A stretch of DNA of 64,000 nt from Oegoconia quadripuncta (Eukaryota; Arthropoda; Insecta; Lepidoptera; Autostichidae). Both the position numbers and the translations under genes were made by a program. The stretch covers positions 15,393,151-15,457,150 of the forward strand of contig OX438755.1 in assembly GCA_949316235.1 (NCBI GenBank), given 5' to 3'. The notes under the pieces were generated by a model. That model had not been told where the DNA came from. It ran no database searches and worked only from the letters and a program-made list of their open reading frames with translations. Shown here in pieces: positions 1 through 64,000 of the stretch. Each line of letters begins with the position of its first letter. The stretch's first letter is position 1.

Positions 1-480
1 GAGTAGTATGAGTAAATATATGGCTGATTTGCGACGATTGACGCTGCAAGACCAAAATAGGAGTTCATGTATAACAGTGACGCCATTCGGTTGTCGCCTC
101 TAAAACATAAAATTATAGTGATTATTTTATAGTACAGTAAGGTATGGCGGATCACATTGTGTTATATTACCCTTTTTTGAAATTAGTTAAAAATTCTCGT
201 AAATTTACGGTAAGATGAAATTGTAAGATGGATGCCCTTATTAGATTAGCAATTCTGGAGATTGCCTTGACTGCCCCTCTATCCTAAGACAGCAGAAGCA
301 TTTGAGCGACTTTCGTACTCATGTAGGAAAACGCATTTGCTCAAATATCATGAGGGTCTCACACATAACATTGACAGAGTCACTATTTTCACTTTTTCTC
401 AGAAAATCAAATTGAAATTAATATCGAGTACCATAAGGCCCGCAGTTTTATATTGCTGTAAAATCGTATCGATTTTACCC
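1..480. other. No gene recognised, left edge
   Basis: AT-rich DNA. No channel exon was found on the minus strand although gene A should continue here or beyond; no clear repeat family identified. Confidence 0.4.
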
Positions 481-483
481 TTT

Positions 484-819
484 GTTCCCAGTAGTTCTGT
501 TGGACAGTTCTGTTAGCCGAACTAATGGGAATTTTTGTCTCTCTAGTTCTGTAAATAACTTGAACTTTTTTTTGACCGAACTAATGGGATTTTTTTGTCC
601 TACAGCTCGCCCGGCTCGCTTCCGCCATACCCTTCGAACCTAACCTATCAATGTCGGGGTGCCAAAAACTCCCGTGCTCGCTTCGCTCGCACTCGAATTA
701 GAACTCGACAGAACTACTGGGAATCCCTAGTACCATTTGTTCTGTTGATAGAACTAGTGGGACAAAAATTCCCATTAGCTCGGCCAACAGAACTGTCCAA
801 CAGAACTACTGGGAACATA
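484..819. mobile_element. Inverted-repeat (MITE-like) element
   Basis: About 55-bp terminal inverted repeats at 486-540 and 763-817 with only two or three mismatches (ends TTCCCAGTAGTTCTG...). The centre (590-720) is GC-richer and contains short internal repeats. No transposase; the small frame inside is not a gene. Confidence 0.8.
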
Positions 820-1088
820 AGGATTTTACAGCGTCGTAGACGATCTATGAAATTAACCGCAAATAAGTCGCACCTCTTAATTCCACGTCGGATTTGAAAT
901 AACCATTTTTCGGATTTATTTCTTCATTTGTACCAAAGACTCCCTTAGTAGTAGTAGAGACCTTAATATTCGATATGAATTTCAACTTAACAGTCGATAC
1001 GGGGAAAAAGGGCCTTAACACACGAATAGACAGACACCAACATCATCATCATATCAGCCAAGGGATGTCCATAACATAGGTCCCTAGA

Positions 1089-1345
1089 TTTCCAGAGCGA
1101 CCGGTTGGAAGAGGCCTGTATCCAGCAATTTCCCGCGACCTTTATCAGGTCGTATATCCACTTCGAGAGGGGACGAACACTGCGCTTGCCGGTGCATGGT
1201 CTGCACTCGAAAACTTTAATGCTACACCGGCTGTCAGTTCTTCGAGCTATGTGCCCTACCGACTGCCACTTTAGCCATGCTAATCCACTGGGCTATGTCA
1301 GTGACATTCTTGCGCAGACAGACATACAAACGAATAATAAAGTGA
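1089..1345 (+). mobile_element. LINE 3'-end fragment
   Basis: Contains a stretch (GAGGCCTGTATCCAGCA... TTATCAGGTCGTATATCCAC) also present, diverged, at 47540-47600. The pattern is that of the 3' part of RTE-like LINEs in Lepidoptera, recognised from memory. Noncoding here. Confidence 0.45.
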
Positions 1346-2041
1346 CACTATAAGGGTTCAGTTTCTGCAAACTGTGGGTATGGAAACCTTAAAAGAGAAA
1401 TTTAGTGAACCGAATTTGAAAAAGGATTTATCATCAGAGTTGTCGGATATACTCTGGTAATTTTAACCAAAACCAAAACATTCTGTTTGAACTGTAAACC
1501 CATTATAAAAGAGCGCGATTGGCCTCCTTCTGAGAGTTCCTAACCTGCAAAGACTTCACCAAAATTGGTTTTTTCTTGAAGCATTTTTTCCACTTCCACC
1601 GTTTTGTAAACAAATTTCTTTTTTCTTCTTTTTCATTTCGAATTAATTGGGAATATAATGTGTAGTTATAAGAAAATTAGTTCATAGAAATTATGATTTT
1701 GGTTAAAATTGAGTAAGAAAAATGTGGTAGATATATACATAAGGGACAAATAAATGAACGAAGATATGCTTACAGACATGCTCGTTTGCCGCCCTCTCAT
1801 AAAAAAAAATATATATCCTAAAAATAAATTGGTTTTAGGAAAAAATGAGAATTGAAAAAACTATACAAGAAAACAACGATTTTGGTGAAATGCTGTAACA
1901 AGTTTCGCTAATACCACTTTCAGTTTGATATGGTAAATTTTTCGTGTTCTCAGCCACTATACATGACTGCGCTCTGCCACCGCCAGGAATCCAATGCTAG
2001 CTTTGTTTCACGATATTATGGCCGCGAGGCAGTGAAATTAC

Positions 2042-2129
2042 CTGGAGTCAATGTACCATCTCTCTACTTCACCTTCGTGTATGAAATAAAGAACAGGAAA
2101 TATGTCGCCTTCTTCTGCTATCCACTTCC
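2042..2129 (-). CDS. Gene A exon 26: CNBD IV beta-roll
   Basis: 88 bp, phase 1 to 2, acceptor cttccag, donor GTAATT. Encodes [20 protein letters not shown], directly following FPG of exon 25 and matching the EGD...YFI..GEV pattern of a CNBD. The next exon, which should carry the phosphate-binding cassette, was not found in 1-2041 and is probably outside the window. Confidence 0.8.
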
Positions 2130-5100
2130 CTGGAAGTTAAGATTTTATATATGATATATATATTATGATAATCGATATGTCGACTACTGAATGTCGGCGC
2201 TACTGTAGGTAACTCTCACTATGTTGGATACCATTTTAATTCTAGTTAGCCAATGACATGCAAAGAGGCTTTAAGAGGAAAGGATGCTGATTGTGGAAAT
2301 ATTAAGTGGAATAACTTTAAAAATACTTATTGATCAATGAAATATAGGACGGCCCATAAATCTAGCGGACAGCAGCCTCTACCCTCGAAACCAACAGTTT
2401 CGGGTTCGAATCTCGCTTTGGGTAAATATTTGTGTGATGAATATGAACATCCATTCCCGAGTTATGTATGTTTGCACATATTTATTCGCCGTTATCCAGT
2501 ATGGTTTTGCCTAGTTTAAGAATAGAAAATTGGTATTTTGTAAAATCAATACTAAAGATAAAAACAAAATACTAACCTGGAAAAATCACCATCCTTTTCA
2601 TTCGCACAACAACTTGTCTCAAAAAATGCTTTGGGAGATCCCGAAACACTCGTACGTGTAACAAATGATGCAAATAAAGCTCACTGTATATATCTTCGCG
2701 AAGACACTGATGGCCTTTTAATGCCATTTCTGGTAACCAGTGCCCTGAATTGAAAAGTAGAATAAAAATCAATTACATAAATGCTTGTCGTACCTATTAT
2801 GGAAGCAAACGTATAAACCTAATACCTAGAGATTTTACATCATGTTTTTCTAAATAGTGAAGTGGTTCATCTTTTGAATAGAGAAAGTTTAGTACTGCCT
2901 ATGAGTGAGTGTGGTACTTAATCACGAAACATTAAACACGAATAACGGCATCCCGGAATAATCCACGAACATCTGATTGCAATGTATAGTTTTTATTTTT
3001 TATTAAGTTTAAGTTGGTTCTATCAGTGGAAACCTCTAATTGGCTTTCAGTTTCTAAGTTTAAGTGATAATTTGTGAAACAGCTGTTGGTTTTCCCAAGA
3101 AAATAAAATAAAATAAAAATAAATCCCAAAATCACGCAACCACGAGAAACAATTATAATAATAATAAATAACGTCGTTAATTTCGTGTAGGCGAGATTTC
3201 GTGGTAAATTGATTCATGTAGAATAATTTAGAGTAAACGATTTTAGTGATGGCTTGAGTTCGTGGTGAAAATACTTATTTTTTCGTGGTTGCGTTATTCC
3301 GGGATGCCGTTAATCGTGTTTAATGGTTCGTGATTAAATACCACACATGTGATTTTACATCCCAGGGATACTTTGAGATGCTCCATGCAATACAAGATTT
3401 CCAGGAGCCGAGCTATCGTGCCTACAATGTCCCTAAACCCGTTTCATATAGTTGACCACACATCAGACGTAACAGTTCAACCTTTGGACCGTCTGTGGGT
3501 TGTATGTCAGCTTATAATCGCAGTATTACGCATAATGTGTGGTCTACTGTATAATAGAGGAAATATATATTACTAGCTTTCCGCCCGCGGATTCGCCTGC
3601 TTAGAATAACTTAATCCTTTAATTTGTTTATTCCTCGGGAACTACTCACTTTATAGGGATAAAAATAAACGTCTTAGTTCAGGGTATGCTCTACCTATGT
3701 ACCAAATTTCATCCAACATCCGTTTCGCCGTGATTGAGCAACAAATAAAGAAACATGGGAACACCAATAAAAAACTGGTAGGAGGAAGTCCCGTAACGCC
3801 GGACGGCACCTAGCGTCGGACACTCGTACCATCTCGAGAAACCACAACGCAATTATAATGTTGGTGAAAGGGGCGCGGGGGAACGAAACTAGATAAGATC
3901 CGTTGACGCGGTTTGCCAGTGAGGCGCACAGCCGCGGTGGGAGCGGTCGATTACTGTTTTTGGCGGAAAAGAGTTGTGTCACGCAAATTACAAGTGAGTA
4001 TTCCAATATAATTCGTAAATTGTGAATGGCTTTATTAATTAGCTAAACAGTTTTAGTATGAAATAGGTAATTTTAGTTCTTTATTTCCTATTGCCGGACA
4101 CGAGGATATTCCTTAACACCGGAGAGTTTATAGGTTGCCTTATTTACTAAGATATTATACTTTTATAATAATGACTGTTTGTTGTTTTACAGGATAGAAG
4201 CAGGAAAATATTTAAAAATCGAAGACACAAAAAGAAAGGAAAATGGGAAATTATTAATTTTTAAATACATATCTAATATAGGAAAAAACTTTTGATTTTA
4301 TATTTTGTTCAGTTAACTAATCCATAAAAAAATACATATTTCTCGAAGCAGTTTTTATTTTATTTTTAAAAACCTTAGCTGTTCGCCACTAGGGGACTTC
4401 CCCCTACTGCTAAGCGGCCTTAGAACACTTAAAACGTGCAATAAAAGCAAATTAGAATTGGCTATTGCGATAATGTTGTTTATTTTTATAAAGTGCATTA
4501 AATAGAATCTACGATATCTAACTGTAGATTTCAAATTTGAAATCATACTGAATCAAAAATATTGTGGGTAAGAGTGGCTAATATGTAATATACATATATA
4601 AATTTAAATTAATTTAGGCCAATGGCCATGTAATATAGGGTTAATTTTGGAAAAAAAATTGTCTCGTAATAGTGACAAATTCTGTTGGACATAGGCAATT
4701 CGTGTTATATGTGCCTACATTATATTGGGTCTTTACCTATGAAATTGGAGTTTTTTTCTTGGTTAATCATATGTACCTACCTATTCCTGCGATTTTCAAA
4801 GCTATATCCAAATTTGTTTTTTATTTGGAAAATGGAATATTATTTCAAGGTTTCACATGAAATATTTTTTAATTTCTGGGATTTTTTTTATGTATGACTG
4901 GATTCGCGTTTGACCACAATCTCATCCGATGGGCTAAATCACATAATAAAAAAAATTTGAACGGAGCTCTTTTCATGTGCTTCCTATAATGATTACTTAG
5001 ATTCGCTGAAACTTTTAAAAATTAACGCTGCCTATACTTAACTTAATGTTATACGATAATACACACAAAGTTTAGCTAATTTGGATTTGCCTTTCCCAAA

Positions 5101-8100
5101 AAAAAAAATGTTTGTATTGAGAAAACAGTCTTAATGAAATTCTTCATACAAAACGCCAATTTCATAGGTAAGGACCTGATATTAATTTATTAGTTGTGCG
5201 AAGTTAGTACTGGCCGCCCACTTTTAAAGCCTGGGTTAAACCAGATACAGCACAGCGCGTTGCAGCATTATGACGTTGTAATGTATTAGCAGATACACAC
5301 AGGCAAAGCCCTCAAACACAACAGCTGTCATTTTTCGCTATGGGTTAAAAAATTAAATACATTTACCGAAATTTTGTTAATAAAAAAAACCGTCTTCACT
5401 GAATCACCCTATAATTTTATTGATATGCTCGTATCACTCAATCAGTTATTTTCTATGTTCTTTTATTTCTGCTATATGAAAAAATATCTTTCGAAGTCGT
5501 CGATCGCTACAAAATGTAATCAATCTACATTATAATCACTGTTACATATTGGCGCCGACTTAGATAGACATGTATTTTACACTTTTTGGTATTTTCTTTA
5601 TGATCTTTCTGATCGCACTAATATGATCTTTATGATCATATTAGTGCGATGGCGACCCTCGTCGCTCCTACAGGTTAGGTAAATAGTTGTGGTATACCAG
5701 CTCGACCTGACCTGACCTCGATTGATAATCACACCGACCTTCTCTACACTTCTTTCATACAAACCCAAACTGTATTTACTCGTAGTTTCTCTGTGCAAAA
5801 ACCACACAATCGTCTAAAATGTAATGCTATTCTGCTGATTACAAAAAAAAATACTGAAATAAAATACTGAAATAACAATGGGACGAACTTGACAGTATTC
5901 GCTTTCATTTACGAATAGAACCACGTGAATCAACCGCCAAATCTCGGAGATACATATGTATATATGTACATACACAAAACATGCAAACGGTCGAATTGAG
6001 AACCTCCTCCTCTTTGTAGTCGGTTAATAAATACAGTTTGATCGTGCTAATGTTTTAATTTTCATGTACAATTTTTGAAAAGGTGGAAAAGATGCTATAC
6101 TATGGAAATGAGGTTACACATTGCTACTTGCTGCTACGCGTGTTACGCGCTGCTACGCGTTGCTACGAGCTGCTACGCACTGTGTTGTGCTGGGTCTGGT
6201 TTGACCCAGGCTAACTAAATAACAATTACAAAGTGATTATTTTAACCTTTATTCCTCATCCAGGATAAATTATTGTATTGTATAATAGCTTGCACTAGAG
6301 ATTTCGTTACTTTATTGTTTTGTAGAAACATGATGTAACTTTTCATGGAATAGTCATATTTGTACATTTCCCTAAATTTTGCGTAAATTGTACTGGCAGC
6401 GATGCTCAACAACCATATCCTGACAATGACTATGATATTCAAAACTGCAACTTTGTAATATACCTGTTTGACGGTTACGGGAACTATCTGAAATTATATA
6501 AAAAAAAATATATTTTTAATGCACAACAGGTTAGCACTTGATTTCAATCACACCTGATATCAACTGATGATATGGCCGGAATCCCATATTATTTGGGCCA
6601 CTGGTTATCTTATCTTATCTCTGACAACCGGGGCACAACATTGCTGTTTGGTGGCAGAATTAGTTTTTTGACTAGTGTTGTTCATCAATGCCTGACAATA
6701 AGCAATAGATATATCCTTCATATCACACAGACTAATACGGATATTCATTGTTTGTCGGTATAAAAAGATAATAGTATATTTCACCACGAAACCCCCTCGG
6801 AGACTAGCTATCTTATCTCAAACAGTCTGAACACAACAATGCTATAAACATTGCGGTGGTAGCTAGCCAGATGAACATTTAATACATATCAATTGAAAAT
6901 AAGAAAACCCCTGAAAGACTATGATTTAATTTTAAATGTCCGCCTGGCTAGCTACCACCGTCTTATCTAAGTCTGCCGCGAAACAGCAATGTAAATAGCA
7001 TTGATGTGTTCTGGTTGTCAGAGATAAGATAGCCCGTCCCCCAAATAAGATGGGGTTTTCGGGTAAGTACGCTTCCACAATCGGTTTCATCTTCACTTTA
7101 AATCAAGTGTAATTAAGGTCAAGTGTTAACTCGTTATGCATTAAAAAAATACAAATCAACCAAGAATATCTATTAGAAGCTAAATATCTACGATCCGCTT
7201 AACCTGTTTTCTTTAAGAACGGCTAATAATGTGGCATTTAGTTTTAATATAAAAACTGTACTCAAGTCGAGCAGTGTCAAAAACACTGAAAATTTATAAC
7301 ACCTCCGAGGAAACAAATGATTATCTAGATAGGCCAAACAATCTGTGTTAACATTTAAATATCTTCGAAACGGCTGAACCGATTTTGATAAAACATATCT
7401 AAGAACCACCGCTAGAAAACCTGCTTTCAAATAAAATATAGACAGAGAGTAAAGTAACTAATAAAGTCTTTGCGGTAAAAAGAGGGTTGTTATAAACCGT
7501 CTTTTTGCGTCAGGGGTTTAAAATGCCTTGTACACAGGGTACACTTAAAATATTCAGATTTTTCATTTTTTAGTTACTGCTTATTCAAAAGGCAGTGGGA
7601 TGTTTACGGGCTGATGATGATTGATTCACTAAACTCTGGAAGAGCTGGGCAATTTACTTCCCAGAGTTGCTCTCTTGCCAACCTGTGGCAATAGTGAACC
7701 TCAGGAAGCTTGTACGACTTTTCAGTCTCGCGTTCGGCTTTTGAGGTTGTACAATTTGCGAGAATTCCACTTTACGACACCGAAAATTAATTTTTAAGGA
7801 CTTTAGTCTATTTTGCTTAGGTATTTTTGTTGTATTTTGTAAACTGCATTATGAGATAGGAGTACCTATCCTATTACATGAAACTGTTTTGTGTACTACT
7901 TTTATCTCACTCGGTCACCATTTCACTGTGTATATTTTCACATTTCATGTAATAATAATATGTGTGTCGCTAAATGGGTCAAATAAACGATTCTTATTCT
8001 TATTCTTACAAGTGGTGTATTCACCAATATTACGTAGTGTTAGTAATCTATTACTTACAATATCCATATCAGTGACAGTAAGCATAATAATGGCGTATAA

Positions 8101-11100
8101 TATACCCAGAACGTGGTCCATATACCATTGTTTCGGAATGACATAATATTTCTCTACTAGGTGACCTGACGTATCAGGCTTCGAAAAAGTTAAACGCCAG
8201 CAACCTGTTAACATATTCTGGTTGTCAATTGTTAGACTTTGAACCCTGTATAAATATCAAATTCGTAATTAATCAAACTCATTGGTTATACTGGGCCTAT
8301 AATAGAAGTTATTGAGCAAGCGGCTGAAACTCTACAGTCTACTTTATGAGTGATAGGTGAATATTCTATTAGTAATCTGAGGGGAGATCTGTTCCATTTA
8401 CAGGGTGAATTTGAATTCATGTAATTCCCATAAATTGGTGACACCACTCTCAATTCTCCAAGGAACCATAGTCGAATTCGATCAAAAAATTTTGATTATA
8501 TATACAAAGCAGAAAGAGATATACGATGCGAATGTCGATGGTAGTGTTGGTAGGAGAAGACCACAGCGAACGTACCATGATCAAATTGGCCAAGTCAAGA
8601 GTACTCTAAACCGGCAAGCATGTATGAACAACCGTATGAGAGTGAATGAAGCAAAAGAGGTGTGTCAGGATCGTAGCAAGTGGAAGTCTATGGTCTCTGC
8701 CTACCCCTACGGGAAATAGGCGTGACTTTATGTATGTATACAAAGTAAACCATTCCGAAACCAGTCTTAGTTAGCCGAGTATCTTTAATTGCTCAACGGC
8801 AAGTGTGTGGGTGTTTGTGACTGAGAGAGTAGGTACAAAATGTGGTTGAAATGTAATAAAAAATTTGTCTTTCTGTGTTTATGCAATAAAAATAACAATA
8901 CAACTTGTTAAAGGTATTTAAAATTAAGTGACATGATTGCACCAAGTAAGTTAAATATATTTTTATCTATACTAAAACTATATATTTTTTTTAAATGGCA
9001 GTAGCGCATGTGTAAATGTATTAACTTATAAAATATATAAGTATAAAATACCTCCTATCCTTTTATGTGGTAAATCCCAGTTATCAAAGTTGATGGTTTT
9101 ATTGATAAATGGTGGCAAAACAGGTTTTGAGTAGATTTCCTCTGAAAAACATTACAACTTGTAAATTACATCGTTGCTAGGTACCGCTGTACCGGTGACT
9201 TTTTTTACCGTAAGAAAAAAATAGGGCATATTAGGTGAGTAAAATAGAAGTTATTGGTATAGGCAGTTTAATTTTTTTTTTCAAAATCATCATCGACTCA
9301 ACCGCCGCCGGCCGGAGATTGATATGCGACAGACGGGTTCATTTAATTGGAACGCATATGTTATATAAGTTTTTCTATTTATATAATTTAATTATTTAAC
9401 TACTATTAACTTTATCTATACTTTTACTATTACTATTAATGTTATCAAAGTAAATAAATTTCTTTCTTTCTTTATTTCTTTCTAATTATGTGGAATAGGC
9501 TACAAACGCGACCGTCAAATGACACAAAGCTTAATTCGATGGTTTTGAACAAAAAAAAAATTAAACTACCTATGCTAATAGCTTCTTATCTCACAGGCAG
9601 TGAAAATGTTGATTATGTAAAAAAAAAAGTATTTGTCGTACTTTCAGCTGCTCTGCAACCGACGTATATCCAACCACAGGAGATTGCGTTTAAAAGTAGC
9701 AACAGACATATACATTTCAGAAATAGTAAAGAATAGTTATCCTGAAAATTGATACACAATAAATAAAACAAAGCATCGTATCGGCCCTCTCAAATTGTAG
9801 GTAAGACAAAAACTACAATTATTATTGCCTTTTTGTAAACATACTACATAAATTAAATATACAATATAAATTAGAACTAACCTGGAAATATTTGCAGAAA
9901 TGTTTATAAAATTTTAAGAACAGATGCAACCTAAGCAATCTGGCTAAATGAAAATACCATATTGGGGTGAACCAAGAAACTGGTGGAAGTACAAATGATA
10001 TAATGTCCAAGTAGAATACTATTTGAGTGAACCTTTGTAACCTCAAAAATTTAAAAATGCATTGGTTACCATCAATCACGAGGTGCATCTGTAATGAAAG
10101 GATAAAAATATAAACTTGTCGACACCAGTGTCAGTTGGAAACTCTATTTTCGAAGTTGTAGGCGAGTATAGACACCTTCCGGACCCTAGGCACAACTTAG
10201 ACATACTCTATAGGACAAGAGGCCAATCGACGTATCCAAATCGGATACCTCAGTGCTTGAAGACAAAAGACTTTTTAAATGCCCTACCACCAACCAGACC
10301 GAGTACTAAACATGTACCCCGCCGGGGATGGAACTCGCGATCTCCGATTCTTAAACCTGATGTTGTTCACATTGAGCCACGGAGACGGTTAAAAAATGTG
10401 GTGGCCATTTGTCTAACAATCGATTTAGACTGACGCTGGAATGACGCCAGCATAATTTAGTTAGATTGATTTTCTTAAGCAATTTCACCCGTACTTCTTG
10501 TACAACAACTACCAAAGTTCATTAAAACTTTTATGCGACTTACACCCTTTTTGAAAAAAAAATTGAATTGGACTTCTAATAATAAATACGGCTGAATTTA
10601 GCATGTTAGGCAAATCGATCTCACTTGATTACTCGTATTGAATTCCGTGATAATAGGTTTGCCTGGAAGAGATCGCTGTTAGCGATAAGGCCGCCTAATT
10701 TGTAGTTTCTATAAGATACTTAAATGTACCTTCCTTATTTAAACAATAAAGCGTATTTGATTTGATCGATCACCCTAACATTTATATGTCAAAAATTGTG
10801 CAGAAATAGTATTTTGTTATTTGAGCAATCCCATACACTGAGCTATAACCTATTTGTGCTACTACAGCACACATTTCCTGGGCCAGTCTGGTAAAAAGAT
10901 TTAATATGTCTAATGAGAAATCGTGGGTTATGTGGTCCGATTCCAACTTGTCTCGTCCCATTGAAGGCATAGCTAGTAGAAATTTGACCTGTCCAATGAA
11001 CACTTACGTAATGCTAGAACACACAAAGTGGAATTCAGCTATTTCGAAAATGTCAAAAAATTGGGCAGAAATAGTGGACTCCTTCGGCTGATATGATGAT

Positions 11101-14100
11101 GATGATGTTGTTTGTCATAATGTTAGGGCCTAGACATAATACATTATATTGAGTAGCAGTATGATGGATGACAGTGATTCTTACATGACTATCTAAAAAA
11201 TTACATTGTAATTCTGAATATGAGTTAAATTTGAAATGAATAGTCCACCTCCGTGGCTCAATGTAAACATCATTGGGTTTACGATTCGGAGGTCGTGGGT
11301 TCGATCCCCAGCGGGGTACATGTTTTAAGTACTCAGTTTGGGTAGTGGAAGGGCATTTTAAATATCCGCCTGGCTAGCTACCACCATCTTATCTAAATCT
11401 GCCGCCATGCAGCAATGTTAATAGCATTGTTGTGTTCCGGTTGTCAGAGATAAGATAGCCAGTCCCCAAATGTTTTGGGGTTTCCGGGTCAGTACGCTTC
11501 CACCTTCGACCTCATCTTCACATAACATCAGGTGTGATTGAGGTCAAGTACCAACCCGTTGTGTATAAAAAAAAATTTACTTTGACTAGTACATTTTATG
11601 AAGCACTCGTGGCGCAGGCGCATACGCTATTCGATTCCGATTAGCGAAGTTAAGATATGTCTGGCGCGGTCAGTCTTTGGATGGGTAACCAATAGTGGCA
11701 TATTAATACAAGTGTTTCCGTGCTTAGGAAGGCACGTTATATAGTCGGTCCCGGTTGTTTTCAATTGAAAGCCAAATCTGTGGCCTACAAAGCGGCTTCA
11801 AAATACCGACTGTCAGGTGTCGACTAGTCTGCCCAAATCCACTAATCCCAACTATGTGGACGTGTGATGCTGTTGATGACAATTTATGTAAAAAAATTAA
11901 AAGGAGAGACAGAAGAGTGATGGGTTGATGACGAAGCATATATTATGTTGGTGACTAACCATGTAAAACTCGGCGATAAACTGTGCTAAATGGATTAAAT
12001 CCGACAAAACTAAAAGCAGGACCACCAACACTTTCTTATTAGCAGGAAGCAAGTTCTCTAGCATTGATAATACAACAGCGAGCGCTGTCGCCCAAAACCA
12101 AGATATATAAAAGAAGCGTGAGAGCCACTTGGTTTTCCGAATTTCAATTGGTGCCGACATCCACTGAAAAGTAGAGATAAATAAATAACTTTTCACATAC
12201 ACACAGCGCTATCTAGTTCCACACAAAGCAACTAAGCCTGTGGTATGGATACCCGATGATTGATTAACAACCTACCTATATCGCTGCAGTAGGATGTTTA
12301 CGGGCTGACGATGATGATAGTCTTTGGAGGGTTTTCTAAAGTTTTTTTTATATTTAAGGTTAACCTTAAATATACCCGAAGATACTTTCTTGGCCATTTT
12401 TGATGGAAATCGGTTTAGCCGTTTCGAAGATATTTTAACAATATCTTTGGTTTAATCTACTTGGATGATATACTCATTTGTTACATCAATACCTATTGTC
12501 GGGGATTTTCTACCCTCAATGCATAAAAAATAAAAATTCAAAGGCATGTGAAGTCCCCGACCCGCTTTGGGCCAGCGTGATGGACTATGGCCCAAACCCC
12601 CACTCATATACGAGGGAAGGCCTATATCCCCGCAGAGGGATGATTACGGGCTGATGATGAAAAAGTATGTACTAACATGAAATTTAACGGTTTTCTCTCC
12701 ACGAAGGATATACTGGATTGTGTTTTCCGGAGCCTCTTCAGCGTATTCTTTCAAGGGTATATAGTCTTTAGCAACATTCGGATGATTAGAAATATTTTTT
12801 CTTACCTGAAACCATTCATTCTTAATCATCAGGTATTGAGGTATTATTAAGGTTTTAATGAGGTTTTAATAAAATAATAATAAATAAATAAATATCCTTA
12901 GACATACACACCGCGCCAATAATAATTCTCTACACTGGTCGTATCACTCGCAAGTTTCTAACGAAATCCATCATCACTGCCATGAACTATAGTCCCTCAA
13001 CACGTGGGTAAGGCCCGTGATGAGTGATATTTACATTTCTCAGAAGAAAAAGAGATAAAGGATTTCAAATAATAATACCAAATATCTTTATACATACACA
13101 CAGAGCAATCTAGTTCCACACAAAGCAACTAGGCTTGTATTGTAAACTAACTTTCCGCCCGCGTCTTCGTCCGCGTGGAAGATATTATCAAAATTGGTTC
13201 AGCAAAAGAAATAGCCTATATGTTAATCCAGATCTTAATCTGTCTACCCACTGAATTTCTTCTAAATCCGTCCAGCCGTATAGGCGTGAAGAGGTAACAA
13301 ACATACAGACAGACATACAGACATACACACAAACTTTAACATTTATAATATTAGTTGGGATACCAGATGGTTGATTTGAATAATTTTGTGAAAGCTTTTG
13401 TGGACTTGCACGTTTTAACGTTGACGAACCCCATTTGACGTGTGCATTTCTTTAAATTTCGCTGACCACGCCATTTGGGATAAAGTTCGTGTCATTCCTA
13501 TGTATGGTAAGACCAAAAACTTAGCTGGGTGGTAACATGCATACCTACATTCATACGTGTTGGATACATTAAAAACTTACGTCATCATTAATAGCCTCTT
13601 GGAATCTATTAATAGGTATTTCCAGAATGTCAACGTAATCATCACAACGAGCACTACTTCGAATAGCTCGAGCGACAGACCCGGTCAGCTGTCCAAAGAT
13701 ACCACCCTGTAAGTTGAATTATCAAAGTGAAGGAGAATTGAAACTATTTACAAAAAGTCATTATAAAATTCCTGACCATTTGGATTTTTTTTTTATGTAC
13801 AACGGGTTGGTACTTGACCTGAATCACACCTGACGTTAAGTGAAGATGAGGCCGAAGGTGGAAGGGTACTGACCCGGAAACCCAAATATTTGGGGAACTG
13901 GCTACCTTATCTCTGCGAACCGGAACACAACAATGCTATTAACATTACTGCTTGGCGGCAGATTTAGATAAGATGGTGGTAGCTAGCCAGGCGGACATTT
14001 AAAATGCCCTTCCACCAACCAAACCGAGTACTTAAACATATACCTATAAAATAAAGCATTTTTGACTTTGACTTTGACATAAAGAAAACCAACCCAAAAA

Positions 14101-17100
14101 TTGGTCACAACAGAATTCACACCTTGGTCGGTCGTGCGTGAAATACCGCCTAACTTTAAACAGAATGACAAACTTCTGGGCCCATATTTCAGTCGTTAAT
14201 TCCCGACTGTTGAGATTGAGATGACGAGATATTGGTGCGGATATATTCCAAAAAAATTCCGATTTGAAGCAGATCATTGATTTATGATTTACAATAAGAA
14301 ATAAATTGCCAAACATTAGTCTTACTTTAGAAAGGACAGCTAGCTGTTTTCCATTTTGGCTGATACTGATTTTGCCACGATGTACTATATACAGATATGG
14401 AACTACATCCATTTCTCTGATGACAGTCTCGCCGGGGAGGAAGTACATTTGCGAGAAAAAAATGCACAATTTTCGCAAAAGGCTTTCACCCCCCTTAAAT
14501 ATTTCATCCGATGCTTCCAGCGTCCTTAAAGAAGTAATTTTCTTATGAATTAAGTAATGTAATCTAGCATGTAAAACATGAGGACCTTACTAAAAACCAC
14601 TTAATAGACTTGCACATTAGTTTGTTTGTAAAACCTTTATTGTACAAAAAGGCAACACATTTTTGCTGTAGCTCGCGACCAATTTTAAGTAACGAATATA
14701 ATTTGCTATGTACCGCAGTTGCAGGCGCTTGCAATCGGTCGCTTTGGAACTCTATGATGGAGGCATAAATGTTCAGCAGTGGCCGGTACAAAATATATGA
14801 GGAAAAACAATTTTTAAATAGTACAGACAACAAAGCTTCAACAAGTTAATTAATTAAAATATTGTATATAGCCAAACTGTGTCCTCCCGTGGGTCTCGTA
14901 AAAGGCGACTGAGACATTTCAACCGCGCGCATGGGTTCATGTCCTGTCACGTGTGAATTTCTATTCGAAAGGTGGACTTTCCCATCTCAAATTATGACGA
15001 ATGCCCATGTCGTGCCCACACCAATGTCAGTTGGGAACACCATTTCGAAGTTGTAGGCGAGCATAGAGACCAACGGACCCTAGGCACAACTTAGACATAC
15101 TCTATAGGACAAGTGGCTAATCGACGTATCCAACTGGGATAACCAAGTGCTTGAAGACAAAAGTCTTTAATCATTGTGTGTTACCAGTGATGGCTTCTGG
15201 CACTGAAAGGTGGTCTCTCCCTACTTACGATTTAAAAAAGAAATAATTCAAGTCTTGTTTAAATACGGCACCGAGACGGTCGCTCATCAGAGTTTGCGCA
15301 TCGACTCCTTTGGTTCTGTAATGAAAAATAATTATCACTTACATACGCTTGATGTTTTAAAGTAGTAATAACATCAATGAAACTTTTTTTAGTTTCATAG
15401 GTTTGTGGTTTCGACACGTAAATCTGATAGCTGGGTAGCTTCCACTAACGTATTTCTGAGAATAGGTAGATGTGGGTGGACGGAGGTAGAGGTTGTCGGA
15501 ATGTATTTATGTGAATAGCTTCCTAATCCGTTTCTAACAAGTTGCTAAGAAATTCCGTTTCAATTCCTTCCTTCAAACGCAAATATAAAACGCACCTATT
15601 GATTTCACAAAAAATGTAAGGTATAATTTAAAAACTGTATCAATCTGTATAACATGTATCAAAGCAAAATCTAATTTTGCACTTGAGAATAGTCTTATTT
15701 GAGAAGCTGGTTTCGCATTGCGGCTCTCATTATTATAGTAAATTCAGTGAAATGCCATGTACTACTTTATTAGCCAATTCTGCGAGCATGTTAAAAATTT
15801 GCATACTCGTATAAGCACTGTGCGGTGTTATTTTCTCCAATCTCCATCCTCCGGTGTCCACAGAATACCAGCGTCGCGTCACTGGGCTCCAATGTCACGA
15901 CATTATGCTGAGTGGATGCCTTATTGGCACCATCACATCATGTACTAATTTAAGTAGGTAAGCAATAATGGTGTCAAATAAAAACTTTTTCTTTCTTTCT
16001 TTAATCCATGATGATTTGTGAATTCTAATGAATAATTAAGTATAATGTGTTTCTCCGTGTGCGAAGTGTGAGTTTTGTCTCGTTTTAAACTTTACCATCG
16101 CGTTCGCGTTTACGAAAAAAGTCCCTATGAAAAAAATCGATATGCAAACTATCCGCTAGAGGCGCTGCACATTGCTCTATACAAATCGTCACGTATACGT
16201 GAACGCGGTAGTAAAGTTAAGTCGAAACAAAACACACACTCCGCCCTCTGTATCATGATAGTTATTTAGAGAGGAAACTGTGGGACAATAGTACTATCAA
16301 TGTATATTCACCTCATGTAACAGTAGCTGAAATGATCGACGCACCGATCGATAACGTTATTGCTGACTCTTTCTTCTTTCAAAAAGGACACCATCTGAGT
16401 TAAGTCTTGTTGGAACCCTTGGTTGCCTTTATTTATGAGTACTAGCAGTGATAACGAGTAAGTACTTAAGTGCCTGTGAAAAAATTGAAATTTAATTCTA
16501 TATTTATTATACGAAAAGTGCTATACGCCTTTGTGTTAGCGCTTATCCTATCACACCTGACGGTAAATGAGGATGAGGCTGAAGATGGAACGCTCACCCA
16601 TAACCCTTAACTTATTTGGGAGACTAGCTATCTCGTTCCAAATAGCATTCTCCCAAATAAGTTAAGGGTTATGGGTGAGCGTATGAAATACATGGAGCAC
16701 ACTGATAGTTCTGGACTCCTGGTCGCTCATTTCGAATGTTATGTTTTTTAAAAACTAAGAAAACCATTGATTTAAAAACAATTTGGAAATCGCGGATCAG
16801 CTGTTTTTTACCACAAAGTTCGTCGTCCGTAGCATAAATGGAATTATCGCGAAGGGATTTAGGGCAATGATTTTGTATGATTGAAAAAGTTCACTACCGC
16901 TACAAGACTGTACTACTCGTCTTCAAAATGCACCTCATTTGAGCACCGTAAGGCGTTGGTACGCAGAATCTGATCGTGGCCGTGTTTCTCTCCATGACGA
17001 AATTAGTGAAGATCGGCCCTTAACTGCGATCACTGAGGAAAATGTGTCTACTGTGAAGCCTAATTGTATATAGAAAACCGGCGAATTCGAGGACATTTTG

Positions 17101-20100
17101 AAGATTGATTCCGTCTGGCCAGCTATCACCATCTTATCTAAATCTGCCGCCAAGTAGCAACGTTAATAGCTAGTTGTGGGTTGTCAGAGATAAGATAGCC
17201 AGTCCCCCAAATGTGTTGAGGTGTCCTGGTCAGTAATGAGACAAATACAAAAAAAAATTACATCAACATTTAAAATCTAGTATCTAATATCAAATGGATT
17301 GTTTAGTAAGCATACACCGTTGGGTGTAGCAACGCGACCTCGGTTTTGAAAACCTTATATTGTTTACATTGAATTAAGGAGGTAGTTAACAGCTTTCTTT
17401 AATATATAACTATAAATTGAAAATTTAGAAAATAATACAGACCAAACCAACTATGTTATATGATAAATACCTTCTAAACGGCTTAAATGATTTCCATCAA
17501 TTTATACTCGAGTCTTATCTTAAATATTTTTTTTTATTTAAATCGGTTAAGCCGTTTATCATTAGTAAACTCTCGGAAGATAATATCGAAATACACCAAA
17601 AAACCGTGTTTAAAACTAAATATCTTCTAAACAGCTTAACCGATTTTCATCAAATATGGCTAAGGACCTGTCTACGCGTTTAGTCTTTAAGATAAAAAAC
17701 ACAAATCTGACCATTTATTACTGAGAGTCCGGACAAAGGCTGGACACACACAAACAACGCGGTCAAATAAATAACACCCGTCGTTTTTCGTCGGTGTTAA
17801 AAAAGTGGCCTCTTGCCCTTCTTTTAATAATAGATTGTATCTTCTCCAATTATTATCTTCTTCTCGTCTGATTCATTTATGTCAACTTGGCGAGTCGGTG
17901 ATTTTCTCGATTTGAACTTTATTCAGGAAGGATGTAAGTATTGATTAATAATTCTATTATATCAAAGGTCGAATTATCATCCTCGAATGGTAAGTTTTGT
18001 TTAAAGTCAAAGGCATTCTAATGATTTCTCCATTGAAACAATCGTGCGTAGTCGTATACGTTCCGCCGACAGAAGCTTTCATCTACGTCGCTTTCGACGA
18101 CAGGTCTTTCCAACTACGTACTACAAGTTTCCCTTTGCAGCAGAAGGACAGATAAGCAAAATCCCAGAATAGCAAACTCCTACCCTTTTATCTATACATA
18201 CTTTTCCATCTACGTACCGCTAGACAGAACCGGGCGTTAGTTGTCTTAAGATTGACGGTGAATTCTCCGTAAATGGAAAGGTCTGTAGTTATAAGGGTAA
18301 TAGGTTTATTGTCGTGTTGATGAAACTTACGTCATTGGAAAGGCCTGTCGTCGAAAGAAAGTAGGTGAAAGGTTCTGTAGGCGAAACGTCCAAAGGCGAA
18401 AGGGTCTGCTGGCGAAACGAAAATAAATGATTCGTCCTGTCGATGAACAGTCCAATGGCGAATCAGTCGTAGGACAACGGATGCGGATTCGTGATCACCC
18501 TTTTGACCTCGGCTGCAATTGTATATTAGATTTCCCCGGCGATGATGTGTTGACGCGGCAGTGAACTACATGCAGCGCGGCATCGAACAGTGCGCGTGTG
18601 TGTTTGCATAAACCGCCTTATCAATTTAAACTTACCAAAACACTATGGCCAATAGTAATATTATTACTAGAACCTCATATTTATTAAACTCTGGAAAAGA
18701 AAGGAATATTTTTATTAATTGATACATACATAACGCAACGACCTTTATAACAAATGGGGTGGTCAGCGATATCCCGAACATTAGTGTTTGGATGTACCAA
18801 ACATGCTTGAAACTACGTCCACAATTGAAATATACAGAAATGCACACGTGACAGGAAGCCCGTCACCGTTAACACTTGCATATCTATAGAGGGTTGTTTT
18901 TTTTGTGGAAGTTGCCTTTAATAACAACCATGGGAAGAGACGGTTTGGATCTATTCATTAACGTTGACCCGACGTCAACAGAAAGTGGGAGTGTCCTTCA
19001 TAGAGACAGACTCGCTACCGGAACCCAATTTCGCTGCTCTCAAATATTTAGGCGTCAAAAAAGTTTATGGCTAAATATATAAATATTTATGTATATATTA
19101 TTCGTTATCTAGTATCAATGGTACAAGCTTTGCTTAGTTTGGGACTAGATTTTTGGTGTAAATAAAATAGGACTATGCATTATTGGGATGCATTGACAAA
19201 GAATGGATACATAACGCCATCAATCACATAACACCCGTCGATTGTGACGGCGATGGTTTCACCACATGTCGCGTGTGTATTTCAGTAACCTACTTCAAAA
19301 GGTAAACCTTGAGTGATGATGTTTGAACCATCCAAACGCTATGTTAAAGATATCTATCACAGACCGTTCCATTTGGAATAAAGTTCACGTAATCATTATT
19401 GGCCGTGTGGTTCCCGGCAGTGTAGAATAGGACCAACCGTCCCGTGGGTGTAGTAAAAAGCAACCAAGCAAGCAAATTGCATAGACCAGTGATGGACAGC
19501 AGGGTCATTAGTGTGGAGCTCCTAAAAAAAACTGCGATCGCCAACGCGCCTGCTCAGCTTGGCGATTAGTGAAGAGGCTTACTCGTATGTTCAGTGAATT
19601 ACATCAGACACATCTATTAAGAGCCTATCGACCAGGAAGTCACAAATCGGATCAACACGGGTTGGATGAAATGGTGACAGGTCACCGAAACAATATGTGA
19701 CTCACGGATGCCCGTCAGCTTGAAGTGCAAAATTTATAAATCCTTAATAATACTTGTCGTAATGTATGGTTTGTAGTGTTGGGCCATTAAGAAGACGGAT
19801 GAAAGGAAATTGCATGCAGCAGAGATGAGAATGTTGAGATGGATAAGTCGAGTGATGAGCATGGATAAAATAAGAAATAGGTATGTAAGAGGAAGTTTAA
19901 AAGTGGCATCCGTGACAGAAAAATTGAAAGGAAATCGTTTGGCATAAATGGACATGTTATCGGGAGGGATGAAACGCATGTTACTAAGAGAGTGATGAAT
20001 ATGGATGGCGATGGTTGGAAAAGAAGTGTAAGACCACGAAAAAATAAAAGGATTGTGTGTGTGATATGAACGAAAAGGGCGAAAATAATGAGGTTAATGG

Positions 20101-23100
20101 CTGACAAAAGAGATTGGAAGAAAAAAATGTACTGCGCTGACTCATACAAACTGGGACTAGGCAAGATGATGACATCTATTAAGAGTCTGTAGGCTCTTAG
20201 TAGGTAAGAGGTTTATATTCAGGTTCTTTTGTAGCACCTAAATATAAACCTTTCTCATGATTATTTCTTAACCGCCATGCTCTGGGCAGAAGGATTGACA
20301 TTCGCATATTATCACTGCCGATAACCGTATTAAGCCCTTGTGAATGTGACAGATGACCAATTAAGAAATTACCTGTTATGCGATACGCATTCACATCAAG
20401 GCCAATTAAACCTCGTTGTACAATGTTAATACTTTCAGCAAATACCTGTGGAGACATAAAACGTACCATGGTATTTAAAGTTCAACCCTAAATGTGTCAT
20501 TTTAATACGAGTGTTTCCGTGATTCTGTTTGTTTGTCACATTTATTTCGGATGAAATATCTATATGTTATGTTAAGTAAAGAGATGCCTGTTAGCCACAG
20601 TTAAGAACCGAAGAGGAGAGATAATAATTGAGGGAAAGATTGAAGGAAAGAGAGGAAGGGGAAGACCTAGGCGTAATTACTTTGACCAAGTGAAAGAAAA
20701 GATGAATGTCGTGTCAATCGAGGGCGGAAAGTAGAGAGACATGGTCGTTACTCCACCGACAAGAGCATAGCTCTTAAATTGAAGAAGAAGAAGATCTAAT
20801 GTAATAATGCTTGAAGTTTTATCTAGATAATGTAATGGAGTCCAAGAGAAGTCGATGTTCCTACATGCCGACCGCATATTATATTTATGTAAATAATTAT
20901 CTTACTTGATGTAATTGAGACATTGTGGGTTTTTGATCCAGTTGTACATGAAGTTGTGTCCAACAGCTGTTCTTCCGTTCCATATCTAATAAAGCGTAAG
21001 TCTCTGTTGACCAAGTAAATTTTATGCACAGGTTTGTACAGTAAGTGGTTGCACCACTAGCTAATAGATAAAGCACTAGTTGCCACTTGAATATCTGTGA
21101 AACATAATATTAGTATTTGTGGTACTTTTATTATGAAATGCGGTACGATAAATGAATCCACGCTAGTCTGTATCGATTATTTATTAATAGAATAGAATAG
21201 GTGGATGGGATGGAAAGGGATGGAACCGGATATATATTATATATTATATATTATTGCAATATTTCGTATTCGTACTATTAACCGTTAAGAAGATTCCTCT
21301 TCGGGAGAGAATGCTGGCTGCAGCATCAGGCCACCGCGAAAATCATGTTTAACAAGTAAAACAAACCGTCAATGCAAATTTCGTATCACTGCTATTAAAC
21401 CTTTAAAGAGTTCCCCTCGTGACGAGACCATACTGGCTTCAGCTTCTATTCATGTCTAATTCATACTACAAATCATGTTTAACTATCAGAATTTAACTTG
21501 TATACAAAGATTAATATTTGACTACTACTCATTGAAGCTATCCATCTTGGGGAGACAATCCTGGCTGCAGCATCAGGTCATTGCGAAAATCGTGTTTAAC
21601 TCTCAAATCAGATCACAGATTTAGGAGTTCTGTTATTGTAGAGTTATTGCATGGGTAATGTTTTTATGGTTTGGTTTGTGTATTACGGATGTACTTTTTA
21701 TGTAATTTTCATAATTTGTAAGCTCTGTGAAATACTATTTTACTTACCTCGTGGATAGTATCGTGGATTGTGTAGTTCATACCTACAGAAACTGTTAATA
21801 ATTTAAATATGTACAGTTTTTAACTATCCCAAATAAATATAAAATAAAAACAAACCTACTTCTAATAAAATTTGACTATTTTGGGTGTAAGTCATTTTGA
21901 TGAAAATACAATAATTTGGTATCATCGAGGTTACCTGATGATGGAGCCGGCAGGGGATAGGGAAACTCTTCAATGGCTACTAGCAAATTCCTCGGGATTG
22001 GACTCATTTGGTTTGTATTGACGATTCCCATGCATTGGGATGATGATTTCCCATTTCATGATGCGGGTCTGAAGATGAAGCCGAGAGGTGGATAGTAGGA
22101 CTACTTTTTACTGACAGAAGCGTGTTTTTTAATTTTGTTTACTATAAATTACAAGTAATAAGTAAAAACACAAACCTTTAAATAAAATATGCTTGTCAAT
22201 GGCACATCCGATATATAGTCGAAGTATCCCGTTATCATATAAACATGAGCAAACTTACTAACAATCTGTGGCATAAAAATATAATTTTGATCTATATCGT
22301 CATGCATAAGACTAGTTATGGGTATTACACCAATCAGGTCCAACAGAAAACCACGTCTCAGATAATGTTTTAGAATTTCCCAAAAGTTTGATATTATTAA
22401 ACCACTTTCATTGTAATATGGAATCTGAAACGAATCATAAAACATGTTGAGAAACTTCGTTGCACCTTCTGCCTTTTCCACCTTTACGAAAATTCTACAT
22501 GAATATTAAAACATGGCACAATGAACCTGTAGTTTTGATAAATGTATTTAATTTTTAATTGTTTCCACTAATTCCCGATTCCTTCTTTTTGTAGTAAGCT
22601 GAAACTGAAGTTAGCCATCTCACTCATACATGTAATTGGCCGGAACCAACTTCCAATGCATAGAGTTTTCTATGTCATTTCCTTTCACCTTTATAATACC
22701 TATTATTAATTTGAGTAGTACAATATTATTTTGTGGCAGTTTGATTTATAGCTCTTTTTGATGATTAATTATGCTTCTTAGTCGTATGGCATGTATGTAT
22801 TATCTTTTAAAGTCATTTAAATATTTGCGACGTTATGCTGCCTAAACAAGAAAGAATGCAGACGTATTGCAAATTAGGCAAACCGCTTTAGAGATATTGA
22901 TTTGAGGTATTTTACTTTGTAGGCGTTTTAAATGTTAGTAATTTTGCCACTTAGTCTTATAGCTGTTTACCTGCTTACCCTTCTAACTTTGATTCCAACG
23001 TATCGATTTTTGAGATGACACCGATCGTTCGGTGCCCCTTTAAAATATCACTCTAACTCTAAAATAATCAATTCAAAATATGGTCACATAAGTGATCTTA

Positions 23101-25997
23101 TTTTGGAGAAGAATGTGGCTCTCGGGGCCACGATCTGAAGTTGAAAATCATGATTCAGGTTGATTTTCAACTTTAATATCATCATCACATTCAGTCTACA
23201 TAGTTCAAGAAAAGAATTAAGATATGGCCCCGAGATCCAGCTGCACACAAAATTTATATTTAAAGTCTGCAAAAATAACAGGTAATACTCTTCGTCACAT
23301 TCCGTCTAGATGGTTCTAGAAAAGAATTGAAATCTGCACCTTTTTTTTATGCACAACAGGTTGGTACTTGCCCTCAATCACATCTGATGTTAAATGAAGA
23401 TGAGGTCGAAGGTGGAAGCGTACTCGGAAGGGGACTGGCTATCTTATCTCTGACAACCGGAACACAACAATGCTATTAACATTGCTGCTTGGCGGCAGAT
23501 TTAGATGAGATGGTGGTTGCTAGCCAGGCAGACATTTAAAATGCCTTACCACCAACCAAACCGAGTTCTTAAACATGTACCCCGCTGGGGATCGAACCCG
23601 CGACCTCCGAATCGTAAACCCAATGTTGTGTACGTTGAGCCACGGACGCGCTTAAAAATGTCTGTACACAAAATATACATTTAAAGTCTATACTTGTTCT
23701 ATCTCTTCTTTCCATCACGTAAACTGTGTATTGCAGGCAGGTGGAATATATCTCCGCTTTGACTTTGTCACATTGAGATAGCTAATCCATCAAAATTGAT
23801 TGGATTTCTTAAAATGTAGTTTATTATTTATATTACAATTTGACGAGGAGGATACAACAGGGACTTTTTCGGAATGTAACGACATAGTCATACTATTTTA
23901 ATTCTGTGGCGTAGTTATGGACGGCGCGAGGATTAGCGACGCTTATTGATCAGATCCTTCAGGGGGTCTACTCTCCAACGAAAATAGCTTCTGATGGCCG
24001 TAACTTCGGACTTTCTCTTTTACAGTTTGCTGTATCAATTATAAACCAATCGTCATTATTTTACTTTTGTTGTATACAGTTGGACATCACAAGTTAGTAC
24101 GGGAGGCAAGGAACGTCTGAAGTTATGGAAATAAAGGATTCTTAGCAAAAGAAAAAGTCCGAAGTATTTTCGTTAATAGACCCCCAGGTCTCTCAGATTG
24201 CGACAGAGGACTGATGTATACTAGAAATAAATTGCATTTGCAGGCAGATGCAATTTATTTTTCCGTTTTGACGATGTCGCATTGATATGTCTTAAATGCA
24301 GTTTTTTTATATATATCACAGTTCCTATCATGCTGCTTTTGATAGCAAATATTAAAAAGGAAGTTCTGCCTGAATATTTTATAACTGGTCTCGACGTCTA
24401 CAGATATACGAATACAGATAAATACTGACCAATGTTTTGAATATTATGTCAACAATCGCCACAGCATCACAAAATCCAGCTATGATGCTTATTGTCCAAT
24501 TACTTTTAGCTGCAATACTACCTTAAAATAATTGGAAATTAAAAAAAAATGGAGGGGTATTTGGGTAAAACCCAAACCGTTCCCAAGATTTCTCAGTCTT
24601 GGGAACGCTTAAGTTGATACTTGAGACTCTATTGCATATTAAACCGTATCAAAAAAAAATTGTATTTAAACTGAGACGTGATCTCAATTTCAAGATCGAT
24701 TTATTAATATGGCCCCTAGTGTTCTCGCTAACGGGACAATAGCGACAGCTACAAAACGCCGCCTGATGCTGGAAGCTGGTTTCATATAAATAGTCCATAT
24801 AAAATGTATAAAACTTCAGTGCGTAGCTCGGTGGCGTTTTGTACCTGTCGGGAGTTGCCCATGCACGGCGAGGCTGAGTCGCTTTTTATGACGTCGCGAG
24901 TAGCCCATGTACGACGAGGCTTAGTCGCTTTTTACGACGTCATGAGCTGTCCATGTGCGGCGAAGTTTAGTTGCTTTTTACGACGTTGTGGGTGGCACAT
25001 GTGCGGCGAAGGTGAGTCGCTTTTTACGACGTCGGGAGTAGACCATGTGCGGCGAAGCTTAGTCGCTTCGTTTACCATGCCAATTGGAACTATTCTACTT
25101 TAACGACAGCCACCAGGTCTGTCAGGTGAAAAAATGCAACAAGCATACACCAAAATAAAAGAAGTCGTATTCCCAAGAAATTTTACGGATTCATTGGTGG
25201 TTCAAAGCTATGCGAAAAATCAGATGATATATAATCATTAAAAGATAGTAAATCTCCCTTATGATTTCGATGTTTAATACGCATGAAAAATCATCAAAAT
25301 ATCGTACGTATACGATTTAAATCGTAGAATAGGCAGCCCAGGGCCTGCAGTCTCGACATAGATAGCGATCGTTATGTTATCGAATTCGGTCGCTAAGTCC
25401 TAACAATGTTATTTTAATTGGGTAATTAGAGTCTGTAGTATCAAAATCAGTCTCGACATAGATAGCGACCGATTTCGGTCGTTAACTCCTAACGATCTTA
25501 TTCTAAATGTTATAGTTTTCATAAGCATATCGGTTTTTTTGGAAGCCTGAATCGTAGTTTCAATGGAAACCGATATTTTGATACTAAAGACTCTAATTCT
25601 CCAATTAAAATAGCATTGTTAGGACTTAACGACCGAAATCGGTGGTATAGCTATCGCTATCTATGTCGAGGCTGCGGGGGCTGGTAACCAAACAACAACA
25701 AACAACGATACACAATAAATGGTAACAAAACGGTTTATGTATTGATAAATACCTCCCAAAGTCACGCAACTAATTGACACAACCACTGTGATCATCCTGA
25801 ACAGCAGCCATCCTTGTATAAACCTGTTGAGAAAGAGTAATAGAGATTTAAAAGATTGTAGTGCTTTTTCCATTCACCAGGTGGCTTGATTATTCATAGT
25901 AAAAAAGGTGTTAGGTTTTATAACCTAACACCTTTTTTACCCGACTGCCCAAGAAAGAAGGGTAATGTTTTATGAATGTATGTATGTATGTATGTGT

Positions 25998-26041
<44 letters not shown>

Positions 26042-29000
26042 GCAAAATACAAAATGTGCTGTCTGGTTTCTTGGCTTTTAAATATTTAAATAGTTATAAA
26101 ATACACATCTGTATTTGAGACACCATTACCTACAACTAAACTAAATTTGAATTGTTTAAATAAAACAGTTTCTGAGATATACAGTTGTCACAGACGAAAG
26201 ACGGACGGACACAAAGACTTTTGGACCGGAACACTAACAATCGACAATCAAATATTTAAAAAAACTGTCTGAGATCGTATTTTGGAGATAGACCATCAAC
26301 GAACAAAGGAAAACAAATCGAGATTTAAGTAAAAATACGATGTTCCAATATAATGAATAACGAGGGGAAATGAAACGAAGATTGTCATCGATGGCAGAAT
26401 ATAAATATAACATAATAATGAAAATATAAAAACACTCTCCGGCAAATTGCGTCAAAGTTTCAATTTTCGTTATTATTGAAGAGAGTGGCTATTTTTTTTT
26501 AATAGTTTTCCGCCGACGACTTCTTCAACGCAGATCTCGTAATAAATAAATAATAATAATGGGAGCGTCGGTAGCGCAGCAGTTAAGACACGGTCTCCCA
26601 ATTTGGGAAGTCGGGGTTCGATTCCCAGGCAGGCCATGACCCAATGGATTTTTAAATTTTATTTAATTACTGATGTGCATTTATGCGATTGCTCTTAAAC
26701 GGTGAAGGAAAACATCGTGAGGAAACCCAACTCCCTTTGGGCCAGCGTGGTGGACTATGGCTCATACTCCCTCATTAAACGAGGGAAGGACTATATCCCT
26801 GCAGTGCGATATTTACGAGCTGATGATGATGATATTTGTTTAGACAAGTTTACAGAAGTCACTTACTAAACACTATACTACTATATATATACAGGGCGTC
26901 CCAAAGTTATGGGACATGAAGGGGAAGTACCTTAAATATCGTAGATAGTGAATTTTGCTCAAAGAAGACTTTATGTTATTTTTAAAAGTTAGTAATTCTG
27001 CATTCATAGATTTTCTAAAAATTATTTGCTTCGGCTGGGAATCGAACCGACTCAAATGTGAAAAAAAAAACACCCTACTTTTATGATGCCAATCGAAAGA
27101 ATAGCTAAAAAATAATAACTCTGCCTAAGTAACATAGTATATATACTACAGAAAAATAAATGTAACCCGTCTATTCCATTGGATATTGTAAATTGATGAT
27201 GAATAATTGTATTATGGATACCTTGCACAAATACATTTTTTTGTTGTAAATAGGTTTTTTTTTTATGATTGACTGGATTCGCGTTCGACCACAATCTCAC
27301 CTGATGGAAAGTGATGATGTGGTCGAAGATGAAGCACGCGATCCCAGTAAATGCCTATTCACTCCGCTCTTAAAGATCCCAAGGTTGTAGGATTCAGGAA
27401 AGACTGACGCCGGAAGGGAGTTCCGTGCCTGGGCTGTTCGGATGACGAATGAAGAATCGAACTTCTTAGTGCGAATGTCCGAACATTCGCACCGATCCCG
27501 CATCCGAATCCGAATATACCGATATATTAACTATATTCGGGTGGAATCCCTCCCCACGCCTAGTGGTCTGAAGTATGGAAGGGTGACGGTGGAATAAGAT
27601 TATGTAAATTATGTAAAATAAAGGTGGTATTTACATAAATAAATTAAAACCTCCATAACTAGGTACACGTGTCGGTATTTATCATACAAACATATGCCCT
27701 TACGCGGGATTCGAACCCGCTACTTTTAAGCTTCGATCAATTCGCGACTGTGTATTAGGATAAATTTGCTTATAAGACCATCGATTACTGCCTTTTTTTT
27801 TAAATACACAACGGGTTGGTACTTTGACCACAATCACACACACAGCCTACAATAATTGAGATATTTTGTCTTACTTTTGATTCATTTATACTGTAGATGG
27901 GTTTTTATAATATTTTACCCTACTTAATACTATTTTTTTCATAAAATATTTACACCAGTTTTGGAATTTCTTACATCGAGACCTATAAACAAAGAATACT
28001 AACTATTACTAGGAAAAAAACCGACAGTCACCTCCCCCGGTCAATCTTTTGTCAGAGGCAGTCAACAAGGCAGTAAACGCCGTGCCTTATTCATGTTCAC
28101 GCACACATTTGGCGCTTTATGGTTTTTTATGTAGTAGTAGTAGGCTATGCCGCGAGGGAGTTTGTATGGAGGGTATGGAGTTCTGCCTATAATTTGTTGT
28201 CAAGTGTGACATAATAGCTACTAGCGGGACTACTTCGAATCTAAGGCCACCTCGTTTATCCAAATCGACTAAGGTTTGAGGTATACACACAGACGCGTAA
28301 CGACATTACCATCCTTTTTGGTTGGCTGTAATCGGGCAAAAATGTTCCCTCGGCCTAATCTGGAGTCTTTGTCCCAAAAAGATGTCATGGACAGATAATT
28401 ACTTACTTTCCATTAGGTGAACTGCTCATGTCGTGATGACTTATGAGATGAAGATTCTTATTGATCTTATTGACACCATCTAAATCCAGTAAACTATGGA
28501 TTTTGTGTGATAAATCTCAAACTACAGTGATTTCTAACAATATTATTTATAATATAATTAATTCCAGAGAACGATTTTTTTGATTGAATCTCTGAACAAT
28601 TTATTTAATTCTGATTCCTCTACTATATTATTTTGAACTTATATTATGTAATACAGTCTTTGCAGTAACATCACAGGGGGATGGTGGAGTTACGGATGAT
28701 TTTAACTGATTAATTGCAAATATATAAATAACTATATATAACAATAACTAATAATAATGCTTGAAGTTTGAACTAACTTGCTCTCTGGATCTTCAAAATA
28801 TTTCGAAATGGGCACGAAAGTTTGTTCAGCACCAGCGTATATTGTCTTATTTTGCTTTACAACATTGGCAATAGATTTTCTATCGTGGAATATTTTGTCG
28901 CGTAGCTTCTTCTGGTACTGAAAAAAGAGGACAATACACTCCCTAACCAAAGACTAGATACACTGCGTGCAAGGGACAACCCGACATTCCCTTTATGGGC

Positions 29001-32000
29001 ATGTTATTTAATTCAAAATAAATCTAAATGCGAAATTCAAATTACTCTTCTCCCGGACCGCGTCCGACGACTACATCGCCCCGAGATGTATCGAGGTACC
29101 TAACCACCTGTTTCAAGGAATGTCGACTTGTCCCTCGATTCGCAGATTAGTTACTGAAAGTGCCGTTTGGTTTCGGCACGTAAAAATAATAGAACCAACC
29201 CGTCTCTTTTCGTGTGTATCTTTGAAGACGACTAAGGGACTGTCCACCAAAAACTTTGATCAAGTCGGGATGTGACAGGATATTGACGTGACAAAAAGTA
29301 ATAATGTCCGAGTTAAAAAAAAGTTTATTCTTGCCTGCAATAATATGTCAAATGAAGTTTCATCAAGAGATTCTGAAAATGTTATAGTTGGCATCACGGA
29401 AAACCAACGGGTGTCGGTTTAAGATTCAATTTATAATTAAATAATATATATCTACATAATGTTCACGTGATATTTTTCTGTAACAACACAGGCACATGTC
29501 TATAAACTTACATCCATATGTTTTCTTAAATGATACGACGATAGATCATCAGAAATCTCTTGAAATTCCTTGATAGACGTGTTAAGGACAGCCAGTTCAT
29601 CTGAATAACGCCTGAATACAGCAAAAAAATCACGTAGTCCTATGTACAGAATCTGTAAATGAAAATATAATTAAATATAAAAACAATCAAAATGGGATTA
29701 TTATATTTCAGCACAATTTAACAAATTTTTTTTATGCCCAAGGGGTTGGTACTTGACCTCAAACACATCTGATTTTAAGTGAAGATGAGGTCGAAGGTGG
29801 AAGCGTACTGACCCGGAAACCTCAAAAAAATTGACGCTTGTTTGCACCCGAGCGTGTTTGCATCTCGCTCCTCCCGGGAAGCCAGAACGTGTGAGAAGAT
29901 ATCACCACGTCGGCATCCCTAACGGCAGCAGCTTTACTATATAAAAATATCATCTAGGCCTTTCACTATTTCCTCACTAAACATACCTATGTATAGCACA
30001 CTACAATTAGCGTTTTTCCAAATTCAAAATTGTATGTCACAGAGTTTCTTGTGTCGTTTCTTCTCTCTGACTATACACATTACGAAGGGATGGTAATTAA
30101 GTCTCTAAAATTCCCCATGCAACGCTCTAAGCTGAGGTCCGAGCCCTTCGTGGGCACCCTTAGCCGTCGGTTGCAACTACCTACTTTCGTCCTGTACCAT
30201 TACTGCCTGCAAGAGCTTAAGCTGAAAGCTTACCGCACGGTTAAGCTGAATAAGTGTAAGGACTGTCAGCGAGTTCCAGTCTACAAAAAAGAAAAAAAAA
30301 AAGCGATCTCCTTTTGGCATTTTTGGGATACGCGTTAGTACGGGTCGGTGCGCGCAAATTAGGTCAATTCTTACTTCACATTCAGTTGCAGCCGTATAAG
30401 TTCTAAGGGATGGTCCGCCGAAAAATACTGAACTTTCAGCCAACAGTTCACCCGATGGACATGTTCCCTTTATCAACTCGCCCTCATTATTATGGAACTC
30501 AATTGTTACATAACCCTAAAATCAGACAATGCCAATAATTATTACAATCGCCGCTAAGCTCGGTGAGGTTTCTCACTGCGGTGCGGGCAAGTTCTAGGTT
30601 ATATTCCCGGCCGAGAATGATAGATCCCACTACATCTCTGTTATTATTCATTGGAGTGGGTATAATGTTCCATCCATTGAAATAACAATTTTAATAAATA
30701 TAACTTTACATAATACATCTTTTCACATCTATTAAAACTTATTTACAAATTCAATACACTCAATTAGCAATAAACTAATGAAATATTAAAAATTCAAAAC
30801 TTTAACCGATATTTTTTCAAATTTGATTGGGGTTTTTTACAATAATGTCCATGAATCATAAAAGATGGACGGGACCTCCCCTTACTCGCTATAGAAAAAT
30901 AATTTTTACTTTCACATACTATACAATGGTTATACGAATTCAGATATTTAGTGTAATTTTGTATTTGTATACAGGGTGAATTTGAATTCGTGTAATTCCC
31001 ATAAACTAGAGACGCCACTCTTAATTTCAAACAACTTTCCCGAAATAATCATAGTGGAAGTCCAAGAATTTTCGACAGAATTCGACTATGGATCATAGTG
31101 AAAAGTTGTTCGTAATCAGGAGTGGAGTCACCAGCCCAAAGTTAGTGGATCCCATACTAACGGTGGTTTCAGATTTGTTTACTTTGTATGGGTAAACGAA
31201 AATTTTTTGATCGATTTCGACGATGGTACCTTAGGGAAAGTTGTTTGTAATCAAGAGTGGCGTCACCAGTTTATGGGAATTGCACGAATTCAAATTCACT
31301 CCGTATACTACATTATACCGGTGAGTTTTTTACCGTAAGGAAAAAAAGATTGATATGCGACTGATTCGTAGGGTTCCTATCATGCGAAATTTATTTGGGA
31401 CCCATATTTTTCCAAGTTTTTTTTATTTATTTAATTTAATGGTGTAATTATGTGGAATAGGCTACAAACGCGTCCGTTAAAAATGACAATCCGAGCCTCT
31501 AAGCCACCGACTTGGTATGACTTCATACTACTAACATAAATTTATCAATTCGCACTGACTAGTGGGTTATAGGCCATACCCTCTTCTAGTCTGAGGAGGT
31601 TGTGGGAGCGGAGGGATGATGGTGATTACGTACCTACCACACGCATGGTCAAAATAACTGTTGATTTTCGTCCTAGTTTGGTACTCACATTAATTATCCA
31701 ATTAACATTCGTGGTTTGAACACCAAACATAAGCAATGTTGCAAACTTCGGCATTATTAGAAACTTCGCTACAGTAGCAAGATCCCTCACAAGGTCTGGA
31801 TTAGCTCCTCTAAAGGCTTTCGATTGGGCTATAGTTTTCTCAGCGATTTCTCCATGACATCTCCAATATATGTCATGAGGTTCTTCCTTTAATGTATTCG
31901 GGTATAGGAGATCCACTCCATTAAAATGTTTCCAATTACAAATTAAATAACGATTCAAACGTTTCATTAGGTCAGGGTGTATATTATGAGAAAGGAAATG

Positions 32001-35000
32001 ATTCCTAATGTTACAGACAAAGTAACTGTAATCGTATATTTCTCTATATTTGTAGTAATGGGTGCCTAATATAACACATTTCATGAAAGTCACTACAAAA
32101 TACCACATGACATAAGTAATAGCCCCTATCAGGAAATCTACTTCGGTTTGTGCCTTCTGGTCCATATACACACCGTGGTGTAATACCGAACAAAAAATTG
32201 ATAGAACACCATTCTTACGTTCGCAGTCTTCATTTGCATTAGGTGGACAAGCACTTTTACCAAACATGAATGCAGTCGTTAAATCGGGCAAGAAACGATG
32301 AAGCATATAAGAGAAGTAAGCAGAAATATATATGTATACTAAGGGCAATAAAGAAGTATAATTAAATATATGCCATCCCGGTTTAGCAATTTTTCTCCAG
32401 TTGGATTCGCCAGTAAAGAGAATGTAAATTTTAATCAGTCTATTGAATTGGCATAAACGGTAGTATTCGTCTTTTCCAATAGACTTAACAAAGTTCTCGA
32501 GCAATGGTGTACAAAGAACATCTAGAAAGAAGTGAAAAGTTTTGCATCTTTCTAATATCGTGTCCGTAAGTGTTGTAGCTCGTGTATCACTTTTATAAAT
32601 AGATGTCATCAGAGAAATTAAAACATCTAATATGTATATGAGGTCAACGCTAAATGCAAAATATGCAAACCATGTCACCATCTTCTTCCTTACTAAGTTC
32701 ACAGGAAATATTAATATTACAGTCCACACAGTTAAAACCACAAAACGACGCCAAGCCATTCCAAAAACTGAGTTTGGAACCAAAACCCATGGGAACTCGA
32801 TACGTGCGAACATGGGTTTTCTTTGCAGTTGGGCATCACTACACAAAACCAATTGTCCGAGATATTTAGGGCAATGATAAGAGGTTTCTTCTTGTGGAAT
32901 TTCACATTTACCGACGTCCTTTTTACAGGATTTTTTCCATCTAGAAATAACCTTCGATATTTCCCACCAACGTTTTTTGACCCACGCAATGCTTTCGTCC
33001 TCAGTTCTATCCAGCCCTTTAATTCTTTTCTTACATTCGTATAAAGAGCGTGCATGTAAAATTCTATTCTGTGCTAATTTCATAATATTACGACGATCTT
33101 CAGGAAATTTGTGTAAACATAACAAAATATCGGCACGGCTGATAACAAATATTTCACAATGTGTTAAACAACGTATGGGTTCTTCTGAAGGACAAGAAAT
33201 AAGTCGACTTACGGTTGTAACGGTGTTTATTGTCGCACCAACCTATACCACATAAATCAGTGAACTAAGGAAGCGATACACACTATTCACACGTATAACC
33301 AGTAGAAGAAAGAGTGAAAGTTCGGAAAGAAAGCACAGGGTTCCACAACTATTAAAGCGTAAGCGAAAGCGTATGCTAGGTAAGCCAACAGCGTTAGTTA
33401 CGTGCGTCATGCGCCGGAGCTAGGCAGTGACTGGCGAACGGACGAGAGATCGGTGCGCGGGCGCGAGCACGCGGATAGTGACGTCAGACAGCTACACCGG
33501 TATTGAATGCGCGTTTCCACTGTACCTCGCGGTGACACCAACTGATACGGCAACAGTAGATGATTGTTTGTGTCCGTGATCTGTATTTTATATTGTTGTG
33601 AGATGTATAGAAGGTTGTATGTGGAATTGGATGGATATGTGTTTTAATGTATGTGTGCGATTTTATATGTAGGAAAGCAGCCTACATCACTCCCCCCCAA
33701 GACCTTCCTACGGGCGATAGTAGTCTGGAAATCTGACGTGGCGTCCTGATCGCGTTACGTTGGAGTCATTCTTATTCGGTTGTGGGGCGGCAGGTGGGGT
33801 GCTTACTGGTGCAGGATTATTAGTTACGTTATTTTTGTCGGATAGTATATAGGCTGGTTTTAATCTATCTATTGATACTGTAACTTCTTTTCCTTTAATT
33901 ATTAATTTAAAAACCTTGTCGCCTCTTGTTATTACTTTATGGGGGCCAGTGTACGCGAGCTGTAGGGCGCCGCGTAGCGCATCCTCTCGTAGAAAAACAA
34001 AGTCACTGGTAGCAAGATCCTTAAAAACGAAAAACTTGTCCGTGCTGTGACGTGAAGCAGAAACTGGTTGCAGTCTTTCAGCGAATGAGCGCACACGCGT
34101 GGTAAATTCTGTCAAGTCTGTAGTTTCATTTGTGCCTTTCTCAAAAAATTCCCCGGGTAACCTCAGTGGCTCGCCGTATAGCAATTCCGCTGCTGACGTT
34201 TGTAAATCCTCCTTAAAGGCGCTGCGTATTCCAAGTAACACCCAAGGCAAAGACTCTGTCCAGGTACTATCGGCGTGGCACATTATTGCGGCTTTGAGTT
34301 GTCTATGGAAGCGTTCAACTAAGCCATTGCTTGATGGGTGGTAAGCTGTAGTTCGTTTGTGTTGGAAGCCGATTATTTTAGCGAGATGTTGAAATAAGGC
34401 CGACTCGAATTGACGACCCCTGTCCGTCACGATATCGGTTGGACAGCCGAATCTAGCTATCCACCCAATCAACAAAGCTTTTGCCACTGCTTCCGCTGTT
34501 ATATCGACGAGTGGTACTACTTCTGGCCATCGTGTAAAGCGATCAACGGCCGTTAGACAGTATCGGTAACCTTGAGAAATTGGGAGCGGGCCGATCAGGT
34601 CAATATGGATCACTTTGAATCGTGCACGTGGTAGGTTAAATGTGCCTAATGGTGCGGATACATGCCTACTTATCTTAGCGCGTTGACAGCGTAAGCATGA
34701 TTGCGCCCAAGCTCGGCAGTCTTTTCTGATACCCGGCCAGACAAATCGCTCAGCGATTAATTTTGCGGATGCATTTGGACCGGAGTGGCTTAAGGAATGG
34801 AGGCTGTCAAACACGTTTTTTCGTAATGGTTTTGTCACGAATGGTCTCGGAGTCGGTGTAGTGACATCGCAGTACAGAACAATGTGACTTCCGGGTAGTT
34901 TGCGTTTGTCCAAACGGAGTGATGAGCCTCCACGTAGAAGCTGTTCTAATTCTGGGTCGGAGTTTTGAGATCTGGCCATAATGTCGAAATCTACTGGTCT

Positions 35001-38000
35001 CTCAAGTTCTCCAACTCGAGATAAGGAGTCGGCGACGACGTTATCTTTGCCGGATATATGACGGATATCAGTTGTGAACTGGGAAATGTAATCCAGGTGT
35101 CTGTATTGCCTCGGTGAACAGTTTGTTTTCCGTTCATGGAATGCGAAACTGATTGGTTTGTGGTCGGTATATATGATAAAATGTCTTGCCTCCAACATAT
35201 GTCTAAAATGTTTTATGGATTCATAGATCGCGAGCAGTTCTCTATCGTAAGGCGAGTATTTTTGCTGTGATGGGCTTAACTTTCGGGAGAAGAAGGCTAG
35301 CGGCTGCCAAGCCGAATCTTTGAACTGTTGCAAAACCGAGCCCATTGCTGTGTCTGATGCATCCGTGACAAGGGCAAGTGTGGCCTTACAATCTGGGTGG
35401 GCTAATAATGCAGCTTTAGATAGGCTTGCTTTGCAGTCTTCGAAGGCTTTAAGGGTTTCTCCTGTCAAATTCACTGGCTGAGTGCCTTTTGCCGTACCGG
35501 TGAGTAACGCGTTCAGAGGAGCCTGTGACTGGACCGCGTGCGGCAAAAACCGCCTATAAAAGTTGACCATACCCAAAAACCTTCTTAGTGTACGGACGTC
35601 CTTGGGCAGAGGGAAATTTTTTATGGCTTGAACCTTTGCTTCCAGTGGCTTAGTACCTTGCTCTGAAATGCTGTAGCCTAAAAAAATTACCTCTGAGACG
35701 CCAAATATACACTTGGACGTATTAATTAGCATGCCGTACTCTTGAAGTCTGGTGAATATCTGGCGTAGGTGTTGTTGATGCTGTGCCTGATCTTTGGAGA
35801 ATATTAAGAAATCGTCTAAGTAGCAATAGCAGAAATTCAGCCCTCGCGTCATTTCATCCACAAACCTTTGAAAGGTTTGGCCCGCGTTGCGAAGCCCGAA
35901 GGTCATGAATGGAAACTCGAACAGCCCAAATGGTGTTGTAATCGCTGTTTTCGGAATATCGTGCTCATTTACAGGGATCTGATTATAAGCTTTAACGAGG
36001 TCTATTGTGCTAAAAACCTTACAGCCCGCAATGCCGTGAGCAAAGTCATGGATATGTCTGATGGGATACCTATCGGGTATAGTTCGAGCGTTGAGCATCC
36101 TATAGTCGCCACATGGTCGCCAGCCGTTTTCTTTTTTTGGCGCTAGGTGTAGTGGTGATGACCATGGACTTTGGGAGGGTCTGGATGTACCACAAGCTAG
36201 CATAGAGTCGAATTCTTGTTGAGCGATTTTAAGTTTATCTGGGGCTAGCCGTCTGGGGGAACACGAAACTGGTGGGCCTGGTGTTGTGCGTATATAGTGT
36301 ACTGTGTTGTGTAGTGTAGTGCGTTGTGTGCCAGCTGGTCGCGTGATATCTGGGAATTCATTTAAGATTGCGTGAAATTTTGTGTCGCCAGTCATTACCT
36401 TTACAGATGAAATGTCAGAGTCTGACTGACGAACTAACGAGGCTATAGCTGCTATAGTGGTTGTATTGTCTATCAGACGTTGGTTACGACAGTCTACCAT
36501 GAGGTTGTAAAACGATAGAAAGTCTACGCCAATAATTGGTTTCGTTACGTCCGCGACTACAAAACTCCACGCAAAATCTCGGCGAAGGCCAAGGTCGAGT
36601 CTAAGATGTGCGTAACCGTACGTATTGATGGTGGTCCCGTTAGCTGCGCAGAGCTGGTAGTTTGTCTGGGCGCGACGATCGTGCAGTGAAGATCGGGGGA
36701 AAACACAGAGATCGCTTCCAGTATCGACTAAGAACTGTGTTTTCGACCTGTGGTCTGTCACGAACAGGCGGCCAGAAGAGTTGGAGCAATCGTTCGCCGC
36801 CATTATCGACTGCTCTTGTAGTTTTCCGCCGAATAATTACATGGGGGAATGCACTTACGCGCTCTTTCGCCGAATTTAAAATGATACCAGCACTGCGGGT
36901 ACTTCCTGACGTCGGACTGCGACCTCCTCGATGGTGAGCGGCCTTGGTTTGTACTTCTGGTACGCGAACGTGGCCTACGGTTCATTTGGGTAGACAAGTC
37001 CCGAAGCTGGTTCTTGAGCTCCATCACTTCTCTCATGACGGCGTCCATCATCGAACCTGGTGGCATTAGGGCGTTTTGACTCGTCGAAGCTACCTGTGGA
37101 GTTGAAGGAGAGATGTCTTGGATTCTATCTGCTAGGTCTCCAAGTATCTCGAGATTAGCCGTAGGTTGAGCTGCCAGGACAGTCTGGATACTCCTTGGGA
37201 GACGGCTGGTCCATATAGTCTGTAAGAACTCGTCTGGTATATCTGGACCCGCTAGGCTTCTAAGGTGCCGTAGGAACTGCGAGGGTCTCCTGTCTCCCAG
37301 CTCTTCGTGTGTCAACAGCTGTTTCACTTTCTTTTCCTTCGATGCGCTGAGTCTTTTAATGAGTTCCGTTTTAAGCTTAATGTATTTATTAGCCGCCGGT
37401 GGGTTCACAATAAGATCTTTGACTTCTATCGCAAATTGATGGTCGAGCTCGCCGATAACATAGTTGAATTTGGTGGAATCGCTTGTAATATTGGAATTTG
37501 CGAATTGTCCTTCAACTTGAGCAAACCATATTTCGGGTTCCTCTGGCCAAAATGGTGGGACTCGAATGCCAACTTTATTCACTTCGGATGACGTTGACGT
37601 GTCGGATTTGTTTATGCGAATGCGCTCAGTGGGTCTGCTTTGTTGTCCGTCACCATCATTATCGTCGTGCGCGTCTCTAAATTCTCTGTCGTTTTCACTT
37701 GTAGACATTGGATCGGTATTCAGTACGGGGTCACCAGTATGGGTTCTTCTGAAGGACAAGAAATAAGTCGACTTACGGTTGTAACGGTGTTTATTGTCGC
37801 ACCAACCTATACCACATAAATCAGTGAACTAAGGAAGCGATACACACTATTCACACGTATAACCAGTAGAAGAAAGAGTGAAAGTTCGGAAAGAAAGCAC
37901 AGGGTTCCACAACTATTAAAGCGTAAGCGAAAGCGTATGCTAGGTAAGCCAACAGCGTTAGTTACGTGCGTCATGCGCCGGAGCTAGGCAGTGACTGGCG

Positions 38001-41000
38001 AACGGACGAGAGATCGGTGCGCGGGCGCGAGCACGCGGATAGTGACGTCAGACAGCTACACCGGTATTGAATGCGCGTTTCCACTGTACCTCGCGGTGAC
38101 ACCAACTGATACGGCAACAGTAGATGATTGTTTGTGTCCGTGATCTGTATTTTATATTGTTGTGAGATGTATAGAAGGTTGTATGTGGAATTGGATGGAT
38201 ATGTGTTTTAATGTATGTGTGCGATTTTATATGTAGGAAAGCAGCCTACAAACGCATCATTACTTTCCTATGTAAGGGAGGTACAACGAAACTAATGTCT
38301 CCGAGAATTGAGCCACTTGTTATGGACAGTAAGCTTGAGAGACTGTCGTCAGACGAACTCAAATGCACTATTCCCGACTTCAAATAATACAAGTTCGTAT
38401 AACAATGCAGTCCGGTAAAGAACCTCTCACCAGGTAATTTAGAACTCAGAGTGCATTTCAGAGAGAGCCATCGCTTGCAAGGAGTAGAAATTTTTCTAAA
38501 AGTTGGACTATGGTAGAAGAGAGGCCAAGTCAGATCGGTATAGATTTCCAGCATCAAATACCTGGGAAGCGTTATATGAGGCGGTTTAGTTATACCCTTA
38601 CAATTTTTCCACATTAGTGTGTAATAGTTTTCCACAAATGTATGTGCGTAACGTGAAGGATTCCTCCTCTTGGTCTCCGCAAGTATCCTTGTTGCATGCA
38701 TATGGTATTCAGAAACACGTCTCATCCGAAAAAGCATTTCGCAAAACATCTTTGGCATTAGGAAAACTGAGTCATATAATTCTCCAACAACCATATTAAA
38801 AATGCATAAACCGAATTCCACGGAGGTGCCAGGTTTCACATCGGCCACAAAATCATTCATTATATAACCGAGTGATAAAATCATTAATACAAGATAAGAA
38901 TACCACCCTGCTTCTTGTGTACTCTGAAATTTAAATAAATTAACATATCAAATCAAATGAAAAAACTTTTCTTTTGACACATAAAAATACCACGTGAAAT
39001 CGTGATGACTTACAATTACTGCTCATTCACAAGGCTGACTTTCCATAGTAAAGAACGAGCAAAAAACTCAGGAGTTGCTCTTTTTAAAAGTGCCCAACGT
39101 CATCTAACGTTCAATGGTTTCTGGTAAATCAACGTATTTTTGTGTGACAAGAACAGGTCCTTAAACCTGGTAAAAGATTGGATACGTGACAATTAATTCG
39201 CATTAAGAAAGTAGTGAATTAACGTTGTCACTCAACTTAGCTACGCCCCTTGACCAATTAGTTCATAGTAAATTAGAAAGCAGTGTTCACATTGACCAGT
39301 TGAAGTAAGCCCTTCATACAGTACAGACGTGTCTTCTGTCAATTTTAAAATGGATACCTCACCTATTCGTAAAAATAAAGGAAGGTCGCCACGGGGTCTT
39401 AATGGGTATACATCCCGATAGGGAGGGGAGTCCTACTTAACCGTCTCGCCGTCCCGCAGGCAAGAATTCACAGCTATATTGTACGATTTGTATGTATGGT
39501 TTTCAAACTTATCTTAAGTTTTTCCCGAAAATTGACGTAGTCTCAGTTTACTACATGATTGATGGATGGTTTACAGAGAAATATGTTTGTATTGTACATT
39601 ACTTACACCTTGTAAGTATATACGCCAGTCATATACGCCCTCATGACATTTTTTGCATAGACCGTGATACGTCAAAAGGAGATAGAAACAAGTCAGACTA
39701 TTCATCAATAGCAGCAAAATTATTGAGTACCCAATAATTATATTCACAATAGAATGTGTAGTTAATAGGGCGAAGTAATTTATTACTCGGTAAACTCTGA
39801 AAGAAGAATGCATATTAAAATATCGAATGTGGCTCTGTTTACAATAATAGAACAAATTAAGTGGTGCACTCATAATTAAAATAGAATATACACGCCATTA
39901 AACACCTTGGAACTTACAGAAACAAAATTGGTATATTATTGTAATTGTCACAAAAAACATAAGCATACATGAGAAGCGGGAATTACAGAATTGTGATGAA
40001 TGGGTAAAGGATTCAGCAGTATTGCTTTTTCAGTTTCACCCAGCAGAGTAGTTGCTGCCACCAAAGAGTGGGCGACCAATCGTTATCAATTTTTTTATGT
40101 TTAGGCGTGGCTCTGAACAATGTAGAGATTAAATTAAAATGTAAAAGCAAAGAGACCCCGTTTGTCAGCACCATCTATCGAACCACTCTAAACTACTTTA
40201 CTACGCGATCAGCAAATCGCCCATTTGAACAAAACTATTACTAACATAAATTAAAAACACACGAGTTTCATATTCCGGCTGGTTAACTAGCACATATGGA
40301 ATGAACCCCCACAACATCCCACTGCAGGGATATAGGCTCGGTATACATATATGGGAGTATCCACCTCCAGTAGTCCACCACGCTGGCCCAATAGCGAGAT
40401 TCGAACTCACGACCTTTTGGTATAGCCGTCAGAGTTCCTAACCATTACACCAAACAGATCGTCAAATAACTAAACTAGTATATTTTTAGTTTTTGAAGGA
40501 CCAGACGCACAGGTCAAATTTATTACATTCCATCCTAAAGGCTCGAAACCATAACATTAACATCCCATTACGTTTCCACGCAACTTTATGTATTTCTGGT
40601 TTTAGAAATAAAGTTTGATTTTTAATTTTGCAGCCTATACATCAGCTATATTTTGATTATTGTATATACTTTATGTAATTAACGAATTATTAATTTGTCT
40701 ATATATATAATTAGTCCACCTACTTAGAGAACAGCATATACATATACCTCATTCTCTGACTCCCAGGGCACAGGTTTATACTTAGTTTTGTAAACCGGGA
40801 ATCAAAGCAACGCTACCGTTTTGGTGAGTAAAAGTAACTACTTACTTATATTTAAGTGTGATATTACTTTAGAAATTTAAAACACTATCATCCTTTCAGA
40901 TGGAGAGTTTTTTTTTAAATCTAATTTTAAAGAGCTTGGTGGTATTAAACAACCATGTCGCTCTATAGAGTAATTAAATAATGTTTTTATATAAACAATA

Positions 41001-44000
41001 CACTGCTTTAGCTTGTTCCGAATTTGGAGAGGAGTGTACTATTGTAATATCCTATATCGTCTGAATAGCGTCGAGATACGCCCCGAACACATCCCGTCAA
41101 CACGTGGTGAACATCGTCTATTACCCCGCAGTCATTGCAACTTATTTGTCGGGATGTGCCCGGAACGGAGTCTCATCGCTATGACGAGATCTTGTCTGGA
41201 TAATGAGCATTCATTAATCCATATTGTTGTAAAGATATACATAAATAAATAAATAATAAATAAATAAATGTTTCGGACACTTACACCAATCTTTAGTCCC
41301 AAAGTAAACAAAGTTTTAACTATGAATACTATAGATAACGGATAAACATACATAAATATTTATATAAACATTCATGACTCAGGAATAAATGTTCATATTC
41401 ATCACACAAACATTTACCCGTCGCGGGATTCGAACCCGCAACCATTGGTTTCGCTGTCAGGGTCACTATCCACTACACCAATCGGTCATCAATAAAAATA
41501 ACTAACAGTTTATAGGTTGGATAATTATGTTTACTTTCGTACTACACATGCTGTGGTAACCATTAATTAAGGTAGCACTTATATCGTAAATAAATAAAGA
41601 ATATAATAATATAAATGGAATTTTAGAAAACCCGCGACAACATTTGGTTGAACAAATGATTAATTATCGTCCAGCCCCCGTACCATGTCATCATTTATCG
41701 CACGCCACGTATGAGTGAGAATGGGATAGTTGTATATTTCGTACAAGCGAATGAGCAGGACAAATATTATCTCGTGCGACTGTAATGCTACTAGTGCGGG
41801 ATGACCTAGATCAAAAGATAATATTAAACGCTTCGAAACGGCTTAACCAATTCAATGTCCTCATTTAGTATTTCATATAAAAAATTGCACTCAAAACGGA
41901 CCATACAGTATTGAGACACATCTGGACCAAGATTGGACATACACACACAACGTCGCAGACATATAACACCCATCGTTTCTCGTCGGGGTTTAAAATAATT
42001 CATTACACTTGCCAGTTGTGTGCGTGTGTGAGTTAATGAGGGAAGGTGTATATGTAAATTATTAAGACATTTTGTTTATTTATAATAATATAATACTTAC
42101 AAAATGAGCTCGTTAAAACTCAAAATATTAGGCCACAAATGAATACTCGGACAGACTTCACCAGATGCCAGTTTGAAGAGTGGCAATAAAGCCGTTATGT
42201 CGAATATCAGATGTAAAGCTGATTTAGGTTGATACTCTCTTTTTGTAGCTTCTTCCGATACTTGCCTGTGATATAAGCAAATATTTTAATTTTAAATATA
42301 TATTTTTTTAATCTTATAACGCCAAGCTGCTCACCAGCCAGCCATGCCTGCCAGCCCAGCCAGCCTAGCCAAGCCGCCACGTCATCATCCCCACCGCCAA
42401 ACCTGCCCCATACGAGCGCACCCGGCCGGATAGCGCTGAGAGAGGGGTGACATGGTCAACTATATAACCCATCGCACGAGCCATTATGACCTTTTTTCCT
42501 GACAGTATTAAGGTGAATAAAAGGCGAAGCTCCGCCCGATTGTATTTAAAACTTATAATTACAGAAAGTCAATCAAGTACAATTTATTTTATTCCTATTT
42601 TCACAATCTGTTTATTTCACTTAGAGACACATTGAATACTTAAACTTGCAAAATGTTAATAGAACAATATAATTAAGAATCACTCACTATAGATAAAGGT
42701 TTTATAGTTACCAGTGGCGTGTCCTCCATACAAGCAGAAACGCAGAACCTACCCTAGCATATGTTACAATGTTGTAAGCTTACATCGAAATGCACTTTCG
42801 AGATTGCTGATTCATACTGACGTGGACAGAAATATTCTAAACAGTTGCGAGGATTGCTATAAGAGTGAAGCATATTTTATTACTGATCTCCATAACATAA
42901 TGGAGATCAGCGATATTTTATTCACCGGGCTGATGCTGTATAAGACTTATGTTCTTTGCATAGCAAATAGTGCGATTATAGAATATAACTTCACTATTTG
43001 CGTTTATAACACCGCGTGTTTTATGAGCTGCTTGATATATATAAAACCGGTGAAATTAGATCCATTTTACGAACAAGTATATTGAAAATAGTATAAACTA
43101 TTTATTAAGTATTCATTATTTATTTAAAATTTTAAGTAAATAACTTATAATAGTACTTGTGCGCTTGGTGGAAATAAACTTTTTTTAGTCAATTTCCAAA
43201 CCTGCTTTCCCGGAGAATCGCTATCTAATTTTAAGAGATAAAAAAGTTTTTGTAACGTACCTGTGCAATATGAAAAGGAAAGTCTCGAGCGCATAAATGG
43301 GATCGCATAGAGAATAAAATGCTTTTATGTATGTGACAGCGGTGACCTCAGTCGGTGGCGTTTTGCAAAATATTTCCGGGAATACTGCATATACTGGTCC
43401 CTAAAAAAGTTTGTAGATGGTGATTAATATGTGACAGGCTTTTTGGCGGGATCTCGGCGAGTGAAGTTGCATTTTTCTTTATAATTCTTATAATTTGTGC
43501 ATTCTAACTTTTGAAGCTTAATAATGGCAGAATATTGTACAGCAAACGTTAGTGACCAGTGAAGGGAAGCTTTGGGGTTCCCACAAGAAGCCGCCAAAAT
43601 CTTTTGTAAAACATTCTGCCACTTTACTGAAGAATGACTTGACCGTGACTAGACTCTGTATACGCAAAGTATACGACGAATTACTTGTTTTGACTGAGAC
43701 TGACTTATAAACTGAGGAATTAAGTGAAATAAGATATGGCTGTTATGGGCTTAGATCCCTTAGATAGATGATTAGATCGGAGAAGGCAAAGGCCTTCTCC
43801 GAGAGGAGAGAATAAAACGAAAAAAAAAATAATATATGACATTTGTTACTGTCAATTGGGCTGGACAGGATTGGATTGAGTATTTTTTTTGTGATTAACT
43901 AAATACGCGTTTGACTGCGTTTGACTATCCAAGTGAAGTTGCATATTCGGGCTTATTGCCACTCCCGCCTTCCAAGTCGACCTGTTAAAACTGTCCCCGA

Positions 44001-44477
44001 TCCCCATATTCCCCAGATAAATTTGAGCAAGATGAGATAGGAGGCAGTTGAAGGGTTAGGACATGTATTTACAATATGCGATAAGTTAGTGTAAGTGATA
44101 GTTAATATATACCGGCACGGGAGAATTAATTGCAAGCTATGAAATTATAAAACCACAGTGAGGGACACCTGCCTTGAGGGTTTCGTACCTAATTGTTGTG
44201 ATCGGATTGTCAGCGATAAGATAGCCAGTTCCCCAATTAAAATGGGGTTTCCGGGTCAGTACGCTTTCACCTTCGGCCTCATCTTCACTTTACATTAGGT
44301 GTGATTGATAAGCGTTATACATACCAGCAAGCACTTAACTAGGACGACGCATATAATAACGTTTTTAACAACAGGATTGAATGGAAGGAATATAACATTA
44401 ATCCATTTCATGGACTGAGCGTCAACCTGTTCCTCCTCTTTATTCTTTTGATTCTCGTTGTGCGTATCTACTTTCAT
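2042..44477 (-). CDS. Gene A: four-unit CNG-like channel, interrupted by a retrotransposon (gene span)
   Basis: Span of a minus-strand gene with at least 26 coding exons, reconstructed from splice sites, reading phase and homology to gene B and among its own units. It encodes at least about 1,950 residues: four repeats, each with S1-S6 helices, a pore region, a C-linker and a CNBD. Channels of this superfamily sit in membranes and pass cations under cyclic-nucleotide or voltage control; normally four separate subunits assemble, whereas four linked units occur in CNGK. Exon 8 would meet an in-frame stop at 28732 if unspliced, but a GTTAGT donor at 28777 joins in phase to exon 9, and gene B repeats exactly this arrangement. 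The unit IV CNBD is incomplete at 2042, so the 3' end is probably outside the window. Exon 5 is split by an LTR element that gives a stop codon at once, so this allele should be null beyond residue ~440. The unit III C-linker is also irregular. Function beyond a channel-like role is not claimed. Confidence 0.85.
2345..2525 (+). mobile_element. tRNA-derived SINE, family 3 (diverged)
   Basis: Contains a B-box-like GGGTTCGAATCTCGC followed by a tail (GTGATGAATATGAACAT) shared with minus-strand copies at 41240-41495 and 58590-58800. Lies in the intron between exons 25 and 26. Confidence 0.65.
2577..2744 (-). CDS. Gene A exon 25: C-linker to CNBD IV
   Basis: 168 bp, phase 1 to 1, acceptor attcag, donor GTTAGT. 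Encodes [40 protein letters not shown] and IFPG, the C-linker end and first CNBD beta strand, with LPKHF and FPG motifs of the family. Confidence 0.85.
2910..3346. mobile_element. Inverted-repeat DNA element
   Basis: ~54-bp inverted termini at 2910-2960 and 3292-3346 (CGGCATCCCGGAATAA near each inner end) bracket 330 bp of AT-rich DNA with short copies of CACGAAA/CGTGGTTGCG. No protein. In gene A intron 24. Confidence 0.75.
3575..3740 (+). repeat. Dispersed repeat (GCTTTCCGCCCGCGG type)
   Basis: Starts with CTTTCCGCCCGCGGATTCG and ends with a CCGTTTCGCCGTGATTGAGC motif. Related starts occur at 13149 and 59690 and a related end near 57410. A common lepidopteran dispersed repeat; class not decided. 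Confidence 0.55.
5229..6213. mobile_element. Possible DNA element with inverted ends
   Basis: GCCTGGGTTAAACCAG at 5230 is repeated inverted as CTGGTTTGACCCAGGC near 6195-6211, each with an adjoining GCTGC/GCAGC-rich segment. The right end also has clustered CTGCTACGC units. No transposase frame inside. Confidence 0.5.
5612..5650. repeat. Perfect 17-bp inverted repeat
   Basis: Arms 5612-5628 and 5634-5650 (ATCGCACTAATATGATC) with a 5-nt loop. Lies within the possible element 5229-6213. Confidence 0.85.
6247..6487 (-). CDS. Gene A exon 24: S6 and C-linker of unit IV
   Basis: 241 bp, phase 0 to 1, acceptor atttcag, donor GTTAAA (weak). S6 is [20 protein letters not shown]; the C-linker starts [20 protein letters not shown] and continues [11 protein letters not shown]. 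Typical S6-A'-B' continuity in one exon. Confidence 0.82.
6515..7150. mobile_element. Two opposed, broken family-1 SINEs
   Basis: 6515-6670 is a minus-strand copy start (GCACAACAGGTTAGCACTTG) and 6935-7150 a plus-strand copy (CGCCTGGCTAGCTACCACC to the A-run). Both lack the tRNA-like head. Just upstream of exon 24 (minus strand) in intron 23. Confidence 0.65.
7150..8058. other. Gene A intron 23 part
   Basis: Includes a stretch at 7195-7420 (minus) of a dispersed repeat with CTTCGAAACGGCTGAACC, related to 12335-12440, 17455-17780 and 41815-41990. Nothing coding seen. Confidence 0.4.
8059..8204 (-). CDS. Gene A exon 23: pore region of unit IV
   Basis: 146 bp, phase 1 to 0, acceptor taacag, donor GTAAGT. 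Encodes [10 protein letters not shown] then [20 protein letters not shown] and DMDI. The pore helix is recognisable; the filter is TVTDMD in place of TVGYGD or TIGET. Confidence 0.78.
8405..8775 (+). mobile_element. Retroelement protein relic and half of an inverted-repeat element
   Basis: 8405-8505 resembles one arm of the element at 30971-31308. The frame to 8719 ends [17 protein letters not shown]...[21 protein letters not shown], a C-terminal pattern typical of lepidopteran LINE polyproteins. Not a host gene. Confidence 0.5.
9052..9141 (-). CDS. Gene A exon 22: turret of unit IV
   Basis: 90 bp, phase 1 to 1, acceptor tttttcag, donor GTATTT. Encodes [20 protein letters not shown], a soluble loop with one N-glycosylation sequon (NKT), consistent with an extracellular turret between S5 and pore. 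Confidence 0.7.
9642..9741 (-). CDS. Gene A exon 21: S5 of unit IV
   Basis: 100 bp, phase 0 to 1, acceptor ttttcag, donor GTACGA. Encodes [20 protein letters not shown] and IYVGCRAAE, with the C/GCGW-like end typical of S5 in CNG/HCN channels. Found by looking for a missing phase 0-to-1 S5 exon between exons 20 and 22. Confidence 0.78.
9882..10088 (-). CDS. Gene A exon 20: S3-S4 of unit IV
   Basis: 207 bp, phase 0 to 0, acceptor attacag, donor GTTAGT. S3 is [17 protein letters not shown]4 is [16 protein letters not shown], the most S4-like segment in the window because basic residues recur every three to four positions. Confidence 0.83.
10275..10395 (-). mobile_element. Family-1 SINE head fragment
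   Basis: Carries the tRNA-like end (GAGCCACGGAGACG, reverse) and a damaged B-box. Adjacent to a dispersed repeat at 10116-10275 that recurs at 15000-15170. Confidence 0.6.
10660..10755 (+). mobile_element. LINE 3' tail
   Basis: GCCTGGAAGAGATCGCTGTT followed by GCGATAAGGCCGCC and AATAAAG, the 3' end of a Jockey/CR1-like LINE recognised from memory. An opposite-strand copy is at 50170-50280. Confidence 0.55.
10885..11108 (+). mobile_element. LINE 3'-end fragment
   Basis: Ends in [13 protein letters not shown] followed by (GAT)n, as at the end of RTE-type LINE frames. In gene A intron 19; phases show no exon is needed here. Confidence 0.4.
11244..11575 (+). mobile_element. Full-length family-1 tRNA-derived SINE
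   Basis: Starts CCACCTCCGTGGCTCAATG, has a perfect B-box-like GGTTCGATCCCC, a central CTGGCTAGCTACCACC/ TCAGAGATAAGATAGCC body, and ends CAACCCGTTGTG plus an A-run. This is the reference copy for the many fragments listed. Confidence 0.85.
11599..11780 (+). mobile_element. 5S-rRNA-derived SINE
   Basis: GCGAAGTTAAG and TTGGATGGGTAACC correspond to the internal control region of 5S rRNA, but flanks and tail are not 5S. A polymerase-III SINE of the SINE3 type, not a 5S gene. In intron 19, near exon 19. Confidence 0.72.
11960..12163 (-). CDS. Gene A exon 19: S1-S2 of unit IV
   Basis: 204 bp, phase 0 to 0, acceptor cttttcag, donor GTTAGT. Contains [20 protein letters not shown] (S1) and [20 protein letters not shown] (S2), the order expected after a CNBD-linker exon. 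Confidence 0.82.
12530..12665 (+). mobile_element. Family-2 SINE, 3' half
   Basis: GGCCAGCGTGATGGACTATGG through CGAGGGAAGGCCTATATCCC to GGCTGATGATGA, the 3' body shared with the full copy at 26567-26833. Ends 12 bp from exon 18. Confidence 0.7.
12677..12805 (-). CDS. Gene A exon 18: linker to unit IV
   Basis: 129 bp, phase 0 to 0, acceptor tttcag, donor GTTAGT. Charged, soluble sequence ([20 protein letters not shown]) between CNBD III and the first helix of unit IV. Confidence 0.7.
13581..13706 (-). CDS. Gene A exon 17: second half of CNBD III
   Basis: 126 bp, phase 0 to 0, acceptor ttacag, donor GTAAGT. Encodes [16 protein letters not shown] and [20 protein letters not shown] replaces the usual FGE(L/I), so the acidic residue that contacts the ribose is Gln here. 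Confidence 0.83.
13783..14045 (-). mobile_element. Family-1 SINE, head missing
   Basis: Runs from the T-run and ACAACGGGTTGGTACTTGAC to AACCGAGTACTTAAACAT. Between exons 16 and 17 of gene A. Confidence 0.8.
14326..14541 (-). CDS. Gene A exon 16: first half of CNBD III
   Basis: Encodes [32 protein letters not shown] and [16 protein letters not shown]: a well-formed CNBD beta-roll start with LPGE. Donor GTAAGA at 14325. The 5' end is uncertain: homology ([12 protein letters not shown]) extends upstream of 14541 in the same frame, whereas exon 15 runs into this DNA in a different frame. Confidence 0.7.
14591..14741 (-). CDS. Gene A exon 15: start of C-linker, unit III
   Basis: About 151 bp, starting with one base that completes a Cys codon after exon 14. 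Encodes [19 protein letters not shown] and the A'-B' helices of a C-linker ([19 protein letters not shown]), like unit IV ([18 protein letters not shown]). Donor GTAAGG is formally good, but the join to exon 16 is problematic (see findings). Confidence 0.65.
15000..15175 (+). repeat. Dispersed repeat shared with 10116-10275
   Basis: CACCAATGTCAGTTGGGAAC ... GCACAACTTAGACATACTC occurs in both places on the plus strand, diverged. Origin unknown. Confidence 0.6.
16591..16681. repeat. Perfect 33-bp fold-back inside a family-1 SINE
   Basis: Arms 16591-16623 and 16649-16681 are exact reverse complements around a 25-nt loop. Arises from an inverted copy of a SINE piece. In gene A intron 14. Confidence 0.9.
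16837..17106 (+). pseudogene. Mariner-type transposase relic, N-terminal part
   Basis: Broken reading that includes [39 protein letters not shown] and [14 protein letters not shown], the helix-turn-helix region of mariner transposases. Stops and frame changes show it is dead; a SINE fragment (17110-17235) abuts it. Confidence 0.7.
17110..17240 (+). mobile_element. Family-1 SINE fragment
   Basis: CTGGCCAGCTATCACCATC through TCAGAGATAAGATAGCC to the GTGTCCTGGTCAGT end. Truncated at both sides. Confidence 0.7.
18045..18500. repeat. Degenerate tandem repeat with strand switch
   Basis: A module close to GGCGAAA..GGTCTGT recurs roughly every 20 bp on the plus strand from 18280 on, and as its complement (CGACAGAAGCTTTC, TTTCGACGACAGGTC) from 18045 to 18120. 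No frame spans it. Confidence 0.6.
18636..18690 (-). CDS. Gene A exon 14: S6 of unit III
   Basis: Only 55 bp, phase 1 to 2, acceptor ttttccag, donor GTAAGT. Encodes [17 protein letters not shown], an S6 helix. Support is its order, phase and hydrophobicity; a very small exon far from its neighbours, so moderate confidence. Confidence 0.65.
19560..20165 (+). mobile_element. RTE-like LINE reverse transcriptase 3' relic
   Basis: Pieces in shifting frames read RINTGWMKW, then VGPLRRR / [20 protein letters not shown], then [17 protein letters not shown]. These are C-terminal reverse transcriptase regions of RTE-type LINEs. Frameshifts and stops show it is dead. Antisense frames of 81-125 aa here are shadows. 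Confidence 0.72.
20373..20445 (-). CDS. Gene A exon 13: pore helix of unit III
   Basis: 73 bp, phase 0 to 1, acceptor ccacag, donor GTAATT. Encodes [20 protein letters not shown]. It falls between S5 and S6 exons with matching phases. No GYG or GFG motif is present; LIGLD stands in the filter position. Confidence 0.65.
20575..20800 (+). mobile_element. LINE 3' relic
   Basis: [20 protein letters not shown] then a stop and the noncoding end TCCACCGACAAGAGCATAGC, which recurs at 50440-50470. C-terminus of a LINE polyprotein. Confidence 0.65.
20906..21094 (-). CDS. Gene A exon 12: S5 and turret of unit III
   Basis: 189 bp, phase 0 to 0, acceptor ttcacag, donor GTAAGA. S5 is [19 protein letters not shown]; a turret with NSCW follows, resembling GCW in unit IV exon 23. 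Confidence 0.78.
21255..21610 (+). repeat. Three diverged ~115-130 bp tandem units
   Basis: Each unit has GAAGATTCCTCTTCGGGAGA-like, CTGGCTGCAGCATCAGG-like and AATCATGTTTAAC-like parts (ends near 21352, 21483 and 21601). Noncoding, in intron 11. Confidence 0.65.
22176..22481 (-). CDS. Gene A exon 11: S3-S4 of unit III
   Basis: 306 bp, phase 0 to 0. Contains a charged S2-S3 linker and [14 protein letters not shown], a classic S3 signature, then a helix ([14 protein letters not shown]) in S4 position with few positive charges. Donor GTTTGT. The 5' boundary is uncertain: the acceptor chosen follows gtaaag, but one nine bases further in is also in phase. Confidence 0.78.
23340..23655 (-). mobile_element. 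Full-length family-1 SINE
   Basis: T-run, CAACAGGTTGGTACTTGCC, body with ACAACCGGAACACAACAATG, and tRNA-like end GGGGATCGAACCCGCGACC ... TTGAGCCACGGACG. In gene A intron 10. Confidence 0.85.
23955..24190. repeat. Inverted repeat, fold-back element
   Basis: AGGGGGTCTACTCTCCAACG...CTTCGGACTTTCTCTTTT (23957-24023) pairs with AAAAGAAAAAGTCCGAAG... AATAGACCCCCA (24145-24187). Flanked by diverged direct copies of TTGCAGGCAG at 23733 and 24238. Confidence 0.6.
24430..24509 (-). CDS. Gene A exon 10: S2 of unit III
   Basis: 80 bp, phase 1 to 0, acceptor ttgcag, donor GTCAGT. Encodes [20 protein letters not shown], an S2 helix. Gene B exon 10 is exactly 80 bp with the same phases. Too short to show as an ordinary ORF. 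Confidence 0.82.
24850..25079. repeat. 46-bp minisatellite, five copies
   Basis: Five head-to-tail units built on CCATGTGCGGCGAAG and AGTCGCTTTTTACGACGTC, CpG-rich against an AT-rich background. 46 is not a multiple of three, so the 99-aa frame across it is not a repeat protein. In intron 9 of gene A. Confidence 0.88.
25345..25676. mobile_element. MITE with ~90-bp inverted ends
   Basis: Outer end GTCTCGACATAGATAGCG at 25350, repeated once internally near 25448 and inverted at about 25650-25670; inner parts AATTGGGTAATTAGAGTCT and AGACTCTAATTCTCCAATT also pair. 77 bp from exon 9. Confidence 0.8.
25753..25823 (-). CDS. Gene A exon 9: S1 of unit III
   Basis: 71 bp, phase 2 to 1, after a strong pyrimidine tract ending ctcaacag. 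Encodes [17 protein letters not shown]. Gene B exon 9 is also 71 bp, same phases, and reads FIRAWMFFRMIIVIVSI. The in-frame ATG at 25873 lies upstream of this acceptor and is rejected as a separate gene start. Confidence 0.85.
25899..25940. repeat. Perfect 19-bp stem-loop
   Basis: Arms GTAAAAAAGGTGTTAGGTT and its exact complement with a 4-nt loop TTAT. In gene A intron 8, 76 bp before exon 9. Confidence 0.9.
25977..26040. repeat. Microsatellite GTAT/GT
   Basis: Short GTAT repeats passing into pure GT. Confidence 0.93.
26567..26833 (+). mobile_element. Full-length family-2 tRNA-derived SINE
   Basis: Head GAGCGTCGGTAGCGCAGCAG, B-box-like GGTTCGATTCCCAGGC, body GGAAAACATCGTGAGGAAAC and GTGGTGGACTATGG, tail GATATTTACGAGCTGATGAT. 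The head looks like a tRNA gene but continues into SINE body. Confidence 0.85.
27266..27600 (-). mobile_element. Jockey-like LINE 3' end
   Basis: Minus-strand reading [20 protein letters not shown] and [20 protein letters not shown] is the conserved reverse transcriptase C-terminus of non-LTR elements, followed by a noncoding tail. A near copy is at 58293-58590. Confidence 0.75.
28778..28917 (-). CDS. Gene A exon 8: linker between units II and III
   Basis: 140 bp, phase 0 to 2. Starts [15 protein letters not shown] and ends in DPES. The open frame runs on to TAG at 28732, but I end the exon at a GTTAGT donor because gene B has GTTAGT at the same aligned point and both downstream exons begin with one base completing the codon. 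A shorter protein ending at 28732 through intron retention remains possible. Confidence 0.8.
29512..29652 (-). CDS. Gene A exon 7: end of CNBD II, C-helix
   Basis: 141 bp, phase 0 to 0, donor GTAAGT. Starts [16 protein letters not shown], the last beta strand and helices of a CNBD, and continues as a charged helix. Gene B exon 7 has the same length and starts ILYIKMKDFYAILQQY. Confidence 0.9.
29728..29835 (-). mobile_element. Family-1 SINE, 3' end only
   Basis: TTTTTATGCCCAAGGGGTTG to GTACTGACCCGGAAACC. 76 bp from exon 7 of gene A. Confidence 0.7.
30375..30515 (-). CDS. Gene A exon 6: CNBD II core
   Basis: 141 bp, phase 0 to 0, acceptor ag after a T-rich run, donor GTAAGA. Encodes [12 protein letters not shown], then [14 protein letters not shown] and [11 protein letters not shown]. 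The Gly-Glu and Arg-Thr pair is that of the phosphate-binding cassette, so this is the most standard ligand pocket of either gene. Gene B exon 6, also 141 bp, has lost these residues. Confidence 0.9.
30971..31308. mobile_element. MITE with ~40-bp inverted ends
   Basis: Left end ACAGGGTGAATTTGAATTCG, right end CGAATTCAAATTCACTCCGT; inner ends CCCATAAACT / AGTTTATGGG also pair. Related copies at 61755-62010 and half at 8400. In gene A intron 5. Confidence 0.85.
31309..31688. other. Gene A intron 5, exon-proximal part
   Basis: 31320-31500 is a dispersed repeat (GATTGATATGCGAC, TATGTGGAATAGGCTACAAACGCG) also seen at 9190-9530. No coding evidence. Confidence 0.5.
31689..33173 (-). CDS. Gene A exon 5, downstream part: end of CNBD I and most of unit II
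   Basis: Continues the reading cut by the element, from [17 protein letters not shown] through [10 protein letters not shown], both nearly the same in gene B. Unit II follows: S1 after [11 protein letters not shown]2 ([13 protein letters not shown]), S3 ([11 protein letters not shown]), a short S4 ([10 protein letters not shown]), S5 ([14 protein letters not shown]), turret with cysteines, pore helix [14 protein letters not shown]6 ([14 protein letters not shown]), C-linker ([15 protein letters not shown]) and the start of CNBD II ([12 protein letters not shown]). Removing the insertion and one AACG makes the whole exon 2,154 bp (718 codons), in frame. Donor GTGAGT; the earlier methionine near 33125 is not a start. 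Confidence 0.9.
33170..33173. repeat. Target-site duplication AACG, left copy
   Basis: Matches 38251-38254 on the other side of the element. Taking out the element and one copy restores the exon 5 frame, proving insertion at this point. Confidence 0.93.
33174..33686 (-). repeat. 3' LTR of the Gypsy element
   Basis: 513 bp, apparently identical to the 5' LTR. It carries an AATAAA polyadenylation signal (33226-33231, minus strand) about 50 bp before its end. Confidence 0.97.
33226..33231 (-). terminator. Polyadenylation signal in 3' LTR
   Basis: AATAAA on the minus strand, in the 3' part of the LTR. It would end element transcripts and also any gene A transcript that reads into the element. 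Confidence 0.5.
33687..33700 (-). other. Polypurine tract of the Gypsy element
   Basis: TTGGGGGGGAGTGA immediately upstream of the 3' LTR in element orientation, the expected primer for plus-strand synthesis. Confidence 0.85.
33708..36803 (-). CDS. Gypsy pol: protease, reverse transcriptase, RNase H, integrase
   Basis: 1,031 codons, no breaks. Protease active site DTG at about residues 27-29 (FLVDTGSD); reverse transcriptase with the polymerase motif YLDD at ~328-331 and [14 protein letters not shown] before it; RNase H with TDASD at ~480; integrase zinc finger H669, H673, C703, C706 and catalytic D735, D794, E830 with 35 residues between the last two; a C-terminal GPHKV...RLKPAY module. It lies one frame back from gag. 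The frame is open for only 11 codons upstream of its ATG, so expression is by reinitiation at TAATG or a -1 shift in that short overlap. Copies the element RNA and inserts the DNA. Confidence 0.96.
36803..37708 (-). CDS. Gypsy gag
   Basis: 301 codons if started at the Met at 37708 (STSENDRE); a Met 51 bp upstream at 37759 lies in the LTR and would read through the primer-binding site, so it is less likely. Capsid-like helical core ([20 protein letters not shown] ... [20 protein letters not shown]), then a basic tail and a variant zinc knuckle ([18 protein letters not shown]), a form seen in a group of arthropod Gypsy elements. Packages element RNA in virus-like particles. Its stop codon overlaps the pol start as TAATG. 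Confidence 0.92.
37720..37736 (-). other. Primer-binding site of the Gypsy element
   Basis: Reads TGGTGACCCCGTACTGA one base inside the 5' LTR. TGG pairs with the CCA end of a host tRNA that would prime minus-strand DNA synthesis. I did not assign the tRNA species. Confidence 0.75.
37738..38250 (-). repeat. 5' LTR of the Gypsy element
   Basis: 513 bp. In element orientation it begins TGTAGG and ends CCCATA, so it lacks the usual ...CA 3' end. It should contain the element's promoter. Compared by eye with the 3' LTR, no difference was seen. Confidence 0.97.
38251..38254. repeat. Target-site duplication AACG, right copy
   Basis: Second copy of the 4-bp duplication; part of gene A codons for Met-Arg-Cys in exon 5. 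Confidence 0.93.
38251..38923 (-). CDS. Gene A exon 5, upstream part: pore, S6, C-linker and first half of CNBD I
   Basis: Acceptor at 38924-38925, starts [10 protein letters not shown] in phase 0. Pore helix, then SLGYIMN where a K+ channel would have TVGYGD; S6 ([15 protein letters not shown]), C-linker ([17 protein letters not shown]) and the beta-roll of CNBD I ([23 protein letters not shown]). Reading stops at VMMR where the retrotransposon begins: the element adds Leu and then a stop. Bases 38251-38254 are one copy of the target duplication. Gene B exon 5 runs uninterrupted through the same point (ALVRCLTYCE). Confidence 0.88.
38940..39600. other. Gene A intron 4
   Basis: Ordinary AT-rich intron DNA of ~680 bp; nothing recognised. 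Confidence 0.5.
39607..39796 (-). CDS. Gene A exon 4: S5 and turret, unit I
   Basis: 190 bp, phase 2 to 0, donor GTAAGT after LQG. Contains a long hydrophobic S5 ([20 protein letters not shown]) and HGLCKKC...YDWR. The CxxC and YDWR are kept in gene B exon 4 (HGLCPRC...YDWR), suggesting a constrained extracellular turret. Confidence 0.87.
39965..40160 (+). repeat. Dispersed repeat shared with gene B intron 5
   Basis: GGGAATTACAGAATTGTG, GTAGTTGCTGCCACCAAA and TTAGGCGTGG recur in the same order at 55935-56140. Confidence 0.65.
40285..40465 (-). mobile_element. Mosaic tRNA-derived SINE
   Basis: Contains CCCACTGCAGGGATATAGGC and CCACCACGCTGGCCCAAT of family 2 with a different tRNA-like head (GAGATTCGAACTCACGACC). 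Confidence 0.65.
41240..41495 (-). mobile_element. Full-length family-3 tRNA-derived SINE
   Basis: CGGGATTCGAACCCGCAACC ... CTACACCAATCGGTC is the tRNA-like head; ACATTTATTCCTGAGTC, TATCCGTTATCTATAG and the ATAAATAA tail form the body. In intron 3 of gene A. Confidence 0.82.
42101..42265 (-). CDS. Gene A exon 3: S3-S4 region, unit I
   Basis: 165 bp, phase 2 to 2, donor GTAAGT. Encodes QVSEEATKR, then [14 protein letters not shown], the superfamily's S3 signature region, then the cysteine-containing stretch before [11 protein letters not shown]. It lacks the regularly spaced arginines of a working S4 voltage sensor. Gene B exon 3 is the homologue. Confidence 0.85.
42714..43085 (+). CDS. Unrecognised 123-codon frame in gene A intron 2, opposite strand
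   Basis: ATG to stop, starting [15 protein letters not shown], with hydrophobic patches near the end ([22 protein letters not shown]). I recognise no family. It has no visible promoter or partner and includes a short inverted repeat (CTGATCTCCA), so it may be chance or part of an unknown repeat. Kept at low confidence because of its length in AT-rich DNA. Confidence 0.2.
   Translation: MACPPYKQKRRTYPSICYNVVSLHRNALSRLLIHTDVDRNILNSCEDCYKSEAYFITDLHNIMEISDILFTGLMLYKTYVLCIANSAIIEYNFTICVYNTACFMSCLIYIKPVKLDPFYEQVY
43261..43400 (-). CDS. Gene A exon 2: S1-S2 region, unit I
   Basis: Acceptor ag at 43401-43402 after a T-rich tract, donor GTACGT; 140 bp, phase 0 to 2. Begins [11 protein letters not shown] and ends [15 protein letters not shown], matching gene B exon 2 (GPIYSVYP... 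CDPMYVIDTFLHIVH). The end of the exon is the S2 helix. Confidence 0.85.
43435..43830 (+). repeat. Dispersed repeat shared with 56735-57180
   Basis: GGGATCTCGGCGAGTGAAGT, CATTCTAACTTTTGAAGC and CAAGAAGCCGCCAAAATC occur in the same order in both. Unknown class, both on plus strand. Confidence 0.7.
44190..44312 (+). mobile_element. Family-1 SINE fragment next to gene A exon 1
   Basis: TCAGCGATAAGATAGCCAGT to CATTAGGTGTGATTGA. It ends about 13 bp from the exon 1 donor, at 44324. Confidence 0.72.
44325..44477 (-). CDS. Gene A exon 1: N-terminus and start of S1, unit I
   Basis: ATG at 44477, 51 codons, GTATGT donor, phase 0. An acidic head (EEEQVDAQ) is followed by [12 protein letters not shown] and a hydrophobic stretch that forms S1. 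Gene B exon 1 has the matching WINIIFLPFHPV after its own acidic head, which fixes this start and frame. No signal peptide is apparent; a cytosolic N-terminus is expected for the family. Confidence 0.85.
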
Positions 44478-44651
44478 TATTCAACCCCTTATTCAACTAC
44501 TTCTCATAAACCAAAGTTCGAATCAATAAAAGTAAAATTTACTTTCCAACGTTTATGTGACGTTTGACTTTAAACAAAACTGGATTACTCTTCTTCTTTT
44601 TTCCTATTATTGGCAATTGCAAACCTTATCGGGAGAAATTTCTGCCAGTGT

Positions 44652-45050
44652 TCATTCTATGCCTGAATCCTGAATCCGATGGGAAATTTTTGATCCGTGG
44701 TTTCCGCATGTAAAAGAATAGAACCAACCCATCTCTTCCTGTTCCATATCTATAGACTTACGCGATAGACTCACCGTGTGCATTTGTGCGTCGATGACAA
44801 ACACATCATATTCTTGAGGAACATAATGCGGCCACGGGTATAACATTATCTGTGGCATCGTAGAGGTCCTGTAGCGTACAATTGTCGGCACATGCAGTGC
44901 AGCATAGAAGTTGCCCCAAAGTTTGTGATACCACGATGGCGACGAATCGGTAGTTCTCAGGACCGTGCGCACTATAAAGGTGATATATTTTGTGGATGTT
45001 GTATCAAGTACGAGTTGTTTGGAATAATCTTTTGGGATATCTCTGACCAC
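44652..45050 (-). other. 132-codon frame in a repeat, upstream of gene A
   Basis: Its ends are dispersed-repeat sequence (CCCATTTAGGATAAAGGTTATG near 45050; AAGAATAGAACCAACCCATC near 44713, as at 60687). The middle (WYHKLWGNFYAALHVPTIV) matches nothing I know. Probably not a host gene. Confidence 0.3.
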
Positions 45051-45240
45051 CCCATTTAGGATAAAGGTTATGAACTTGTGTATGTATGTAAATTATCAGA
45101 AATTTTAATAGATAAAAAAAAAAGTTTATTTTCGACTTTAGTAGGTATAAACTATAGACTAAGGTTGGGATCCCCTACTTGCCCGCTCTTCCATATCATC
45201 TAAATGTTACATGTTGGTTAGGTTAGAAAATAGATGTTTT

Positions 45241-45437
<197 letters not shown>

Positions 45438-45737
45438 GCATAATTAAGATGACTGGTCGGTTTTGTTTTATATTATCCATGTAGTCATTTTCAGGAGCTA
45501 AAGATTAATGGTTGGGTGCAAGCAACTATTCAGAATACAAACCCAGATTCACTGCACGCTTAAAACAAAAGTGTAACTAAAACCATGAACACACTAAATG
45601 AAAGTTGACACACGAAAACTCAATTTTGTTTTGTTACATGTCTTGTTTACGGACTTGTGACTATTGTGAAGTTTAAATATTGATTTATTTATTTGTTTCC
45701 CTGTAAATTAGATTTGTTGTGTCGCACAATCGATACA

Positions 45738-45893
45738 ATGACCGAGAGGAGGAACACGGGCACAATAACCGACAAAGAAGAAGAGGAGGACGAAGAACCA
45801 CAGCCGATCAATTGGATTAATATCATATTTTTGCCTTTCCATCCCGTTTTCAAGAGGATTATATTATTCGCAGTGATAATAAAGTGTACATTG
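45738..45893 (+). CDS. Gene B exon 1: N-terminus and S1, unit I
   Basis: ATG at 45738, 52 codons, donor GTAAGT, phase 0. Acidic run EEEEDEEPQP followed by WINIIFLPFHPVFKRIILF. An in-frame TTG upstream is not a start; the ATG is the position aligned with gene A's start. Confidence 0.86.
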
Positions 45894-48800
45894 GTAAGTA
45901 GGTGTTTATATGACAATCGTAATTTATATTCTAGGGAAGGCTTAGTGCTTCGGAGAAGCTCATGCTGCTTGTAGCAAGCATAAAGAGCTTCAATCAAGCC
46001 TGATGGTTTACGTTTGGTTGACGCTTGAATAATGCCGTGCTTAATACACGTTTGATGAAAAGTAAGCAATAACGATAGACAGAAAAGAGCCAACTTTATA
46101 AAAGAAAGAAGAAAATAATATAATTTTTAGCTGTCTTTAAATTCAGTTCGTAGTTACTTCTTAATCACAACCACTGGCCACGATCAAGAAGTACAAAAGA
46201 GTATGAGGATTGGTCAAGCGGCTTGACTCGCAACAAGCCCACCTTGAACGTCTCCGATGATTTTTCCTCCTACCACAACGCTTTGCTCGCGTTGTGGTAG
46301 GAACAAATGTCGAATATGGTTAGTGAACGATTAACATCGTTGACGTTACCAAAGTAAAACCAAACCCAAAATGTTTAGAGATAACTACGAGTATTAAAAA
46401 TTTCCGTTCAGATGGTTAGCGAGATATGAAATGTGCTACGTTTTTGGTTATGGTTTAGCTTTGGTAATACCGTTAAAACTTAGCGCGATCGGATCCCCAG
46501 TAGTGGAAAGACTTTATACACAAGTTTCCCATGCATGGCAACTGTCAGAACGGATTATAGGATTATTACATTTCACATTACGAGTAGCTGTTGTATTCTG
46601 CTGGTTGTAGTAGCGTACGAGTAGGTGACAGTATCCTTGTCTAAGAGACGAACTGGAGTGTAGTGGAATGTGACGAAGCCCCACGCCCACTTACCTATAT
46701 ACCTCGCATTCCGCCGCGTGGTATGGTACCCATTGGTATGTTATGGTAAGGCGAAAGAAGGCTTGTTTTGGTGATCGATGTTGTAAATCTTTCTATTTCG
46801 TCCCAAGATTTGGAGATTTTGGGCATTCGACGCATACGAATATGTAACATAGTGTTTGGCCATGAAAGAACCACGGTAAAAAATACTAAGGTCGTCTGAA
46901 AATATTTTCTAAAAAATAATAACAAATAGATAATTTATATATTTTTTAAATAGTCGTTGAATGTTGATTTGTCTTCACGGAAATTTTTCAAAAATATTAG
47001 GAAATCCTTGATCATTAACTTAGAAAATAGTTAAACCAGTTCTGAGTATCTTTTGTCACGCAACGAACTTTAGAGTGATAATTTTAATTTAATATTACAT
47101 CTTATAACTAAATACCTAAACTATATCTAAAGCAACCTGCCGATTTGTTAGAAAACATTTTTATTCTATCACTGACAGGCACTCAAATAATTAGGAATTT
47201 TTAAAATTATTGGCAGTAAAAAACTGGACTAACTTGAATATGAATGCAGGCTCAATACCTAACGTAATTACATATTGTATTCATTTTACCCAATAAAAAA
47301 AATATAGGTAAAATATTAAATTATTATCTAGTGTTATTAAAAACCTACCTTAAACAATTAACCTAAAGAGTATTACCTCAAAACTTGGTTTAGAAGTTTT
47401 AAGGTTTAGTCCATGTGGGAGAGTGCCTAAAATGCTGGCTGAATTACCTCGCTGAGTTCGATCGCCTGAGATGTCGACTTCTCATTATGTAATTGGTGCA
47501 TTTGTCTATGAATTATCTAAATTACACTATTCTTTTACAGCGGTTTCCCGCAATCTTTACCAAATCGTGGGTCCACCTCGTTCGGGGGCCTGCCCTCGCT
47601 GAAGCGGGCAGCGCAGAACCGATCGTTGTGGAGATGTTTGGGGGAAGCCTTTGTCTAGACGTGGACGTCTTTCGGCTGATATGATGACGATGATTCTTTT
47701 ACAGGGGCCAATATATTCCGTGTATCCGAATTTGTTTTGGTTAGAAGAGTATAACGAAGACGTATATTTCACTATTCTGAAATATGTTTATAAATATATT
47801 TGTGATCCCATGTATGTCATTGATACCTTTCTTCATATAGTGCACAGGTACGTAAACCTTCACATTTATTAATTTAGTAGACACGCGCTCTTTTGCAATC
47901 TTTAGATATACCGGAATCTGTGTATCTTCTAGTATCCTCTTTCTTTCTTTAGGAATCACATGCAACGTATTGTTAAGATTTCCTTTTAGGTATAAGGATA
48001 CCTGTGCCAGAAAATCTTGCTCTTCCTTAACTAAGCAAAGTAAACATTGTAATTATTAATAGATTAGATACTACCACTTAATTTGAAACAACTCTACTCT
48101 TGGTTATAAGTTATAAACATTATAACAGTAAGTAAAGTAAGCATAGAGTTTTTACCTACTACTTGTAAGAAACGGTGGTAATTGGTGCTCGAATTGTAAT
48201 GTAAATATTATTTCCTTTACCGAAATGAAGAAAACCCCTACAAATTTAAAACATTGCTAAAGAAGTACGTAATAAATAAATGTTACTACTCGCTGCAAGA
48301 GTTCCTAGACGATAGAGAAATATGTTAAATGTAAAGATAGATATAATTATTGAGGACATTTAAGTGTTATATTGTTTTGTGGTTGTAATTATTTAAGTAA
48401 TCCGTATATTTCTTTATGTGCATTTTGAATTTAATTGTTGTGCCCTAGCAGGGTTTATGTTTGATAATATTTATAAATAGCGATGTAATCAAATTTTTAA
48501 ATTATTTTGAAAATTTTAGCGGTCGTTTCGCAGCAGTCTTCTTTTTTTATGCACAACGGGTTAGCACTTGGCCTCAATCAGACCTGATGTTAAGTGAAGA
48601 TGAGATGGAAGGTGGAAGCGTACTGACCCGGAAACCCCAATTTTGTAGCAAATAATCCGCAATTATTTAGGCGACTGGCTATCTTCTTTAATTAGTCTGG
48701 GGCCCAAGGTAGCAATAGAGACACGTAGGGCAACGTCAACCTTCAGTAGGCGCCGTTCAGAGTACCACTGTTGATTCTGGCTTACAGGAGTTGCAGTGGG

Positions 48801-51800
48801 AGGAGTGTGGAGGCGGGTAATATCTTATCTCTGACAACCGGAACACAACAATGCTATTAACCTCTGTTTGGCGGCAGATTTAGACAAGGTGGTGAGAGCT
48901 AGCTAGGCGGACATTTAAAATGGCCTACCACTAACCACCAACCGAGTACTAAACATGTACCCCGCTGGAGATCGAACCTGCGACCTTTGTAAACCCTATG
49001 TTGTTTATATCAATGAAATAAGGACGGAGGCGGAACCTCATGTGGTGCAATGACTTAAAATATATATTTTTTAATATTTCTTTTTAAGGCAAGTGACAGA
49101 GGCGGCTATGAAGCGGCCACATTTGCAGAAATCAGTATCTTTAATAATACTAGACATACTAGCGGTGATTCCGTTTGTACGGTTAATGTCTGTTGAGTGC
49201 CCTGGTGTATACATTTGGCCGAACATTTTATATTACATTGAGATGTTTACGTAAGTACCTATTTTATTGTTAGTGTTACACTACGTCAAATAAATTAGGA
49301 ATTCTGCACACTACGTTTCCAACGCTTGCCGCGGTATGTCACTTACCCCTAATCATATTCATATAATTTATCGCATTACACGTCACAGTACATAGGTAAG
49401 TACTTAACATACACGTGTATCTTGTCAGGCATGGCAATATAAATAAATATTTCTGACACTTACACCTTTCATCCCAAACTAAGCAAAGCTTGTGCTATGG
49501 AAACTAGATAACGGATAATATTTATATAAACATCCATGACTCGGAAATAAATGATCGTATTCATCACACAAGTACATTTACCGCTCGCGGGATTCGCTCG
49601 CTCTCTCGTAATGAAAAGCACAGTGTTTAGCTCGGGTTAAAGATTTATTTAAATTAATAAATAAGTTAATTTCACCCCCAAGGATAACAATGTACTATTA
49701 AGTACCAATATTTATGTTATTTATGATGCTACATTATGTGCAATTTCAAAAGGACGTGCTCCAATTCTACAGTTAATCAATTAAAAAACAAAGAAATTGC
49801 AAATTGTAAGTACAGCTTAGCCTATTTTAACGAATGTATCTCTTCAATTTAAGAGCTATGCTCTCGTCGGTGGAGTAATGCATGCTTAATTCTATTTTAA
49901 AATGTCAATAATATTAATAATATCATGCATAGTTTTATTCTATGTACCTATCTATTTCTATGTGTATAATTTTTATGTTTAATTAATTTGAGAATCTTAT
50001 GTAACAAGGTTTAATATTAATTTCATTATATTATTCATATTTACTATTACACTGGTTTCAGAGCCCTGTTTGCGATTTGCGTCAAAAATTACTGCTATCC
50101 GCGCACGATAGCTGCATAACATTATGGTATTTCTAATTGTATCAAATGAACCGAATCATAATTTATAACAAACAAACAAACAAAATATTCTTTATTGTAC
50201 AACAATAAGAAGCATAAAAAGAAATAAGAAAAAGGGGATAGTACAATTTGGCGGCCTTATCACTAAAAGCCTTATAACACCCGCTTGTGTCGTGAAATGG
50301 ATTAAATGAAGCTTTCTATTCTATTCCATCTTATTCTTGATCTTCCTCTTTTTCTTTTCCCCTCTATAAAAGAGAAGTTGAACGTCGTGTCGTATCAGGA
50401 GGTCAAGAGGAAGGCGGAGAGCAGAGAGATATGGAAAAATTTCCACCGACAAGAGCATGGCTCTTAAACCAGATGATGATGTGATGATGATTCTATTCCA
50501 TAAATATGCAGATTTTGTTAATTACCTACGTCAGATCTCCCCAACAGCAGTACCGTTATCGTAGATAAACTACGAAACTGACATTCACTTGTCTCGTCTC
50601 AAATTTTGTAAGATCCTACAAATTACGTCCCAATTACGGTAGATAGATTATGTAACTGACATTTGCAATACTTCTTGACGTAGATTTTGAATATCGTATT
50701 ACGAAAAATGTCATGGGCAATAACCTACCTCCATCCCATGACCCTACCACCTCTCGGTATACGGGCCGAAGTAGCGAGTGGTGTACGTGGTTTTTTTTTA
50801 TGAACATAGTGTTGGTATTTGACCTCAATCACACCTGATGTTAAATGAAGATGAGGTCGATGGTGGAAGCGTACTGACCCGGAAACCCCAACACATTTGG
50901 GGGACTGGCTATCTTATCTCTGACAACCGGAACACAACAATGCTATTAACATTGCTGCTTGGCGGCAGATTTAGATAAGATGGTGGTAGCTAGCCAGGCG
51001 GACATTTAACATGCCCCACCACCAAGCAAACCGAGTACTTAAACACTGCACCCCGCTGGGGATCGAACCCGCGACCTCTGAATCGTAAACCCAATGTTGT
51101 TTACATTGAGCCACGGAGGTGGTAAAAGTGGTTCTCAGGCTTTCCCCACGCACACTTTCTTGACACTCTACAAATTCTTTAACTGTATTCTGTCCCTTGT
51201 CGTCATTCTCCTCTTTCTGGGGCTGACGACATACCACAGTACTCCGCTCTCGGGGCCAAAGATGTCATGGGCAGTAATAATCACTTTGCACTAAGTCGTT
51301 TGCTCGTTTGTGATATCACGACATAAAAATATTCACGTTTCTATCCCATCTATTTCGGCCGATTTTGTTTGGATTGTTAATCGTATAAGTCAACTGTGCA
51401 ACAACCTTCTTGACTTTACCCGATTTTTAATCAAACATAGAATTTATTTTAATCAACCCGTTTCGTTCTTTTTCAGTTTATACAGGATTTATGAACACTT
51501 CGAGTTGGCTTCAACCCACTGTTATACGAATCTTCTCATTGGTTATGGATACATTTTGATGCTATTGATGAACTGCATAGCTTGTTTGTATCTGCTACTT
51601 ACTCATCATGGCTTGTGCCCTAGATGCGATAAACATCGTTACGATTGGCGAATGTTCATCAACAAAGAAGTTAGTTGAATGAAATAGAGATCTTCAGAGG
51701 GCGATGGCTCTGGCAAATACTACACATAGCCAACGCGCTGTTTCAAAAATCAAAACATTGAAGGGGAATAGGGTACTATGATACTATATAAACGATGCCC

Positions 51801-54800
51801 CATGTGACTCTATTACTACCTCGGCCCTAGACTAATTAAAAAAATTAAGGGTAAAAAAGTAGGAAAGAAAGCTTTTTTGAGTGTAGTAAGCATAGCCGGA
51901 TTTGATTACTATAGTGGCAACTTGTTTGAATAAATTCGAAATCAGTAACAATGATCTGACCAGTGTGTGACTGTGCGCTTATTGTTATGAGATAACAATT
52001 TCGTGAAAATGGGACGAATCATCGTTGTTGTCATATCAGTGTATACTCGAATTATCCTATAGACTATTTAGAATATTTATTAGAATTGCAATTGTTTTAA
52101 TCATTTGTCATATTTCACTGTCATGTGAAATTTTACCCATCATAGATATCAGCATCATCGTTTGTACTAATTTCCCCCCGAGGGCAAGTAATTATACAAT
52201 TTAGGTAACCATACGTCTACTATTTAAAGTAAACATACTGAGGGGTGATTGATCGTGAAAGAAGGAATGCAAGTTTTTGTTTTTATCGCGAGGACGAAGG
52301 AATCAATTCTTGTACCGTTTATAATGAACTACTTATAATGTATTATCGTTGTAGACATTACACTGATAATTTAAGTGATAAATAAGGTAATAAATATGCT
52401 AATAAATAAGGTATTTCTTTTTTCAATTTCAGCTGGAAGAAATAAACAAAGAATTGACGTTTTACATACTAACGCTGACATTGTCATGTCAGTATGCCAT
52501 GAACCATTTACTTACTGAAGCAACGCCTTTTACTTATTCGGAATTAGTAATATGTATACTATTCATGATGCTGGGTGACATTTATAGCATTGCGTTGTTA
52601 ACACCCAAGTTATTTGCTGAATCTGTAATGCGCGTGCGTCGAGTATCCTCGTTTCATTCTCGCGTTACGAGGATAATAGAAGATACTAAACGAAGAAATC
52701 CTTATAATAGTGCACACACCTCGGTGGAAAATTTCTACTCTCTTATGTGGCGAATACGGTGTGGGGTCATTACGTTGCCTGATATTGATATATTCCCTCA
52801 ATATTTAAAAATTCAACATTATCATGAGTTGTACTGGCAATTGTTTTATCACAGCCCTATTCTTCGTACTATTTCTGAACCATGTCATCGATTTATACTT
52901 GGTGAAAATCATATTAAAATGAATGTTAAAATGCCTGGCGAGAGATTCTACGCGGGGTCACATTGTTACACTAATTTATATTATTTAAAGTCTGGCATTG
53001 TACAATTTCTTTCTTCTGATGACAGTGTATCACCTATTCTGTCAGTAACAGGCGGCACTATATTGGGAGATATCAGTTTCTATCTACCTCCTTATAGCAG
53101 AAAGGCGCTTGTACGCTGTCTTACTTACTGTGAGGTCTTTGTGTTATCCCGTATAACTATTTTGAAAATTTTGCATAAATTCCCTGAAGATCGTCGTAAT
53201 ATTATGAAACTAATACAAGAGAGAATCTCGCACGCACGTTCGTTATATGCGTGCAAAACAGATTTAAGAGGTTTGGATAGATCTCAGGACGAAGGTATTG
53301 CATGGTTCAAGAAACGATGGTGGGAAGTGTTCAATGCTATTGAAAATTGGAAGAAATCAACTAAAAAGGATGTTGGTAAATGTGAATTGCCACCAGAAGA
53401 GGCGCCATATCACTGTGCTAAGTATATTGGGCAGTTGGTTTTATGTACCGAGGTAGAATTAAAACGGAATACGATATTTGCCAGTGTCAATTTTCCATGG
53501 ATTTTGATGCCTAACTCAACATTTTGTTCCGCTTGGGATAAATTTATAAAAACTATTGTGTTTTTAGTCATTATTATTTATCCACCAAATATAACCAAAA
53601 GAGTTCATGCGGCATGGTTTAAGATGTTTAAATTTGGTGTGGATTTAATATATATATTAGACGTTTTTGTTTCTTTAATGACTACCACAGAGGGAAATGA
53701 GTATAGAGGTCTCAAATTTACTACCGTAATGTTGACTAGGTGTAAAACTCTTCAGTTTTGGCTTGATGTTGCATCTACAGCATGGATTGATAATATAACC
53801 GGGATGATGAGTAATGATAAATTAATAAACGTACTTGTATTCAATCGATTGATCAAATCTTATGTAATTTATACATCCGGATTCCATATCATTTGGAAAA
53901 GGACAGCAGACCCAATGAATAATGTAATTATTAAGACTACATTAATAGAATTTAGTGCCTTGTATATCGGTGCATATTTCTTTTACGCCCTTAATGCGTT
54001 AGTCCCTTCCTGGACTACGAACTTTTATTTTGGTACAAATGTTTGTCCAAAAAATATTAAAGTTGAATGTGGCCCAGATAAGCCCGAAGGAGGTATCAAT
54101 CTTTTCATCAGTATGATGGCAGAGATGACATTGGAAGTAACAGAGAGTGCAACGCACCTTGATTATTTCACTGCATTTATTTTATATACGTTTTGGTTTT
54201 TTTTGGTAAAATATACGCAGTCTAGACTATTGTCTGCATTCTATATGAAATATAGACAGAAGACCAACTACTATTATTTTGTTAGTAACCTCAAAAAACA
54301 TTATATTCATCATAAAATCCACCCTGACTTGTTGAAGCGTTTGGATAGGTATTTGATTTGCCATTGGAAATATTTTTGTGGTATGGATATACTGAAACGA
54401 GATATTTTAAAAGATGAACCACATGATATATATTTCAAGTTTCATGGAAGATTGGCAGAAGAAGTAATAAGTTCATCTAGAGTGTTTGCGGGCGCGGATC
54501 CCGGTCTTATAAGAGAATTGGCGCAAAAAGCGAAATTTTTATTAATGCCCAAAACTGCCACATTGCTCCTGTTCGGGTCGTATTGTAAAAATGCCACTTG
54601 GATTGTTAATGTAAGTACAAATGTATGTACACTGCCATATACTGCATGTTAGGCTGAATAGAGACCATACCAAAGGAAGTGGTAATTTTCTCATTTTAAT
54701 AGAACCTAGCCTACCAGCCGAGTTGTCAATCAGCTGTGAGCGAGACCGAGTATTGAATTAAAACCTTAAAATTTTGGACATAATTTAACAAAAAATTTGT

Positions 54801-57800
54801 TCATATTTTTTTATAGAACGGGGTTTTATATCAGATTCTGAAATATTTATGGCGCTATGGGCCTTAATCACACTAACATGCTGTATAATAATTAATAGTG
54901 GTAGCATCGTCATCGTTCTAAGCAGCTAAATAACTAACGTTATAGATAAATGATTAGATATACGCAACAAAAAAGTTTCCCAAAAAAACCTGTTGCTCAG
55001 TGAGATAGAGATTTATTGCGCGCATGGTGGCTTGCTGGTGCTCGAACAATTCAATCCTAGCAACCAAAATCAACATAAAAGTAATATCCACTCTTCTAGA
55101 CTACACCACTAGCATAAACTCTCGAATAATTGAGGTATTCAGCATCTTCCTAAGCTCCTGCAGCAATTTGGATTTCATCATATTTCAAAAATCTTCAAGG
55201 CACCCAGAAGTTCTTTGTAGTCCAGTAAAAATACATAATTTTTACGGTGTAATTTTCTATAATATTAAAGTTTCTGATTTTTGGTAGAAGGATAGAGTCA
55301 TCCATCAGTAATAGAATAAATTTTTTTTCTAAACATTCTGTAGCTTGCTTTAGGCATAGTATAGGTATATTTAGCTATAAAACCTCCGATATTAAAGTTA
55401 AACTACTGTGCACTTCACTGCCTTGTAAAAGGTGCTAAGATCTTCTAAAACAATGTTCTAAAAAATTTATCAATTTCTACTTTGCTAAAAATAGTTTATT
55501 AAGTTCTGATATTTGCTCCCGGTGAAATTTTTCATAAAAATAAAGAAGTTTTTGATAATAGTTACAGGAGTTCTAAGTACCTATATTCTCTGACGTAATG
55601 AAATTTACAGGGAAAATTTAATCTAATAGTTTATGTACATTGTATGTTATATCTATAGCAAGCTACCGATTTATTAGAAAACATTTTTATTCTATCACTG
55701 ACTTACCTGGATGATATTACGTTTAGTGCTTTGGGGACTTCTCAATTTTCAATTTTATCTATCATGCGTGATGTTGTGAGGTCAGAAACTGCTACGTCGA
55801 AAAATAGAACTATTTTAATTTTCGACATCGACAATGAATTAACGACAAATTCGATACTCGCAATACACGCGCCGCTACCTTTCAACAGCCCAACATCCTC
55901 CATCCGCCACCCTCGCACGTACTCACTGAGTAGTAGAGTCGGGAATTACAGAATTGTGCTGAATGGGTAGGGACTCAGCAGTGTTGCTGGTTTTTGCAGT
56001 AGTTGCTGCCACCAAAAAAAGAATGGGCGATTTTCCAATCGCTATCAATTATATGCTTAGGCGTGGTGGTGGATGTAGAAATTAAATTAATCTAACTAAC
56101 ATAATATAAAGCCCGAATAATAAAATATAAAAACAAAGACGCCCTTGCTTTTACTATTTTAATTTTATAAAAAAAACTAAGAGATCCTTGCTTTTACCTT
56201 TTTACTTGTGCAAACATAATATCTATAAAAGTGTGTAACAAAAATTATCGTATCAACAGGGTTTCCTCAAAAGTGAATATCACAACGACGAAGGTGAATT
56301 ATTGAAGGTGTATACAGACACTAAAGATATTTTATCATTGGGTTCGGTGTTTTTAAGCAGTATTAATCTAAAGACATACACATGTGCCACTGAATGCGAG
56401 GTAAGAACTTACTTTTCCATAGATTCCATTGAATTTGAATGGGCTTCTTTCATTCCAAAAAGCTTGGCATGTTTGTTGTAATTTATGATTATCATCTTCT
56501 TGCCCTAGTCCGAAATTATGCATTAAGATCATTCAATAAAAAATTAAAGGAATGGCTACTTAGTAACTGTTTCTACACATTGGAAGAGTATTTAATTACT
56601 GCAAGAAATGTAAACTCTAATTAGATATTATATTATTTGAAGTATAACCAGTTTTACAAATGAGTTTTGTTTATTTAATTTTGAATTTATTATTACCTAT
56701 GCTGAATTAACTGACACTGTATATTAATATAACTGGGGCTTTTTGGTGGGATCTCGGCGAGTGAAGTTGCATTTTTCTTTATAATTCTTATAATTGGTGC
56801 ATTCTAACTTTTGAAGCTTAATATTGTATTAGCATAATGGCAGAATATTGTTCAGCAAACGTTAGTGATGGTGTACAAGTGAAGGGAAGTGTAAATTAAA
56901 GTGCGTAACGAAGCTTTCGGGTTTCCCACAAGAAGCCGCCAAAATCTTTTGTAAAGTATTCTGCCACTTTACTGAAGAATTACTTGACCATGACGAGACT
57001 CTGTATGTGCCAAGTATACCACGAAGTACTTGTTTTATATATTTATTTATTTACATTATTTATTTAGTTTTGACTGAGACTGACTAATAAATTGAAGAAA
57101 TAAGAGAAATAAGACATGGCTGTATGGGCTTAGATTCCTTTGCCTTCTCCGACAGGAGTGAATAAAACTAAAAAAATGATATACCTGGCCATAATAAAGG
57201 TGCTACTAACTGTTCCGCCTGTGACGTAATTCGAGGGGATCTCGAAATAAAAAAAAAACAAAATGTTATGCGACAAAACTTTGTTGCATTGTTAAATTAT
57301 ATATTATTTTAATGACATCGGGTATATAATATAAGTTATGTTTATTTAAATTTTGAATTATTCTGACATTATACTAAATTAACTGACATTTTATTATTAT
57401 CACAACATCCGTTCAGCGGTTTCGCCGTGATTGCGCAACAAACAAACAAATAAACAAACAAACTTGGATTAATTAGATTTAAGAAATGACACCCACCTGA
57501 CCGACTCGGCAATAAGTATATTAACGTGGCTTTAGCCAAGTCGACTCAACCAGAGTGCGACCGTTTGAGGCAGTTTATTTTACCTTAGCCTTTAGATTGA
57601 GTTTTACATATTTAAACTTTATATGAGAGTAATAATTTTTCTTTAGCCATTTACGCGCAGAAATTATCTGAGGTACTCGCATAACGGAAACGAAAAACGC
57701 AGCAGCCCGCGCGCATTATACCCTGGATTAAGACATAGGATATTTTTCCGCGGGCAGATTGCTAGTAAATTTCTAATTAAGTAGGTATATTTTATTGACT

Positions 57801-60800
57801 TGTGTTTAGTAGGCCCTACTCCATTATAAGAGGGAAGGCCTATGTTATCCCTGCAGTGGGATGTTTACGGGCTGAGATGATGATGATGTTCAGTATTAGC
57901 ACTATGGTTCCAAATATACAATATAAAGGTTAAAGAAATCGTTATTTTCAGATACTTTACATAAAAATGAAAGATTTCTATGCTATCCTACAACAATATC
58001 CAGAAGAATGGAGCTACATACAGACATGTATAGACGAGTTCAAGGCCCCTTTCAATGAGATGTTAGAAAATTATGTAGTGAAGCACAAAACAGTAAGTAA
58101 GAAAATGTATTTTTCTACGCCGGTATCAAAAATTATTTCATACGAAACCAAAAACTGTTTGATATGTCATACATTACACACAAGTGTGGTGAAATATTTT
58201 CATTAGACCATTACTTTCCAATACAAATATACTAAACGAGGACCCGGAAAGCTTCCTGTAACGCATCTGTCAAATTCGACCAATAGTAAGATTTTTTTTT
58301 ATGAATGACTGGATTCGCGTTTGACCACAATCTCACCTGATGGTAAGTGACGATGTGGTCGAAGATGAAGCACGCGATCCCAGTAAATGCCTGTTCACTC
58401 TGCTCTTGAAGATCCCAAGGTTGTAGGATTCAGGAAAGACTGACGCCGGAATGGTGTTCCATGCCTTGGCTGTTCGGATAATGCATGAAGAGTCAAACTT
58501 CTTAGTGCGAATGTTGGGTATATTAACTACATACAGGTGGTATCCCTCCCCACGCCTAGTGGTCCGAAGGTGGAGGGGCGACGGCAACACTTACACCAAT
58601 CATCTAGTCCCAAACTAAGCATAGCTTGTACTATGGATACTAGATAATGGATAAACATACATAAATATTTATATAAACATCCAAGACTCGAGAATTAATG
58701 TTCGTATTCATCACACTAACATTTACCCCTCGCGGGATTCGAACCCGCTGCCGTTGGTTTCATTGACAGGTCACTATCCACTACACCAATCGGTCGTCAA
58801 TATCTTTCTATTTATTTATTTATATCCCATCACGTGTACCCAGTGCGTAGTGGTGGCTTTGTATGAGACAAGTAACTAGCCACCAGTGTTTTGTAAGTCA
58901 CCCCTGGAGGCTACGGACTTGGTTTAACGAACAAACGGTGCTATTTAAAGTGCGCTCTCTTGTTACTAGTGGTAATCCATCCAAGGACTGATCGCGCCAG
59001 ACATTGCCTAACTTCGCTAATCGAAAAAGAACAGCGAATGTGACTGCGCCACGACTGCTTCTGAGTTTTGTGTTGCAGTATCAGAAGAAATTACGCCAGC
59101 AAGTGTTCCATGCTAGACAGTCAGTAATGGTGAATGTGGAAAAGAAAGATGACAACATTACTGATACACGCTTCAATATATTTCAGTCAACTATATTTGA
59201 TGATCCGGAAAATTCGTTAGTATTAGCATAGAATATATAAAGAACAACATAGTATATATAAAAAACTAATGTTTACCTGTTTATTGTCTGCCTTAAGTAC
59301 TGGATCTTGTTACGTTAACAAGTTCTACACAGGCTCCCCAGCTTAGGGCTTTTGGCCCCAAATCTATTAGGGCGCCATATGTTTATTGGGCTTCTTTAAG
59401 GGCCCAATTTTATTTATTTATTCGAGTCTCATCCCATCAAATCAGTCTGTCATAATGAGAAAATACCTATTTGATTTCTAATACAAAAAAATATGACTAA
59501 AAAGCTATAAGTATCATCATATCACACGAAAGACGTCCACTGTTGGATAAAGGCCAGTAAGTATACTTAAGAAATATTTAATTATAGGGCCAGTTTCCCG
59601 TTGGGTTAGGCAGAGACTATTGATTTCCATTCACAACGATCCTGACATCGCCTATTTACTCCAATAAAACTATAATTTATTTAAATACTAGGTTTCCGGC
59701 CGCGGCTTCACCTACGTGGAATAACTGTATCGCCGATATGATTAAATTGTTTCATTATAGCCCGTAAACATCCCACTGCAGGGATATAGGCTTTCCCTCG
59801 TATAATGAGGGAGTATGGGCCATCGTCCACCACGCTGGCCCAATCCGGGTTGGCGACTTCACATGCCTTAGAATTTTTATTTCTCAGGCATGCAGGTTAC
59901 CTCAGGATGTTTTCCTTCACGTTTAGGAGCAGTCTAAATTTCTTGGTACATGGCCTGCCTGGGAATCGAACCCGGACCGCCCAAATTGGGAGACCGCGTC
60001 TTAACCCTGAGCCACCGACGCTCTCTCTTAACTTAACCCTGTGTAAAGATCCTCGCGACCGTTCTATTAGCACCCGATTACGGCGAAGCCAAGAGGAGGG
60101 TAATGTACTTACTGCGTCTGTATGTATGTATGTTATCACCTTACAGCCTAAACGCCTCATCCGATTTGGACAAATGAGGTGTCAATAGATTCTTACAAGT
60201 CCTGGAAGTGTCATATAGGGCATATAACGTCATGATACATCCAACATGGCGGACGCTATCAGCCTTTTGTATCAGTGTGACACACTTGACAACAAATTAT
60301 TCCAGCACTCCATCGGGTATCAAATGACGGGTCTCGACCTAAGAAATTCAAAAATAGGTATATCAATGTTTTTATAAAAACATTCTAAATAAATACTTTA
60401 AAAAAAATAGCACGTGCCAAGGGCAAGTTCTCAAAAAGAAACCCCATAAAGGCTTCCGACTCCGCCCTAAATCATTTGAGATATTTCGTCCTCTTTTTGT
60501 TTTTTTTTTATATCTGACCATTTGTCGGGTTTAAATTTTTTCTTGAAGTATGACGTGTTTATTGTGATGTTTTTATTTTCAGAGATATTCACCGTCCACA
60601 TTTGTATAGTCGGCAACACAATTAAGGTAGCAGGTCTTTATGTGTAAATATATGTAGGAGAAAGTCTAAAAGGAAATTAAGTTAGAATAGAACCAAGCCA
60701 TCTCTTCCCGTCGTAAAAGGCGACTAACGGACTTTTCACCAAAAAAACGTCTATAGTTTTGCAGGTTTCCCTGCACCCCCTGCATTTCTGTATACCTATT

Positions 60801-62987
60801 TCATACGGTAAACTGTGGATGTTGTTTCAACCATTAAACTTTTAATATTTTGTACACCCAAACACATTTGTTTGGAACATCGCTGACCACCCCATTTGGG
60901 ATAAAGGTCGAGACGTTATGTATGTAAGTTTAGTAATTTCTTTAATATATTTGATCTAACAATCTGATCTGAATGACGTTACGTATGTATGTTAGTTAAG
61001 TTTAACTTAAAATCTATCACATACACGGTCAAAGTGTAACGGAAAATATAAGAAAATCCAACCAAGATCCTTCAAGCAATATCATAAAAATTAAGCCCGC
61101 TACCTTGTGTTGCCGACTGTTCATGAACTATCGTTTGTACTCTGTTGAAGGGTTTCAAGCAATATCATAAAAATTAAGCCTGCTACCTTGTGTTGCCGAC
61201 TGTTCATGACCTATCGTTTGTACTCTGTTACATGTAATGTTCTGGCTCAATAAATGTTGAAGTATTTAATTTTTTTCCACTTTTTTACAGTTTTATCCGA
61301 GCCTGGATGTTCTTCAGAATGATAATTGTTATTGTGTCAATAGTAACTGCGTCTTTAGAAGGTTCTAATTATTAATTTTAAAAGTTAATATATTTTTTTT
61401 GTCCTACATTGCCCAAAATTAGTTTTGCAAATATCAGAGCTAATACTATAGCTCGTAATGAAATACCTAGCTGAACTGTGCCACTAATTCTTGGTGAAAC
61501 TGACAGATTAGATTTAATATTTTTTATTACTTTCTTACACAAACAAAAAAAAAACCAAAATTTCTTGTATTTTTTTAATGTGCCTAAATATAATGTATCT
61601 TATGTTCCATAATAATGATGTTAAATAAATAAATTTTATTTGTAAATTATCTTATCTTATTAGCACCAGAAGAAGTAACGCGGTTCAGTTAATGTTATAC
61701 TGTATTTTGAAGGGCGGTTTTAATGTCTCTTGATCACAGATTGAATAGTAGTATACAGGGTGAAATTTAATTGTGTAATTCTTTTTTACTGCTGACGCCA
61801 CTCCTGCTTACGAACAACTCACCACTCCACTAGGAGTCATATATAGCCGAATTCAGCCGAAAATTGCTGGATTTCTATACTAAAGGTGGTTTCAGAATTG
61901 TTTACTTTGCATTGGTAATCGAAAATTATTTGATCGAATTCGACTATGGTTCCTTGGGAAAAGTTGTTTGTAATCAAGAGGAGCGTCACCATTATAGAAT
62001 AATTACATGCATTCAATGTAAATAAAAACTGATATTATGGTAATTAATTAACTATCTGTATATACCTATACTGGTTGGGACTCGCCAACTGATTTTGCGG
62101 AAAACTGTTAACTGTTAAACTTGGTCAATTAATGTAATAAACTTTGATTAACTATATGTCGAAGACGATGAAAAATATAATATTGTCATTGTCAAGGAAT
62201 AATAAATAAATAACCAAAAAATATCCTTGGACATACACACAATGCCATCTAGTTCCAAACTAAGCAACTATAGGGTTGTGTTGTGGATACCAGATGGTTG
62301 ATATACTACACAAATACATTTTTTTTTGTAAATAAATTATTATATTATTTTTTTTATGCATAACGGGTTGGTACTTGATCTCAATAACACCTGATGTTGA
62401 GTGAAGATGAGGTCGAAGATTATAAATGAAAATTCCGATTATAAATGAATAAGTCCGTATTCATCATACAAACATGTGCCCCTAGCGGGAAACGAACCCG
62501 CGACCTTTTGTTATAGTGATCAGAGTTTCTAGCCACAAATTTTTGAACAAAGGCAAAGGAATTTGATTTTTCGGAAAAGTCGGCCGTTGTGTACCACAAA
62601 TATATGTGTATATACAAAATACAACCTATTATATTTATCTTTTCTTAGGTAACATTAATTTAGATTAATCTCAGGCCTCTATGTTGTTGATCTGTATCCC
62701 CAACGCATGCTTAAGTGTCCATGAATTTTTCAAAAATATTTTTTTGAAAAATTCTTGGACACTTAAGCATGCGTTGGGGTCAAACGGGGTTGGGGGGGTT
62801 GGGGGGGGGGTTGCGATGGTCAAAAATTTAACCCATGGCTAATGATTCGCCTTGGTTCGACATAATGCAATAATTACATACTTTCTATGTTCAAGGCGGT
62901 ATTGGAGCCTCGGTGAGATGGCCTTTGATGATGATTTCTGGTATTTGTTTTTCCGTTGGTGTCATAGACATATTATTTAAATTGTGT
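45738..62987 (+). CDS. Gene B: multi-unit CNG-like channel, incomplete at window end (gene span)
   Basis: Plus-strand paralogue of gene A with ten exons in the window (about 1,134 codons): units I and II complete and S1-S2 of unit III. The same domains appear in the same order, and each exon matches its gene A partner in phase, so the two arose by duplication with inversion after the multi-unit structure existed. Unlike gene A, no exon here is interrupted. Its pores (SCQYAMN in unit I, EMTLEV in unit II) are further from a standard filter, and CNBD II has lost both the Gly-Glu and the Arg of the ligand cassette, so cyclic-nucleotide binding is doubtful. The frame would end at TAG 59231 if exon 8 were not spliced; the GTTAGT donor at 59216 and the downstream exons at 61291 and 62908 argue that it is. 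Expected to be a membrane protein; true fourfold structure is inferred from gene A. Confidence 0.87.
45894..47539. other. Gene B intron 1
   Basis: Holds a hairpin-like CCTACCACAACGC...GCGTTGTGGTAGG at 46271-46303 and repeat fragments (47120-47175 recurs at 55645-55702). No coding evidence. Confidence 0.5.
47540..47695 (+). mobile_element. RTE-like LINE 3' end
   Basis: GCGGTTTCCCGCAATCTTTA ... GGACGTCTTTCGGCTGATAT followed by GATGACGATGATT, the standard end of these LINEs. It supplies DNA right up to the polypyrimidine tract of gene B exon 2. Confidence 0.65.
47705..47847 (+). CDS. Gene B exon 2: S1-S2 region, unit I
   Basis: 143 bp, phase 0 to 2, acceptor ttttacag, donor GTACGT. GPIYSVYPNLFW to CDPMYVIDTFLHIVH. 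A LINE 3' end lies directly upstream of the acceptor (47540-47695). Confidence 0.86.
47848..48537. other. Gene B intron 2, first part
   Basis: AT-rich; nothing recognised. Confidence 0.5.
48538..49015 (-). mobile_element. Family-1 SINE with internal insertion
   Basis: Ends match the consensus (TGCACAACGGGTTAGCACTT; GCTGGAGATCGAACCTGCG). About 160 bp (48655-48815) absent from other copies sits in the middle. Confidence 0.78.
49089..49250 (+). CDS. Gene B exon 3: S3-S4 region, unit I
   Basis: 162 bp, phase 2 to 2, donor GTAAGT. QVTEAAMKRPHLQKS then SLIILDILAVIPFVRLM (S3 signature) and IWPNILYYIEMF. S4 lacks a series of positive charges. Confidence 0.86.
49430..49605 (-). mobile_element. Family-3 SINE, partial
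   Basis: ACACTTACACC, AACTAGATAACGGATAA, TTCATCACACAAGTACATTT and GCGGGATTCG; head truncated. Confidence 0.7.
49606..50165. other. Gene B intron 3 part
   Basis: AT-rich, nothing recognised. Confidence 0.5.
50170..50480. mobile_element. Two LINE 3' fragments
   Basis: 50170-50280 is the minus-strand tail (ATTCTTTATTGTACAACAA ... GGCGGCCTTATCACTAAAAG); 50385-50480 is a plus-strand end (CCACCGACAAGAGCATGGC) as at 20740. Confidence 0.55.
50789..51122 (-). mobile_element. Full-length family-1 SINE
   Basis: T-run to GAGCCACGGAGGTGG with intact GGGGATCGAACCCGCGACC. In gene B intron 3. Confidence 0.86.
51477..51669 (+). CDS. Gene B exon 4: S5 and turret, unit I
   Basis: 193 bp, phase 2 to 0, acceptor ttttcag, donor GTTAGT. 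S5 LLIGYGYILMLLMNCIACLY, then HGLCPRC and YDWRMF. Reading past the donor gives an immediate stop. Confidence 0.87.
51670..52432. other. Gene B intron 4
   Basis: 763-bp intron, AT-rich, nothing recognised. Confidence 0.6.
52433..54610 (+). CDS. Gene B exon 5: pore I to start of CNBD II
   Basis: 2,178 bp (726 codons), phase 0, donor GTAAGT. In order: pore helix and SCQYAMN; S6 (ELVICILFMMLGD); C-linker; CNBD I ([40 protein letters not shown]); linker [12 protein letters not shown]; unit II S1 after NFPWILMPNS, S2 ([14 protein letters not shown]), S3 (FWLDVASTAWI), S4 (FNRLIKSYVIY), S5, pore helix INLFISMMAEMTLEV, S6 (FILYTFWFFLVKY), C-linker (KIHPDLLKRLDRYL) and the first strand of CNBD II (FAGADPGLIREL). 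Real start is the acceptor at 52431, not the internal TTG or ATG codons. A single exon this large among small ones is shared with gene A. Confidence 0.93.
54611..56259. other. Gene B intron 5
   Basis: Mostly AT-rich unrecognised DNA; 55645-55702 and 55935-56140 are dispersed repeats shared with 47120-47175 and 39965-40160. Confidence 0.55.
56260..56400 (+). CDS. Gene B exon 6: CNBD II core
   Basis: 141 bp, phase 0, acceptor tcaacag, donor GTAAGA. EYHNDEGELLKVYTDTKDIL then SVFLSSINLKTYTCATECE. Compared with gene A the cassette Gly-Glu is gone and the Arg is Lys, so ligand contacts appear lost while the fold core is kept. Confidence 0.9.
56735..57180 (+). repeat. Dispersed repeat shared with 43435-43830
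   Basis: Longer copy of the repeat in gene A intron 1; same order of blocks, with an AT-rich insertion near 57035. Confidence 0.7.
57800..57895 (+). mobile_element. Family-2 SINE 3' end
   Basis: CTACTCCATTATAAGAGGGA to GGGATGTTTACGGGCTGAGA. 57 bp before exon 7. Confidence 0.7.
57952..58092 (+). CDS. Gene B exon 7: end of CNBD II
   Basis: 141 bp, phase 0, acceptor ttttcag, donor GTAAGT. ILYIKMKDFYAILQQYPEEW followed by a charged helix (FKAPFNEMLENYVVKH). Same length as gene A exon 7. Confidence 0.9.
58293..58590 (-). mobile_element. Jockey-like LINE 3' end
   Basis: [20 protein letters not shown] and [20 protein letters not shown], close to the copy at 27266-27600. Confidence 0.77.
58590..58800 (-). 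mobile_element. Full-length family-3 SINE
   Basis: CACTTACACCAATCATCTAG to GCGGGATTCGAACCCGCTGC and CTACACCAATCGGTCG. Directly adjoins the LINE end. Confidence 0.82.
58960..59030 (-). mobile_element. 5S-derived SINE fragment, antisense
   Basis: Reverse strand reads GCGAAGTTAGGCAATGTCTGG and TCCTTGGATGG, the same 5S-like core as 11599-11780. It lies about 50 bp before gene B exon 8. Confidence 0.65.
59079..59215 (+). CDS. Gene B exon 8: linker between units II and III
   Basis: 137 bp, phase 0 to 2, acceptor tgttgcag, donor GTTAGT. YQKKLRQQVFHARQS to DDPEN. Without splicing the frame closes at TAG 59231. Splicing adds the first T of exon 9 to make Ser. Confidence 0.82.
59690..60030 (-). mobile_element. 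Family-2 SINE, full length, plus dispersed-repeat start
   Basis: 59757-60028 runs from AAACATCCCACTGCAGGGAT to CTGGGAATCGAACCCGGACC and GAGCCACCGACGC. 59690-59755 begins a GTTTCCGGCCGCGGCTTC-type repeat. Confidence 0.8.
60609..61205. mobile_element. Inverted-repeat element with duplicated right end
   Basis: AGTCGGCAACACAATTAAGG at 60609 is inverted as CTACCTTGTGTTGCCGACT at about 61101-61120 and again at 61183-61202, because a ~83-bp unit starting TCAAGCAATATCAT is tandemly duplicated (61072 and 61155). Confidence 0.7.
61291..61361 (+). CDS. Gene B exon 9: S1 of unit III
   Basis: 71 bp, phase 2 to 1, after a pyrimidine tract ending tttttacag; donor GTTCTA. FIRAWMFFRMIIVIVSIVTA. Identical length and phases to gene A exon 9, which is the key evidence that both genes continue past their exon 8 stop codons. 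Confidence 0.84.
61755..62012. mobile_element. Diverged copy of the 30971-31308 MITE
   Basis: ACAGGGTGAAATTTAATTGT, TTCAGAATTGTTTACTTTGC and AAAAGTTGTTTGTAATCAAG are in the same order. In gene B intron 9. Confidence 0.75.
62342..62540 (-). mobile_element. SINE fragments (families 1 and 3)
   Basis: 62342-62420 is a family-1 3' end; 62440-62530 carries a tRNA-like head (GAAACGAACCCGCGACC) with TTCATCATACAAAC. Confidence 0.65.
62698..62815. repeat. 82-bp palindrome followed by G-rich tract
   Basis: 62698-62779 is nearly perfectly self-complementary (ends CCCCAACGCATGCTTAAGTG / CACTTAAGCATGCGTTGGGG). Overlapping its right end, 62776-62811 has four runs of four or more G on the plus strand, a G-quadruplex-type pattern. 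In intron 9 of gene B, 93 bp before exon 10. Confidence 0.9.
62908..62987 (+). CDS. Gene B exon 10: S2 of unit III
   Basis: 80 bp, phase 1 to 0, donor GTAAGT. SVRWPLMMISGICFSVGVID and ILFK, aligned with gene A exon 10 ([20 protein letters not shown]). The acceptor (attggag) is weak but fixed by phase and homology. Exon 11 was not found before 64000. Confidence 0.8.
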
Positions 62988-64000
62988 GTAAGTATAGTCA
63001 CTTAATAATAATAATTTATTTTATGTTATTAACCGACTTCAAAGCGGAGGTTCTCATTTCTTTGTTTTTTTTTATCCTTTGATGCCCATGGTACTACCAG
63101 TGTTACTATCAGACTGTTTATATTAATACAGTAGCAAACATTAAATAAGAGAAAATTAAATCTAAATAATATGGCAATCACTTTTTTAAAGATAAGCACC
63201 GCATACAAAAACTATTTATTATGGTATATATACAATAAAAGCTGTAGATAAATCAGACACCCTGTACTTACAGTAATTATGTGAATAGGGGGTCTGGTTT
63301 CTCTGCAGCTAACTGTAAATAGTGCCTATTTGAATTTCGAATTGTTTTACTTCTTTACTGTCAAAAGCATATAAAAACAAAGCTTTCGCCCATCATGATT
63401 CACCACTGCATTGCCCACATTTAATATTATGAAATAATAAAAGAAACGAAAAGTAAACGGATTAAAAATCATTGATTTCTTCTGGATTTACGTTTGGAAG
63501 TACATACGTTTTTTCTTTCTGATTAGCATTGGTAGAACTAATTTGAAAGCTAATAATTTCTTGCCAATCATCTGACCAAAACATGCGAAAAAGTAGAAGT
63601 TAGTCATCACACCACAGACACAAGAAACGCATCAGATATGGTATTTTTTCCCATTTTGGTGGCAAATATGTACCAGTAGTAGAAGCATCTGATCTACCTA
63701 AATCGCCATCAGTGCTCGCAAAGTTAGATAACTGTGTATCGTCATCTGAGCACAGAGTTGGTGAATTTCCACCAGATCATCATCTAAGATCATAGAAGGC
63801 AGTTGATCGCGATTTAGTTCCTCCTCTAACTTCAGAGGTTTTCATCATCTGAAGATATCATCATCATCATATAAGCCGCAGGACGTCCGACTATACTGAC
63901 TATATTATATCTGAAGGTAACTCCTGTACCAACTAAATACTCTTGAATAGTTCAGTCATACAGTCTATTTGTGAGGACTTGTAATTGGCTCTCTGTTTCC
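62988..64000. other. Presumed gene B intron 10, right edge
   Basis: No plus-strand exon found. On the minus strand two short open stretches (about 63610-63790, LPPKWEKIPYLMRFLCLW; 63460-63590, SDDWQEIISFQIS) look loosely like a decayed transposase, but I cannot name it. 63860-63900 is a LINE-end-like ATCATCATCATATAAGCC. Confidence 0.35.

Follow-up and report, generated by a model that had tools for sequence, protein, structure and literature searches.

Five clustered genes for predicted four-module CNBD-channel chains in Oegoconia quadripuncta

The window analyzed here is a stretch of 64,000 nucleotides (C14:15393151-15457150) that is crossed by two head-to-head genes, A and B, each of which is predicted to encode four successive S1-S6/C-linker/CNBD modules in a single chain. 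Three further copies of the same exon series lie nearby on the same contig and make a cluster of five, so that the predicted family of four-module chains is real and larger than first reported. A tentative reading of the cluster is that its genes encode pseudotetrameric CNBD channels that have lost the K+ filter. Each of the linked pores would have its own non-GYG loop, with those of modules 1 and 2 little constrained, while the nucleotide ring would have been kept and the gene then copied into the five-member cluster.

Gene models A and B

A was compared with B exon by exon. The exons of modules 1 and 2 and of the start of module 3 that both genes share were found by six-frame matches between opposite strands, and the remaining exons were placed by a splice-site and codon scan. 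The flanking DNA supplied modules 3 and 4 of B in the exon order of A, and homology to B was then used to refine A, whose last two exons, at the left edge and past it, were obtained in this way. The resulting model of gene A (minus strand) has 28 exons running from 44477 to -442 and encodes 2,022 residues when an inserted retroelement is left out; that of gene B (plus strand) has 28 exons running from 45738 to 90607 and encodes 2,028 residues. The exon phases of the two genes are identical at all 28 positions, each gene has one terminal stop, and both carry four S1-S6/C-linker/CNBD modules per single chain.

The first-pass annotation had described gene A as four successive modules spread over at least 26 exons, which the 28-exon model bears out. 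It had also placed on the opposite strand a gene B with two full modules and S1-S2 of a third. This is what the window holds of B, and modules 3 and 4 follow to its right, ending at 90607. The head-to-head arrangement given there agrees with the start codons at 44477 and 45738, which lie on opposite strands and are separated by 1,260 bp. Both genes cross the window borders: exons 1-26 of A are fully inside, exon 27 (99..-6) spans the left edge and exon 28 (-290..-442) is outside. Exon borders in the models include 2042 and 62987. Genes of this pattern have 28 exons, all short but one, and span about 35-45 kb. The features of the pair are as follows, in window coordinates.

44325..44477, minus: A exon 1, start codon, N-terminus and S1 of module 1
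43261..43400, minus: A exon 2, S2 of module 1
42101..42265, minus: A exon 3, S3-S4 of module 1
39607..39796, minus: A exon 4, S4-S5 and turret of module 1
38251..38923, minus: A exon 5, first part, pore, S6, C-linker and CNBD start of module 1
33174..38250, minus: Ty3/gypsy-type LTR element of 5,077 bp within A exon 5, TSD CGTT
31689..33173, minus: A exon 5, second part, end of CNBD 1, linker, module 2 from S1 to C-linker/CNBD start, one open frame
30375..30515, minus: A exon 6, CNBD of module 2
29512..29652, minus: A exon 7, module 2 CNBD end
28778..28917, minus: A exon 8, module 2-3 linker, donor GTTAGT as in B
25753..25823, minus: A exon 9, S1 of module 3
24430..24521, minus: A exon 10, S2 of module 3
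22176..22424, minus: A exon 11, S3-S4 of module 3
20906..21094, minus: A exon 12, S5 and turret of module 3, found via homology to B
20373..20445, minus: A exon 13, module 3 pore loop (GLIGLD), proposed by automatic chaining and confirmed by homology to B
18636..18690, minus: A exon 14, S6 of module 3
16312..16473, minus: A exon 15, S6 end and C-linker of module 3
15229..15315, minus: A exon 16, C-linker of module 3
14326..14524, minus: A exon 17, CNBD of module 3
13581..13706, minus: A exon 18, CNBD of module 3 (FGQL)
12677..12805, minus: A exon 19, end of CNBD 3 and module 3-4 linker
11960..12163, minus: A exon 20, S1-S2 of module 4
9882..10088, minus: A exon 21, S3-S4 of module 4
9642..9741, minus: A exon 22, S5 of module 4
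8059..8204, minus: A exon 23, module 4 pore (TVTDMD; SVGFGN in hERG)
6247..6487, minus: A exon 24, S6 and C-linker of module 4
2577..2744, minus: A exon 25, C-linker and CNBD start of module 4
2042..2129, minus: A exon 26, CNBD of module 4
1..99, minus: A exon 27, continuing to -6
-290..-442, minus: A exon 28 with stop, outside the window
44478..45737, no strand: intergenic start-to-start region, common upstream of A and B, 1,260 bp
45738..45893, plus: B exon 1, start codon and S1 of module 1
47705..47847, plus: B exon 2, S2 of module 1
49089..49250, plus: B exon 3, S3-S4 of module 1
51486..51669, plus: B exon 4, S4-S5 and turret of module 1
52433..54610, plus: B exon 5, module 1 from pore to CNBD, linker, module 2 from S1 to C-linker/CNBD start, one open frame
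56260..56400, plus: B exon 6, CNBD of module 2
57952..58092, plus: B exon 7, module 2 CNBD end
59079..59215, plus: B exon 8, module 2-3 linker, weak donor GTTAGT
61291..61361, plus: B exon 9, S1 of module 3, weak donor
62896..62987, plus: B exon 10, S2 of module 3
64311-90607, plus: B exons 11-28, outside the window

The donors of B exons 8 and 9 are weak (-2.4 and -2.8 with a generic matrix), and these exons are placed by their homology to A. For S5 of A module 3, the choice of a hydrophobic frame at 19.5 kb was wrong and was replaced through homology to B; the same homology was used to discard wrong candidate exons from automatic chaining, among them 61834-62017 in B and 5813-5717 in A. Over the 1,120 codons of modules 1-2 and the start of module 3, A and B differ with pS 0.73 and pN 0.34, the synonymous differences being near saturation. 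The lower pN indicates that the proteins are constrained, though not chiefly in the pores of modules 1 and 2.

Exon 5 of gene A is interrupted by an LTR element that codes for gag with DUF7041 and for pol with RT, RNase H and integrase. Its LTRs (33173-33686 and 37737-38250 as aligned) are identical at 514 of 514 positions, and the insertion is fresh. When the flanks are joined as an empty site, the frame of A is restored, with KVMMR running directly into CLTHCE where B has KALVR and CLTYCE, and exon 5 is intact in the other four copies. The A allele with the insertion is probably broken. The element was overlooked in the first-pass annotation, and the single out-of-phase junction reported there for gene A was probably its exon 5, split by the element. 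Separately, a long CA/TG microsatellite (45221-45504) occupies part of the common upstream region, about 250 bp upstream of the B start codon.

Family placement and the gene cluster

Profiles of the individual modules were compared with solved structures. The module 1 profile matches hERG from S1 to the CNBD (positions 26-474 of 500, E 3.9e-13) and that of module 2 matches hERG with E 4.3e-7. The module 3 profile matches PDB 5v4s, which we take to be LliK (E 1.9e-16), and hERG (E 2.7e-16), and the module 4 profile matches CNGA3 over positions 16-452 of 460 (E 1.7e-20). The matches of modules 1 and 4 to solved channels are near full-length, and SthK is also among the profile matches. The earlier description of the modules as CNG-like units is therefore upheld by E-values of 4.3e-7 to 1.7e-20 against solved CNBD channels, beyond chance, and at the level of sequence, homology to the CNBD-channel superfamily (6TM, C-linker and CNBD) is certain. 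The Pfam cNMP_binding model exceeds its cut-off in a single module, A module 3 (1.1e-10). It is matched below cut-off by modules 1 of A and B and module 2 of A (E 2e-5 to 5e-5) and by module 2 of B (0.04), with no match in the module 4 model of A, which was incomplete at that search.

Comparison of the modules with one another from one or two sequences was too weak. With hhalign between module profiles, the best pair is modules 2 and 4 (E 2.6e-9, 19% identity) and the worst is modules 2 and 3 (1e-2); modules 1 and 2 give 2e-3. In a tree built on S6 to CNBD, modules 1, 2 and 3 each form a clade with SH-aLRT/bootstrap support of 100/100 and module 4 one with 99.7/100, and the 20 modules are split from hERG, EAG1, CNGA3, the genome's own CNGA, SthK and 5v4s at 88.3/88. 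Among the long branches and with six reference sequences, modules 2 and 4 are grouped at 83.6/79, and modules 1 and 3 do not form a split in either tree. The repeats of CNGK group as I with III and II with IV in the available text of PMC7576140; the deep branches of the present tree are only moderately supported. A CNGK-like predicted architecture is supported. Of the two origins proposed in the first-pass annotation, descent from CNGK is possible, and so is an independent fusion.

The genome searched comprised 622.6 Mb in 45 contigs. Using B exon 5 as the query and scoring the best candidates, five copies were found, all on C14, of which three lie outside the A/B pair (window coordinates).

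about -43.4k to -3.4k, plus: gene D, left of A and convergent with A
92.6k to 127.8k, plus: gene C, right of B and in the same direction as B
183.7k to 144.9k, minus: gene E, right of C and convergent with C

Of the 28 exons, 26 were placed in D, 28 in C and 27 in E. These three models were searched with the phases of A and B imposed, and phase agreement in them is no independent evidence. Exons 1 and 13 of D and exon 14 of E were not found in the guided search. Exon 13 is short in E and doubtful in C, and exon 6 of C is overlong (177 nt, vs 141 nt in A and B). None of the five models contains an internal stop, that of A being read with the element left out. The first-pass proposal of pseudotetrameric single chains is supported at the DNA level for A, B and the three further copies.

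Among the best candidates, B exon 5 also gave one distant match on contig C13 (26% identity, E 1.3e-5). Module 4 of B matches the same strand of C13 about 20 kb away (34%, E 1.9e-6), and a Pfam CNBD match lies between the matches to modules 1-2 and module 4.

C13:13259402-13279799, minus: distant relative with modules 1-2 match, Pfam CNBD match and module 4 match

This arrangement suggests that the C13 locus is an older, sixth multi-module gene. Scans of viral contig and genome contig collections gave no relatives. Two orthodox sequences were also seen in the genome. An orthodox CNBD exon (FGEIAL...RTASA) at C14:15264762-15265052 (plus), about 85 kb left of D, matches many kinase and channel CNBDs alike, and a single-module CNGA-type gene with the filter TTIGET at C20:13338380-13339400 (minus) served as a control.

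Pores, CNBDs and possible function

A pore could be read in 17 of the 20 modules (modules 1, 2 and 4 of the five copies and module 3 of A and B), and a GYG, GFG or GET filter is present in none of them; the module 3 pore is doubtful in C, not found in D and partial in E. The module 4 pore reads TVTDMD, TGTDID, TYTYLD, THTNMD and TETNLD, so that T-x-T-x-x-D is shared by all five copies, and in the alignment of A module 4 to hERG, TVTDMD takes the place of SVGFGN. At the hERG filter place, module 1 has NDFVAD in A and NHLLTE in B (an ungapped stretch, by eye). The module 3 pore has GLIGLD in A and GLIGTD in B, in an exon with 10 of 24 residues identical between the two genes and the common string GLIG-x-D. 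An acidic residue stands at the outer end of the filter in three modules of A (FVAD, VYMD and TDMD, the second placed by eye). The sole GYG of B lies in S5 and the sole GET of A in a CNBD.

At the DNA level, neither strand of 320 kb contains a codon string for T-V/I-G-Y/F-G-D/N (all Val codons but GTG being covered), and a shorter GYG/GFG pattern has 22 matches in the window vs 19 expected, which is chance level. A filter codon pattern has 210 matches across the genome, and those listed reach contig C8 and so have no bearing on C13. Of the products, called channels in the first-pass annotation, the CNBD-channel homology is certain and ion conduction is a possibility; the K+ filter that defines CNGK pores in the available text of PMC4749565 is absent from every pore read. 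K+ selectivity is not supported by the predicted pores.

Conservation was measured as mean pairwise identity among the five copies. Pore helix and filter reach 23.5% in module 1 and 17.9% in module 2, the lowest of 33 regions, and 43.8% in module 4, the best kept of the four. The module 3 figure of 30.4% is set aside here, since the exons behind its six pairs are doubtful; S6 and S5 of module 2, at 29.4% and 31.2%, are as low. The control gives the reverse order: between the genome's own CNGA on C20 and CNGA3 of PDB 8ev8, which are from different species and not paralogues, pore helix and filter are 94.7% identical over 19 residues and the CNBD 65.6%. Conduction may have been lost, given that in modules 1 and 2 the pore varies more than any other part, the reverse of an orthodox CNGA. 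The divergent pores may instead reflect divergent selectivity.

The cytosolic parts are better kept. The CNBDs rank with the most conserved regions, at identities of 66.4, 54.2, 53.8 and 60.4% for modules 1-4, the C-linkers reach 47-60% and the linker between modules 1 and 2 reaches 59.9%. Judged by eye against SthK alignments, the Arg of the phosphate cassette is found at its expected position in module 1 of all five copies, and the cassette Glu is replaced by Asp in module 1 and by Gln in module 3, each in five of five copies. Modules 2 and 4 are not canonical and carry no Arg at the aligned cassette place (by eye). Control by a nucleotide through module 1 is plausible. The S4 of module 1 has almost no positive charge. 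There are few S4 charges overall and most are in module 4, where R-x-x-R is present in all five copies.

The proposal drawn from these features, which as a whole has middling confidence, is a four-module chain around a single pathway that is ligand-modulated and conducts cations without K+ selectivity. One chain of about 2,000 residues would fold its four 6TM-CNBD modules around a single central pathway and do the job of the four subunits of CNG, HCN or KCNH channels. In the cytosol, the four C-linker/CNBD units would assemble into an asymmetric ring; on sensing a cyclic nucleotide or a related ligand, a capacity best preserved in module 1, this ring would move the S6 helices. This ring remains inferred because both structure predictions have low mean pLDDT (34.4 for B exon 5 and 35.9 for the module 1 C-linker/CNBD). 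The replaced cassette Glu of modules 1 and 3 and the missing Arg of modules 2 and 4 count against the proposal. Less certain than the ring, the pathway may carry cations without K+ selectivity, because the GYG filter is gone and, in three modules of A, an acidic residue stands at the filter's outer end. Voltage sensing would be mainly on module 4, because the S4 of module 1 is nearly uncharged and the arginines of module 4 are kept. Taken singly, modulation by a nucleotide or other ligand is rather probable, and for ion conduction the predicted pores leave the balance even.

A pseudotetramer with a dead pore is also possible, at a level short of probable. Such a protein would keep the channel-like fold without ion flow and act as a membrane-bound ligand sensor, a scaffold or a modifier of other channels. 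The lack of GYG, GFG or GET in all readable pores would be expected of it, as would the poor conservation of the module 1 and 2 pore loops beside well-kept CNBDs and a well-kept module 1-2 linker. However, the module 4 pore is fairly conserved and has its T-x-T-x-x-D in every copy, the module 3 pore exon keeps GLIG-x-D and 10 of its 24 residues between A and B, the S6 helices persist, and a change of selectivity may account for the divergence of the pores.

If the reading as pseudotetrameric channels without the K+ filter is true, these genes would add a second kind to the four-in-one CNBD proteins, one that is non-K+ or else pore-dead and sensor-only. In a literature search, neither CNGK nor four-repeat CNBD genes turned up for insects. 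With five strongly asymmetric copies that lack K+ filters, the cluster would be evidence that the repeats of such a chain can diverge one by one, and it would be natural material for learning which of the four nucleotide sites and four pore loops still matter. Divergence of this kind is described for four-domain Na+ and Ca2+ channels in the available part of PMC6259924.

Other explanations and known channels

Decay of the whole cluster into pseudogenes is very unlikely. The fresh element in gene A, the three exon positions not found in D or E and the doubtful exon 13 of C are features of that kind, but the five models (A without its element) are free of internal stops, pN is far below pS and the CNBDs are conserved. 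In addition, modules 1 and 2 are joined within a single unbroken exon in four of the five copies; in B, C, D and E its open frame measures 730-774 aa.

It is highly improbable that the genes encode an orthodox CNGK, K+-selective and cGMP-gated as in sea-urchin sperm. In the literature consulted, the animal channel with four CNBD repeats in one chain is CNGK, and the consulted part of PMC6259924 presents it as close to symmetric; its hosts according to the available text of PMC4749565 are primarily marine invertebrates, plus fish and a choanoflagellate. Like the CNGK of sea urchin, fish, cnidarians and choanoflagellates, the chains read here from DNA combine four 6TM-C-linker-CNBD repeats, and the spacing is similar, with the filter places near residues 239 and 774-782 (A and B) vs pore Thr 252 and 801 of ApCNGK in the accessible portion of PMC4749565. 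However, the GYG or GFG filter that CNGK pores carry by the same partial source is absent from the 17 pores read. The near-identity of repeats (pseudo-symmetry) described in the available text of PMC6259924 is likewise absent: the repeats are strongly diverged, modules 1 and 2 and modules 2 and 3 being barely alignable (hhalign E 2e-3 and 1e-2). Unlike CNGK, five copies are clustered in one genome. Judged on these published descriptions, the predicted chains are of the CNGK kind by build and are not CNGK by their pores. The two-repeat channels treated in the available part of PMC7576140 also link 6TM-CNBD repeats, some with reduced CNBDs, but they have two repeats and TVGYG-like filters and are not from animals.

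Among CNG (CNGA3), KCNH (hERG and EAG1), HCN, SthK and PDB 5v4s, each module aligns to some members. Unlike CNG channels (CNGA/CNGB), the chains are not single-module and have no GET-type filter. Unlike KCNH channels, they have no GFG in the pores read and no room for a PAS domain, since hERG homology starts at position 26 of the module 1 profile. Unlike HCN channels, they have neither GYG in the pores read nor a highly charged S4. GET or GYG/GFG filters of the single-module references were shown for hERG and CNGA3; EAG1, HCN, SthK and LliK, which are likewise single-module subunits, also have filters of the GET or GYG/GFG type. The four-domain Cav, Nav and NALCN channels, with four linked 6TM repeats and unlike pores, are comparable in their working; to our knowledge they have no C-linker or CNBD.

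As to the continuity of the chain, modules 1 and 2 have an exon in common in four copies, as described above, and modules 3 and 4 are linked via two short phase-0 exons in all five models. At the module 2-3 junction, the GTTAGT donor and the phase 2 to 1 are common to A and B, and directly past this donor the two sequences diverge and their tails differ in length. A single four-module chain is almost certainly encoded, as judged from the gene models. Two-module (12-TM) proteins, with transcripts ending at 28732 and 59231 and modules 3-4 as separate genes, are extremely improbable: the short open tails with stops past the conserved donor, the low donor scores of B exons 8 and 9, the in-frame ATG of A 17 codons upstream of module 3 S1 and one poly(A)-like signal within 400 nt past 28732 (none past 59231, about 1.1 expected by chance) would suit them, but the A and B tails are unlike in length and sequence right past the donor, the phase is kept, the 18 codons of B from the upstream stop to module 3 S1 include no in-frame ATG, and the module 2-3 intron in the D model, whose exons 8-10 were placed by guided search, measures only 78 nt, which leaves too little space for a gene border. 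As the outcome that would overturn its reading, the first-pass annotation named transcripts ending at 28732 and 59231 with separate promoters before 25823 and 61291; separate genes of this kind are unlikely on the latter two points, with the ATG of A on the other side.

An Rfam search gave no match. CpG observed/expected is 1.00 over the whole window, which gives no sign of methylation-driven CpG depletion. A short repeat family is dispersed on both strands, for example at 29719-29831, 44143-44318, 50791-51006 and 62347-62445.
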